DNA of 64,000 bases, taken from positions 31,138,333-31,202,332 of the forward strand of contig OX419756.1 in assembly GCA_948567375.1 (NCBI GenBank), written 5' to 3'. Below, one piece after another: positions 1 to 64,000 of this stretch (positions are counted from its first letter, which is position 1; the number at the start of each line of letters is the position of its first letter). The notes beneath the pieces are model-generated. The model was not told the origin of the DNA. It did not search any database and was given only the letters and a program-made list of their open reading frames with translations. Origin of the DNA: Lunularia cruciata. Taxonomy: Eukaryota > Streptophyta > Marchantiopsida > Lunulariales > Lunulariaceae. The position numbers and the translations under genes are program-made.

Positions 1-2571
1 AACAATTCGAGCCTAGGTGAAGCTGTTAGAGGTGCGCTGGCTGGCCATAGCTTGCCGATTACTGCTGCCAAGAAAGACACAGTATCCCGGTCTCTTTGAT
101 TCAAACTGGATCCCAAGGTCTTTCATATTAAACATCTTGGAACCCATGATCAGTGCACTCATCATATGAATTGGTTAGTGGAGAAGGCAAGGATGTGATA
201 TTCAAGTGAGCAGGCTTCCTCTGCGTTAGACATCGTCGACGAATGAGAATAGCTAGCTGAAGTTAGTTGGAAGGAGAGCTTCTGATCTGCCGACCAATCT
301 CTTTGTGGAAAGAACAGTGGACAATAACTGTACAGGTTTACAAGTTCATGCTCAATTCGTGAAATAGTTTAGCAAGACACGGCGGCTCTGAAATCCTAGG
401 ATGATCATTCCGTCGAATTTTTGTCTGATTACATGATCTATGAGATTAGACGATCCTGTATATACGAGCGGCCAATTTACTTCCCTGAGACAAGGATCTT
501 TAGTTTTACCAAGTTTTAGATCGTTTAAGCTCAGGGCCAAACAGTAATAAACGACACAAGTGTAAATGAAATCATCCGAAATTGTACCCAATACATCGTT
601 TGTCTATTGTCAAGTTAAGTATCAATTGTCGTCAGATTCGGTTTGAATGATATGATGCATCAGATTGATTTATTGATTTTATAGAAACGTGACGAGGTAG
701 CCGAGAGCATATGGGAGAACTGGATGTGAGTTATTAAACTGGAGCTCGGGTCGCGAGTCAGTTGATAGTATGCAAGTTTAAACAGTTGAGCAATGTCAGA
801 CCGCTGCTCCCATCGGTTTGCAACCCCTGAGTATCAAGAAGCCGAAAGCATGATGATGAGTGTCAAGGCAGATACGTTGTGTGACATCGGGATTCAACGA
901 CTCAAGGACTACGGAGTGAGCCATATTTTCGCTAATGGATACAAGTAGCTGGAGTATATTTCCGCAAAAGTTTATGCATTCATGGAGTTACTGACACAAA
1001 GCATCACAGCCAAGTCTGTACGGTGACTGATCGCAAAAGGATACTGGACATCGTTGACTTGGGCCAAGAACGTCGCGAAACTTATGCCCTAACCTACTTT
1101 GCAGAAAGTCTGCTGATTGAATGTGCTTTAGTAATTATCTGCTTGAACAAATTGGTCAAAGGTGATCAGCCATCGTGAATCATGTGCCACTAAGGTTTCT
1201 GATATTACTGGGAAGTCAAATGCGGACCTTTAGCAGAAGAATGTGGATAACATATAGACCATGGTATGAACCGTCACTTTCTGTACCGAGTGGAACGATA
1301 TCAAATGCTTGATTATTAGTAGTACTGAAAGCCATTACAGTAAAGATGATCTCTCTTAAATAATAGACTTTGTGCACAGATTACTCTGCAGGGAACTACT
1401 TCTATCTGATTCGACGCCTAAGCTCGAAATAGCGAGTAGAGATATTATCTGCAACTCCGTTTACCGCGTTGAAAAAATCTTCAACCATGGATCTACATCA
1501 CACTAGTTCCAGTGAAGGAATATTTGTCTTTAGCTCACGACTAGGGTCGGGGTTGTTCGGCGGACGGCCGTAATCCGTCCACTATACTTAAAGTTCAACC
1601 TACTCGTAGATCGTGAGAACTCACAAAGATAAAGAATCGGAGTCGTCCGCACTTCGTCATTCGTCACCCTTCTTATCTGATTCGTGAGTAAGAAACGTAG
1701 AAGTGAATCTCATGATACACTAGGCCAATAGCCATGGAAATGGGTAATGATGTAAATTGTTCCCCCGATCGTGACATGTAGTGATGCAGTGCGAGAATCA
1801 CTACTTGATTCCATCAGGAGATCGTCTGCATACGTCATGGCAATTTCTAGCGTAGACTAATCATAAGTATGGCCTATTTTGGATTACCTCCGGAATGGGT
1901 AACATGCAGTTAACGTTAGGGCTACACACGTCACACAGGTCCCAGCGTTGGTCAAATCTGTGCAGTCCACCGACAGTTTCGTCTCTGGGTCTCCTTAGAT
2001 AATCGAAAGCCGACAGTTTTACTGCAACGGTAGCTTCAGGCTACTGGCAAATTACTTTGCGGCTGGTTACTGGTTGTAGACATATTGGAGGCAGCCTTGT
2101 TGAATCGCTTCCATCCAAATCGCTTAAATTTCGCCTGCTACCATATATTCTGGCCTATCGACAGTGGCTTCTTTTCCAAGGACGTTCAGGTGGTCTCACG
2201 CCTCCTGAAGTCATCCATGCCTCCAGCAGCGCGAATAATCTAGATTTTGGGGTTGCGATGAACTCCTTTATATTATCCTGAGGCGCAAGCAATACGATGA
2301 AAGGCACATGTCATGTCAGGAATAGTTTCAAATAATCACTATCTTTATATTACTAATACGCTAACTTTGGATCTTATAAACAAAACTCCTCCAAAACTGC
2401 CCTTCCAATCACTTTCATTTCCTTTGTATCGCATTTTAAAACTGCATGGGTCTAGATATGCATAAAAGCAAAAGTTCAACTCGAAAATTTTCCCAAAGCC
2501 AAGAGGGACCATGAAATTCCTTAGTTAACTCTTGAAAAAACGTGACGATAAAAATGTTGTTTATATTACCA
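1..2571. other. intergenic, nothing recognised
   Basis: No reading frame longer than about 80 codons and no known protein motif can be seen on either strand. Base composition is mixed and there is no obvious repeat structure. I see no tRNA-like or rRNA-like segment. Exons of a split gene or an old unrecognised transposon cannot be excluded by eye. Confidence 0.5.
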
Positions 2572-2644
2572 TACGTGGTGAAGCCACGTATTAATAATTC
2601 ACCACGAGCTGACGTTCGTGGTGAAGCTACGGGCGTCAGCTCGT
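2572..2644. repeat. cluster of interlocking palindromes
   Basis: Three inverted repeats overlap here. The first, TACGTGG/CCACGTA, spans 2572-2590 with a 5-nt spacer. The second, TTCACCACGA/TCGTGGTGAA, has arms at 2598-2607 and 2616-2625. The third, ACGAGCTGACG/CGTCAGCTCGT, has arms at 2604-2614 and 2634-2644. The second and third share bases, so they could not fold at the same time. The GTGGTGAAGC core occurs twice. It may be the end or centre of a small inverted-repeat element; no function is claimed. Confidence 0.7.
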
Positions 2645-2980
2645 ACAAGGTTATTAGGCTGTCACAGTCATGCTTAGTAATATACTTTACTAAAACTCTT
2701 TATATTCATAAAGTTACTTTTCCAGAGTTCACTGTATAAGATTTCAATAGCACTGAATAACATGTACGCTAAGTTCGTTGGGTAAAAATCATTTTGATTC
2801 AGGTTGAGAGCCATGTAATTCAGGTTGAGAACCATGAAATGAAAAAAATTAAAAAATGAAGATGTCGCTGAGGTGGAACTGCAGAAGTATTATCTTGGGA
2901 CTGAAATGAATGCCCCTATCATATATTTTACTCAGATGTTAGACATCTAACATGTAACAGCTACACTGCAAAATGTTTTC

Positions 2981-3242
2981 TATAAATAGAGAATTCCATG
3001 CCCTTCCGGTTCTCTGAGTTCTATATGAGCGTATATTCTAGTAGAAGATGGAAACGTTACGTGCCATTGATCACCTGTTAGAATTGGAGCATACCTTCTT
3101 TCTCTTTATTTACATAAACTTGCCAAAATGCAACCAAGTTTCTCATCATCGTCCTCAATACAGGGACACCATGCATAAAAAGAGGATGAGAAGACACCGT
3201 CCGCAATCAGTAACAGCGCTGTTACGACGAAGTTGCATGTAA
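2981..3242 (+). promoter_or_regulatory. possible core promoter with small ORF
   Basis: A good TATA box (TATAAATAG) lies at 2981-2989, about 60 bp upstream of an ATG at 3048 that opens a 64-codon frame ending at 3242. The peptide is basic toward its end and resembles no family I know. The TATA spacing would suit a start site near 3015. A TATA-like string is common in AT-rich plant DNA, so this is a weak call. Confidence 0.25.
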
Positions 3243-3343
3243 TTGTTACGTGTTGGTGATGTATCATACCCTATAGAGTTGATGACAGTTGGAAACAACC
3301 ATTAAACAGCGCTCAGTGACTCAAGCGACGCTGATATCTTCAT

Positions 3344-3445
3344 ATTCATATTGGGGCTTAGCCTCATTTTACCCCCTCTGTCTTTCCTTGTATGGTTTGA
3401 TGGGGTCTTCCCATCCTTCTTGCTATCACACGGTCGCCTTCTTCG
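3344..3445 (+). mobile_element. 5'-truncated LINE copy (3' end only)
   Basis: This short stretch matches the 3' end of the full LINE at 15.3-18.6 kb. It shares the last codons and stop (ATTGGGGCTTAG), the pyrimidine-rich 3' UTR, the stem-loop GATGGG-loop-CCCATC at 3399-3415, and the terminal GGTCGCCTTCTT. An 8-bp direct repeat, ATCTTCAT, lies at 3336-3343 and 3446-3453 and fits a target-site duplication. Loss of the 5' part is the usual result of incomplete target-primed reverse transcription. Confidence 0.8.
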
Positions 3446-3814
3446 ATCTTCATTCAATCTACTAAATTCAACCATTTTTCTGTTGCCTTAATATATGATT
3501 TTAGTGTACATGTTCTATTCACGGTAGGAAGCTTATCTCAAAATTTTAAATTGAAACTTACATCCTCCGCACCTACACCTACCGAAGCATGACATTCTAA
3601 TTGGAAAAAGCGGCCGTGGGCCGCAGCCGGCCGCTGCACATATTCCTCAGCCGGCCGCTACCGGCCATTAACCCATCACAACACATGGTTGTAGCCGACC
3701 GCACCCGCTATGTGGTAATATATCATAGCCGAGAACAACACAAAGAAAACTAAACCAGATGGTGATTAAAATAACAAAATTGTATTAATTGATAAGGTCC
3801 AAAAAGTCACCTAT

Positions 3815-6003
3815 CTAAAGTTCAGATTGGAACGCATGAACAATAGAATGTCAACAGTTGATGGTCGCAATGCATTGCGCTTGTCTGTCAGTATATTGTC
3901 CGCATCCGAGAAATTACACTCAGATTTTGAGCTTGAGGCAGGAATAGCAAGAATGGATCTTCCAACGAGGGCGATAGACGGAAACTTTTAAGCATGAGTA
4001 GACCACCAAATGAGCAATTTTGCAGGTCCGCTCTCGAGATCATTCTTCTCACTTCGGGAAAGCTTCAATGCGTAATACTCAGATAGTTCTTTTGATGCAA
4101 TGAGCTCCTTGTCGATCAGAGTAGGACCATCATCTTCATCTTCATCCGAGTCACTAGCCAATGATGTTGATGCTGATGACTGTCAAACTATAAGCTTGGC
4201 ATGCTTTGGCGGACGAGATGGTTGCGAGCTTGATGAGGATGCCCGACAATTGTCTGCAGCAGCTTTGACTAAACCAACAAAGTGCTCGGTCAGACGCTTA
4301 ATTTCTATCTTTGCATCAGCAATTTGTTCTTCCTCGACTGCCATCAAATGTAGTCTTGACTTTTGTCGCGGATCTAGCAGGGCGGCAATGACGTGGAGTC
4401 TGCTGAGTGACCACTTGTCCAGAATTTGCTTTGTGATGAGTGTTTTGATGCTAACCAGATGCTTAGAATCGGCTGGAATGGTTTGCATCATGCCGTCTGC
4501 TTCCGTGATATCTTCCGTATCGGTGATCTCAACACAATGCTTCAACAGTCGATTACGCCAATATGCTACGAGGTGCAAAGTCGGTGTCCTGAACGGTTCC
4601 AGAGCAAGGGTTGCCGTCTTGAAGAGAACCAGGAATCGAACAATCTCGATGAGTAGCTCACGATCGATACAGTCTATTTTCTTCTCCTTCTGACCTCCTT
4701 TCTTAACCAACAACTCTCGAGATTTTTCAAATTGAATTCAAATGGACTCTAGCATGGTCAGCAACCCATACCAGCGAGTTACAATCTCCTGCTTGAGCTT
4801 TGGACAAAGCAGGCTGTTCAAGTCAGTCTTCTTGAAGTATCGCACTAATTCCTTGCATTGCGTGATCAAGATTTCAGGGGCATCATCATAAAACTCATAG
4901 AACGGAGCAGAGGTATTTCCATTGACAACTCGTGTTCTCTTCGCCAACACTGTGGTGGTAATTGTTCCAATTTTGTGGTCCGAGCATGGAATCCATTTGT
5001 AAATACGTGACAGGCCATCTTCAGAATGGTTGTTGGATGCAGAATCTGTCACAACAATCACTTGCTCATTTGATGCCTTCTTGGTGATGTCATTCACCTC
5101 AAATGAACGATATGGGTCGATCATAGAGTTGAACTCCGACAAGATGGCCTGGCCAGTATGGCTATGAGTAGTGAATTCATTCACTACTCGTGTGCGATCA
5201 TGAAGTTGCCATGAATCATCGATGAAATGGATCGTGACTGATAGATAAGAGATATGATGATTGTCATCTGTCCAGATATCCAACGTGAACCCTGCCCATA
5301 GACCACAACTGAAGTGATATTGGACCTTTGACAGAAGAAGAACCTTGCTGAAGTTGCATCTTTTCTTGAGCGATCTCTTGACTGTGACTTGATCTTGCAA
5401 CACATCGTCAATACTCATCGGGTTCTTTGATGCTACTCCAATATCAAGCACAGTCTGCAGCATGGCGCGGAAACCCTTCCCAGCCACAATCGAGAATGGA
5501 CGAATGTCCAATGCGCACATCTCACCCAATTTTTTTGTTACGAGTTGCTTTTGTCCAGCATTGGGCTTGCATAAAGGCTTGGCGAAGGTGATCATACTGT
5601 GTGAACCACCAGGTGCAACAAATGCGACAGTGCACAAATGGTTGTTGATGGAGGTTGTGCCAATGTTTGAATTGTAAGCATACAATGTCTTGCAAATGTG
5701 ACAACCCACAAAAGTCACCTTGTCTTTTTTCGATTGCTCTCCATCAAGAATAAAATAAACCAACTCATTGTCAGCAATATAGCATACTGGCCCGAACTTG
5801 TTCCACAGAGATATTGCAGATGGTCGATTGCTCTTGGTCCAGGGCAAAATCTGATATTTGGGCACCTTCGAACCGAATGATGTGACTATCTCCTCTTTGA
5901 AATTGGCCACAGACTGGCCCGTTGCCGCTTGGTGTACTTGCGTTACCATTGATGAATGAATGATTAGATTGCCGGTGCTATTTTTTGACACTGTCGAGTG
6001 CAA
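3815..6003 (-). pseudogene. hAT transposase, broken
   Basis: Reading leftward, the first 421 codons (6003-4738) hold a BED-type zinc finger (Trp, then CHIC, then a His-Cys pair, about residues 75-125). Next come the Hermes-like segment with RPFSIVAGKGF, the block TLDIWTDD, and VTDSASNN. TRWYGLLTMLES lies near the end. The frame meets an in-frame TGA at 4738-4740 and continues in the same phase to 4183. The hATC dimerisation domain follows in another phase (about 4150-3815), with ILAIPASSS, ILTDKRNALRPSTVDILLF and a natural stop at 3815-3817. There is also one stop inside hATC. With two extra in-frame stops and one frame change the gene is not functional as it stands. The family call is secure; the position of any intron is unknown. 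Confidence 0.88.
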
Positions 6004-6350
6004 TACTCAAACAAATGCACCTCTCTACAAACCCGTTACTCTCACTCAAGCGGGCCGCAATTTTGGTGACAGAGATATTGCAGATGGTCAATTGCTCTTG
6101 GTCCATGGCAAAATCTGATATTTGGGCACCTTCGAACAGAATGATATGACTATCTCCTCTTTGAAATCGGCAATAGACTAGCCCGTAGCCGCTTGGTGTA
6201 TATGCGCTACCATTGATGAATGAATCATTACATTGCAGCTGCACAAGCTGCGAAGAGCTATATTTTGACACCGTCTAGTGCAATGCTCAATCAGATGCGC
6301 CTCTCCACAAACCCAATTCATTCACGTTGGTCACAATTTTGGTGACAAGA
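5809..6350. repeat. tandem duplication over hAT 5' coding end
   Basis: About 260-280 bp encoding the N-terminal part of the hAT transposase is present twice. Unit 1 runs from about 5809 to 6069. Unit 2 runs from 6070 to about 6350. Both begin AGATATTGCAGATGGTC and end near CAATTTTGGTGACA. Unit 2 has more differences and carries a 97-codon minus-strand frame (6271-5978). The original ATG at 6003 belongs to unit 1. The duplication probably arose after the element lost activity, or separated the gene from its own leader. Confidence 0.8.
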
Positions 6351-6466
6351 AGTTACATGTTATTTATCATCCATGTTATTTACTCCACGAACCCGTTACA
6401 TTCCCTCACGCTAGCCGCAATTTTGGTGACAGGAAGTTACATGTATTTATCATCCATATTATTTAA
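6303..6466. repeat. two ~80-bp tandem units next to hAT gene
   Basis: Two adjacent units share CAATTTTGGTGACA(A/G)GAAG followed by TTACATG and TTATCATCCAT. Unit 1 is about 6303-6381 and unit 2 about 6382-6466. Each starts with a CCAC(A/G)AACCC-like stretch. They continue the duplication pattern of the neighbouring segment and lie just inside the CCGGCCGC-rich flank. Confidence 0.7.
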
Positions 6467-6878
6467 TGCGGCCGCAACTGGCCTTGGTTGTGAAAAATAC
6501 CCAACCGGCTGTGACCTGCCCGCGCCGCAAAACACTGGCCGTAGCCAGCCGGATTGGCGGCCGGCCGTGGTACCTCGGCCGGCTGCGGTGGACAGCCACC
6601 AATGCTATACATGGACACCTACCTCGCCTACACCTGCTCTAACATCCCGGTTAGCAAGCAGAATGACATTGCGACATTTATGATATGATGATGTTATAAT
6701 TTAAAACGAAGTACATCACTTCCGGTCCTTACGATCAGCTGAAGGTGATCTCTAAGGTCTCCAAAGTGAAGAGTTCCACTGTCCGCTACGGATCTCCGCT
6801 CTTTTATCATTTTCTGAATTTCTCGCATTGAAGCACAATAGTCCCTTTTTACCTTTCATATTTGGAGTATATTTGATG

Positions 6879-6911
6879 AATAAGGTCGTATATTTGATAT
6901 ACGACCTTATT
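6879..6911. repeat. perfect 15-bp-arm hairpin
   Basis: AATAAGGTCGTATAT and ATATACGACCTTATT form perfect 15-bp arms around a 3-nt TTG loop. The pairing continues outward with mismatches. The hairpin is flanked by a direct repeat of GGAGTATATTTGAT(G/A)AATAA at about 6865 and 6917. It could be a small foldback element or a replication-slippage product. Confidence 0.8.
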
Positions 6912-7196
6912 TATCGGAGTATATTTGATAAATAAATTTGACAACTCGAAATTCCTTGTAACCTTAAAAGACCTCATTCACTCGTTCTAATTATTATTCT
7001 ACTTATTATCATTCCTAGTTTTAAACATAATTTGCAAATCAGTGATCTTCACTCACTTGTTACCTTCGTGTATGAGTGCGATTTCATATCGTTGTGAGAA
7101 GCATATTGCTCTCTCCAGAGCATGGTTTGAGCTATTGGCCCGGGAGATTAGGCCTGCAAACTAGCATTATCTTCAAAGGTATTGCCGGAATTCATG

Positions 7197-7263
7197 TTGT
7201 TCCACTGGTCCTAACTTGGTAATATCGGTGTTGTTCCATTTGGTCCCAACTTCGTAACATCGG
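7197..7263 (+). repeat. two-unit tandem repeat, ~33 bp
   Basis: The unit TTGTTCCA(C/T)T-GGTCC-(T/C)AACTT-(G/C)GTAA appears at 7197-7228 and again at 7231-7263, with four or five differences. No coding or regulatory role is visible. Confidence 0.7.
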
Positions 7264-7306
7264 ATGATAAACTTTTCTCTCTAAATGTGAGCATCGTGAC
7301 TCATGC

Positions 7307-7331
7307 ACTAAATGATCATTGATCATTTAGT
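7307..7331. repeat. near-perfect palindrome
   Basis: ACTAAATGATCA at 7307-7318 and TGATCATTTAGT at 7320-7331 are exact reverse complements separated by one base. Such a short symmetrical site could bind a dimeric factor or be the relic of a foldback element. Confidence 0.75.
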
Positions 7332-9783
7332 AGTGATTTGCTTTAATTTAAATGTGAAATTTTATTCGCTTTTGAGCTTCGCTTCAGTCGTCTCAAATTT
7401 GCAAAATTTCCTCTTTTATAAATGCTATATTCCACAGTTTCAAAGACCTTAGCATTGATCTCTAATGATTAACCTTCAGACCGGATAATTGTTGAGTTAA
7501 TTATCAACGACTAGGTGTTTCCACCGCTCAAGATCCCAGCATCCGATTTGTTGCAATTGGAACCATGGGGAGAACATCGTGTGTTCAGCTCCTGGTATAA
7601 GACCTCAAGGCTACAACCGTGGACTCTCCATAAGTGCAATCCCTCTGTTCCTGGACATCGCACCGTACTGCTCATCATTTGTTCACATCACTTCCCATAT
7701 GCTCTCTTTCTGGAGGTTCCAACAAATAAATAAATACCATTGTCCTCCTCTGCCTCTCTACACTTTAGAACTTTCTGAAAGGTCTAAAGTATATGAACAA
7801 GTCATGCCTTCAAAGATGCTTCCTTGTTATTGATTGATTCATATGTATCGACCTTATTTCATTGTCCTCCTCTGCCTATGTGTCTATACTTTAGAATTCT
7901 CTATATGAACTAAGTCATGCCTGCTTATCTTGTGGGATTTAAATGGTTGAAAGTCCACCAATTCGTTCCTGTGTGAAGTCTTGGTTGAAGACCTCAAGAG
8001 ACCTGGGTCTGCATGCTTTCTTACTGACTCTCTTTCTTTCACTCCTTACAAGTATAAAAGCTACAAGATGCAGCTTTTGGCTACCAAACGTCAAAGTTTA
8101 TTGACAGTACTTTCAAATTTAACCAAGATCGGCAATAGTTTTGGATACTAGACCGGAAGCATTGTATAAGGATGAGCTAGCACACACGAATTGCTTGAGC
8201 AGTTGGAATTTCTTGAGCCTACTTGCAATAAATTCAGACAGAATTACGGTACATGTAAAGCTACATACTGAACAAGTACAGCACTCTGTTTCTACTTTCC
8301 TACTTACCTTGCCTCAATCTCTGGAGAATGTTCACGTACACACCAGCTTTTTAAAGTAGGGGGTTTCAGATATAGCTTTATCCAGACCTGTAGAAATCCG
8401 AAAATTAATTTATGTATTGTCTGTACAAATTTGATGGGTAGCGTGCGGGAGCACACTAAGTTTTTACAAGTAAAAATATATAACCATAAAAGAAGTTTTC
8501 TTCCATAGAAAATTTATGGATAATCTAAAAACATGAACAGTAACTTACGAGATTGCCGTTAAAATTCTATAATCTAAATTTACTTGAAACTTTTCAAACC
8601 CTCCAATTAACCAGGATGTTACATTTTTAATAAAATATTTATAAGCGAATGTCTATGAAATATTTTATAAATGTCACTAAAAATCCAAAGATCTGCGTGG
8701 ATCCCAATTCTGAAACCCCCTAGTGAAACCCCCCATGCTCGCGTCAATGCCTTTTTTTCTCTCCAACCATCTGAGTCTTCTGTTGGAAATTTACCCCGCC
8801 GGAGGAGTTCTGGATATCTTCGATATTCTACGGGGTGTTGTACATTACCGGACAGCTATTGTCCATATCTATTCCAGCAATTGAGCAGGTCTACAGATCG
8901 CCAAATATCATATTTCTCCGGTGTTACACTTTCTTTCATGCCGGTGAAATCTAGACGCAAAGACTACACTTTACGGTTTCTAGATTCGCCTTCACTAGAG
9001 TGAATTTCGAAAGAAATAAATTAACACGCGTCCACGAAGTGCGTTAGGCAAAAAATTACGTATCCTTCCTCTATTCCTCGATTTGTGCGATGCTCAGATG
9101 GAAGCTTCCTTACTGTCCCGCTTCAGTTGTCAAATTGTGCTACAGCGAATTCTCGTTGCCTGGTTCCAGTACTGACCAAAGTCACCTATGCACAGTACTT
9201 GGCCCATTTTCCCTTGCATTGCGTTAACTATTCAAAGATCTGGTATTATCTCCTGGCGTACCGTCCTCTCCGGTGTCGCGGTGAGGCAATAATGTCCGAT
9301 GTTTCGTTTGGAGAAAAGGGCTGGTACTCAGAACTCGAGATATCCTTCCTTCTAATAAGCGGACTACAATACTTGAACCTGTTCCTCCCTGTGCCTTAGG
9401 ACCAAAACTCTAACTACAGAGTAAAACCTCCAAATAGTGCCACCTCGTATGAGTAACATCCCCTCTGCAGTGACCAAGAACCCTAGAACAATTAGTCTAG
9501 ACCCAATAAATATGCACAATAATAACAGTGCGTCACAATTATGCAATAGTGACATGATGATACCAATAGTGACCGTTCTATAGTGTAAATACGGAGATAA
9601 CATCCTATTTCCATTTCAAGAGCGCTATTATGGGTTGTGTGAAAGGGAAATGTAGCAACAGATTAATGTGGCATTTTTATGAAACTTCAAATCCCGACAG
9701 TTCTCTCCATTGACTAAAGTTATTGTAGTTGTACCAAGGTAAAATACATTGATAACGTGAATTGTTTCAGCAACCTATTTTTC

Positions 9784-11480
9784 TCAACTTTCTGATGATG
9801 AATCAACTGTCGACCAGCTTTTTGAATGTTGGAAAGCAGGTTGCTTTGAAGTTTTGGAGAAAGCAATGTTTAGAGAGAGAGAAAGTTGATTAAATCCGTG
9901 ATTTTCTTGCTCAACGCTTATCAAAGGTGTGATCTCCTCAACATCATCATCATCATCAATACTTTTGGAATTCTGCATTAGGTTGTGCTGTTTAAGAACA
10001 GACTGGACAATGTTATCGTAGTCAACCTCATTGTCACCAGTGGCATCAAGTGAATCCACTTCAATGAGTTCTTTGACAACCTGTTCAAAAATTTTGTCAA
10101 CAAGACCCAATGATGCCGAGAAAGATTCCTCCAGTCTAATTTCTCTCAGCATTATCACTAAATCATCGACAGCTTGATTAGAGCTAGGTGCAGAGTGACC
10201 AATATACTGATTGGCAATGACATTTGTAACAACGGAGAGACAATCTGTTTTGACAAAACACCGTCGAATACTGTTCTCTTTGATACCGTCTGATCTTGAT
10301 TTGACCCAACTAAGCACGTTGTGCAAGTGCGTATGGTTGTTGATCGGAAATTGAGAAGCGGGTGCACGTTCACTAGTTTGCCAGATTTCATACTCAGAAA
10401 GAAGATGGTTCAGTTGGGCATGACAAAAGCGTGCTTTGAAAGAGCAAATGACACCTTGATCAAGAGGTTGACAGTCGCTAGTGGCATTGGGTGGGAAGAA
10501 AATGATGCATAGGTTCTAATACTTGAAGAGTGTTTCTTGTGAGCCCGTTGGATCAAAAAATTTAGCCGCACAAACATGTGATGAACAGTTATCCTGGAGG
10601 ATATAGAAGATGTTGTTGCATTGCTTGGCAATTTTTTTGTATGTGTGCAGCAAGCACATAAATGAGGACGTGTCTTTCCAGGATTTGGCTTGGTGGTTGT
10701 AAATAATACCAAACGCCTTACTTATATAAGGAATATTCTTCAAAGCCCGTGGACATGCACTCTTTGTAATAACCTAAGTGCAAAACTTCTTGCTTGAAGT
10801 GCTAACTCCAAGAGTCATTCTGATTCATTCTTTGCTGCGCTTGACACCACGACCATCCGTATTGACTGTGCAGAATGATCTTGATGATGTGGTGTCATGC
10901 TGTAGAGCTAACTCTTCAATGTTGATAATGCATTCAAGAGAGACATCATTCAACATTTCACAAATTTCATGCAAACGCTTCTCAACCTGCATCGGATTGA
11001 GGTTGTTGTGTTCTCCACACTTCTTCTTGCTAGTTGTCGAGACATGATTCAAATACTTCTCGAGCCATCCATTTGAGGCAACAAATACCTGCAGAGCAAC
11101 TGAGTCTGATGGTTTCAAATACTCGGTAAAGTCCTGCAAGATCTTGTCTCTGAAAAATAAAGCCTTATTCTTGAGCACCTCACCAGTCACATTCAGCGGG
11201 GGTGCATCAATCTCAACGCGCATATGCCATTGATGCACCATATCGTTAAGCAGTTGGACTCGAGTTGATGTCAAAACTTTTTTCAACCCAATTCAATTTG
11301 AATCAGATGCCACCTGCTTAATGAGTTCCCTCTCTTTCCAGATTTTGGTCACATTCTGACACACCACTACAAATGCGATGTAGCTTGTTCATGGGTGGCT
11401 CCAGGTTGCCTGAGAAAATTGATAACCTCCAACTTTGTCATCACGTCCATATGCCTCCGCTTCTTGACATTAACCAACAT
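9784..11480 (-). pseudogene. pogo-like transposase (CENP-B HTH + DDE), broken
   Basis: Transcribed leftward from about 11480. The first short frame has TKLEVINFLRQPGATHEQAT, a CENP-B/pogo N-terminal helix-turn-helix, and ends at a TAG near 11368. The next (11286-10825) has the CENP-B-type DNA-binding core with VFVASNGWLEKYL. The DDE region follows: 10743-10516 with NIPYI..IIYNHQAKSW and the catalytic-Asp block ILQDNCSSH. After that comes FFPPNATSDCQPLDQG and then a long C-terminal acidic tail to 9784. The parts are in the normal family order, but at least three interruptions split them, so no full-length product is possible. This is a decayed autonomous copy; no other gene overlaps it convincingly. 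Confidence 0.85.
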
Positions 11481-11555
11481 GCTTGTAGATGATCAAATTT
11501 GAATTCAGCAATACAGTAACACCAACACCACTCACTGCACGATCCAAAGGAAAAA

Positions 11556-12190
11556 CAGCGAGAGTGGGAAAAAGGTGTGTGGGTCGGGCACCCAAGGTCC
11601 AGAAATGCTCAAGAACGTCAAGACTCAAACAGATAAAATGCGAGAGTGGGAAAAAGGTGTGTAGGTCAGGCACCAAGTTCCAGAATGCTCAAGAACGTCT
11701 AAACTCACGCGGATAAATAGCCAGAGTGGGAAAAAGGTGTGTAAGTGGGGCACCCAAGTTCCAGAATACTCACGAAATTTCTAGACTCACACGGATAAAT
11801 AGCACCCAAGTTCCAGAATACTCAAGAAATTTCTAGACTCACGCGGATAAATAGCACCCAAGTTCCAGAATACTCAAGAAATTTCTAGACTCACGTGGAT
11901 AAATAGCACCTAAGTTCCAAAATGCTCAAGAAAGTCTAGACTCGTGCCCGATGAATAGCGAGAGTGGGAAAAAAATGTGTAGGTCAGGCACCCAAGTTCC
12001 AGAACATTCAAGTTAATAAATAGCACCCAAGTTCCAGAATACTCAAGAAATTTCTAGACTCACGCGGATAAATAGCACCTAAGTTCCAGAATGCTCAAGA
12101 AAGTCTAGACTCGTGCCCGATGAATAGTGAGAGTGGGAAAAAAATGTGTAGGGCAGGCACCCAAGTTCCTGAACATTCAAGATCACCAAG
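11556..12190 (+). repeat. tandem repeat array inside pogo element
   Basis: Two unit types alternate. The long unit of 80-82 bp starts GAGAGTGGGAAAAAGG and continues CACCCAAGTTCCAGAAT. It begins near 11560, 11642 and 11722, with later copies near 11960 and 12129. The short unit of 52 bp is the second half of the long one, CACCCAAGTTCCAGAATACT through GGATAAATAG. It repeats with exact 52-bp spacing from 11751, 11803, 11855 and 11907. The array lies in the leader side of the transposon and must have expanded after or during its spread. Confidence 0.85.
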
Positions 12191-12299
12191 ACTCATGGGA
12201 AAGAGGCTGCACACTTTCCTCTGATTGGTGACAACCTCTCAATAGTGACATCGATAGCCAGTACAGATGTATGTCACTATTGGGAGGTTTTACTCTGTA

Positions 12300-15200
12300 T
12301 TTCAATCATTGGATTTTCCTACAGTTTTGGGTCTCCTTAGAAACTCCTACAGCAGGTGAATAAGGTCAGCCCAGATGATATAATTCCTGGAGTATCCGGG
12401 CAGGCGACAATCGACCCAGCTGAGAGCTCCAGGCGACAAGCGGTCAATGAGTTCAATGGAAGTTTTGAAAGCGCATGCTGTTTTGTGAGCTCGTGCCAAC
12501 TGATTCAAGTCAACTGCTGGCTTGTCCTCTAAGGGGTATTTGAAGAAAGGACAGGTCAGACCAACCTGTCCAATCTTTAAAGAGACAAATTTTAGCTTTA
12601 GGAAATTGGGATTTCACTAAGACTTGGACAGACAAGGAGTTTCAAGGACCAGCAAAAGTCCCCAGGTAGAGAGAAAGCTTTGAAACCGAGTTCTGTTGGT
12701 AATACGGCATACTTGCCAAAGCCAGTCAAATGCAGTGAAGATGAAGAATCGAGCCAAAATAGTATCCCCCGAAAGGAGAAAGAAGAAGGAATACGAGGCA
12801 ATAAAAAGTAAATAAAAGGAAGAACAAGCACAAGAATAAGCACGCAGGGAAGAAGAAAGGCGAAGCCTTATTCCGTTGTACGTAGTAAGTAGTAAGTAGC
12901 CAAGAAAACGCAGTAAGTAGCCAAAGCTGAAATGAAACCTAAATTACTTACTGCTGAACTGTAATATCAAGGTGTAGCTTGACCATAAATCACAGAACCA
13001 AAGTTGGCTTGTAAGATTTGAGGATTCCAAAGCGATGAGAATAAGCATGATCTTCACTGCATTGACATTGGCAAGGTACGGGGCTTCAGGTTTCTTCCAA
13101 GGTCTTCGTGAAGAAATGGAATGTGAGCTTGGTCTTGACCCTTTTCCCCTCACTTATTTACCCCATCATATCTCCCAACTTTTGGTTGTCGTATTCGTTG
13201 AGCTCCTGTGTTGTCTGCAAGTGGCCGGGCTGGACACAAGGTCGCGTAGGCGAGACTATTAACATGCTGTTGTTTTGTGATATATAAACCTGAAGTCAAT
13301 GGGTGGCCATATGCAACCTGTAAGCCTTGGATGGAACCCTCAACTTTCACCTGAGGACACTGTAGATCTAGGTGATGGAACTTCTCCGGCTCTCTCAATA
13401 TTCATGGCCTGTCATATACGTTTATCGACAAGCTCGCAACTTGTGCAGCTACAACGAAACCACAAATCTGAGACCTCAAAATAAAGTGAACGCAAATTTG
13501 GATCTGCGAACTCACGAGAAGAACCGATAGTCGACTTAGACCTGTTTGCTTTTCAAATCAGTCAACCACGAGTACCAATCATCACGTTTGCAGAAGTGAT
13601 GCTCATTGAATTTCTGCCGTCCTTTACAGCTCTCCCTAAATCCCCAAACTAATTTACAGGTATGCCTTCTGGTAGATCTAAACTTCAGATGAGAATGGAT
13701 TAAAAGCCGTCAGGCTTGGTCTACACTTTACCATATACAGATGCATCGCATTTGTTCGTTGCGTCTAGTTATCTGAATCCAAGATCCTTCAACCATCGAT
13801 GATCGCATCTAGTTGACGTGCAATTGCAATAAATGAGCGAGCCAAAAATTGTAACGACGGTATCGATGGGGCTGAATGGAGCACCGACGGAGGGAACGGA
13901 TCACATGTAACCTTTAACTGCTTTAACGTGAGATCAACATATTTACCAATGTTTAGGACGTAGAATACGCCCTTGAGATTGCCCTTGGAGGTACCTCCTT
14001 CACTTTGCACGTGTCTACTCTTTCTTGCTGCCACGCTATGTTACACGCCACGGAGGCAAATTCTCGTCAAATAATATGTTTTCACCTCGAGATGAATTCT
14101 GGGCCATGGTGACGTGTCGCATTGGTTCGCATGATCTGGCAAAACTCATGTGCAGCGCTACCGTCGACGTGGGCTGGTTTTGAAAGCATTCTTTTGTGCG
14201 TAGCGGTCCAAACAAGAACGGGACTACAAGGGAGAGGGGAGGAACTCCTCATCCGTGTGTTTCCTCTTCCCTACAGGTCAGCGTCAACAGGATCAGTCTT
14301 GCTTCACCTTATTTTAGAAGACTAAGTTATCACAGTGAAGAAATACTGTTCCCGGTTAGATGGATAAAGGGTTCCCATCCTTATTGTGTTCTATGTGGTC
14401 GCCTCCACGTTAAATGGATAAAGTCTTCTTGAATGTGACTTCTTAGGCTCTTGGGTCTCGTGGCCACCTCATCCGAGTTTCAACTTCGACAGTTTAAAGG
14501 GGGGTTCCAAGGAGGCCTTGTGAGCGGTGTGACTTCTTAAATTGAAGATGAAATCGATGCCACAGAACACGGTGGTGCGGCTCAAGATCAGGAGGATTTC
14601 AGCTGGTCGAATCTCGAAACTAGAAGAAACTAGGGAAGAAACTCCACTTGCTACAGCATTGTATTAAGTTCCTACTGTGTAAACATTTTGTTGGTTTGGG
14701 GAATCAGTGGAACTCGGAGGAGACAAGGTCCTTCAAGCCATGCTCATCTTCTACTTGCGACCCAGAGTTTCCGCTCTCAAGCCTCGTGCCTTCGTGGACA
14801 AGCAGTAGTAACAGTAGGTCTAGGCCCTATTTATCACAATGCTATCTTCCTTTTCTGCTTGTTAGGAGCTGCGGGAGGAGCTGCGGGGAGAGTGTGGAGA
14901 CGAGAGAGGAGAGGGAGAGATGTGAGACGATTTTGATAAAATCTGAGTGCTCTCTAGCATGTAGCCTTCGAGTGAATAGACTATTCTCTTCGTTTTTCAA
15001 TTCCGGTTCCATTGGCACCTAGATTGAAGACTATGGAGAATGGAGTAGAAAGTTATGAAGTTTTTTAGTGTTTTTTTAGGGTTGAGAGTGATTATTATAC
15101 ATTGAGAGTGATGGGTTGTGAATTTTCATTTCTAATCTCTGGGTTTTCATGATTAAGTTCCATAGGAATTTAATTTGAAAATTTTGGAGACAAAAATTGA

Positions 15201-15341
15201 AAGTTATGAAAGTTTATAGATTTTAGGGTTGTGAGAGAGATTGTTTTCTTATGTGAGTTGGGATGTGAAGGGTTGTGGTTTTGCAGATATGGGGAGATAT
15301 GGAGAGGAGTATCATGTGTTACTATCATTATTCTTGTGCTA
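12300..15341. other. intergenic, nothing firm recognised
   Basis: Several frames of 70-120 codons exist on both strands (for example 14648-15022 plus and 13789-14034 minus), but none shows a domain, signal peptide or conserved motif that I recognise. The part from about 14640 to 15340 may include the 5' UTR or flank of the LINE that follows; its 5' end could not be fixed. The only repeat link is the LINE-type 3' stem-loop at 14359-14403. Confidence 0.45.
14359..14403 (+). repeat. LINE-type 3' stem-loop fragment
   Basis: GATGG...CCCATCC followed after a short spacer by GTGGTCGCC repeats the layout of the LINE 3' end at 18551-18592. The loop is longer here and the upstream 3' UTR is not recognisable. 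It may be an old truncated LINE copy or the tail of a SINE that borrows the LINE's 3' signal. Confidence 0.5.
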
Positions 15342-18300
15342 GCCATGGCTACACCTTCCCATGTGGGGTCGCCTAGAGCGGGTCGGGATACACCATGCCC
15401 GGTGTGTCACCGACGCTTTACCTCGCAAGGGGTAAAGACCCATGTGTGAAGGATGCACAAGGACTATGATTGGACCACTTGGGATGTCCACGTGAGACAA
15501 GCGACCACATCGACAACAGTGACACTCGGGATTACGCACGCTTCTTCTATACCTTCGTTGATCGTTCCAGGGATACCGATCGAGTCGTGGGAGTGGTTAG
15601 CTTCTCAGGCGGGTTGCATTTTGGGGTTATTTGAGACTAGTTTTCCATGTCCACGTCTATTCCATAGGCTACCCCGCACACTCCATGATGAGGCTAGACA
15701 GGCTTTTCGCCTACCACTGGATCGTTTGGCACGTGATCCCTTGGACGAGTTAGCGTGGTTCCTATTCCTCCTACTCCCTCGATGGTGTCTTCGTTATGCT
15801 AGAGGGGGACGTGCGGGGCATAGAGAGGTGGCGGCTAGATTTCGTCGATTCCGAGCGGGGGATTGGGCAGCCCTTCAGGAGGAGTCTGTTAGGGCTACAT
15901 GATTTAGGAGACAGACATCGCCACAGGATACCATAGATTCCACTCGATTACGACGATGTAGGACATTGGGTCAGGCGGGAGAGTTTAGTAGAGCAGCACG
16001 AGCGCTACACCCTCTGTCTATAGCGAGTCCTACTGATGAGACCATCTCTTCCCTACGCTCATTGCATCCTATAGCAGTAGAGGGACTACCACTAGAGGTC
16101 TTAGATTATCAGCCTGAGCAGCCTTTATGTCTTGATAGGTCGCTATTTGCACAAGCATTGTGCACTGCCCCTCGCCTTTCCTCAGGAGGCTTGTCAGGGA
16201 TGGTTTATGAGCACCTTAGAGATTGCTTCCAGGCAGATGATCCTTCTAGTGGTTTTATCGAGTTGTTTCAGGTGGCTGCAGCAGTAGCGAGAGGAGATAT
16301 TCCTATGTCTGTTAGTCGGGTCTTAGGTGCTAGTCGACTTCTCGCGATCGAGAAGGACACGGGAGGCATTAGACCGATCGCTATTGGAGAGATCTTTTTG
16401 CGTTTGGTCAGTCGTACCATTGTCCTTCTGCATCGTTCTCACTTTCGACAGCACCTTAGTCCACATCAGTTTGGAGTAGCTACACCTGGAGGATGTGAGG
16501 CTATATCTCTAGGCATTAGAGCACTCCTAGATATCCATCCGGAGTGGGTCGTCCTACAGGTGGACGTTGAGAACGCTTTTAATAGCGTCTCACGTGCATC
16601 CATCTTTAGAGAGCTTAGGGAGGCTAGTGGATCCTTGGCGAGTCTCATTCCTTTTGTGCGGTCTTTTTATGGCTCTCCTGCTTCCCTTTACTACCAGCAT
16701 GGTGGTTCACAGGAGGGAGTCACCGTCTTGGAGTCAACTGTTGGTACACGTCAGGGAGATCCTTTGGGGGGGCCCTTATTTGCCATGGCTCACTTTAGAG
16801 CTCTCTTGTCTACTACATTGGCCATGCCAGGTTGTGTATTTCCATCCTTGGCAGATGATACACACATCGTAGGCCCTGTAGATCAGATTAGGCAGGCCTT
16901 TGACTACTTGACTACCGAGCTACATCTAGTAGGCTTGAGAGTCAAGGTGTCAAAGTGCAGGGCATGGTCCCCTTTAGGTATCCCTCCCCACCTTGAGCTT
17001 CCAGAGGGGTGTATCACATCCACAGAGGGACTTCGTGTTCTTGGAGTGCCAATAGGATCGGAGGATTTTGTCACACGCTTCTTGGACGCTGCTCTTGCAG
17101 AGGATGTTCTCCATGTGGATGACCTTCCATTACTAGGAGATCCGTAGGTGGCATTTGGTATACTCTCTTCCAGTATTGCTCGTCGACCATCCTACCTCAT
17201 CCGTACAGTTCCCCCCTCATCGTCCTTCCTATCACGTCTGAGAGCATTTGATAGGAGGATTATGGGAGTCTTTGGTGATATTATTGGACCAGGGACTTTT
17301 GAGTGTGTGACAGGGGATTTGGCACGTAGACAGACGGCTCTACCGATCTCATGTGGTGGGGTTGGCTTGCTTTCTATGGAGGAGATGGCACCTATAGCAT
17401 TTTTGGGTAGTTGGGCTCTCTCGGCACCCCTACTTGCATCTCGTTTTGTGGTTGCTGATAGGCCGGTTTTGGAGACTTATGTGACAGAGGTGGAGGGAGG
17501 ATCCTTTTCTCTCCAGGTGTTATTGCGGCAGACGAGAGATAGTCTATCTTCACGAGCACGAGAGGGTTTTCCACCGTTTGCTTCACTATTGTCAGATTGG
17601 ACTAGAGGTCTACAGTCTTCCTTGATGGAGCGACAGTGTGAGCATACGCTACATTCTCTCTTAGTTGACTCGTCCATTCCTCAGGCTACTAGAGCACGTC
17701 TACGCTCTTGCTCCGGCAAGGGTGCAGGCTCGTGGATCCTAGCTCGACCATGCATTAGGGCTTTCCGACTCGCACCGGCTACTTTCTCTACAGCGATGAG
17801 GTTTTGCCTAGGTTTGGTCCACCCATCTGCATCTTCACTACTCACTTGTGAGTGTGGTTCTACACTAGATGCAGCGGCGGTCCACATGACACGGTGTCCT
17901 TTTGGAGGACAGAGGATAGCTACCCATGATGCCATTAGAGACATAGTGTTTGCTATGGCACGAGAGAGTGGATACTTGGCTTGGAGGGAGCGTTCGTATG
18001 CGTTGCAGACGACACGTGTCAGGGCAGACTTATACTTGGTCCGAGATGATCAGGTGACAGTAGCGGATGTCGTGGTGACGGACCCTACGCGAGATACAGT
18101 TTCGGAGGGAGTGATTACCCATCCCCCTGGATGGGCGGCGAGTGCAGCAGCAGGTCGCAAGGTCTCCAAGTACAGGGGCATGCAGCGAGGTCACCTCTTT
18201 GTTCCTCTAGCCTTGGAGTTATATGGAGCGATGAACACGGCATTTGACACATTTGTCAGGGAGTGCGCGAGGGCTTATCATGTTAGGCGGCAGGGGGTAC

Positions 18301-18512
18301 CACTCTCACTCTCATACTTTGTAGCTTACTTTAGACAGCGTGTATCCATTGCTCTACAGAGGGCAGTGGCTGGTGCAATCCATAGGAGAGCAATCACATT
18401 AGGTGATGTTTCTTCGGATGCTCCAGTTGTGTGTAGACCGTACGACTTGCATAGCTCGGATATCTTAGGTGCGGTAGGGCAGATTTCTCATACAGACTCT
18501 ATTGGGGCTTAG
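15342..18512 (+). pseudogene. LINE polyprotein: Zn finger-RT-RLE, three stops
   Basis: One frame runs from about 15342 to the stop at 18510-18512, about 1,056 codons. An N-terminal C2H2 finger reads CPVCHRRFTSQGVKTHV and continues to RMH. The RT shows motif A LQVDVENAFNSVS, motif B GTRQGDPLGGPLF and motif C SLADDTHIVG, that is LADD where YADD is usual. A CECG...HMTRC knuckle follows at about residue 845. The endonuclease has RADLYLVRDD, ADVVVTDP and GRKVSKYRGM, matching the R-x-D, D-V and K..KY positions of RLEs. Three in-frame stops (TGA 15447, TGA 15900, TAG 17145) interrupt it with no frame change. Each would be undone by one C for T (CGA or CAG), which suggests decay through cytosine methylation in a young copy. 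Confidence 0.85.
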
Positions 18513-18600
18513 CCCCATGTTACCTTTTTTGTCTCTCCCTTGTACAGCTTGATGGGGTCTTCCCATCCTTCATTTTTCCTACGTGGTCGCCTTTTTTCTT
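15342..18600 (+). mobile_element. LINE with restriction-like endonuclease (R2/Utopia-like)
   Basis: A single-frame non-LTR retrotransposon. The order is N-terminal C2H2 zinc finger, long linker, reverse transcriptase, Cys-His knuckle and C-terminal restriction-like endonuclease. There is no apurinic endonuclease at the N-terminus. That order is the hallmark of the R2/NeSL/Utopia type. The 3' UTR of about 85 bp carries a stem-loop (18551-18567) and ends near GTGGTCGCCTTTTTT. No poly(A) tail or target duplication is obvious. The element is GC-richer than its surroundings. The 5' end and the insertion site are not defined, and I saw no U2 snRNA sequence at the junctions. Confidence 0.85.
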
Positions 18601-18604
18601 TATC

Positions 18605-19641
18605 ACACAATCCCGCATCAGTAGATTATTTTGTTACTTTTCTCTAGATGGTTACATTGCCTTTCCCCTTGCGCTGTCTTGGAAGTCTCAGTTTTATTTC
18701 GCTTTGTAATCCCTTTGCTTTATTGGACTCCGTGATCTTTATCTCCTCTTGCATTCCGTGGTGCTTTGTATTACTTTTACTTCTTCTTTTCTTCCTTCGA
18801 GGTATAGTTTATATACATTGGATGACATACCATTTCCTTCACCGTATGTTAACAATTTTCCTCCCTCTTCGATATCGCCTGAGAACATTGCAAAATTATA
18901 TCGAAGCCATAGCTAGAAATGTGGCATATATAGCGATTAATTTGTAATAGATGTTTATCTTGTACCTACGGTGGTTTGGCAGGAAGCATCCCAGGTGGAC
19001 TATGTGTGAGAACGGCCGGATCCACAATACTCAACAACGTCGTGAAACAGGATTCCAGTACCTCTTGGTAGATGGAACATAAACGTGTTCTGGGTTAGTT
19101 TCGCTTGAAGGGCAACCCATCATAGACATTTCCTACGATTGAGAAGCCTATAATCTTGAATTTATATATTCACCTATTGATTGTTTCACTCAGTTAGTTA
19201 GACAGATATTGGATCACAACCAGGCCAGATAATTGACTGCCAAATACTGTAACCCCATGCATACTTGTAACAGTGAAGCAGATATAATATTCTCTAAACA
19301 GCGGCAGTAACTGCACCTGTTTCCACAAATCACTAACCCCACGTAAGTACGATGGAGTGTGCCCACAGAAACCGTGAAGCTTTGTAAGTCAAATGTTGAG
19401 TAAACCAAATTTTCTTTTGATCAGACTTCCAAAGTTTCGGTATATGCTTATATTTTGTTAGGATTATATTTCGCAAAAAATTTATATTGTCATATTTGGA
19501 TTTTGAAAAAATGTAAATATCGATCCACATTCATCTGATTAGTGTAGTAAAGGATAGTAAACTTAACGTCAAATCAAGCCATACAAGCCACAATTCGATT
19601 AGCATGTCTTTAAATTCCTAGCTGGAGTGAATTTAGCATAT
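18605..19641. other. intergenic, AT-rich, nothing recognised
   Basis: Between the LINE and the Mutator-like element only frames below about 100 codons occur. One (18648-18947, plus) is rich in hydrophobic residues, but this follows from a T-rich stretch and no family is recognised. No repeat from elsewhere in the window is seen. Confidence 0.45.
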
Positions 19642-20181
19642 AAATTTTAAGAGCAAGTTTACAATATGACACTATTCGGCTTCGTATTTCACAACATGAC
19701 CCTATTTAGAAATATGTCACGATATGACTCTGTTTCAAAAATTCAACATGACCGCGAGAAAGAGTCTACTCGCGAGTTTACCCGTGTATGACAGTCGCCT
19801 TCGAAGGAGAATCGAAATATAAGAGCCAAATTTCTTTATCAGGAGCAGCTCACTATTGTTATGAGAAAAAAGGCATGTGGAAATAACGGAATCTGCTTTG
19901 ACTCTGCAGCATTGTCTTCAGTTGTCAAATTCATTTTAGGATCTGTTTTAAATACGAAAGTTAAAATCAATATCAATCAACGGCTAATCTCTAAGGTACG
20001 GTGGTACATAGGTCCGCATCTGGAAAAAAATTATATCGAGATAGGACTGGTTTGCCACTTTAGGTGCAAAAGTACACGTTTTGGAAAAGAAGTTTGTCAG
20101 AATGAGACTAGTTTCCCGCTTTACACGAGAATAATTACCTTGAAATCATTTTCACGAACAAATCTCGCAGGTGGACGGCTT

Positions 20182-20236
20182 GATGGGTCTTCCCATCTTT
20201 TTCATGTGTTCAACGCGGTCGCCTTCTCTCTCCATA
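20182..20236 (+). repeat. LINE 3'-end fragment within MULE
   Basis: GATGGGTCTTCCCATC (20182-20197) followed by GCGGTCGCCTTCT repeats the terminal stem-loop and end of the LINE at 15.3-18.6 kb. It lies in the roughly 590-bp segment that separates the outer and inner left inverted repeats of the MULE. Either a truncated LINE copy inserted here or the MULE carried a captured piece. Confidence 0.6.
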
Positions 20237-20372
20237 CGAGGCTAATTATTTCAAAATTAATTTCATGGGTAGATTCTCCTTCGCATACGCGAAATTTTCA
20301 TAAATGGGCCATGTTAAAATTTTATTTGCAAAAACGTGCAGATTCCTGATTTTATTTGGGGAAATGTGTTCA

Positions 20373-20596
20373 TTTCAGAGTTTTATTTGCAAAACATGGG
20401 CGAGTTCATTGACAGCAACCTGCTCTACTTTTCATGGCGCTCTGTTGTCTCCAGCCCTCCTATAGAACTCAGAATCTCAATGGGCTAATTTCAGAGGTTT
20501 ATTTGCAAACATGTGCTAGTTTGTTGATAGCCATCGCTTCGCTTTTCATTGCGCTCTATTGTCTCTATCTCTCTTATAGAACTCAGAATCTCAATG
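20373..20596 (+). repeat. ~110-bp tandem duplication at MULE gene start
   Basis: A segment beginning TTTCAGAG-TTTATTTGCAAA and ending CTTATAGAACTCAGAATCTC occurs twice, at about 20373-20481 and 20487-20592. The second copy ends two bases before the likely transposase ATG at 20594, so the leader of the gene is duplicated. The TTTTATTTGCAAAA motif also belongs to the inner inverted repeat. Confidence 0.8.
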
Positions 20597-22551
20597 TCTC
20601 TAAATGCATTTGACGTTTCTGAAAATTTTGACACAATGGATGAATTGCGCTCCCAACTTTGTCAGATATGCAGCAAGATGCAACTTCCCTTTTATGTGGA
20701 GTGCAGCAAACTGGATAAGCTTGATAGGCTTCATGTTCGCTGCCCCTCTGCCAAGGCTACATCAAGGGCAAGATCAGGGCCGGCTTGTGACTTTAGCGTG
20801 ACAGCACTACAGACATAAGGATAGTCTCATACATTTTTGTAAATTGAACCTCGTGCATTTTGCATTTTGCACCATGACACCTCGTACTTCTATCTCAGCT
20901 TCGTTGTCTTTGGCAGAGCCTCTGCTGGTGCACTACAAATCCTTCATGCCGGCTGATGTGTGTGCAGAAGTTCGTGCTCAGCATGGGCAGACTGCCACTT
21001 ACTCTATGGCATGGAGAGCTTTAAATCAGTGCAACAAATAATGGTTTGGAAAATGATCACACCTTCATGCTGCTATAGGGTTTTTTTTCCTGAATTCACT
21101 CCAAAAAACCCTGAAGCAATATGGGCATTTGAGAGAAATGTCAAGAGTGTTGTAGAGCGGTCGTTTCTATGTCCTCAATCGCAAAAGTTAGCATTTCATC
21201 ACTGCCGGCCACTGGTCATTGTGGATGCATGCCACTTACGCTCAAGATATGGTGGTGTGACAATGTCTGCAAAACCCTAAACTCATGATGGTGAAGGCCT
21301 AATTTATCCACTTTGCACTTGCATTGCACCTATCGAGAATGGATCAAACTGGGTGTTTTTCCTTCAAAAATTGAGAGCTTCAATTCCGGAGGTTGTGCAA
21401 CCGGGCATCATTCTCATGCATGATCGTGAAAAGTGCTTGCATAATGCACAATGCATTGTCCTGCCAGAATCACATGAATCAATTTGTACATACCACCTCG
21501 AAAAGAATGTGAATGCAAGATTTAAGTCAATTTTTTAAGTGCTAGATATGGATGGCAGCAAAGGCACTGAAGATTAGGGAGCATGAAGTAGCAATGCAAG
21601 TCATCAGCTTGGAAAATCCACTTGGGGCCGACTACTTGATTGGTTGCAACATCATAAAGTGTGCAACATCTCACTTTCCAGTTGCACGATATGGCACAAT
21701 GACGTCCAATTTGGCCGAGAGCACCAACTCTTGGCTTGAAAAGCTGCGCAATGGCTCATATATCTGAACTTTTTCAATGGATGGGTATCCCAAGTTGCAA
21801 AGCTTATGTTTTGGAGGCAGAGCTTGTATGCACAAGTTGATACAACCATTCCAGAATCCACGATGCGATGCTGCAATGAATTGAAACGCAAGAGCCAACA
21901 ATATCAAGTGGTACAGTTCATGCTTCTTGGTTTTGAGGTAATACACCCAACCAATAAAAGCAAAAATGTTGTGTATCTCGAGTCCCAAACTTGTAGTTGC
22001 AAAGATTTTAATTGCGAAGCTTTTAAAGAATATCAGTTCCCTTGTGTGCATGCTGCTGGTGCAATTGCCAAAGCGGGGCTCGCATCAACATCTTTTATGG
22101 CAAGCTCCTACCTAATGATTGCTTTGCAGTCCACTTATGGTACATCAATGATGCCTATTTTGTGTAATGACCTTCCCTCTGATGGTGATGTCCAAACAGC
22201 CCAACAAAAGGCCGGCATGCCGAAATCAAAAAGGCTGCAGTTAAGGGGCAAAGTCGACACGGAAGACTAGTATACATGTGGCCAATGTGGGGTTAAGGGC
22301 CACAACAAAACAACGTGCAGTCTGACAAATTGCGATGGCAGGTCGCATTCAATGCTTGCAAGAAGATGCGCACGACATGCCTACAACACCACAAGCACCT
22401 GTGCCGCCTCTTGCTGGTGAAATTTAAGGCATTGAAGATATGCAGATGGAAGGTAGGGCTCAAGCAAGTGCGCATTGTGATTTGCAAGAAATGCGGACAC
22501 AATCACTATGCCAAGACCCCTTGCCATAGCAAGAGCAACCTGAATAGTATA
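20594..22551 (+). pseudogene. MULE transposase (MudR-like), broken
   Basis: The likely start is the ATG at 20594 (MSLNAFDVSENFDTMDEL). The N-terminal segment then has ADVCAEVRAQ..YSMAWRAL, typical of MULE transposases. The DDE core follows: LVIVDACHLRSRYGG (21.2 kb), ILMHDREK with HLEKNV (21.4 kb), and NLAESTNSWL (21.7 kb) for the Glu region. A SWIM finger (CSCKDFNC then CVHA) lies at about 21.99-22.05 kb. Two zinc knuckles, CGQCGVKGHNKTTC and CKKCGHNHYAKTPC, lie at about 22.27 and 22.48 kb. Most pieces share one phase, but several stops and at least one phase change split them. A non-functional relic of an autonomous MULE. Confidence 0.85.
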
Positions 22552-22734
22552 TAGAAACGTGCACATAGTGATGTGCAGGGTCATGGATATATTTAGTCTA
22601 TAATCCGCCCAATTTTGCAAATAAAAATTTTAAATGGCCCATCTATGAAAATTCCCCTCCGACAGGCAGTGAACAGGACCATGTTGTGAAATACCCGCAA
22701 ACAAAGTCATATTGTGAAATTGCTCAATTTTTAA

Positions 22735-24081
22735 ACCTTGTAAACCAAATCTTTGCCGTAGAGAAGTCGCACGCGGTAGAAGTCTCACCTCTATCGTATC
22801 CCCTCTGCATGCACGAGATTACGCATGATCTCCATTAATAACGCTGAACCAGAAGGTTCTTTGCCCACACGCTTTACATTTTGCATGGCCAATGTCAATA
22901 ACGTGAGAGAAAAAGCGACGGCGTGTGAAAACTAGAAGGATGGGAAACGTATCAAGCCGCACAAGGAAAAGACAAAAGTATCGGTAAGCGGAATATCGAT
23001 AACGTTGAGATTCGAGATTTACAACCAGGAAGGTTTTATTTAGGACGTCGTAGAATCATGAAGAACTATAGTCAAGTACAATCATCTACGGAATACGAAC
23101 ATTAGCAATCAGATTCGGAGAAGTTGATGTATCGTTTGGGTTATAAAGTTTGATTTAGACCAGGGTAATTGCAATGACTCACATGTCGGGTTCACGACTT
23201 TTGACAAATACCTCGAATGCGACTGTAGCTGTCCATGCCAAAGTTTATGGTATAAAGATTTTATAAGCCAAAAGTATAAGTTAAATTTGGGAACCAGTGA
23301 ACAATATTGATCGATTGATTGATTTATGTATCATCTAATTATTTTCATTAAATCTTATATAAAATTATTTTATTGTTTTATAAAATTTTGAAGTCATAAA
23401 ATTTGATATGAATAAATATAATATAATATATTTTTATTCATAATTTTGGAAATTATTTTGAATTTAATATTTTTCAAAACTTGTGGATCTGACATAGGAA
23501 ACTGTGTATATATATCCAAATAAAAATAAAGAATTTATAAACTTCCTTATACCGCTTTATACAGATATGCACTCGGCCACATATTTGATGATTATTATGA
23601 GCATAAGCAAATATTAGAGACGGTGCTATGCACTTCATTCCATTATCTGATTTGTCGTCTTTGAGCCATTGAAGTTTCTATAATGTTGTGTCTCTCTGTA
23701 ATTTTGTGTCTCTAGATACTCATTATTTTACTAATCTTCATATCATATATTCAGACATTTCTCAAAAGTTGCAAATTCAGCATATAATTTTCTTGGACTT
23801 ACACTTTGTCGGGATTAATCTATATACTTTAATTAAAAACTCATCTGCACTGTCACTTTGAGTCTTAAAGGCAAATATCACGAAATTCAACGCGGTCAAC
23901 GCGGGTCCATTTGAGTTGCACATGAGGGTTGACCACAGCTTATGACCATAAGGGACTGCAAGTAAGAGAGCTTCCAAAAGTATTCTGGAAGCTTTGCTAA
24001 GTATTGAAATGGTGTCTTTCGACTCACCTTGGAAACAGAATTTAATGCCTCCATGTCAAGTAAAGGATTTAAACTTCAGAT
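22735..24081. other. AT-rich intergenic, nothing recognised
   Basis: Strongly AT-rich around 23280-23560, with TAATATAATATA-like runs and only short frames. The spacer between the MULE and the first LTR element shows no coding signature and no repeat shared with the rest of the window. Confidence 0.5.
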
Positions 24082-24452
24082 TGTTATATTTGGCTTCTTA
24101 ACAGTGATGACTGGTCAAGGGCAAGAGCAAACGTTACTGATGATAGTTGCTTGTCACTTGTCTAGATGTTCAAGTTGATGATAGTTGTTTGTCACTTGTC
24201 TAGAAGTTCAAGTGGATAATTACTTGTCTAGAAGTTCAAGCGGATGACAGTGATGGACCTGTTATAGGTATATATGCATATATATGCAGAGAATAAAAAA
24301 GCATCAAAGGCTATTGTGAGCCTGTTTCAGCAGAGGAGGTAGCTAGCGGGACAGGAAGTGGACCATGTTATCTCTCGTTGTCCTCTGATTTCTGATTAAT
24401 TGATTTGTGATGTGCTATTGTGAGAGGTCCTAACGACTGTGTTTTTCTAACA
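24082..24452 (+). mobile_element. Ty1/copia 5' LTR
   Basis: The unit begins TGTTATATT and ends TTTTTCTAACA, giving the short inverted ends TGTTA...TAACA. Three bases later TGGTATTAG (24455 onward) resembles the initiator-Met primer site TGGTATCAGAGC of copia elements. A gag with the copia-type fold follows directly. LTR length 371 bp. No matching 3' LTR was found in the window, so the element is truncated downstream. Confidence 0.75.
24138..24240 (+). repeat. three-unit tandem repeat in copia LTR
   Basis: Units of about 37-38, 38 and 28 bp end in ACTTGTCTAGA(A/T)GTTCAAG; the last lacks its first part. They lie in the presumed U3 region, upstream of the repeat TATATGCATATATATGC, and are placed where LTR enhancer repeats often are. 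Confidence 0.75.
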
Positions 24453-24454
24453 AT

Positions 24455-25690
24455 TGGTATTAGTGTTTAGTCGTTCCTGAAGAGGGACTTGAGATCTGAG
24501 GGTGCAGTGAAGAGGGTCAAGAAGCAAGTACACAGCAAAGCAATGGCAAGGATGATATCCATTTCAAATGCTAAATTTGCAGTGGAGAAGTTTGGTAGGA
24601 AATACAATTTTGGACTTTGGCAACTGAAGTTGAAGGACCTTCTTGTCCAACAAGGACTGCATAGAGCACTGAAGAAAAAACAAGAGGACAAAAGTAATGA
24701 GGATGAGGAAGATGAAGATGCAGATTTCAAAGCTCTTAGCACTATTTGGTTGAACCTTGCTGATGAAGTGCTATACATTGTTATGAATGAAGAATCTGCA
24801 CCAAAACTATGGGCCAAACTGGAGAATCTTTATATGACCAAGTCATTGACAAATAGACTGTTTCTTAAACAGAAGTTGTATATGTTGCGGATGAAGGAAG
24901 GCCAAAGTATTATGGAGCACCTCAATGCTTTCAACAAAATCATTTGTGAGTTGATGAGCATAGAGGTCAAGTTAGAAGAGAAGGATAAGGCATTTCTGTT
25001 ATTGACTTCACTTTCTCCTTCATATGAGCATTTGGTCCCAACTCTTCTATGTGGGAAGGATGATATAAATTATGAGGAGGTTACTTCAGCATTATTGTTC
25101 AATGATATGCAAAAAAGACCAACCAAGAAAAGACAAATCCAATGAGATGGAAAAAAGACACAACCAAGAAAAGACAAATCTAGAGGCTCTATTTAGAAGA
25201 GGAAGGACAAGAGAGAGAGATCTAATCAGGAGTAAATCAAGATCCAAGGGTAGAACTGGAAGTTTCAAAGGCAAGTGCTGGATTGTGGGAAGGTGGGACA
25301 TTTCAGGAAGGATTGTAACAACAAGAGGTGAGTCCAATAAGGATAAAGGTCAACTTTCACATCAAGCAAGTATTGTTGAGTCATTTGGTGTTGTGGATGA
25401 TGTTCTATGTGCTACCCAAGACAAAGATAAATTTGAGGAGTCATGGATATTGGACTCAAGTTGCTCTGACCATTTGTGTCCAAATAAGGAGTGGTTTCAT
25501 GAGTACAAACCGTTCAATGGAGGATTTGTAATAATGGGGAACAACATGGCCTGCAAAGCTATTGCCATTGGTACAATACAAATTAAGATGTTTGATGGTA
25601 TTGTGAGGACTCTTGCTGATTTGAGGCAGGTTCCTGAGCTAAGGAAGAATTGATATCACTAGGCACTTTGGACTCAAATGGTTGGGTATA
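24455..25690 (+). mobile_element. Ty1/copia gag and protease region, fossil
   Basis: After the primer-site-like sequence comes a gag of the UBN2/copia type. It has WQLKLKDLLVQQGL near the start, then KLWAKLENLYM, LFLKQKLYMLRMKEGQS and LLTSLSPSYEHLV. A basic region and then a protease-like region follow, with ESWILDSSCSDHLCPNKEWF, where the D-S/T-G-like site is expected. The match ends with the copia-type NGWVYDI near 25690, where Ty3/gypsy sequence takes over. Integrase, RT and RNase H of this copia are absent. It is broken, with a few breaks; the gag half is fairly well kept, so it is probably of moderate age. Confidence 0.82.
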
Positions 25691-28600
25691 TGACATTTGA
25701 ACCAACACCCCAAATTCTGAAATTTGTGGATCAAACCAAGAGACGGCCTTTGGGCATGCTGTCAAATATTACCATGATCATTGGAGGGGTGCCCTTCAAG
25801 TTAAACTACATTGTGTTGTGACTTGTAACCAAAACTGGTTACCCACTCTTGATCAAAAGACCTTGGTTGTACAGCGCTTAGGTTATTGTGGATTGGCACC
25901 AGCAAAAGCTAAGGTTCAAGCACATTTTGTCCAAAGATCAAAAGCTGGTGATGGTGAGTTGGACGAAGGTTCCCCACCTCGAGGAAAAAATGTTGTTTGA
26001 GGATGAAGATAAATCCAAAGATTCATCATCTTTGTCTTTAGGAGACTCCAAAGACAAAGTCCAAGTCAACTACTTGGAGTGCTACAAGGTAGAGGTCAAA
26101 GACGAAGACCCATACAACATTGCCTCTGGTGAACACATCTTGGAGGAAGGAGGTTTGACTGCAATTTGACTTGGATTGAGATGAGTAAGCCATGTTCAAG
26201 GATTCATCAACCTCGATGACTGTCAAGATGTTGTTTTGACTGCATGAAAATTTTTGAAGATTTTGAAGACATTCACTTTGGAGGAGTTGGCAGGATAAAC
26301 TGCACTATTTATAGAATTTCAAGATGTATTTGCCTAGTCTATTGATCAAATGCCGGTTATTCCACAAGAATTTGGAGAACACTGGATTGATTTGGTTGAA
26401 GGTGCAGTTCCGGTTTTGGCAAAGACAATACCGCTTGAACTCAAAGTACTCACTCTTGGTCAAAGTCAAAATCAACAAGTACTTAGGGGCCAGAATAATT
26501 TTTCCTGTCTTGAGCAGTGAGTGGGTTTCCCTCGTAGTCATTATTCCAAAGATGAAGACGGGGAAGATTTGAGTGCACCAAGATTTTTGCAAGTTGAATG
26601 CAATCACAAGGAAGGATCATCACCCCTTGCATTTTACTGATACAATTTTGGACCGAGTAGCTGGTCATCCTTGTTTCAGTATTCTCGATGGATTTTAAGG
26701 TATAATCAAGTATCCATACAAGAAGAGTACAAGAATATTTTACTAAATTTACTACCAATTGGGGCACTATTGCTTACAATCAAATGCCCTTTGGGTTGTG
26801 TAATGCTCCCACTACTTTCTACTGGATGATGAATGCAATCTTCAAGGATTTTCTGTGCAAATTTGTGGAGGTCTTCATTGGTGATTTTTGTGTGTTTGGG
26901 CAAAGAGAAGAACATTTAGATTACCTTTGCCAAACTTTTGAAAGGTGTCATTTTTCCGGTTTGTCATTACACCCGGAGAAATGCTTCTTTGCAATGAAGG
27001 AGGGAGTTCTTTCGGGGCATCGGATGTCAAACCAAGGTATTGAAGTCAATGTTGAGAAGGTAAAATTTATCTTACTTTGGAATCCCCAAAAAACATCTAG
27101 GAGCTAAGAGCCTTCTTAGGACATGTAAGATACTATAGACGCTTGGTTTCAAACTATATAGTCCTTACGGTCCTTGCGGCACCCCTTACAAAGCTTCTGA
27201 AGAAGTCAGAAGACTACTTGTGGCAAGCAAAACAAGAGGAAGCTTTCCAAGTATTGAAGAAGAAATTGGTTGAAGCACCAATTATGAGGGCCCCAAATTG
27301 GGATGCCCCTTTTCATATGTATGTGGACACTTCATCCATGGCAATTGGAGTCGTCTTAAGTTAGAAGGACAAGAAGAAGAAGGACTACCTGATTTATTTT
27401 GCTAGTCGACAATTATCAGTTGCAAAAAAGAACTATTCAACAATTGAAAGAGAAGCACTCAAAATGGTGTTGCCTACAAGAAGTTTCACCACTATCAATT
27501 AGGATACAAGTTTGTATTCTATGTTGACCATTACGCATTGCAACATTTGGTCAAGAAGGCAGATTTGTCCAGGCAAATTGCAAGATGGATCTTGTTGTTA
27601 CAAGAATTCACATACATTGTACAAGTAAGGAAGGGAGCTTTGCATTCAAATGCAGACTTCCTATCTAGGTTAAAAACTCAAGACCAAGACTTGGAAGTCG
27701 ATGATCGGTTTCTTGATGAAGAGTTGTATCATTTAATGGCTATGCAAAGTATGAGGTATGCGGCCAAAATATCACTATCTGCATACTTGTCATTGTCTTG
27801 AGGGGTTGGACTTGGAGCAAAGGGCAGTCTTCCTTAGGAAGATGGGACCGTACCAATAAAAAAAACATTTTATATAAGATGGGCAAAGACAAAGTACTTC
27901 AAAGACGTTTGGAGGCATATGAAGTTGGAGGAGTCATTGAGTCCTTACACATTGAAGCATTAGGAGGACACTATGCCCTGAAGAATACTATGAAGAAAAT
28001 CCTTTCAATAGGGTATTGATTTTGTGGGTCCAATTAACCAGTGACCCAAGTCACGAGAAAGAGATACATCTTGGTATGCATTGATTATGCTAACAAGATG
28101 GTAGAAGTAGAAGCAACGTGGAGAGATGATGCGGAAACATTAGCAGAATTTTTCTTTTGAAACATCATTTCATGTTACGATTGTCCTTTGGAATTTGTCA
28201 ATGACCGGGGAACTCATTTTCTGAACTCCATGGTGGAAGCGTTAACCAAGTACCTCCAAATTAAACATGGGAAGAAAACTCCCTATAACTCAAAAGCAAA
28301 GGGACTAACTGAGAAGGCCAATGGATTGTTGTGTAAAATTTTGAATAAGGTGACCGTCAATTATGCATGTGATTGGGACATAAAGTTACCTGCAGCTTTG
28401 TGGGCATACAAAACATCTAAAAATATTACAACTTAACAAACTCACTACTTCCTAACATATGGATTGCATCCCATACTACCAATTAAATCTGAAGTACCAT
28501 CATATTGGATTCTATGTGAGGAACTATTGTCGAAAGAAGAAAGCCAGGATCCTTGGATCCATCAACTGATGTGGTTAGAAGAGAAAAGAGATGATGCAAT

Positions 28601-28930
28601 GCAAACCATGAAGGAAGTGCAAGAACAAAGGAAGAGCAGGCACAATAAGAGAATCAAGCCTGTGGCTCTTTGAGAAGGTGATTTGGTGCTATTGTATGAC
28701 AATCGCCAAATAGTTTTTTTGGGAAAAAAACATTGAAGGTGGATGGAGCCATACCGTGTTGTGCACATATATGCCAAGGGCTCTATTCAACTTGCAGACC
28801 TGGAAGGCAATCCTTTTGCCACTTGCGTAAATGGGTGGAGAGTTCAAAAATATTGGACCACGGACCTGACTTTGCATAAAGAACCGGTTGTTGGTGTTCA
28901 CGGAGATGCTCACATTTGAGGGAGGGGGTA
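25691..28930 (+). mobile_element. Ty3/gypsy pol (Athila/Tat-like), fossil
   Basis: Pol parts appear in the usual order: protease-side region (about 25.7-26.2 kb), RT (26.3-27.1 kb, with MPFGLCNAPTTF, EVFIGDFCVFG and LHPEKCFF), RNase H (27.1-27.7 kb) and integrase core (27.9-28.5 kb, with NDRGTHFLNSM). An integrase C-terminal part follows to 28.9 kb (WMEPYRVVHIY). The RT block is of the kind seen in the Athila/Tat branch. A purine tract at 28916-28928 lies directly before the long LTR at 28931, so this pol probably belongs to that LTR family. It is broken, with well over ten breaks, and lacks its own 5' LTR and gag here. Confidence 0.82.
28916..28928 (+). promoter_or_regulatory. polypurine tract before long LTR
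   Basis: TTTGAGGGAGGGGG lies immediately upstream of the LTR start at 28931 and after the last pol sequence. A run of purines next to the 3' LTR is the plus-strand primer of LTR elements. Its position upstream of the ORF-bearing unit is one argument that the ORF lies inside the LTR. Confidence 0.7.
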
Positions 28931-31900
28931 CATGGTACCCACATTTTTTTTCCTTTTGTTTTGTTATAGTTTTTGAAGAAGAAGTTAGTAAGAAAGCCAA
29001 ATTATGAAGGAAAGAATGCACGGGTGTGTCTTTGGAGTAAACCCAAAGAAGTCAACTTTGGGTCAAAAAGCAGAAGTACTCGGATGGAGAGTACAAAGAG
29101 ACAAGTCCAAAGAAGTACTCATCTTCAGACCGGAATGCAAAGGCCAATACAAAGATGGTCTAACAACCTTTCTATATGGCAAGAATGTACACTTCAAGAA
29201 ACAACAAAGGTAGGAGAAACATGCCTTGACAGTGATAGGAAATCAACATGCAGAAGAAAGGGGAGTCAATTTTGAAATTGACTGAAGAATGACTGCACTT
29301 TGGAGTAATATAAAATTGTGACTGTGCAGGGGGAAATCAAATATGTCAAGTAGATATCCTGTTCCTCCGAGTAGTCATCCTACAATAATGTGTGTCAAGA
29401 AGCCAATTGAGAGTGAAATTTTCCAAAGTCCTGAAGGGGTTAGAGTGTCACATCTAGGAGAGGGAATAGTTTTCCAATGCCAAAAAATGAGAGATCAAAT
29501 CATGGCAAAGAAGGTCAAGGCTAAAAACTCGTAGTAAGGAGCTTTGCAATTTGGAGATTAGATGTCATAGCAAAGATCAAAGTCTTGAATAGACTTTGTA
29601 TTACATTTTTAGCTTGGAATTGGAATTTTAGTTTCCCAAGAGTCATGGCAAAGATAACTACCAGTAATTGTGAGGAAGACCTTGAAGTCGAGGAGAAGAG
29701 AGCAAATTCCAGCTTGATGGACTAAGTTGGATTGGAGGTTAGTATTGGGGAAGGAAGCAGGAGAGGCGACCGGTGTTGTACTTTCCTTTTCTCTCTCTGG
29801 GAACACACAGGGTGCCTAGTTGTGGAGACTACAGATCAGAGGCTAGAGGTAAACTGTAATGACTTGACAAAACACACATGTGACCCTTATTGCCGGAACC
29901 CTCCTTTCTCATGACTAATATTGTTGCTATCGGGAAGGATAGTACCAGGCAACCTGACCTATCATCACAACATGCACTCCTGGTCTGTTGGTCATCACTT
30001 CCAACATAACCAAGGAGAAATACACAACACTCCTAGAAGGAAATAATTTGAGCGCAACGCCCGCACACCAATCCAAGCCAACTGGGCATACAAATAGGCA
30101 TACAAGTACAAAGAGGATCCAATCACAAGAAAAAGGCAACAACTCTCTGTACTTTTTGTCGGTAAAGAGCTTCAGAGCCTTTCCAACTCCAGTCTTTAGA
30201 TGTGGATCAATTCCTGAGCTGGGCTAACTTGTGAGCTCTACAGACCCAGGTGTACTTCATCCAAGATCCTGATTTCTCTATTTGAAGAATTCACATGAAA
30301 CTTTCACACAAAGGAGCTAAACCTATCCACCAACAACTCTGGAAATTTTCATGAGGAAATTCGAACTACAACTTGGGGAGTGACCAAAACTCCAAACATC
30401 ATCATTAGCTCTTCTCCAACACCTTACATCCCATAAGCTTCAACTTCAATCAATTGGATCTGATTTGAGATTGACCCAAAACCAGAATTTATGGCACTTA
30501 GTACTGTAAAAACATTATTTACTCTCCAATCCCACTAACAGATAGTGAGAAGGTTTCAAGAAACTCCCTCAATTGACTACTTTGTGCTCCTGGGTATGAA
30601 TTCAACCCCCCTTCACTCAATTGATCATATCCCTCTCATAATCAGCTCAAATCGAGTGATTTTTGGAAGCAAATTGTAGCCTATTGTCTCCTCCTTTCAA
30701 CCATGTCCTCCATTCCTTTAATGCCCTCCCCGAACATCCCCAATGATCAAAAAACTCCCAACTTCCCCCTTGAGACCCAAGTTCTTGCACATTTGTCCTT
30801 TACTCTTTTTACTTTTTGACAAATAGACCCCACAACTCCACCTTGAAGCTTATGAGCAAAATTTTAGGCATTCCCCAACTATAGAAGGACATTATTGTCA
30901 AATCCCAGACATTCTCATAAGTAAGCACCGAAAGGACAATAGGATCTGGGTTTCCCATCACTGACTCTACAAACACCACCCTGAAACGTGCTACCAACCA
31001 ATCCCGTAAGTCATCACGGTGTAAAATCTGAAGCCTGATGAGAAAAGGATTCGGGAGTGGCAGATTGGGAGCATGGGACATCTCATGCTCAAATTCTTCC
31101 TCTGATGCTCTAACACTCGCACTCTACTACAACTCTCTCCCAACTTCCTTCTCTCCTCGAGACGCTCCAAACTAAAACACACCCGTCTCTCTACTCGCCC
31201 TCATCTTTATTCATCAGAGCCCTCAAACATGATAAGATTGTAACCCATGTGGCCAATCACATACATGTACATAGATGGCTCACATGGCAACATCTCATCC
31301 GTCGGATCTAGCATGCAACCTACCCTACTAACATGGACATAAACTATGATAAGTCACTTTTTACGGGCTGCACAAACCACAACACGACACCGGGATCACC
31401 TTCAATCAGAAGTGTGATGCTGTAGAGGAGACTACAAGAAATTGCAATTCATTCTTTGCTCTACAAACAACTAATGGTTACAAAGTGGAGTCCTATTAGG
31501 ACCCGATTAAACAAAGCATTGTTGGAGTAATCATGGCTATGTTCAAACCTAAATGAATGACATATGTGGATATGCAGCAGACCATCTTCTTCCAATTGAT
31601 GTTTGCAGGAGTGAAGGTAAACTATGCAAAGTGCTTCCACCAATGAACGAGGTAGATGGTCATCTATTGGAGAACTAATTCACCTCCACATTATTTCATC
31701 TCATTTGTAGTACATTCTACTTTAGGTTAAATTTGTTGACCATGGAGGAGAGTGACGCATGGTATCACATTTCCATCCTGATCTACAACAAGAAGCGGAT
31801 GAAGAAGTGCAACACTATATGACACACATCCGGGCTAGTGATGATCACTTCATCAAAATGGGATAGAAAGAGAGGGAAGAAGTAAGAAGTCCAAAGACAA

Positions 31901-34297
31901 AGAAGCAAACTAAACCCAAAGAGGAAGATTTGCCTCAAGCATAGCAAAAGACCCAAAGACTTACTCTGTGAGGTAAGAAGTTGGTGAGAGAAGAGACTTT
32001 GGAAATTTAGTATGAAGTGGAGATAGAGTCTAGAGGAGGAGACTCAGAAGAAGCAAAGCTCACATTACAAAGTGGGGAATCCGGAAGTGAGAGTGATGGA
32101 GAAGAGGAAGTTCAGCAATCGGCTGAAGCGGAAGTGGATGAAGAATTTAATGCAGCAATTGATCATATGGAGGGAAGTGATAATCCCTATGTAGCCTTGG
32201 TTATGGAGGATATGGGGAACCAATGGAAGAAGAAGACCCTATAGGACCAAGTTTAGTTGGTATGGAAGAAGGAAGCTCTGATGCGATATCACTGAAAGTA
32301 CAAAGATCAAGACTTTGGGAGGAGTCGGCAGAAGAGACAAAGTATGAAGATGGGGTCAAAGATGAAGAGAACTTTGGAGGAGTACAATACTTAACGCAGG
32401 CTGTGACTCCATTGTTGGAGCAGTTAAAAGCACAATAGAAGGTAATCCCACAAGATTAAAGGAGGGTGAAGAGTGAGTTGCAGATGGTGAAGTCTTTCCT
32501 AGACAAAGTAAAGGGATTGCAAGAACATGTAGCTCAAAGAGAAGAAGAATTTGAGGAGCTTTGGGTGGATACAATCTTGGAGAGGAAGACTTTCAAGAAG
32601 TTGCAAGAGAGTTTTGAGTCAAGGGGAAGAGAGAGGCAGCATCAAGCCAAAGCATTGAAGGAGCAAATTATGTTTCTAACAAAGATGAAGGAGGAAGTCA
32701 GTGAAGCACACATCAAAAGTATTCATGTGAAGGTGATGACAAAATGGAGCAGGAGTTACAAGGCCTAAAGAAGAGTGCAATAGGGAAAGATCAAGCATGG
32801 CAGAGAGAGCAATTGATCCAACATCAAGAAGAAGAAAGATCAAGAGACTTGGTAAGAATTGTTGAGTTACAAAGTTCTTAGGATGTGGAGGAGAAGAAGA
32901 TGCTTATTGTTGAGTACAAAGACGAGTTGAAGATGTATCGGGAACAATTAAAGGCAGAGTGATCTTGGGGATATGCATCAGAATCAGTAGGAGAAGTTCT
33001 TGGAAGAATGAAAGCAATGTTGAGCACAGAGGCTGAAGGAGGTTGGAAGAAGCAAGACTACATGAATTGAAGTTGCTTGTACAGGAAACTCAAAAGAGAA
33101 GAGCAAAGGATGTCAATATGAACACTCTTCTAACTCGTTTAAGGGAGAGAGTAGATAGAAAGATGTTGGAAGTAGGAGACAATGTCAATCTCAAATTAGA
33201 TTTAGTGAATTCACAATAAGGGAGAATTAAAATTTAGTGTGCAAGAAGATAAGAAATCCAAAATTGTAGAAGTAGGAATGCATGTGTCTTTGGAGTTGTA
33301 ATTTTAGACATTAGAGAAGAGTGGGTTAGGAGATAAAGAGTTAAATAAGGTACCTACTAGTGCAATTGTAGTTCAGAGAGAAGAAGTAGTAGAAATAGTG
33401 AAGGATTTAGTAGTTGAAGACATACCCAAAGAGGGAGAAATAATAGGAAGATCATTGGGTTTGGAAGCCAAAGAAGAAGTAGACATCGGATCGGAGTAGT
33501 AACAATTTTGAGATTTGAAGAGGCAGATATGAAGAGGTGGTTTGTCATTTTGGATCTGCAAGTTTGTAGAGTTGTTGTAGAACGGTATACTTGTTAGTAA
33601 TTGTTGATTGCTTTACTACTTAAAGGAGGCATTCATAGTATTATGGTGTTCAATATTCCAAACTTTTTAAGATAGATAAAGTGAAGTGTTGATTTTAGTG
33701 CTCGTTGCTTGAGCTTAATTCTGAGTTTCAACTCTGTCTTTGTAATTGTGAGTGTTGGGGGAATTTTGAAGTGCAAATCAATGTGTTTTATGGATGTTGG
33801 ATTCCACAGCCTTGATCTTCATTCTGTCTGTTTGATCCTAAGTGAAGTGCAATCGGAGCAATGCCTTGATAGATCAGAGAAGAATTGTAGTGTTGGTAGT
33901 ATTTTATAGTTGTGAGTGCAGTGTAGTGTTGATGTGAAGCAATTTTGATTGAGGAAGTTGTGCCTTTGGTAGACGGGTGGAACACAATTCTGAGGTGAAG
34001 TCATTTTGCAATGAAGTGCCGTCTTTGAGAGAATTTGAATCATCACAATCAAGGTTTGTTTGGACAGAATTTGTTATATTGTGATTATGAGTGTGTGCAT
34101 TAGTGACAAGTTGTCAAGATTCAGTCCTTGTTATTCTCTTTTGGGTGTGGTTTCTACTTGAGAGATAAAAGACGCAACCAAGAAGAACTACTTGTTATTG
34201 TTTGAGTTTGTATTTGACCAATTCTAAATTATATCTTTACGGGAACAAACTTTACTTACTTGATTACCGCAAAAGTGATATTTTCCGGGTTGTCACA
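28931..34297 (+). mobile_element. coding long LTR, copy A (3' LTR of gypsy)
   Basis: Starts CATGGTACCCACATTTTTT next to the purine tract and ends CCGGGTTGTCACA at 34297. Without the 1.6-kb insertion at 29774-31389 it is about 3.75 kb. Order: about 410 bp of upstream LTR, TATAAAA at 29309, an ORF region from an ATG at 29342 to about 33.5 kb, a second TATA-like box (CTACTTAAAG, 33617), then about 670 bp to the end. The encoded protein begins MSSRYPVPPSS and has a plant-transposon-protein-like region, an acidic region and coiled coils. It is broken, with more than ten breaks, and among the older copies. Confidence 0.8.
29774..31389. mobile_element. TG...CA insertion with CCGG duplication
   Basis: A 1,616-bp insertion in LTR copy A. 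It starts TGTTGTAC, ends CACGACA and is flanked on both sides by CCGG (29770-29773 and 31390-31393). The empty site can be read in copy C: from GAAGCA to GGATCACC the two copies have equal length once one CCGG is removed. TG...CA ends and a short duplication suggest a solo LTR or a small LTR-type element. No ORF with a known domain is present. The minus strand has an AATAAA-like signal near its start. Family unknown. Confidence 0.65.
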
Positions 34298-34743
34298 AAA
34301 GCTAAACTAAATTCTTCCTACCTTGAAGGTTCCTACAACAATATTGGAGAAACAAGTGAGGCAATCCCAAGCTTCCAATATTCACTATATTATGACACTC
34401 TGAGCAATTGCATGATCAAATGCAAGACTCTCATGTCAATATTTTTTAGTTGTGAGTGCAACGTAGTGTTGATGTGAAGCAATTGATCAAAGAAGTTGTG
34501 CCTTCAGTGGAGGGGTGGAACACAATTTTGAGGTGAAGTCATTTTGTAGTGAAGTGCTATCTTTGGGAGAATTTGAATCATCACAATTAAGATTTTTTTG
34601 GATAGAATTTGTTATATTGTGATTAAAAGTGTGTGAATTGGTGACAAGTTGTCAAGATTGAGTGCTTGTTATTCTCTTCTAGGTGTAGTTTCTACCTAAG
34701 AGATTAAAGATGCAACCAAGAAGAACTACTTGTTATTTTTTGA
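34298..34743 (+). repeat. partial LTR tail duplicate plus 149-bp spacer
   Basis: 34447-34735 repeats the last part of LTR copy A (about 33905-34200, from TTGTGAGTGCA through AAGAAGAACTACTTGTTATT) as a direct copy. The 149 bp before it (34298-34446) match nothing else I can see and contain no primer site. The partial tail is cut off where copy C begins at 34744. Confidence 0.7.
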
Positions 34744-37088
34744 TGTGGTGCACACATTTTTTGTTCTTTTTTGTATTGTTAGCATTTGGAGAAGAAGTAA
34801 GTAAGGAAGCTGAATTACAAAGGAAATAATGGACGGGAGTGTCTTTGGAGGGAATCCAAAGAAGTCAACTTTGGGTCGGAGAATAGAAATACTCAGAAGG
34901 GGAGTATGAAGAAACAAGTCTGAAGATCATCATCTTTGGATTGGGAAGCAAAGGCTGATATAAAGACCGTCTAACAACCTTTCTATGTGGCAAGAAAGTA
35001 CACTTCAAGAAACTGTAGAGGCAAAAGAAGCATGTCTTGATAGTGACAGGACATCAATACGCAAAAGAAGGGGGAGTCGATTTTGAAATTGATTGAAGAA
35101 TGACTGCAATTTGGGGCAATATAAAATTGCAATTGCACAGGGTAAAGTTGAATATGTCAAGTAGATTTCTTGTTCCTCTGAGTAGCCATCCTGCAGTAAT
35201 GCGTGTCAAGAAGCCGATTGAGAGTGAAATTTTCTAAAATCCAAAGGGTGTTAGAGTGTCTCGTCCAGGAGAGTGAATAGTCTTCCAATGCCAAAGAACA
35301 AGAGAGCAGATCATGGCAAAGAAGGTCAAGAATGCCCTTGCAGTAAGAAGTTTTGCAATTTGGAGGTTGGATGTCATAGCAAGGATCAAGGTCTAGAATA
35401 GACTTTGCATTACTTTCCTAGCGTGGAACTGGAATTTCAATTTCCTAAGAGTTGTGGCAAAGATAGCTGCCAATAATTGTGAGGAAGGTCTTGAAGTTGA
35501 GGGGAAGAGAGGAAATATGGCTTGATGGACTGAGACAGATTGGAGGTTAGTGTTGGGGAAGGAAGCATGAGAATCAATGTGGATCACCTTCTATCGGAAG
35601 TGTGATGCTACAAAGGAGACTATGGACATATGCAATTTTTTCTTTGCTCCCTGTATAATGAATGGTTACAAAGTGGAGTCCTATCGGGACCCAATTAAAC
35701 AAAGTATCATGGGGATGATGATGGCAATATTCAAACCAAAACAAACGACTTACATGAACATGCAATAGGCGGTCTTTTTCCACCAGATGTTTGCAGGAGT
35801 GAAGGTGAATTGGGCAAAGTGTTTTTATCAACAAACAAGGCAAATCGTTGTTAATTGGAGGACAACTTTGCCTCCACATTATTTTGCACCATTTGCAGCA
35901 CATTTATACGTTGGGTTAAATTTATTGACAACAGAGGGAAGGCTATGGATGGTATCACATTTTCATCCTAATTTGAGACGGGAAGCGGATGAAGGAGAAC
36001 AACAATACATGGCACACCTGCGAGCCAATGATGATCACTTCTTGAGAACAGGACAATAGGGGATGGAAGAAGTCATAAGCCCAAAGACAAAGAAGCAGAA
36101 TAAACCCAAAGAAGCAGAATAAACCCAAAGAAGCAGAGTTGCCTCTAGCACAAAGAAAGACCCAAAGACTTGTTCAGCGGAGTAAGAAGGCGGCGAAAGA
36201 AGAACCTTCACAAACCGAGTCTAGAGGAGAAGACCCAAAAGAAGCCAAGCGATCTCGAGGGTATGAGTTGGAATCAATAGGAGAAGTTGTGGATAAATTG
36301 AGAGCTATGTTGAGCATGAAGGCTGAAGGAAGATTGGAAGAAGCAAGACTACACGAGTTAAAGTTGCTTGTGCAAGAAATTTGGAAGAGAAGAGCCAAAG
36401 ATGTTGATATGAACACTTTACTAATCTGATTGAGGGAGCAAGTAGATATGAAGATGCTAGAAGTAGGAGACAATGTCAGTCTCAAATTAGATTTAGTGAA
36501 TTCAAAGTTAGAGGGAATTAGGAGTAGTGTGATAGAGCAGAAAAAGTCCGATGTTGCAAAAGTAGGAATTCAGGTGTCTTTGGACTTGTTCTTTGAGACA
36601 TTAGCAAAGAGTGGGTTGTTAGATAAGGAAGTAGATAGATTACCCATGAGTTCAATTGTAGCTCCTAGTGAAGAAGTAGTAGAAATGATGAAGGATTTGG
36701 TAGTTGTAGATATATCCAAAGAAGGAGAAGTAATAGGAAGATCATCGGATTTGGAAGCCGATGAAGAGATTGACATCAGATTGGAGTAGATATAGACTGA
36801 GATTTGAAGAGGCAGATATGAAGAGGTGCATTGTCATTTCAGATTTACAGGTTAGAAGAGTTGTTATAGAACGGTATAGTTTTTAATAACTATCGATTGC
36901 TTTACTATTTAAAGGAGAGTTTTTATAGAAAGGTAAAGTTTTTGGTAAATGTCGATTGCTTTACTATTTAAAATAGGCATTCACAATAAAATGTTGTTCA
37001 ATATTCATATTTATAAAGATAGATAAAGCAAAGTGTTGATTTCAGTGCTCGTCACTTGAGCTTAATTCTGAGTATCAACTCTACATGT
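34744..37088 (+). mobile_element. coding long LTR, copy C (truncated)
   Basis: Starts TGTGGTGCACACATTTTTT, placed inside the tail of another copy, and breaks off in the downstream LTR part near 37088. TATAAAA (35120) precedes an ATG at 35154 by 34 bp. The ORF region reaches 36789. Recognisable parts are the conserved core (SYRDPIKQSIMGMMMAIF, PPHYFAPFAAHLYVGLNLL), a linker rich in Lys and Glu, and a coiled-coil part with LRAMLSMKAEGRLEEARLHE. The middle of the protein is shorter than in copies I and K. Two copies of the CTATTTAAA box follow the ORF (36905 and about 36964). Broken, with about six breaks. Confidence 0.78.
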
Positions 37089-37463
37089 GTGTAGAGTTGT
37101 ATCAACTCTACACTCCTTCCTTGCTAAATCTTATCTAAGACAAACATTCTCTCCTGCCTCTAAAATCTTCCTATCTACTCTCTTTGTTAAACTAATCAAT
37201 AACTTATTCAAATTGACATCCTTTGCTTTGTTCTTCCTCATCTCCTACACTATCAATTTCAATTTGTGCAATCTTACTTACTCCAATTGAACTTTAGATA
37301 CTGTACTTAGCATTGCCTTCACTCTCACTAGTACTTCATCAACTGTCTCTAGCCTATGTATCTTCAGTTTTTCTCTTTCCACCTGCAACTCCTCCCTATA
37401 CATCTTCATATCATCTTCCAACTTGGCTTTCAATGCTTCTTTCTCCTTACATTCTATTTGAGT
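37089..37463 (-). mobile_element. fragment of LTR-borne coiled-coil ORF
   Basis: A minus-strand piece matching only the coiled-coil part of the ORF family (MYREELQVEREKLK-like and RLHKLKLIV-like text). It lies between the truncated ends of copies C and E. It shows that this spot has been rearranged by deletion or inversion rather than by simple insertion. Short TGTAGAGTTG/CAACTCTACA inverted sequence marks the left joint. Confidence 0.6.
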
Positions 37464-40400
37464 TGCACAACTTCCTCAATCAAAATTGCTTCATATCAAT
37501 ACTATGTTGCACTCACAATTGCAAAATACTACCAACTCTACAATTCCCCTCAGATCTGTCAAGGCATTGCTTTGATTGCACTTCACTAAGGATTAAACAC
37601 ACAAAATGAAGATCAAGGCTACGGAATCAAACATTCAACAATCGCATTGACTTGCACTCCAGAATTCTCCAAACACTCACAAACACACACACAATGCTAA
37701 TACTCAGAATTAAGCTCAAGCGACAAGCACTACTTCATAACACTTTGCTTTATCTATTCTCAAAAATTATAAGTTCTAAACAACATAACACGGTGAATGT
37801 CTCCTTTAAATATTCAAAGCACTTCAGCTATTAACTAACTTCCTAAAGTGCTTCCTAACAACTCTAACCTTTAGATCTAAAATGACAATGCACCTCTTCA
37901 TATCTGCCTCTTCAAATCTCAAAATTGCTACTACTCCAAACCAATATCTACTTCTTCCTCAGCTTCCAAACCCAAAGTAACCTCACATACTACTCTATCC
38001 TTGGGTTTCACAACTACTTACTCTTCTACCAATTCTAACACCTCTTCACTTTGATTTACAATTCCCATCATGGGCAATCTACACACATCTTCTCCTTGCA
38101 ACCCACCTTTCTCTAATATCTCCAATGGAAAATTTGAAGACATATGTACTCCTATCTCTTCTACTTTGGGTTTAGCTCTGACATCCTTCCAAAGTTTATC
38201 TCTCTCTAACTTAACTAAATCTAATCTAATTGTGATATTGTCTTCCACTTCCAATATCTTCCTATCTACACAAGTTCTGAGACTAATTAGCAAAGCATTC
38301 AAGCCCTTATCTTTTGCATTTCTTCTCCTTGTCTCCTGCACCAACAATCTTAACTTGTGCAACCTTGTTTCTTCAATCCTTACACTAGCTTTTGTACTCA
38401 ACATCACATTCATTTTCACTACTATCTCCTCCAATGGCTCAAGCCTCATCCTTCTCTCACATTCCAGATCTGCATGCCATTCCTCCTAGTACATTGCTAG
38501 CTCTGCCTCAAATTTGGCCTTCACAATCTCCTTCTTGTTCTCTTTCTGCACTACCTTCTCTTCCAAATTATGAAGTAACTCCCTCAATCTTTCTTCTTCT
38601 CTATACCCCACTGTTAACTCTCTTTGCCAAAGTAGCTTTTTCTCTTCTACACTCTGCATCACTCTATTGAGCTCTTGCTCCTTCTTTGCTATTCTTGCCA
38701 AAGCATGGATGATCTCTAATCGTGAATCAACAAACTGCTGTTCAAGATTTCATACTCAGCTATCTTTCTTTCCTTGGCTAGGATATTTGCTCTATTACTC
38801 TCTCTTTACTTCCCACATCTCTCTTGAAGTTCTCAATTACTTGATTTTGTACTATTGCATCGACTCTTAGTACCTCCCTTTGCTCCTCTCCTTGGATTAT
38901 ACTCTCCTTCAACTTTGAGTTCTCTTCTTCTAACCTCACCAACACTTGCAACACAATCTTTACCTCCAGACACTCTGACTGCATCTCTTTCTTCTTCTCC
39001 TCCAGCTTTATCAACAACAGGCAAACAATCTCCCACAGATACTCCACTCTTCCCCTTTGATTCACTTCTGCTTGTAGGCTTTTCTCCTTCTTTTGCTTCT
39101 TCTTTCCCTAACACTCTTCTCCTCAGCCAAAGTCGCCTGATTGGAATTGATTCCTTGCTCCCCAAACTTCCACTTTCAATTTCTCTTCTCCTACTTGGTC
39201 TTGCCTCATATGTTGCTTTTCTTCTTGAGCGGACACTCTCTGAATGACAACCTTCTTCTCCTCTTTCTCTGGAACTTTGTCTTCTTCCTTTGGGTTATCT
39301 TCTTTTGACATCTCCAGCTTTCCCTCTTCTTCCTCTAGTACCGGCTGCATCTCCACTCCGTCTTCACTCTTACTACTTGCTTCACCACTTTGCAACGTGA
39401 GTTTGGGTTCTTCTTCTCTCTTTGAGTCTTCTGACTTGTACTTGACTTCCCCTTCTAATTCTTCTCCTCACAATGTGATTACCATTAGGTCCTTCTTTGG
39501 GTTCACTTTCTTGGTCTTCCAAGGTCTCATTGCCGCTACTTCTTCTGGTTGATTCCTCTTCTTTGACTTTAGAGCATTCACCACCAACTGCATGCTCTGG
39601 CCCGTCTATGCGTAATACTCATCACTGCTCTTAATCTACAGAAAGTATTGCTGCTCCTCCGCATCAACATCTCTCCTTAAGTTGGGATGGAAATGTGAGA
39701 CCATCTTGTGTCTTTCTGCCGCATTCAACAGATTCAATCCCAAATAAAAGTGGGCTGCAAACAACACAATGTAGTGTGGGGGTGACTTATCCTTCAAATT
39801 CCACACCATCTGTCTTGTGCGCTAATGAAAGCACTTTGCCCAATTGATTGGTTCCCCTTCAAACATCTTATGGAAAAACACCGCTTGATGTTTCATCACA
39901 TAAGTGGTTTGCTCCAACTTGAAGATAGCCATCATTGCTCCTACAATGCCTCTCCTCACAAGGTCCTTATAACTCTCAACCTTATGCCCATTCTTTGTGC
40001 ATTTTGAAGAAAAGACGTCTTGCACTTCTTGGGTTTCTTTAGCTACCTCTCCTCTCTCCAAGAATGTGGCTTCTTGCTCCTCACCCGCCTCTCTTTTGAG
40101 TACTAACCTCCAATCTGACTCTATCCATTGAGCTGGATTTCCTCGCTTACCCTCTGCTTTGAGTCAGTCCAAACACTTACTCTTAATGATCTTGGTCATG
40201 AAACTTGGAAAACTAAGATTCCAGTTCCATGCCAAAAATGTGATCCAAAGATTGCTCAAGACTTCAATTCTTGCGACCACATCTAGCCTCTAAATTGCAT
40301 GATTTCTCACTGCAAATTTTGAGTTCTTCTTTCCACCTCCTATCTTACTCTCCTCCACTTTGGGTTGGTGATTATTCTTCCGCCCAACTTCCGGACTAAC

Positions 40401-40915
40401 TCTCTTGACTTCCTCTTGATGCACAAGCACGTCTCTTACAACACTCCCTTTCCCAATCTCCCTTAGGACGACTCCTTAATAGCGATGGGAAATTACTTGT
40501 CATCTCTTTGTCTCTATCCCAAATTTTATAGTGGCACATCTCCTCAGTCTTTCTTCACTTCTAGCTTCTACCAAGAAATCACACCTTTTGCATGCTCCTA
40601 TCAATGTCAATTTTCCCCTGCTCATAGGCCAGCTGTTTTTATGTGCGGTACCTTCTTGAATGTCCAACCCCAAAGGAAAGTTGTTACACTATCCTTGCCT
40701 CGGGTTGAGCACCCTTGAGATGAAGTCTACTTACTTCAGGTTGAATGCTGACAGGACCAATCGGATCACTTTGTCTCTTGACACAAAGTCACTTTACCTT
40801 GGGTTACAACTTGAAGACACCATTCTTTGCCTTTTAATGCCATATAGGCACAATAAAAATTTTTTTGTACACTTCTTCTTCATAAATAAGAAAAAAAAAA
40901 AATGCGGGTACCACA
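37464..40915 (-). mobile_element. coding long LTR, copy E (truncated)
   Basis: Head at 40915 (TGTGGTACCCGCATTTTTT reading leftward); the tail stops within the downstream LTR part near 37464. TATAAAA (40530-40524) precedes an ATG at 40503 by 27 bp. The protein starts MTSNYPSLLRS-like, so this is a subfamily different from A, C, F and J. The conserved core lies at about 40.05-39.65 kb, an acidic/basic linker at about 39.6-39.1 kb and coiled coils at 39.1-38.0 kb. Broken, with about ten breaks. Its head abuts the interior of copy F, so it inserted into or recombined with F. Confidence 0.78.
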
Positions 40916-43036
40916 ATCTTTGTCTTGCTTTGCCATTGCTTCACTTTTCTTTACAAAATCTTCTATTAGGCTCTTGATTTCTTTCCTCCTAAGTTCTACC
41001 TTAGCCCGCAACTCTTCTACTTCTCTTTCTCCTTGGATTAACCTGCATTTTAAATCCAAACTTTTTTCACTCATGTATTGTACTACTCTCAATTCATCTT
41101 TCAACTCTGAATGACTTCTCATCAACTCTTCTCTCTTCTTCTTCAATTGCAACAACAATGGACAAAAAATCTTCAACAAGTACTCCAATTCCTCAAAGTC
41201 TCCTACAATTTGTAGATCTTTGGGCCTTGTATCCTTTACTTCTTCTACTTGAGCTTTACTCCAAAGTCTCAATCTTCTCACTCTTAGAGGCATATTATCT
41301 GAGATGTCTCCTTCTTCATCTACTTGCCTTGCTTCACTCAATTCTGCAACTATAGTATGTGCATTTCTTTTTGATCTAATCCCTTTCTAAAACCCCAACT
41401 TTGGCTTGGCTTCTTGGGTTTCTTCAATCTCCATCCGTGGCAATTCCTGACAAGGAATATCTCCTCCTCCCATGCAATCAATCACGGCATGGAACTCTCA
41501 ATCGTTGTCCTTAGCATTGTTCTCTCCCAATTGCTGAAATTCTAGTTAATCCTTACTTCCATTGCTTGACTCTTCACTTCACAACATGAGCTCTAGTTCT
41601 TCCTCCTCTCACAAGTCTTTTGACTTATACTTGGGTTCTCCTTCCAATTCTTTTGCTCTTGATGACTCATTGATCATTACAATGTTGTGCTTTGGCTTCA
41701 TCTTTCTTGTCTTTTGTGGCTGAACTGGTGATAGCTCCTTAAGATGCCTTTTCTTCTTTGTCTTTGGAATAGTCATTGCTACTCTCATGTGTTGGCCCAT
41801 TTTAGCATAATGCTCATCACTACTTTGGATGTGTTGGATATACTACTACTCCTCCGCATCCACTTCTTTTTGTAAATCCGGATGAAACACCATCTTCTTT
41901 TGCTCCGCCTCATTCATCAGATTCAACCTGAAATAGAAATGCAATGGGAATGGCACCAAATAATTGGAGCTACTTGATCTCTCCAACTCCACACCAACTA
42001 CCACATTCACTAGTGAAAACACTTTGCCCAATTCACTGGTGCTCCTACAAACATATGGTGGAAGAATATGGCCTGGTGCTTCATCACATACATGGTCCGA
42101 TCTGGCTTGAAGAGTGCTATCATTGCCCTAACAATACTTTGCCTCACCGGGTCTTGATCTCCCTTTTCTTGAGGAATGTAGCCCCGGTTTCCTCACCAAC
42201 CTCTCTCCCTAGAACCAATTGCCAATTTGACTCTGTCCATCAAGCCGGATTGACTCTCTTCCCTTCTTCCTTGAGCCCCTCCTCACAATCTCTCATAGCT
42301 ACTTCTGCCATGAACCCTAGAAACCTCAAGTTTGAGTTCCATGCTAAAAAAGTGATCTAGAGTCTACTCAAAACTTTGATCCTTGCTATCATATCTAACC
42401 TCCAAATCATAGGATTTCTCACTACAAGTAAGGGACTCTTCTTCTCACCACTCATTGGCATCGTGTGATCTCTCACTCAAGGTAGTTGGATAATTCTACC
42501 ATCTCCTAATCTCAAGATTCTAAGTCCCTCAAGATTGTTTAACATCAAATTCTTGGATAGCTTTGCGACAAGCACTCCTTTGGGTTGACTACTAAGTGGC
42601 TTAAGATACTTGTGTGACATTTGGAAATCCCCTTGATGAGGTCTAGATTTTATAGTTTGTTGTTGCATGGTCGTTCCTCTATCACTCTCCATTAATAATC
42701 ACACATTTTGCATGAGTTCCTCCTGGCACTATCAAGTGTAGCTGCTTGCGCCTCAACAATTTTCTTGCTTTGTACTTTCTTGGTTGATAAACCCAAAGGA
42801 AAGTTGTTATGCTATCTTTGCATTGGATTGATCACCACAAGGCAAATTTTCCTTACTTTGGATTTCTCTGTGATAATTCTGTTTTGAGTTCTTCTTTTCT
42901 GACACAAAGTCAATTTACTTTGGGTTCAATCCAAAGTCACAATTCTTCTTCTTTTGTCACCATTTGGGTTCAAAATGACTTTGATTGTACACTTCTTCTT
43001 CAAAATATAACAAAACCAAAAAATGTGGGTACCACA
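40916..43036 (-). mobile_element. coding long LTR, copy F (truncated)
   Basis: Head at 43036 (TGTGGTACCCACATTTTTT leftward); it is cut at 40916 inside the coiled-coil region by copy E. TATAAAA (42654-42648) precedes an ATG at 42620 by 34 bp. The protein start MSHKYLKPLSSQPKGVLVAK is related to that of A, C and J. The conserved core and the coiled-coil part with YLLKIFCPLLLQLKKKREEL are visible. Broken, with more than eight breaks. Confidence 0.75.
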
Positions 43037-45045
43037 TTGTGTCATCTAGGAAAAAGATACTAAGGGCATTGTAGACTATAGGTAGATTTGTGCTATGAGA
43101 TATGGAGTACAAGACTTTTATTACAAAAAAGTTACTTCAAGACTTCAAATATAGGATTCTCTCTACAAGGACAATTTGGAGAACAAGCAAGAATGAAATG
43201 GGTATGTAGAATAGTGGGAAAAAATAAGGTAGGCCATAAATGCAAATGCAACATGCTATTGCACTTAGGTTGATAAGTCTAAATTAGAATCAAGCATTAG
43301 GAACCAATTGGCATTGATGGAAATGGCATTGGAAAGATACAACCACAATGAAGATTGGATTGAGAAGGAGTAAAATTATTCTTTTAGAGTTTGATCCCAC
43401 GTTTAAAAGGAAGCTTAGTCCATTGTACAATGTTGGTTGACTGATGAATGATGTTTTTCATTAGTATTGGGAGTTTTGAATCAATCTTGAGTTGCTCAAT
43501 AGACTTAGTAGAAGTAGGACTTGGACCAAGAGAGGAAGAACCAATAGCAATAAGGGCATTCCTTGCAAGGCAAGGCCAAGAAAATTCCTAGGTTATAAAG
43601 TGACAACCCAAGAGTTGTAAAGCTTAAGTGCCTTGTCTAATGTGGCCCTAGGCTTCCCATAGGGTGACTGCTAGACTTGATGGATGAATGTAAACTTGGA
43701 TGACTTGATGTTTTGATTGATCCTTGCTAAACCTATGATTCCACTATGGAATGTCATGTAGTCCTCTAGTAAGCATGAAGATTGGTGAGTAAAGAGTGAC
43801 AACCAAGGAAGCCAATGTGCTCTCAAGGGTGATAGACCTATGAGCCATCTCCAAGGTTAAGTATCCTATGATAGATGTGGTCTTGCAGTTTGGCTATGTG
43901 CACTATGGTAATCCTCCCCGTAAGTCCTCCGTGAGTCCAAAGATGGGTTAGGCCTGCCTTACCAATAGTACCTCACTCAATGAAGAAAGTGGATTTGTTT
44001 TGGTCCTTTGGGATAATAGCAATCTGGTTGTAGCTAGAATACCCGTCCATGAATAAGAAACATTGGCTACATGCAACCTTGTCCAATACCGTATATATAA
44101 ATAAGATTGGAAAGAGATCTAGGATAGTTTGGGCATTCAACTTATAAAAGTCTACACAAATTTACCCCTTGTCCATATCCTTCTTTAGGAATACTAAGAT
44201 TCAAAGAAGCACACTCTATTTCTTTGATGGGATTTATAAACCCACTCTTGTATAGCTTCCCTAGTTTTCCCCCACACCTTTTGAGAGTAAATTGGGTTTA
44301 GTCTTTGAGGTTTGGACTAATTAGGATAGCATTTGGATGAAGAAAAATCAAATGTTGACATTGCTCAGGATCAACACCTAAAATCTCTATGTAATCATAA
44401 GCAAATGGTGTCTTGAAACTCACAAAAGAAACTTTGATAGGCGAGTTGGTCATCTTTTGGCATGTTGGTGTTGATCTTCATATTTTTTGGCTTGTCATCT
44501 AGGTGTGAAATTTCTAAGTCATGGAACTTGTTTACAACCTAAATATGACAAGGAATAGATTTGGAGGACTACTTAGGAGGTTTCTCCAAGAAATATAGTT
44601 GTAACATGTCTTTGGGAATTTTGAGATGGGCTTCTTGTTCCTTCATCAGTTGCTTTGTGGGATTGGTGGTATTATTTTCCATGATTGGTTGTGTCTTTGG
44701 GTTGGAGATAGGTTGAGCTATGGAGGCAAGAACTGGTTGCTTGTCATTTTATCAAGAACATTGTTCTTGAGTGTCAAAGTAGTGATATCACCAATTTGGG
44801 GTATAAGGGTATTTTCATGGAGGTATCGTTCAAGATGATGGCATTCCTCATCAATTTCCTCATCTTGGCAATCAATTTCATCCTTGATGTAGAAATAAGA
44901 CATAGTTGAGGTTTCACAAGTAAGGTCCTTTGTGTAAGGCAAGGAGAACTTTGGCCATGGGTAGATAATGTCTCTCAAGTTAGTACACGCATCCTTTGAG
45001 TTTGAGGAGGAGATGTCAAATGTCAAGGAAGTGGGCATGTTGAGA
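43037..45045 (-). mobile_element. Ty3/gypsy internal fragment, fossil
   Basis: Between the head of copy F (43036) and the tail of copy G (45046), both minus strand, lies about 2 kb of decayed gypsy pol read leftward. A pre-RT part (about 45.0-44.7 kb, with DEEIDEECHHLERYL) and an RT part (about 44.2-44.0 kb, with KLNAQTIL and a GYSSYNQ-like block) can be recognised. The arrangement LTR-pol-LTR in one orientation suggests the remains of one deleted element: G as 5' LTR and F as 3' LTR. It has many breaks and is old. No primer site is seen next to 45046. Confidence 0.6.
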
Positions 45046-46120
45046 TGTGACAACCCACCAAGTATCATTTTTGTGGTAATCAATAAGTAAAGTTCATTCA
45101 TCTTACAAAGATACAAGTCAGAAATGGTCAAATATGAAGTAAAATAGAAAGACTTTAGTTCTTCTTGAGTTCTTCTTTAGTATCTCAGGTAGTAACCACA
45201 CCCAAAAGAGAGTAACAAGCATTGATTTGAAGTCTCATCACAAATTAACAATCCATCATCACAATACCATTAAATCTTCCAAGCCAACTTTGATTGTGAT
45301 GATTTAGATTCTTCCAAAGAAAGCTACTTCACTACAAAACAACTTTGCCTTAGAATTATGTTCCACTCGTCCGCTTAAGGCATAACTTTCTCAATCAAAA
45401 TTGCTTTGCACCAACCCTATACTGCGCTCACTAGTGCAAAATACTACCAACACTACAATTCCTCACGGATCTATCAAGGCATTTCTTCAATTGCTATCCA
45501 CTCAAGATCAAGCACACAGAATGAAATCAAAATTGTGGAATCCAACATCCAACATCCAACAAGTTCACTGATTTGCACTTCAAAATTCTCCAAACACTCA
45601 CAAACCCTCACACAGGATCGATACTCAAAATTAAGTCAAAACAATGAGCATTAAGTTATAGCACTTTGCTTTACTCAACTTCAAAAATATAAATACTAAA
45701 GAAAAACACACTATAAATGCTTCTTTTAAATAGGCTGAGCACTTTGATAGTTAACTAACAAAAATACAGTTCTACAATAACTTTACCAACCTAAAGATTC
45801 AAAATGACAAACCACCTCTCATTTGCCTCTTCAAATCTCAAATATATTTCTAATCTTATTTGATGTCAACCTCAACTTCAGCTTCCAAAATTGATGTTCC
45901 TCCTATCACTCTCCTCCTTTGGGTTTCTCTAATACCACTCCTTCATCTTCTATTTCTACTACTTCTTCACTCTGAACTACAATTGCACTGAGGGGTGATC
46001 TCTCTACTTCTTTATCCTATGATCCACTCTTCTCTAATATCTCAAGTAACTAACCCAAAGACACTTGTACTTTTACTTCTCTTACTTTGGACTTTGTATT
46101 CATCTTCATCTCACTACAAA
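45046..46120 (-). mobile_element. coding long LTR, copy G (tail part)
   Basis: The tail begins at 45046 (TGTGACAACCCACCAAGTATCA on the plus strand). The unit runs through the downstream LTR part and the C-terminal ORF end, then stops where copy H's tail begins at 46121. The order of tail features (the CAAGAAGAACTA-like block, the AAGTTGTGCCTT-like block and the TATTTAAA box) matches the other copies. Only a small decayed part of the ORF is present. Confidence 0.7.
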
Positions 46121-47934
46121 TGGGACAACCCACCAAATATCACTTTTGCGGTAATCAGATAAGTAAAGTTTGTTGCTATAGAGATAAAAATCAGAAATGA
46201 TCAAATACAAATACAAATAGTAACAAGTAGTTCTTCTTGGTTGTGTCTTTAGTCTCTCCGGTAGGAACCACACCCAAAAGAGAGTAACAAGAACTGATTT
46301 GTAGTCTTGTCACAAATTAACACTCACTACTCACAACTCATTCAAAATTTTCCAAACAAACTTGATTTTGATGATTCAGATTCTTCCAAAGACGACTACT
46401 TCACTACAAGGCACCTTTGCCTCAAAATTGTGTTCCAATTCTCCACTAAAGGCACAACTTCCTTGATCAAAATTGCTTCACATCAACCTTGCACTGCACT
46501 CACAAATGAAAAATACTACCAACACTAGAATTCATGTCAGATCTGTCAAGGCATTGCTCCGATTGCACTTCACTCAAGATCAAACACACAGAATGAAGAT
46601 CATGTTGTGGAATCAAACATCCAACAAACACACTAACTTGCACTACAAATTCTCCACACACTCACAGACATAGAAACATTGAGTTGCACTTTGCTTCATC
46701 TATTCTCATAAATTATGAGCACTGAACAACATTTTATTGCAAATGCCTCCTTTAAATACTGAAGCAAACAATAGTTACTAATAACTATACCGTCCTCTAA
46801 CAACTCTTCTACTTGCAGATCCAAAATGACAATGCACCTCTTCATATCTGCCTCTTCAAATCTCAAATCTATTACTACTCCAATCTGATGTCTACTTCTT
46901 CCTTGGCTTTCAATCCCAAAGTAACTTCACTTACTACTCTATTCTCAGGTTTCACAACTTAATTCTTCTACCAATTCTAACTTTTCTCCTTCATGATCTA
47001 CAATTCCCATTACATGTATTCTTTCTAATTCTCTATCTCCTGACCCACTCTTCTCTAAAGTTTCAAATGTCAAATCCAAAGACACTTGCACTCCTATCTT
47101 GGTTACTTTGGGTCTAACTACTATAAATTCCTTTGTTAATTCTACTATGTCCTCATCAAGAATTGTAATTAAAAGCATGGGTACACTATATACGCCTTCA
47201 ATTTGTAACCCACTTTCCCCTAATCGTTGATGTTACTAACCCAAAGACACTTACTGTCTGATCTTGCACTTTGGGTTCATTCACTATTGCTATTTTTTTT
47301 TCTAATTCTATCATATCTTCAATCAGAATTGAATTTGAAGTCATGGATATCCTAAATATCTTCTTTCCTTACACTAAATATTTCAGACACTTCAGATATT
47401 TGACCCAAAGACTCCTACATTGAATCTTTGACTACCTCAGATTGAATCACATTTGTCTTGAGGCGAAGTCTTTAGACCCAAAGTTGTGTAAACCCGAAGA
47501 CACTAAACTACTTTGTACATCTACTCTTGAAACTTCAAATGCTTGTAATTTTGGCTACAGACCTCCAAACTCAACGATTTTGGTGGCAATGGAAAGCCCT
47601 AAACTAGGCGCTTCCAAGAAAAGATGGCACATATGATTTTGAATTTTTATCAATGAGATACAGCCCTTGCAAGAATCCCGACTTGTAACTTCTTTTCCTC
47701 CTTTGGGTCTGCCCTCCTTCAACGTTTGATCCGAGTTTTTCCTCCTCTGACACGGAGTAAGCTTCTTCGGGTCTGATCCAATCCAAGTACTTCTTCCTCC
47801 AATACAAAGCTGACTTCCTCAAGCTTGATCAAAACACAAGTTTTCCCTCATTTCTTCTCCATTTGGCTTCAATTTGGTTTCAATAGGGCATTTCTTCTTC
47901 AAAACTTGTCCAAAATGAAAATGTGTGCACCACA
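46121..47934 (-). mobile_element. coding long LTR, copy H (internal deletion)
   Basis: Head at 47934 (TGTGGTGCACACATTTTCAT leftward) and tail at 46121 (plus strand TGGGACAACCCACCAAATATCA), so both ends are present. At 1.8 kb it is half the usual length; the central ORF and its conserved core are missing. A decayed C-terminal ORF part is at about 47.2-46.9 kb. The head abuts the RT of the plus-strand gypsy at 47935, which lacks its 5' half. Confidence 0.7.
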
Positions 47935-50760
47935 ACTACATAGATAGGCGGATGTGCAAAGATTACCATCATATCAACCGAGAGAATAGGGCTGATTGGT
48001 ATGCCATGCCTACACCGGAGGAGATTTTTGATGCAATTGGGCATGCAAATGTCTTTAGTACTTTGGATCTTAGAGCGAGATATCATCAAGTGACGATCAA
48101 GGAGGAGGATAAGTCCAAGATAGCATTTTGGGCTATTTGATCTTCACGGCAAGGATGTGTTATATCAATGGAGGTTCTTACTATTTGGGTTAAAGAATGC
48201 TCTTGATGAGTTCTAGAGGGTCATGGATAGGATCCTAGTTGGATTGGATTTTGCTCCGTGCTATATTGATGACATTTCAATCTATAACACTATTGTGGAG
48301 GAGCATGAGAGACAGTTGTTGGAGGTGTTTGAGAGGTTGGGATCTCATGGACTCAAATTACATCTTGGGAAGTGTAGGTTCTTCCATGAGTAGGTTGAGT
48401 ATTTGGGTCACACTATCTACCCCGGAGGACTTGGCATTCAGCAGACCAAGGTGGAGGCTATTGCACGTATTCCTTGGCCTATAGATGTGAGCAGAGTGTG
48501 AGTATTCCTTGAGTTGGCAAACTTCTATCACCACAATGTTAGAGGATTTAGTGCCATTGCTAAGGCCTTGACAAAGCTGACCAAGCTTACCCAGAAGTGG
48601 TGTTGGGGAGATGAGCAGGAGAGAGATTTTGTAGAGCTCAAGGAGAGGTTGACATCTTCTCCTATTTTGAGGAGACCGATCAGAGGACAACCATTTTAGG
48701 TTCATACTGATTGGAGTATGTTGGGGCTTGGATGAATGCTCACCCAACATGATAAGAAAGGGAAGGAGTTTGTGGTTGCCTATACTAGTTGCTCCAACAA
48801 TTCAGCAAAGGTGAAGTATAGTTCATGTGAGGGAAAGTGCTTGGCAGTAGTTTGGGCAGTAGCACATTTCCAATGCTACTTATTTGGTAACCCCTTCACT
48901 CTCATCACTAATCATCAGCCATTGAAGTGGTTGATGGAGTCCGAAAAGCTTTTAGGGAAGCTTGCACAATGGGTTCTGATTTTACAAGAGTATGATTTCA
49001 TGGTTGTTCACAGCCATGGAGTGGTGAATAGTGATGCAGATGGGTTGAGTAGAAACCCATGTCCTAGCCAGCAAGATCAGGCCGGAGCACATTGGCATGG
49101 TGAGACAGATGAGGAGATGGTGCCAGGGTGGCATGCATTGGCCTTTTGGTGTATATTTTTTGAGGCTTTGATGGTATCTCTCTCATACAAGAGGAGTTAT
49201 TGAGGTCATTTTCCAAAGAGTGAAGATATTGGTACAATTCAGCAAGACATTCACGGTGACGTCTTAGTGATGGACTATCTTTGCATTGGTGTTGTGGGTG
49301 GCACAATTGGGGCCAAGGAGAGAGTTAGTGTTCTTCAACAAGCCAAACGGTTCAGATTGGAGTGCAGACACCTTTTGCGTGTATGAGAGGATGGTAGAGT
49401 GAGAGTAGTACCACTTCCATCTTAGAGACTACAGTTGGTCCGTCATGCTCATGAGGAGCTAGGACATTTTGGAGTAAAGCATACATATAGCTTATTCTAG
49501 AGTCATTATTGGTGGCACAGTATGCAAACCGAGGTATAGCAGTTTGTTGCCAGATGTGTGGTTTGTGACAAAGTTAGAGCATCATTCAATGTTCCTACAC
49601 CACAATTACACCCATTACCTATTATGGGATTGGGTTACCACAGGAGTTTGGAATTTACCAAACCTTTACCATTGACTATGAGACATCATCGGTATGTTTT
49701 GGTGATGGTGGAGCACTTTTCCAAAGGGATTGAGTTGGTGGCACTTCCTGACAAGTCCAGTGAAGGGACGGCTTACTCATTCTTGGATCGAGTTCTTAGT
49801 CATTTTGGTGCACTAGTTGAGGTTTTGACTGATCAAGGTACAAAGTTCTTGGGGGAGTTTTAGGTCTTGTGTGACAAGGCTTTGATTGATCATTGTACTA
49901 CATCCCAAGATCACCCTAAGGCAGATGGCTTAGCAAAAAGAGTGGTTCAAACTGTGAAGAAAGGATTGCAAAAGTATGGTTTGCAGAGCGGCCACTTGGG
50001 AGATTGGGATCTCCGGTTACCTTGGTTAGCCATGGGCTATCAGTTTAGCCGGCAAGCCTCCTTAACATCCTTCTCTCCTTACTTTCTACTCTATGGACAA
50101 GATCCAAATTTACCTACAGCCATTTGTTGAGATGCTATTGTAGTTTTGGACTTGGATGACCAAGATGTTTGGATTAGCGCATGTTCTCAACAGGGCAAGA
50201 TCCTTTGGAGAGTGATGCCGATGGCTTTTGAGAACTTGGCGATTGCTCAACATAAAGATACTTTATGCTATGCTACCATTCAAGGAGGAGGTTATAGACA
50301 CTTGATCCATCAATTTCATCCAAGTGACTATGTATATCTATAGCAGACAACACCAACAACACTTGATGTTTTGACAAGCCACATTATCTTGAGAGTGCAT
50401 GAGGTTTTGCCATGTGGAGTCCTTGTGTTAGAAGGACGTGCTAGTGTTGTTTGGAAGGATCATGTGTGCAATTGTGCGCCATGCCACCTCCCAAACATTG
50501 ATGGTGCTATGGACCCAAGCTTAGCACTTGTACATGCAGGCTTGAGGTGTATGTTATGTGGCTCTTTTGGTGGAGCTCCTACTATGTTAGTGTGTGATAG
50601 CTATTTGAGAGGATAACATATGGTATGTATGACTCCTCCTCTTATGGTGGTTCCTTAGGTACAATGGTTATGTCCTAGATGTACTTGACCTTTAACTAGT
50701 TCATTCTTTATTTGGCATAGATTGTAGAAAGGCGACTAATGATGGGGCTCCATAGTACCT
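47935..50760 (+). mobile_element. Ty3/gypsy pol with C-terminal PHD-like finger, fossil
   Basis: A second gypsy pol, unlike the one at 25.7 kb. RT begins abruptly at 47935 (PTPEEIFDAIGHANVFSTLDL). RNase H covers about 48.6-49.1 kb (LAVVWAVAHFQCYLFG and HSHGVVNSDADGLSR). The integrase zinc finger and core lie at about 49.4-50.1 kb (VEVLTDQGTKFLGEF), followed by a C-terminal region with VLVLEGR and NCAPCHLPNIDGAMDP. The polyprotein ends with a Cys/His-rich module at 50548-50685. It is broken, with about ten breaks, and lacks gag, protease and the first part of RT. Confidence 0.82.
50548..50685 (+). mobile_element. PHD-finger-like module at end of gypsy pol
   Basis: The end of the pol reads C-M-L-C, then about 11 residues to M-L-V-C-D, then H-M-V-C, then the TPPL motif, and W-L-C-P-R-C. 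Spacing and the CDxC/GWHxxC-PPL-type context are those of a C4HC3 PHD finger, a reader of histone tails. Gypsy chromoviruses carry a chromodomain at this place for targeting chromatin. A PHD finger would be another route to the same end. Confidence 0.6.
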
Positions 50761-53700
50761 TATGGTACCCACAATTTTTTGTTTTGGATAGTTTTAGGAA
50801 ATTTGAAGAAGTATGTGGATAGAGCCTAAAGAGGGCTAACCCGAGAAGAAATAAGAAAAAAATGGGGGTTTGAAGTAAAACCCAAAGTTGACCTTGGGTC
50901 AAGATCGAAGGAGACATGAAGACAAAGAAGAAGAAGAAGAAGGAGAGACTTTTTATCGGGCGGTGTGATTTGATCCAAACAACTTGTAACAAAATTCTTC
51001 AGAGTTCGCCCAATCAAGAAAGTATGCGGGAGGAAAGTAATGACATCAAGATCAAGAACTTCTTGATAATGACAAGAAACAATTTCACCAAATTGGAGAC
51101 TGGAGAGGGGGAGCAACTAAAGAATGACCAATCGCGGAAGGACTATAAAATTACAAGTTGTGCAAGGAAGTAGAGCAATGTCCAGTCGCTACCCGATTCC
51201 TATTCAGAGTCAACCCGAAGTAATGCAAATTGCAAATCCATAGGATGAGGAGTGGGTTAGGATTTTGAGAACGATCTTCCACAAGAATTTTTTGCGTCAT
51301 AAGGCAAAGTACTCAGAACTGCCCTGCCAGCATACAACCCAAAGTAAGGAATCTTTGTATCGGGGGTGCTCAACCTGAGGTGAGGACAGTATAACAACTT
51401 TCCTTCGGGGTGAGAAATTCAAGAAGGGACCACTCAAAAATGGTGGTCATACGCATGAAGGACACTTGACACTGACAAGAGCATGTAGGAGGTGTGATTT
51501 CTCAGTAGAAACTCAAATTGAAGAAATACAAAGAAGGCGTGACTCTATAAAAATCAGGCTAAAGGCGAAGCAATGACAAGCAATTTTCCCTCGCTGTTAA
51601 GAAGTCGTCCTTCAAGAGATTGTAGGAAGGGAAGTAGAGTCAAAGACGCATTGGTGTGTAGAGAAGAATTCAAGAGAGCTTATCCAGGAATCAGTAGGAA
51701 GAATAGTCCCCAGCCTAGAGTGGAAGAGAGAAAGATGGGAGGAGGGAAGAAGAACTCCAAATTTGCATTGAGAAATCAAGCAATTCGGAAGTTAGATGTG
51801 ATTGCAAGAATTGAAGACTTGAGCACACTTCAGATCACATTCTTGGCATGGAACAAGAATGTAAGCTTTCCAGGGTTCATGAGTGAGATCATCAAGAGTA
51901 GATGTCTTGATGGTCCCAAGGAAGAAGGGAAGAGAGGTGATCTGGCTCACTGGACAAAGTTGGATTGGAGGTTAGTACTTGGAAGAGAAGCATGCACTGA
52001 GCATGGTGCCACGCTCTTGGGGAAGGTTGAAGTAGCAGAAGAAACCCATGAGGTGAGAAGGCGGTGCGGTGAGAAGGAGGTGCTTTCTCTTTGAAGCGCA
52101 CAAAGAATGGTTACAAAGTAGAGAGTTACAAGAATCCTGTCAAGTGAGGGATTGTGAGTGCTCTATGGCAATCTTGAAGCCAGAGAGAATGACTTATGTG
52201 ATGAAGCACCAAGCGGTGTTCTTCCATAAGATGTTTGCGGGAGAGCCGATTAATTGGGCAAAGTGTTTTCATGGGAGAACGAGACAGATGGTATGGAATT
52301 TGCGGGATAAATTGCCTCCGCATTACATTGTGCTATTTGCATCTCATTTCTATCTCGGGCTGAACTTGCTCAATGTGGCAGAGCGCAACAGGATGGTGTC
52401 GCATTTCCATCCCAACTTAAGAAAGGATGTTGACACGGAGGAGCAATAATACATTCTTCAAATCAGAAGCAGCAATGAGTACTACACGCAGACGGGAAAG
52501 AGTGTGCAGCTGGACGTGAGTACTCCAAAGTCAAAGAAGAGGAGTCAACAAGGAGAAGGAGAAGATGTTGAGAAAGTAAGACCTTGGAAGCCTAGAAGAG
52601 TAAACCGGAGGAAAGGTATGGTGGTAATTGCATCGTTGGAGGAAGAATTGAAAGGCAAAGCCGAGTGCAAGTCCAAAGACTCAAAAAGAGATGAAGAACC
52701 CAAGCTCACATTGCAGAGTGGAGACACAAGTAGTGATAGCAACAATGGAGGGGAGATGACATTGGTACCCAAGGAAGAGAAAACCAAGATGGAGATGGAG
52801 GAGAAAGGTAACTTGGAGTTGGAAGACAAAGTGCCAGAGCAGGAAGAAAGGAAAGTTACCATTCAACAAGGAGTTTGTTCTAGGTGAAAAGCAAAGTGTG
52901 GAGCAGGGCCAAGTAAGGTAAGAGAAGAGGAGGATGAAAGTTTGGGGAGTGAAGCATCCATTCCTATACGGCAACTACAACTTAGAAGGTGAGTTTTGAG
53001 TGAAGAAGAGGTGAAGAAGGAGATCACTCCGCAAGTTGAGGTAAATCTGAGTGAAGGAGTGGAGTACCTACGGGAGGTTGTGTGCCCATTATTAGTAAAG
53101 TTAGAGCACAAGAAGAAGGAGATGCAGTCAAAGTGTCTGGAGGTGAAGACTGTGTTGCAAGTGTTAGCACGATTAGAAGAAAAGAACTTGGAGTTGAAGA
53201 AGAGTATAATCCGAGGTGAGGAGGAAAGGGAAGTACTACAAGTAGATGTAGTGCAGAATCAAGTGCTTGAGAATTTGAGGAGAGAAGCAAGGAATTGGGA
53301 GGAACTAATAGAGTAGAATGTCATAGCAAGGGAAAAATAGATTGCTGAATATGAAATTTTGATGCAACAATTTGCTGATTCAAGACTAGAAATTATCCAT
53401 GCTATGGCAAGAATAGCAGAGAAAGAACAAGAGCTCAATAGAGTGATGGAGAGTGTAGAGGAGAAGGAAGTTGTGAAAGCCGAGTTTGAAGCAGAATTGG
53501 CAATGTATAGAGAAGATTGGCTTGCAGATCGAGAACGGGAGAGGAAATTGAGATTGGAGCCATTAAAGGAGATCGTGATCAAGATGAATGCGATGCTGAG
53601 TACAGAGGCTAGTGCATGCATCAAAGAGACGAGGTTGCACAAGTTGAAGTTGTTGGTGCAGGAGACAAGGAGGAGAAATGCAAAGGACAAAGACTTGAAT

Positions 53701-54412
53701 TGGAGACATTAGAGAAGAATGGATCGAGAGATAAGGAGTTAGATAGATTACCTACTAGCAGAATTTCACATAAGGAAAGAGAACTGTTAGATTTGGTAGA
53801 GGAATTAGGAGTTGTGAAACCCGAGGATAGAGTAGTAGCAGGTGAAGTTACTTCAGGATCGGGTTTGAAAGCTGAGGAAGAAGTAGACATCGGATCGGAT
53901 TGGTAGCAGTTTGGAGATTTAAAGAGGCAGATATGAAGAGGTGCATTGTCATTTTGGATCTGCAGGTTTGTATAGTTGTTAGGAAACGGTATTTTTGTTA
54001 GAACTGTTGTTTGCTTCACTATTTAAGAGTGGTATTTGCAAGAAATTGTTGTTCAGTGCTCATAATTTCTAAGAATAGATAAAGCAAAGTGCTGTGAAGT
54101 AGTGCTTGTCGGTTGAGCTTGATTCCGAGTATCAACTTTGTGTTTGTAATTGTGAGTGTGTGGAGAAATTCAAAGTGCAAGTTAGTGTGCTTGTTGGATG
54201 TTGGATTCCGTAGCCTTGATCTTCATTCTGTGTGTTTGATCCTAAGTGAAGTGCAATCGGAGCAATGCCTTGATAGATCTGAGAGGAATTGTAGTGTTGG
54301 TAGTATTTTGCATTTGTGAGTGCAGCGTGAAGTTGATGTGAAGCAATTTTGATCAAGGAAGTTGTGCCTTTAGTGGAGGCGTAGAACACAATTCTGAGGC
54401 AAAGTCATTTTC
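50761..54412 (+). mobile_element. coding long LTR, copy I
   Basis: Starts TATGGTACCCACAATTTTTT and is cut near its end at 54412 by another LTR. It seems to hold two ORF heads in a row. One has TATAAAA at 51144 and an ATG at 51178 (MSSRYPIPIQS). The other has TATAAAA at 51546 and an ATG at 51573 (MTSNFPSLLRS), as in copy E. The ORF region runs to about 53906. Its parts are an N-terminal segment (WTKLDWRLVLGREA), the conserved core (PERMTYVMKHQAVFFHKM, GEPINWAKCF, PPHYIVLFASHFYLGLNLL), an acidic linker and about 250 residues of coiled coil. The CTATTTAAG box is at 54019. Broken, with about six breaks. Confidence 0.8.
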
Positions 54413-55146
54413 TGTAATACTCCGAGGACAAGAGAAGAGAGAAAACACAGATTGCACACTCAAACATTCGATGCTCCAAGGGAGCACCTTCTCTTTATTA
54501 TATAAACAAAGAGGATCTCCTCCAAGGAAGCTCCACCATAGGATTAGGGACATGGATAGGTGACATGTCAGCAAGCTCCACCCTTGGATTAATTACTTGG
54601 ATGGGTGACATGTCTGGTCTAGGTCCTATTTGGTTGGTCAAACAAGCTTTGACTGGAGGGAATCTTTTAGGGAATCTTCTTGTAGGAATCTCATAATCAC
54701 GTAAGGTACCGTTGGAAAGCTCTCAACGAGACAAAGTAGGGGGAGGGAAGGCCAACTTCTCCTCCAATGAGGGAGGAATTTGCACATTTTCGAGGCCTAA
54801 TTCATCTGTTTAGGCCTCTGAAATTGCCTTCAAAGATTTCAGGCATATTTCGGTTCCTACTCTATTACTAGAAGTCCCCTTTTGGTGATACCTCTTTCTG
54901 AACTGTTTAGTCCATCATGTGTAACATCCTTCTAGATGTTACCAAACCAATTCTCACCTTTAAATCATATGTCTAGCTATTGGTTCTAAGGTTCTCAAGT
55001 CTATTTCGGTTTCTGCCCTATTAGTAGAAGTACTCTTTTGGTGATACTTCTATCTGATCTATTTTGACCATCATGTATAACATCATCCTAGAAGTTACCA
55101 AACCAAATTTCACATCTAGATCATATGGCTAACCCTTGGTATTACA
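54413..55146 (-). mobile_element. 734-bp LTR of a third gypsy
   Basis: Starts TGTAATACTCCGAGG and ends CCTTGGTATTACA, so the ends are an 8-bp inverted repeat, TGTAATAC/GTATTACA. On the minus strand a TATA box (TTTATATAATAAAG) lies about 90 bp before the LTR end, in keeping with the minus-strand genes to its right. It interrupts the tail of LTR copy I. It contains a two-unit repeat of about 155 bp (54848-54999 and 55003-55140) sharing TTTTGGTGATAC and GAAGTTACCAAACC-like text, and a shorter repeat around 54530-54600. Confidence 0.75.
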
Positions 55147-57894
55147 CCAACATGTGCTTGGATTGTCTTGATAGGTATAGAGCTCCAAAGTGTCAAAGTA
55201 GTGATGCCTATCAAGCACATCCTATGTTGCTCTACCAAGCCAAGGCTCACAATCTAGGTCAAGCAATTCAGGTCCATAGCCTGACCTAACACTTGATGTT
55301 GGGATGCCTCTCACACTAGTGGAACAACGATAATACGGTGCAAAAACCCATCACCCACTCTATCTCATTGACATTGGGCTCCACCAATTGTTGTAACCAT
55401 GAGTCCCAAACCAGTCCAAGACCTCTCCCTCAAAAAGCATGAGAGCCTAAGAAAATCATAAGTGTGGGAAAAGTGACTCTAGGATGTCCAACTAGGTTCA
55501 CTACTACCACCGTCTAAGGCTAACTCCCAACATCCAAGATATCATCAACAATGATGTGGTCTAGTTGTCAAATCCCATCATGAGTGCATGGTAGAACCTC
55601 TCTAGGTAAGAGGTTCATTTACCATAAGTGACCTATAAGCCACCACCATTGTCTGAGACTAACGCCCAACATCCAAGATGTCATCAACAATGATGTGGTC
55701 TAGTTGTTGAATCCCATCACAAGTGCATTGTTGAACCTTTGCCAGCACGTGTATGTCCCTAACATGGCCATCCAAAAATCACCAAATGAATAGGACCATG
55801 TCTCTCCAAATCCTACACCCAACAAGGAAATGTGCTAATAGGATCTTCTAGTTACCCCTGACTATTAACATCGGTAATAACTCAAGATACCAATGTCAAC
55901 AGGCCAAGTGTGCCACATGATGTTGAGAGACTCGCCTAGCAATCTCATCTCTCTCCACATACAAGTACCTCTATACTTGTAAACTTGCCTGTAGTATCAT
56001 AGCTAGTACAGTGCTAATCCCACCAAAAAACTCTAATAAATATACTCCCTCTATTGGATACTGCTAACCAATGAGTGTGGTATCCAAAGGTGTCAACGTA
56101 TCAATTCTAGAGGCTCATCCTCACATTGGTTGCCTAGTGGTATAAAGGCTCTACTCCAAGCCTATTGCACCAACTGATCCACACACTATTGTAATGCCTC
56201 CTCTGAACTCCACAAAGGAACATCCAAGGTGGATGGAATAATCACACTCGTACTCCAAATCTAAATGATCTCCTTTGATATTGGAGTATCTTGCATGGGT
56301 GTTTCTCTCTAATAAATCACCAGGTCAAGTAACAAAACCACTAAAACTGATGTTGCTATGGTCTCTAATTGTAGTGAGCCAAGACTACCACTACTAAAGC
56401 ATACAAGTAGGCAACATACCCTTCCGTCACCTGACTGCCAACCTGGTCTATAGGAGGCTCTCTCCTCCAAATAGTCAATATTGAAACCCACGGGGTATAA
56501 CACTACTCTCCCAACTAACACATCATATGACTCAACCACTATTGCAATGGCCGGAGCTCTCACCACAGAGCTATCAATCAGATCACTATGCTGAATCAAA
56601 ACAACAAGCTTTCCACATGTGATGTACTATGTAGAACTACCACCTAAAGATGCATAGGTCTGAAATGGATACCTCTCTAGATCAATCATTTGCAACTCTA
56701 GATTGACAGTTGCAGCCTTCCCAAACATAAGGGACTATACACTAGAGTCTAGTAAGACCCTCTATGGTGTACATAACTTCCTTGAAGGTCCCACCAAACA
56801 AGTAATCCCTTGTAGTTATCTAATAGGACAATCCTGGTGTAAATCACACTTGCTCAAAGGCCGGTCTAGTTGGTAACTCCTCCAATCTAACCGCTATTGT
56901 TTGCCATAAACCATTGGTTGTTGAGTGAATCCCATGCTCCTCAACCAAGTCAAATCTACTATCAACCACCTTTGCTCTAATAGTAAGAACCACATTATCC
57001 CTATTGTCACAAAGCATGGCAGCCAACCAAAACATTAGGGCTAGGTCAACTCCCAATGTACACATATCACTGGTTGAGAATAATGGAAAGGGCATAATTA
57101 GTTGAGCTACCTCCCACATTGTGCTAGACTTTGTTTATATAGTTGCAAGTGGTTGACTAGTATATAGTCCATTATGCACTCCATCACCACTTACCACACT
57201 TGCACTAGGATGTTTAGGAGTCATGGATGTTGTCCATAGTGCCTCAGAGAGTGTACAAGATTGGGGAAGTTTTACCTGTCTACCAACCTTTCCTCTCTAT
57301 GGAGACTCCATTTATGCTCTCCTAGGCTCTAAAGCATGTAATACAATCCTAGTCACTATGGCATATGCATCCACTTGTGATGCTCTGCATCACAAGTAGA
57401 TTGCATCACAAAGTCTAAGATGTCTTTATCACCCACATATGAGATGGAAGCCTCAACACCAAAATCTGATCTCCTTTGAGCTATGACCATGCTAGCCAAT
57501 CTTTGCTCCAACTACTCAATCCAAGTAGCCATGTATGTATTACAAGTAAGGGCAAGTATTGCATCCCTACTAGGTATAGATCCTCTACCGCCACCTTTTC
57601 CTTCATGACCTAGAGCTCCACTTTCATTTGCCATAACAACTCTACCACTCTATAACTTTGGGTGTAAGTCAAAGTATCAATCATTGGTGTGACCAAATAT
57701 GTGGCAATGCTCACATTGTCTCTATGTTGGCTGTGATGCACTAGAGGTATCAAGTCGATTGCCTTGAGTGCATTCTCTTGTGGTGAGGTCCACCACAAGT
57801 CCAACAAGCAATACCACCACTCACTAGCTATTGTTGACCCAAAAATTAAGGTAAGGGTCTAGCTATGGTAGGCCTTCCATTCACTCCATTTGAT
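55147..57894 (-). mobile_element. Ty3/gypsy gag-protease remnant, fossil
   Basis: Read leftward, a gag-type zinc knuckle (CWTCGGPHHKRMH) lies at about 57.79 kb. A retropepsin-like region follows at about 57.1-56.3 kb, with the conserved gypsy text VLVGRVVLYPVGFNIDYLEE and RPGWQSGDGR. Further left only decayed sequence remains before the LTR at 55146; RT and integrase are not recognisable. A direct repeat of about 130 bp (about 55505-55590 and 55645-55735, with CAACATCCAAGAT) is present. Heavily broken and probably old. Confidence 0.65.
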
Positions 57895-60365
57895 TGTGGT
57901 ACCCACGTTTTTTGGTTTTGGATGGTTTTCATAAAGTTTTGAAGAAGAAGTATGTCGGTAAAGCTGAAGGAGGGCTAAACCGGAAGGAAAATGTGAAGAA
58001 GCATGTGTTTGGGCTAAACTGAAAGTTGACCTTGGGTCAAGTCTGAAGGACCTGAGGTAGACAAGAGGGAAAGGCAAAGAAGAGGACTTCATATTGGGTA
58101 GTGCAGCCTGATCCAAAGAACCTATAACAAACTTCTTTGTGGTTTTCCAATCAATAAAGTATGCGGGAAGAAAGTGACGACCTTGGGATCAAGAAGTTCT
58201 TGACAATGACATGAAACAACCTTATAGAATTAGTGACAGGGACGGAGAAGCAACTGAAGAATGACCGACCAGCAAAGGACTATAAAATCAAGATTTTTGT
58301 GAGGAAGCATCACAATGTCTAGATGCTACCCTGTCCCTATTCAAAGTTGACCCAAAGTAATGCAAATTGCATATTTGCAAGAAGACAAGTGGGTTAGGAT
58401 CTTGGGAACAATCTCTCACAAGAAGAGAGTGAGGAAACACATGATGGCCCCAAAAGTGAGTAAGTAGAGTGCGGTAAGAAGTCTTGCAATGCATAGATTA
58501 GATTGTAGCAAGGATCAATGTCTTAGCAAGACTTCATATCACGTTCTGGGTTTCATGGCAAAAATTGCCGCAAGTGATTGCAAGGATGGGGCAAAGCATA
58601 CAGGGAAGAGAGGGAATCTGTCTCATGAGTTGCATTGGAGATTAGTCCTTGGGAGAGAAGCAAGAGAGGTAGGAAGTACCACCTTCTATCGGAAGTGTGA
58701 TGCCTCAACAAGGACTACCAAGGTGAGAAATTCTTTCAATTGACATCACACCAAGAATGGGTATAAGGTGGATAGCTATAGAGACCCCAAGTAGAGAGGG
58801 ATTGTTAGTGCAATCTTGGCAATATTCAAGCCAAAGCGAACCATCTATATCACAATGCAATGTGCGGTGTTCTTTCACGAAATGTTTGCAAGAGAAGTAG
58901 TGGATTGGGCAAAATGTCTACATCAGCAAGTGGGGTAGATGATTTTGGGTTGGAGGATGGACATGCAACCACATTAATTTTTGCTCTTCATAGCTCATTT
59001 CTTCTTTGGGCTGAATTTATTGTGGAGGAGAGAAAGGAGGAGTGGATCTGCACAAGGAGGCGGATGCGGATGAATGATATTATATGGAGTGGGTGTGAGA
59101 AGAGGACAAGTACTACAAGAAGAGTGAGAAGGAGAGAATTGTAGCAGTTGATATCACCAGGGCAAGAAAGAGAACTAAACCTGAAAGTTGCCTTGTGGTA
59201 GAACAACCACAGAAGATCCAGAAGCCTAACCCAAAGGCAATGTTGGTGAAAGCAAAGAATCAACTTCAGAAGAAGAGGAGGAGTCCGAGGGAGAAACTGA
59301 GTGGAAGGGAGAAGCTTTGGGAGGAGAAGAAGAGTTCACACTGCAAAGTGAAGAGTCAAGTAGTGGTAGCAAAGGTGGGGCAGAGATTTAGCAAACCCAA
59401 AGATGGAGTGCAAATGTAGGGAAGCCAAGTCAAGAGGTGTCTACCATAGAACAAAGGTGTGAGAGGAAGGAAGAAGAAGGAGTCTTGGTATGTCCAAGAA
59501 CTGTTAGGGGGGAGAGAAGTGTGCATGCAACCAACATGGGGCCCAGTAAAGTCACCATAGAAGAAGAGGAGAGCTCTGATCAGGAGACATTGAAGGTACA
59601 AAGATTGTGACTTTGGGGTAAGGAGCAAGTAGAAGAGTTCCTTGTAGACTGCAACAAAGCCCAGGCCGATGAAAAGAAGTACAATGGGATGGAATATCTA
59701 TCAAAGGTTGTGTGTACGTTGTTAATTTTTCTGCATCAGAAGAAAGTAGAGATGGCAAGTGCTAACCTTGACGTGAAAGATGAGTAAGCAATAGTAGAAA
59801 AGTGGAGTGCAAAGACCTCTTGTTAAGAAGTAAATGAAGACAAGTAGAGATATTGGATAACAAGTGCAAGTCAAAGTGTTTTTTGGATGTTAGATTCTGC
59901 AGCCTTGATCTTCATTTTGTGGGTTTGATCCAAAGTGAAGTGCAATCGGAGCAAAACCTTGACAGATTTAAGAGGAATTGTAGAGTTGGTAGTATTTTAC
60001 ATTTGTCAGTGCAGCGCAAAGTTGATGTGAAGCAATTTTGATTGAGGAAGTTGTGCCTTCAGTGGAGGGGTGGAACACAATTCTGAGGTGAAGTTGTTTT
60101 GTAGTGAAGTGCCATTTTTGGGAGAGCCTAAATCATCACAATCAAGATTGATTGGAAAGATTTGATGGAGTTGTGATTAAGAAGTGTTAATTAGTGCTTG
60201 TTATTCTTCTGGGTGTGGTTTCTACCTGAGAGATTAAAGATGCAACCAAGAAGAACTACATTGTTACTATTTGCTTTGTATTTGGACATTTCTTACTAGT
60301 ATCTCTGTGGGAACAAACTTTACTTACCTGATTACCGCAAATGTGATATTTGCCGGGTTGTCACA
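57895..60365 (+). mobile_element. coding long LTR, copy J, with primer site after it
   Basis: Both ends are present: TGTGGTACCCACG at 57895 and GCCGGGTTGTCACA ending at 60365. A primer binding site follows 7 bp later, so this is a 5' LTR. TATAAAA (58281) precedes an ATG at 58315 by 34 bp. The ORF region is shortened in its centre; a decayed N-terminal part, part of the core and an acidic/coiled-coil part can be seen to about 59.8 kb. Broken, with more than ten breaks. This copy is the best evidence that the whole coding unit is an LTR. Confidence 0.82.
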
Positions 60366-60940
60366 TGATTTTTGGTGCCACTGCCGGGGATACAAATCTT
60401 GGAAGTGGAAGAATACAAAGCCAAACTCAAAACTGGGTGTTAAAGCAATATGAATGTTTGCATCAAGAGAACAATAGGAAGAGAGAGTTTGAAGATGAAC
60501 ATCGCATCATGAAGAAGATAAACACCTAAAGGTTCAATCTACTTTTGACAAAACCGAATGAGAGACGTTGGACTTTTAACTTCTCCACGAAGTGCAAGAA
60601 GCCGTGCGAGAACTTGACCAAAAGAAATGCAAAGGCGGTTGGCAAGGCTTCTTCTCATCTCCATCTTCTAAGAAGAAGAAAGACCCAAGCGGGCAAACAA
60701 ATTCATTACGGCCCAGTACACCAACTTCCCCTAGAGCTATAAAGGAAGTCGCATCTCTGAAGAATTTTGTTCAAGAAAAGACAACACGGACACTAATGGA
60801 AGAAGAGTGGCAACACCTTTTATGTACGATTCCTCAATTGTCTTGAAGGAATTTTGCAGAACACTCCGAAGGTGTTGAGCCTGATTCTTCTACTTGGGTT
60901 GAAGTTGACACCTCCTGAGAAGAAATTGTCAAAGAAGAGC
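60366..60940 (+). mobile_element. primer site and leader of coding-LTR gypsy
   Basis: TGGTGCCACTGCCGGGGA at 60373-60390 matches 15 of 18 bases of the Athila/Tat-type primer site TGGCGCCGTTGCCGGGGA, the complement of a plant tRNA-Asp 3' end. The following 550 bp are the element's leader or the start of gag; a Lys/Ser-rich stretch (about 60.6-60.85 kb) has no recognised domain. The segment is cut off by copy K, which lies in the opposite orientation. Confidence 0.75.
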
Positions 60941-63900
60941 TGTGACAACCCGGCAAATATCACTTTTGCGGTAATCGGGTAAGTAAAGTTTGTTCTCGCA
61001 GAGATACAAGTCAGAATTGGTCAAATACGAAGCAAAGTAACAATTTCAGTTCTTCTTGGTTGCGTCTTTAATCTCTCAAGTAGAAACCACACCCAGAAGA
61101 GAGTAACAAGCACTGACTCGCAGTCTTGTCACAAATCAAAATTGCTTCACATCAACTCCGCACTGCACTCACAAAAGCAAAATACTACCAACACTACAAT
61201 TCCTCTCAGATCTGTCAAGGCATTGCTTCGATTGCACTTCACTCAGGATCAAACACACAGAATGAAGAGCAAGGCTGCGGAATCCAACATCCAACAAACA
61301 CACTGACTTGCACTTCGATTTCTCCAAACATTCACAAACACAATTACAAAGTTGATACTTGGAATCAAGCTCAAGCGATGAGCACTGCTTCACAGCACTT
61401 CACTTTATGTATTCTCAAAAATAATGAGCACTGAACAACATCTGACTGCGAATGCCACTCTTAAGTAGTGAAGCAATTGACAATTCTAACAACTATACCG
61501 TTCTACCACAACTGTTCTAACCTGCAGATCCAAAATGACAATGCACCTCTTCATATCTTCCCCTTCAAATCTCAAATCGGTTACTAATCTGATCCAATGT
61601 CTACTTCTTCCTCGGCTTTCAAACCTAAACCCGAAGTAATCTTAGTTCTTACTACTCTTTCCTCGGGTTTCACATCTCCTACATCTTCTACCAGATCCAG
61701 CAATTCTCTTTCCTGATCTGAAATTGCACTAGTGGGTAATCTATCTAACTCTTCATCCTTCAACCCACTCTTCTCTAATGTCTCTGAGGGCAACTCCGAA
61801 GACATTTGGATTCCTATGTTATCTACTTTGGGTTTTGCCTTAACATCCTGCCAAAGCTTTTCTAACTCTATTTTCACTAAGTCTAATCTAATTGAAATGT
61901 TATCTTCTACCTCTAAAATCTTTCTGTCTATGCGAGTTCTGAGACTAATCAAAAAGGCATTCAAATCAATGTCCTTCGCTTGTCTTTGCCTCGTCTCCTA
62001 CACCAACAACTTCAACTCGTGCAGTCGCGCTTCTTCAATTCGAACGCTGGCTTTTGTACTTAACATTGCGTTCACTCTGAGGATTATTTCCTTCAATGGC
62101 TCCAATCTTGTCTTTCGTTCTCATTCCCGATTTGCAAGCCATTCCTCTCTGTACATCACCAATTCTTCTTCGAACTCGGCCTTCACTGCCTCCTTCTCTT
62201 TCTCCTTCTATACGATTTTCTCTTCCTGATTACAAAGTAATTCTCGTAATCTCTCTTCTTCTCTATACCGCACAGACAACTCTCTTTGCCACAGTTGCTT
62301 CTTCTCCTCCATACTCTCCATCACTCGATTGAGCTCTTGGTCCTTTGATGCTACCCTCGCCATAGCATGGATAAGCTCTACTCTTGAATCAGCAAACTGC
62401 TGCTTCAAGATTTCATGCTCCGCTACCTGTCTCTCCCTTGCGATGTCACTCTTCCTCGCAAGATCCTCTCAATAACTCACTTCTCTCTTCAGGTCTTTGA
62501 TTACCTGACTTCTCTCTACTGCTTCCGCTCGTAGTACTTCTCTCTCTTCCTCACCTCGGGTTACACTCTTCTTCAACTCTGAGTTCTCTTCTTCTAATCT
62601 TGATAAGACCTGCAAAACAGTCTTTACCTTTGGACAAGTAGATTGCATCTCCTTCTTCTTCTGTTCCAACTTCACCAACAGCGGGCACACTACTTCTTGC
62701 AGGTAATCTACTCCCTTATTGGCAACTTCTTCCTCCCGCAGAGTAGTCTCTCTTCTCTCTTTGTGTTCTCCCCATACTCGCCTTCTTCTCTGGAGTCTTC
62801 GTATCGGAATCGACGCCTCACTACCCGAGCTTTCTTCTACCTCTTCCTTCACTTGACTCGGCCCCGCTTCACACTTCGCCTTACGTCTCGAGAGAACTCC
62901 TTGCTGTACTACAATCTTCTTCTCCTCTAGCACCGGTACTTTGTCTTCCAGTGCCGCATTGTCTTCGGCTTCTACTTCGGCCTGCACTTCTTCTTCATAT
63001 TCTTCCGCCGTTGGTGCCGAGGTCATTTCTACACCGTCTTCATTGTCACTGCTAGTATCTCCACTCTGTAGTGTCAGCTCAGGTTCCTCCTCATGTTCCG
63101 AGTCCTCCATTTTGAGCTTGGCTTCTCCTTCTGAGTCTTCATCTTCTGACTCAATCACCACCATCCCTCGCCTCGGGTTATTTTTCTGCATCTTTTGAGG
63201 TTTCTTGTTTTCTTTGGCTTCTGCTTGCCGAGTTCTCTTCTTCGTCGGGGTTTTTACCATGACCTCCACGTTTTTCCCTGTCTTCGCATAGTAGTCGTCC
63301 GTGGTCCGGATTTGGAGAATGTATTGCTGCTCCTCCGCGTCGACTTCTCTTCTCAAGTCAGGATGGAAATGAGACACCATTCTATTGCGCTCCGCCAAAT
63401 TGAGCAAATTCAACCCGAGGTAGAAATGTGCTGCAAATGGTACGATGTAGTGTGGAGGCGACTTATCCTGCAGATTCCACACCATCTGCCTCGTTTTCCC
63501 GTGAAAGCACCTTGCCCAATTGATTGGTTCTCCTGCAAATAACTTGTGAAAGAACACCACTTGGTGCTTCATCACATACGTGGTTCTCTCCGGCTTCAGG
63601 ATGGCCATTAGTGCACTCACAATTCCTCTCCTCACAGGGTCTTTGTAGCTCTCAACTTTGTACCCATTCTTTGTCCTCTTTGACGAGAAGGCATCTCTCA
63701 CCTCCTGCGTTTCTTGGGCTATCTCTCCTTTCCCCAAGAACGTGGCTCCCTACTCCAAACCCGCCTCCTTCTCGAGTACGAGTCTCCAATCCAACTCTGT
63801 CCAGCGAGCCGGATTTCCTCTCTTCCCTTCTTCCTCAAGACCATCGAGACATTTACTCTCGATAATTTTTGTCATGAATCCTTGAAAACTTACGTTCATG

Positions 63901-64000
63901 TTCCATGCCAGAAAAGTGATCCGAAGTCAGCTCAAGACTTTGATCCTCGCTACTACATCTATTCTCCAAATCGCATGATTTCTCATTGCAAATTCAGAGT
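60941..64000 (-). mobile_element. coding long LTR, copy K (best preserved, runs off edge)
   Basis: Tail end at 60941 (TGTGACAACCCGGCAAATATCA on plus strand); the head lies beyond 64000. The downstream part has CACTACTTAAG (minus strand, about 61.47 kb), the TATA-like box just after the ORF. The unit differs little in layout from copy I and is the least decayed, so it is probably the youngest in the window. It faces copy J tail to tail across the 575-bp leader. Confidence 0.82.
61584..63920 (-). pseudogene. LTR-borne coiled-coil protein ORF (copy K)
   Basis: The longest uninterrupted stretch exceeds 400 codons. Order of parts from the N-terminus: a segment with WTELDWRLVLEKEAG; the conserved core, NGYKVESYKDPVRRGIV through ILKPERTTYVMKHQVVFF, GEPINWARCFHGKTRQMV and PPHYIVPFAAHFYLGLNLL; a basic patch; a long acidic linker; IPIRRLQRRRRVW; and then several hundred residues of heptad-rich coiled coil ending EEEVDIGSD. 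The core pattern (T..V......F.....G..IN.A, then P.YI.PF) resembles the 'putative plant transposon protein' domain (PF20167) found with plant retrotransposons; this is inference from memory. Broken, with about four or five breaks. No signal peptide or membrane segment is seen. Confidence 0.7.

Follow-up and report, generated by a model that had tools for sequence, protein, structure and literature searches.

Lunularia cruciata carries a family of Ty3/gypsy LTR retrotransposons which, very probably, has a protein gene in the U3 part of its LTR. The gene lies wholly inside the LTR, so that it is doubled at each insertion and retained by solo LTRs. The family was recognised in a 64-kb stretch of the genome (the window), in which a recurrent ORF-bearing unit, bounded by a conserved head and a conserved tail, had been proposed to be the LTR itself.

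The seven heads (TGTGGTACCCAC; plus strand at 28931, 34744, 50761 and 57895, minus strand at 40915, 43036 and 47934) and five tails (plus strand at 34297 and 60365, minus strand at 45046, 46121 and 60941) of the original prediction are all present in the window, above chance. The head is exact at two of the seven places and has one or two changes at the other five; the tail at 46121 has one change. When up to two mismatches were allowed, 12 head matches were found for 3.02 expected, a number reached in 0 of 100 shuffles, and five of the 12 lay outside the earlier list. With at most one mismatch, the tail matched 7 times for 1.23 expected (0 of 100 shuffles reached 7), including two places not listed earlier, 5697 (exact) and 43599 (one change). 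The purine tract noted before 28931 and the tRNA-Asp-like primer site noted after 60365 are also real, and RT and RNase H pieces recognised by Pfam precede 28931. The features of the window are collected in Table 1.

Table 1. Retrotransposon features in the window. L063 and L064 are the reference internal region and the reference LTR described in the text.
Feature	Position	Strand	Remarks
Internal region (pol part), element 1	25682..28930	+	81% and 75% identical to internal region L063; Pfam RVT_1, RT_RNaseH
Domains of element 1	RT 26706-27104; RNase H 27448-27798; integrase ~27720-28916	+	Integrase by likeness to L063
Polypurine tract GAGGGAGGGGG	28918..28928	+	Overlaps pol stop codon
3' LTR of element 1, 5.37 kb	28931..34297	+	Gene relic 31392-32163
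Long LTR with head, tail lost	34744..37082	+	Gene relic 35586-36116
Long LTR, tail end lost	37465..40915	-	Gene relic 38811-40070; 71% to L064 over LTR positions 1-3356
Long LTR, head at 43036, downstream part lost	40967..43036	-	Gene relic 40967-42156
LTR tail piece without head	45046..46120	-	
1.8-kb LTR, head to tail	46121..47934	-	Without 5-bp duplication
Long LTR, tail lost	50761..54411	+	Gene relic 52005-53286
5' LTR of element 2, 2.47 kb	57895..60365	+	Head, tail, then primer site; gene relic 58681-59248
Start of element 2 internal region, cut by LTR at 60941	60366..60938	+	80% to L063 positions 1-576
Primer-binding site TGGTGCCACTGCCGGGGA of element 2	60373..60390	+	Two bases off complement of host tRNA-Asp 3' end
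Long LTR, tail at 60941, head beyond window	60941..64000	-	89% to L064 LTR positions 570-3356
Open part of LTR-borne gene, 426 codons without stop	62472..63749	-	

The predicted unit length of 3.5-4 kb was recovered as clean units of 3.6-4.0 kb elsewhere in the genome, but not inside the window, where the units measure 5.37 kb (28931-34297), 2.47 kb (57895-60365) and 1.8 kb (46121-47934), and the one from 60941 extends past the window edge. No exact target duplication was found around the four same-strand head/tail pairs of the window lying 1-9 kb apart. Element 1 has lost the left part of its internal region, which now adjoins a copia fragment, and its integrase part upstream of 28931 has a weak Pfam score of its own (E 0.2). 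The 3' LTR of this element has ~1.6 kb longer content than its relative at 34744, itself inserted next to the tail piece of another LTR (34440-34743). All copies of the LTR gene in the window are broken or cut. A long open frame is kept by the 60941 copy only (62472-63749, 426 codons), and stop-broken relics of these 426 residues were found in six further units. A match to the 426 residues is absent from the unit 46121-47934.

We then turn to the whole genome (565.8 Mb, 74 contigs), whose single LEAFY-domain locus matches the sequence of the Ginkgo LEAFY structure and marks it as a plant genome. It contains 2430 + 2409 exact copies of TGTGGTACCCAC, while the reversed pattern gives 26 + 17. The duplication test used exact heads that neighbour one another on contig C1, a choice that is not random, and every locus collected up to that point, window included, was scanned. 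Among the 20 complete head-to-tail units found, 11 are flanked by exact 5-bp duplications, compared to 2 of 380 cross-paired flanks from different units. Two of the remaining nine have duplications with one mismatch, and in six the tail leads into a primer-site-like sequence or the head follows a purine-rich tract (four identified by script, L013 and L023 by eye). One unit, L027, has neither duplication nor such a flank. Most complete units are either ~1.7-1.9 kb or 3.6-4.0 kb long, with five exact duplications in each class; the eleventh surrounds a 5.6-kb unit. The 3.6-4.0 kb units thus flanked are solo LTRs with TG...CA ends.

The borders of the unit coincide with those expected of an LTR. 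Genome-wide, 367 junctions between a tail and a primer site and 338 between a purine tract and a head were counted, with 0 in the reversed control in each case. On contig C1, where there are 55 tail/primer places and 42 tract/head places, five tail/primer and tract/head pairs face each other at 5,551-6,157 bp, compared to three pairs in other orientations at distances of up to 20 kb.

Full elements were read as well. At 8685140-8706592 of C1 (minus strand), LTRs of 3781 and 3746 bp, 89.9% identical in one end-to-end alignment, are surrounded by the duplication AAGGG; its 3' LTR is directly preceded by a purine tract, and its 5' LTR leads into a primer-site-like sequence. From end to end the element measures 21.5 kb, with foreign sequence inside, as judged by sequence reading. 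In addition, 12 of the 98 best matches to the LTR protein form six same-strand pairs 8,995-9,976 bp apart, for one opposite-strand pair at 8,952 bp. Element ends were read for five of the six pairs (C2:66511333/66520328 was left out). Those on C12 (13,711 bp, GCAAG), C6 (13,760 bp, AGAAG) and C11 (13,601 bp, TCTGT) have exact duplications and a primer site, and the purine tract was read in two of the three. No exact duplication surrounds the C7 element (13,720 bp), and in these readings the 3' end of a C2 element and the head of the C11 3' LTR were not found. Altogether, exact duplications were present in 4 of the 5 elements read at both outer ends. LTRs bounded at both sides (C12, C6, C7) measure 3,779-3,784 bp, and paired LTR ends match at 236/256 to 238/243 bases.

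Units in direct orientation that flank a primer site, gag-pol and a purine tract, and are themselves bordered by 5-bp duplications, are thus found as the original prediction would have them. We conclude that the 3.6-4.0 kb head-to-tail unit is the true LTR, since it occurs as solo LTRs with 5-bp duplications and as pairs around gag-pol, with primer site and purine tract at its exact borders. The gene lying inside this unit, it is duplicated at each insertion and persists in solo LTRs, as anticipated.

That the true LTR would be the tail of 0.7-1.0 kb, head and ORF forming a single internal region as in Athila/Tat, has next to no chance of being right: the tail is the best conserved part (~0.9 identity in places) and is common to both LTR classes, but exact duplications surround whole units, including solo LTRs of 3.6-4.0 kb, the purine tract at which pol ends abuts the head and not the tail at 338 junctions, and the LTRs of one element (3746/3781 bp) are alike over 3.75 kb. 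Equally negligible is the idea that the unit with the ORF is an independent mobile element which came to sit beside gypsy sequences by chance. Its own TG...CA ends and 5-bp duplications would fit, but its junctions with the primer site and the purine tract, exact and absent from controls, the five facing junction pairs on C1 (5.55-6.16 kb apart) and the pairs sharing one duplication do not.

The internal region between the LTRs is ~6.15 kb long in undisturbed copies. That of the C12 element (L063, 6,149 bp) contains gag, zinc knuckle, protease, RT, RNase H and integrase in gypsy order as detected by Pfam, the protease (E 0.0015) and zinc knuckle (E 0.0013) being weaker than the Pfam cut-offs; in-frame stops and changes of frame disrupt its coding region. 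Of the primer sites listed, the most frequent, TGGCGCCGCTGCCGGGGA, can pair at 18 of 18 bases with the 3' end of the host tRNA-Asp, provided that this end is the usual G + CCA. The ARAGORN call of the host tRNA-Asp gene extends one base further, and its sequence is present at 13 genome places. Direct LTRs with TG...CA ends, target duplications, primer site, purine tract and gag-pol order identify the elements as Ty3/gypsy.

In L063, in a second internal region (L030) and in the window, the pol stop codon overlaps the purine tract. Pol therefore ends where the 3' LTR begins, leaving no gene between them, and the extra ORF that characterises Athila/OTA elements at this place is missing from all three; the LTR protein has no match in internal regions L063 and L030. 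Pfam gave no hit for a chromodomain, the chromovirus trait, in integrase-end pieces from L030, L063 and the window. Nor did it find a second RNase H, the Tat trait, in RT-to-integrase pieces of one copy, which yielded RT, RT_RNaseH, integrase and one weak DDE.

To describe the gene, LTR positions are given relative to L064, an LTR on C12 that starts with a head and whose tail end is outside the sequence analysed. Its open frame has 878 codons, 811 after a conserved ATG at position 551, a column where ATG is found in 17 of 24 aligned copies. The gene fills ~2/3 of the LTR, in the same sense as gag-pol. In 13 aligned long LTRs, third codon positions differ more than first and second ones over the frame, while the flanks on the whole show no such excess; the exceptions are 1951-2100, inside the frame and without excess, and 301-450, before it and with some (0.397/0.425/0.518). 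Seven close copies gave flat or nearly flat counts over 260-550 and a third-position excess starting at 551. An ATG beside the TATA box (position 413) was considered as the start and dropped, because counts were nearly flat between 413 and 550 with the excess beginning at 551.

Median dN/dS over the frame was 0.23 (74 of 78 pairs usable, 13 copies), compared to 0.72 (66 pairs) and 0.56 (78 pairs) when that frame was extended into the LTR flanks. As the NG86 ratio is biased, non-coding controls standing at 0.56-0.72 and not at 1, it is the contrast that counts and not the absolute value. The 5' and 3' LTRs of one element gave dN 0.076 and dS 0.183, a ratio of 0.41, below the non-coding controls; this value counts against the proposed explanation. 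A genome-wide protein search yielded 25,714 first-look candidates, of which 98, window copy included, were scored, all at 87-100% identity. The 426-residue stretch is free of stops in 25 of these 98 (again with the window copy) and interrupted in 73. Aligned copies share ~37-87% of residues with the window protein. We conclude that the LTR gene is kept by purifying selection. Most copies examined are broken, as they would be if the frame were fortuitous or functionless dead baggage, but with a codon-position signal over the frame and a dN/dS of 0.23 against 0.56-0.72, such an origin is very unlikely.

By blastn, what the short LTRs (1.7-1.9 kb) have in common with a long copy (L013) is limited to the first 24 bp and approximately the last 1040 bp. 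The latter stretch includes ~240 bp of the 3' end of the gene, of which L015:609980 retains less. In the gene remnant of five of the six short LTRs, the counts at the three codon positions were 0.237/0.171/0.338, for 0.299/0.284/0.360 over the same stretch of ten long LTRs. This third-position excess suggests that the short LTRs either descend from gene-bearing LTRs or still encode a short piece.

Two conserved motifs bear on how the gene may be expressed. In 19 of 24 copies TATAA occupies one column (position 386), some 165 nt ahead of the ATG. Conservation of its hexamer in 21 copies is 0.96, for 0.50-0.88 in the other hexamers between 350 and 559. The second motif, TATTTAA, is present in 12 of 17 LTRs, long and short ones, where it occupies one alignment column at 656-681 nt from the LTR end. 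We take the TATA box at ~386 to be the putative promoter of the gene itself, and TATTTAAG, ~680 nt from the LTR end, to be the candidate genomic promoter. The gene lying upstream of this putative genomic promoter, it would belong to U3. Alternatively, the first TATA box, conserved as it is near the LTR start, could be the genomic promoter, the gene then being the first frame of the genomic RNA (R/U5), upstream of gag. This we consider unlikely, as the second TATA-like box is common to long and short LTRs.

A more serious alternative, although we doubt it, is that the gene is under selection but lacks its own promoter, and is made from the 3' LTR only, by splicing or read-through of genomic RNA. 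Lentiviral nef is expressed from the 3' LTR in this way. The position of the gene just downstream of pol, on the sense strand, would suit such a mode, and the TATA box is a motif read from sequence. Against it stand the conservation of this hexamer (0.96 versus 0.50-0.88 for others) and its fitting distance to the ATG. With a U3 promoter of its own, the gene could be expressed from both LTRs of an element and from solo LTRs, and also on RNA running into the 3' LTR. As to its origin, the gene may once have stood between pol and the 3' LTR, and come to lie inside the LTR after plus-strand priming shifted to the purine tract at the pol stop codon. The two LTR classes, the conserved TATA box that appears to be the gene's own and the purifying selection go beyond what the original prediction had proposed.

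The LTR protein has no homologue at E ≤ 0.001 among ~5.8 billion proteins, searched with the window frame and with a 57-piece N-terminal alignment. With the 857-residue frame or its N-terminal part Pfam gave nothing at E ≤ 1, and with the window frame Ribosomal_L34e only (E 0.9, far below cut-off); no PDB sequence matched at E ≤ 1. Its N-terminal domain is conserved, its middle is acidic and its C-terminal half is partly coiled-coil. The coiled coil that had been proposed for the ORF is supported at residues 421-504 of the L064 protein, which stand out in the heptad test (1 and 6 of 400 shuffles), but not clearly in the rest, residues 561-616 being weak (32 of 400). In the absence of any homologue, Pfam or PDB sequence match, it is from this shape that function has to be read, and a regulatory accessory protein that would work in trans, on the transcription, silencing or packaging of the element, is a possible but tentative assignment.

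A gene placed in the LTR is doubled at each insertion and, when an element is lost in the usual way, can persist in the solo LTR left behind; LTR length becomes a coding matter instead of spacer. Somewhat more speculatively still, the LTR may be a self-contained gene cassette: each insertion would bring two copies, solo LTRs with promoter and gene would still make the trans-acting protein for full elements, removal would leave a dispersed gene family thousands strong, and the short-LTR sister family would live off it. With both LTR classes in one genome, a comparison of their recent activity could test whether the gene benefits transposition.

Among plant elements, a likeness exists to Athila/Tat (Ogre, Retand), gypsy elements in which, as here, no chromodomain is detected and an extra gene lies 3' of pol (PMC6317226, PMC11963269, PMC7264820); tRNA-Asp is among the primers that the consulted parts of the same sources list for non-chromoviruses. 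Their extra ORFs are described there in the internal region, whereas in the present family pol stops at the purine tract and it is the LTR that holds the gene. The rice elements Retrosat2, RIRE3 and RIRE8 have LTRs of ~3 kb or more and an extra ORF0, but in the available description ORF0 is upstream of gag-pol (ORF1) and is not presented as part of the LTR (PMC3485330). Phygy and Selgy, compared by description only, are non-chromovirus gypsy elements in which, as here, the polyprotein takes up almost all of the internal region, but they are described as rather short (PMC6317226). Phygy is also said in that source to prefer NCGN targets, a motif present in 1 of 15 exact duplications here. A review of additional ORFs, in its relevant sections, names internal-region ones only (PMC7264820). 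The claim that no described plant family has this layout agrees with the open literature searched, where we found no plant LTR with a described gene, which cannot prove absence. In that literature, as far as it was covered, LTRs are regulatory and extra genes internal.

A further parallel is found in animals. MMTV has an ORF (sag) in the U3 of its LTR, with a U3 promoter P2 besides P1, according to the account consulted (PMC9412291). The likeness would consist of a protein gene in U3 with a U3 promoter, its place in U3 and the promoter being predicted here from motifs. MMTV differs in being an animal retrovirus with env, whereas the present family lives in a plant, its gene has ~811 codons and its LTR is 3.6-4.0 kb long. 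We know of no relation between the sag protein and the LTR protein described here. The Lunularia gene would be a plant counterpart of the MMTV U3 gene, presumably of independent origin.

Besides the long LTRs, an LTR class of 1.7-1.9 kb was found, with the same ends and with most of the gene absent. Exact 5-bp duplications were present at 5 of the 6 copies (loci L009, L012, L015, L016 and L017), and at the sixth, L028, the 5-bp duplication carried one mismatch. A third-position excess was detected in the remnant of the 3' end of the gene in five of these short LTRs, L015 being left out. At two other loci, L005 and L006, the sequence following the head failed to align with the start of the gene-bearing LTR, and tandem repeats resembling CTTCGGACTTGAG lie downstream of the head in L005. 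These heads possibly correspond to a further LTR variant.

Coordinates of features in the window and in its source genome (G000, contigs C1 and C8)
Feature	Location	Strand	Remarks
Short LTR	L009:473615-475519		C1 coordinates
Short LTR	L012:544973-546844		C1 coordinates
Short LTR	L015:609980-611701		C1 coordinates
Short LTR	L016:8365085-8366859		C1 coordinates
Short LTR	L017:8672166-8674066		C1 coordinates
Short LTR	L028:882137-884048		C1 coordinates
hAT-type transposase piece	window 4738-6003	-	DBD_Tnp_Hermes
LTR tail motif, exact	window 5697-5707	-	
Two adjoining frames	window 15966-18512	+	393 and 454 codons
Copia gag and Pol_BBD pieces	window 24489-25650	+	immediately upstream of gypsy pol
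Well-matched LTR-gene copy	G000 C8:34692905	-	
Well-matched LTR-gene copy	G000 C8:34701857	+	

Within the window, the exact tail motif is distant from the reported LTR cluster, and two element types, copia and gypsy, meet at about 25.68 kb. The two adjoining frames look like a reverse-transcriptase element: in a Pfam search the first frame matched RVT_1 at E 1.2e-15, and the second matched no family.

The two well-matched gene copies on contig C8, on opposite strands and 8,952 bp apart, are either an inverted pair or neighbouring insertions. For the LTR pair of the C1 element (L018 versus L029), dN/dS was 0.41, below the medians of the non-coding controls, even though both LTRs of one insertion should have decayed freely.
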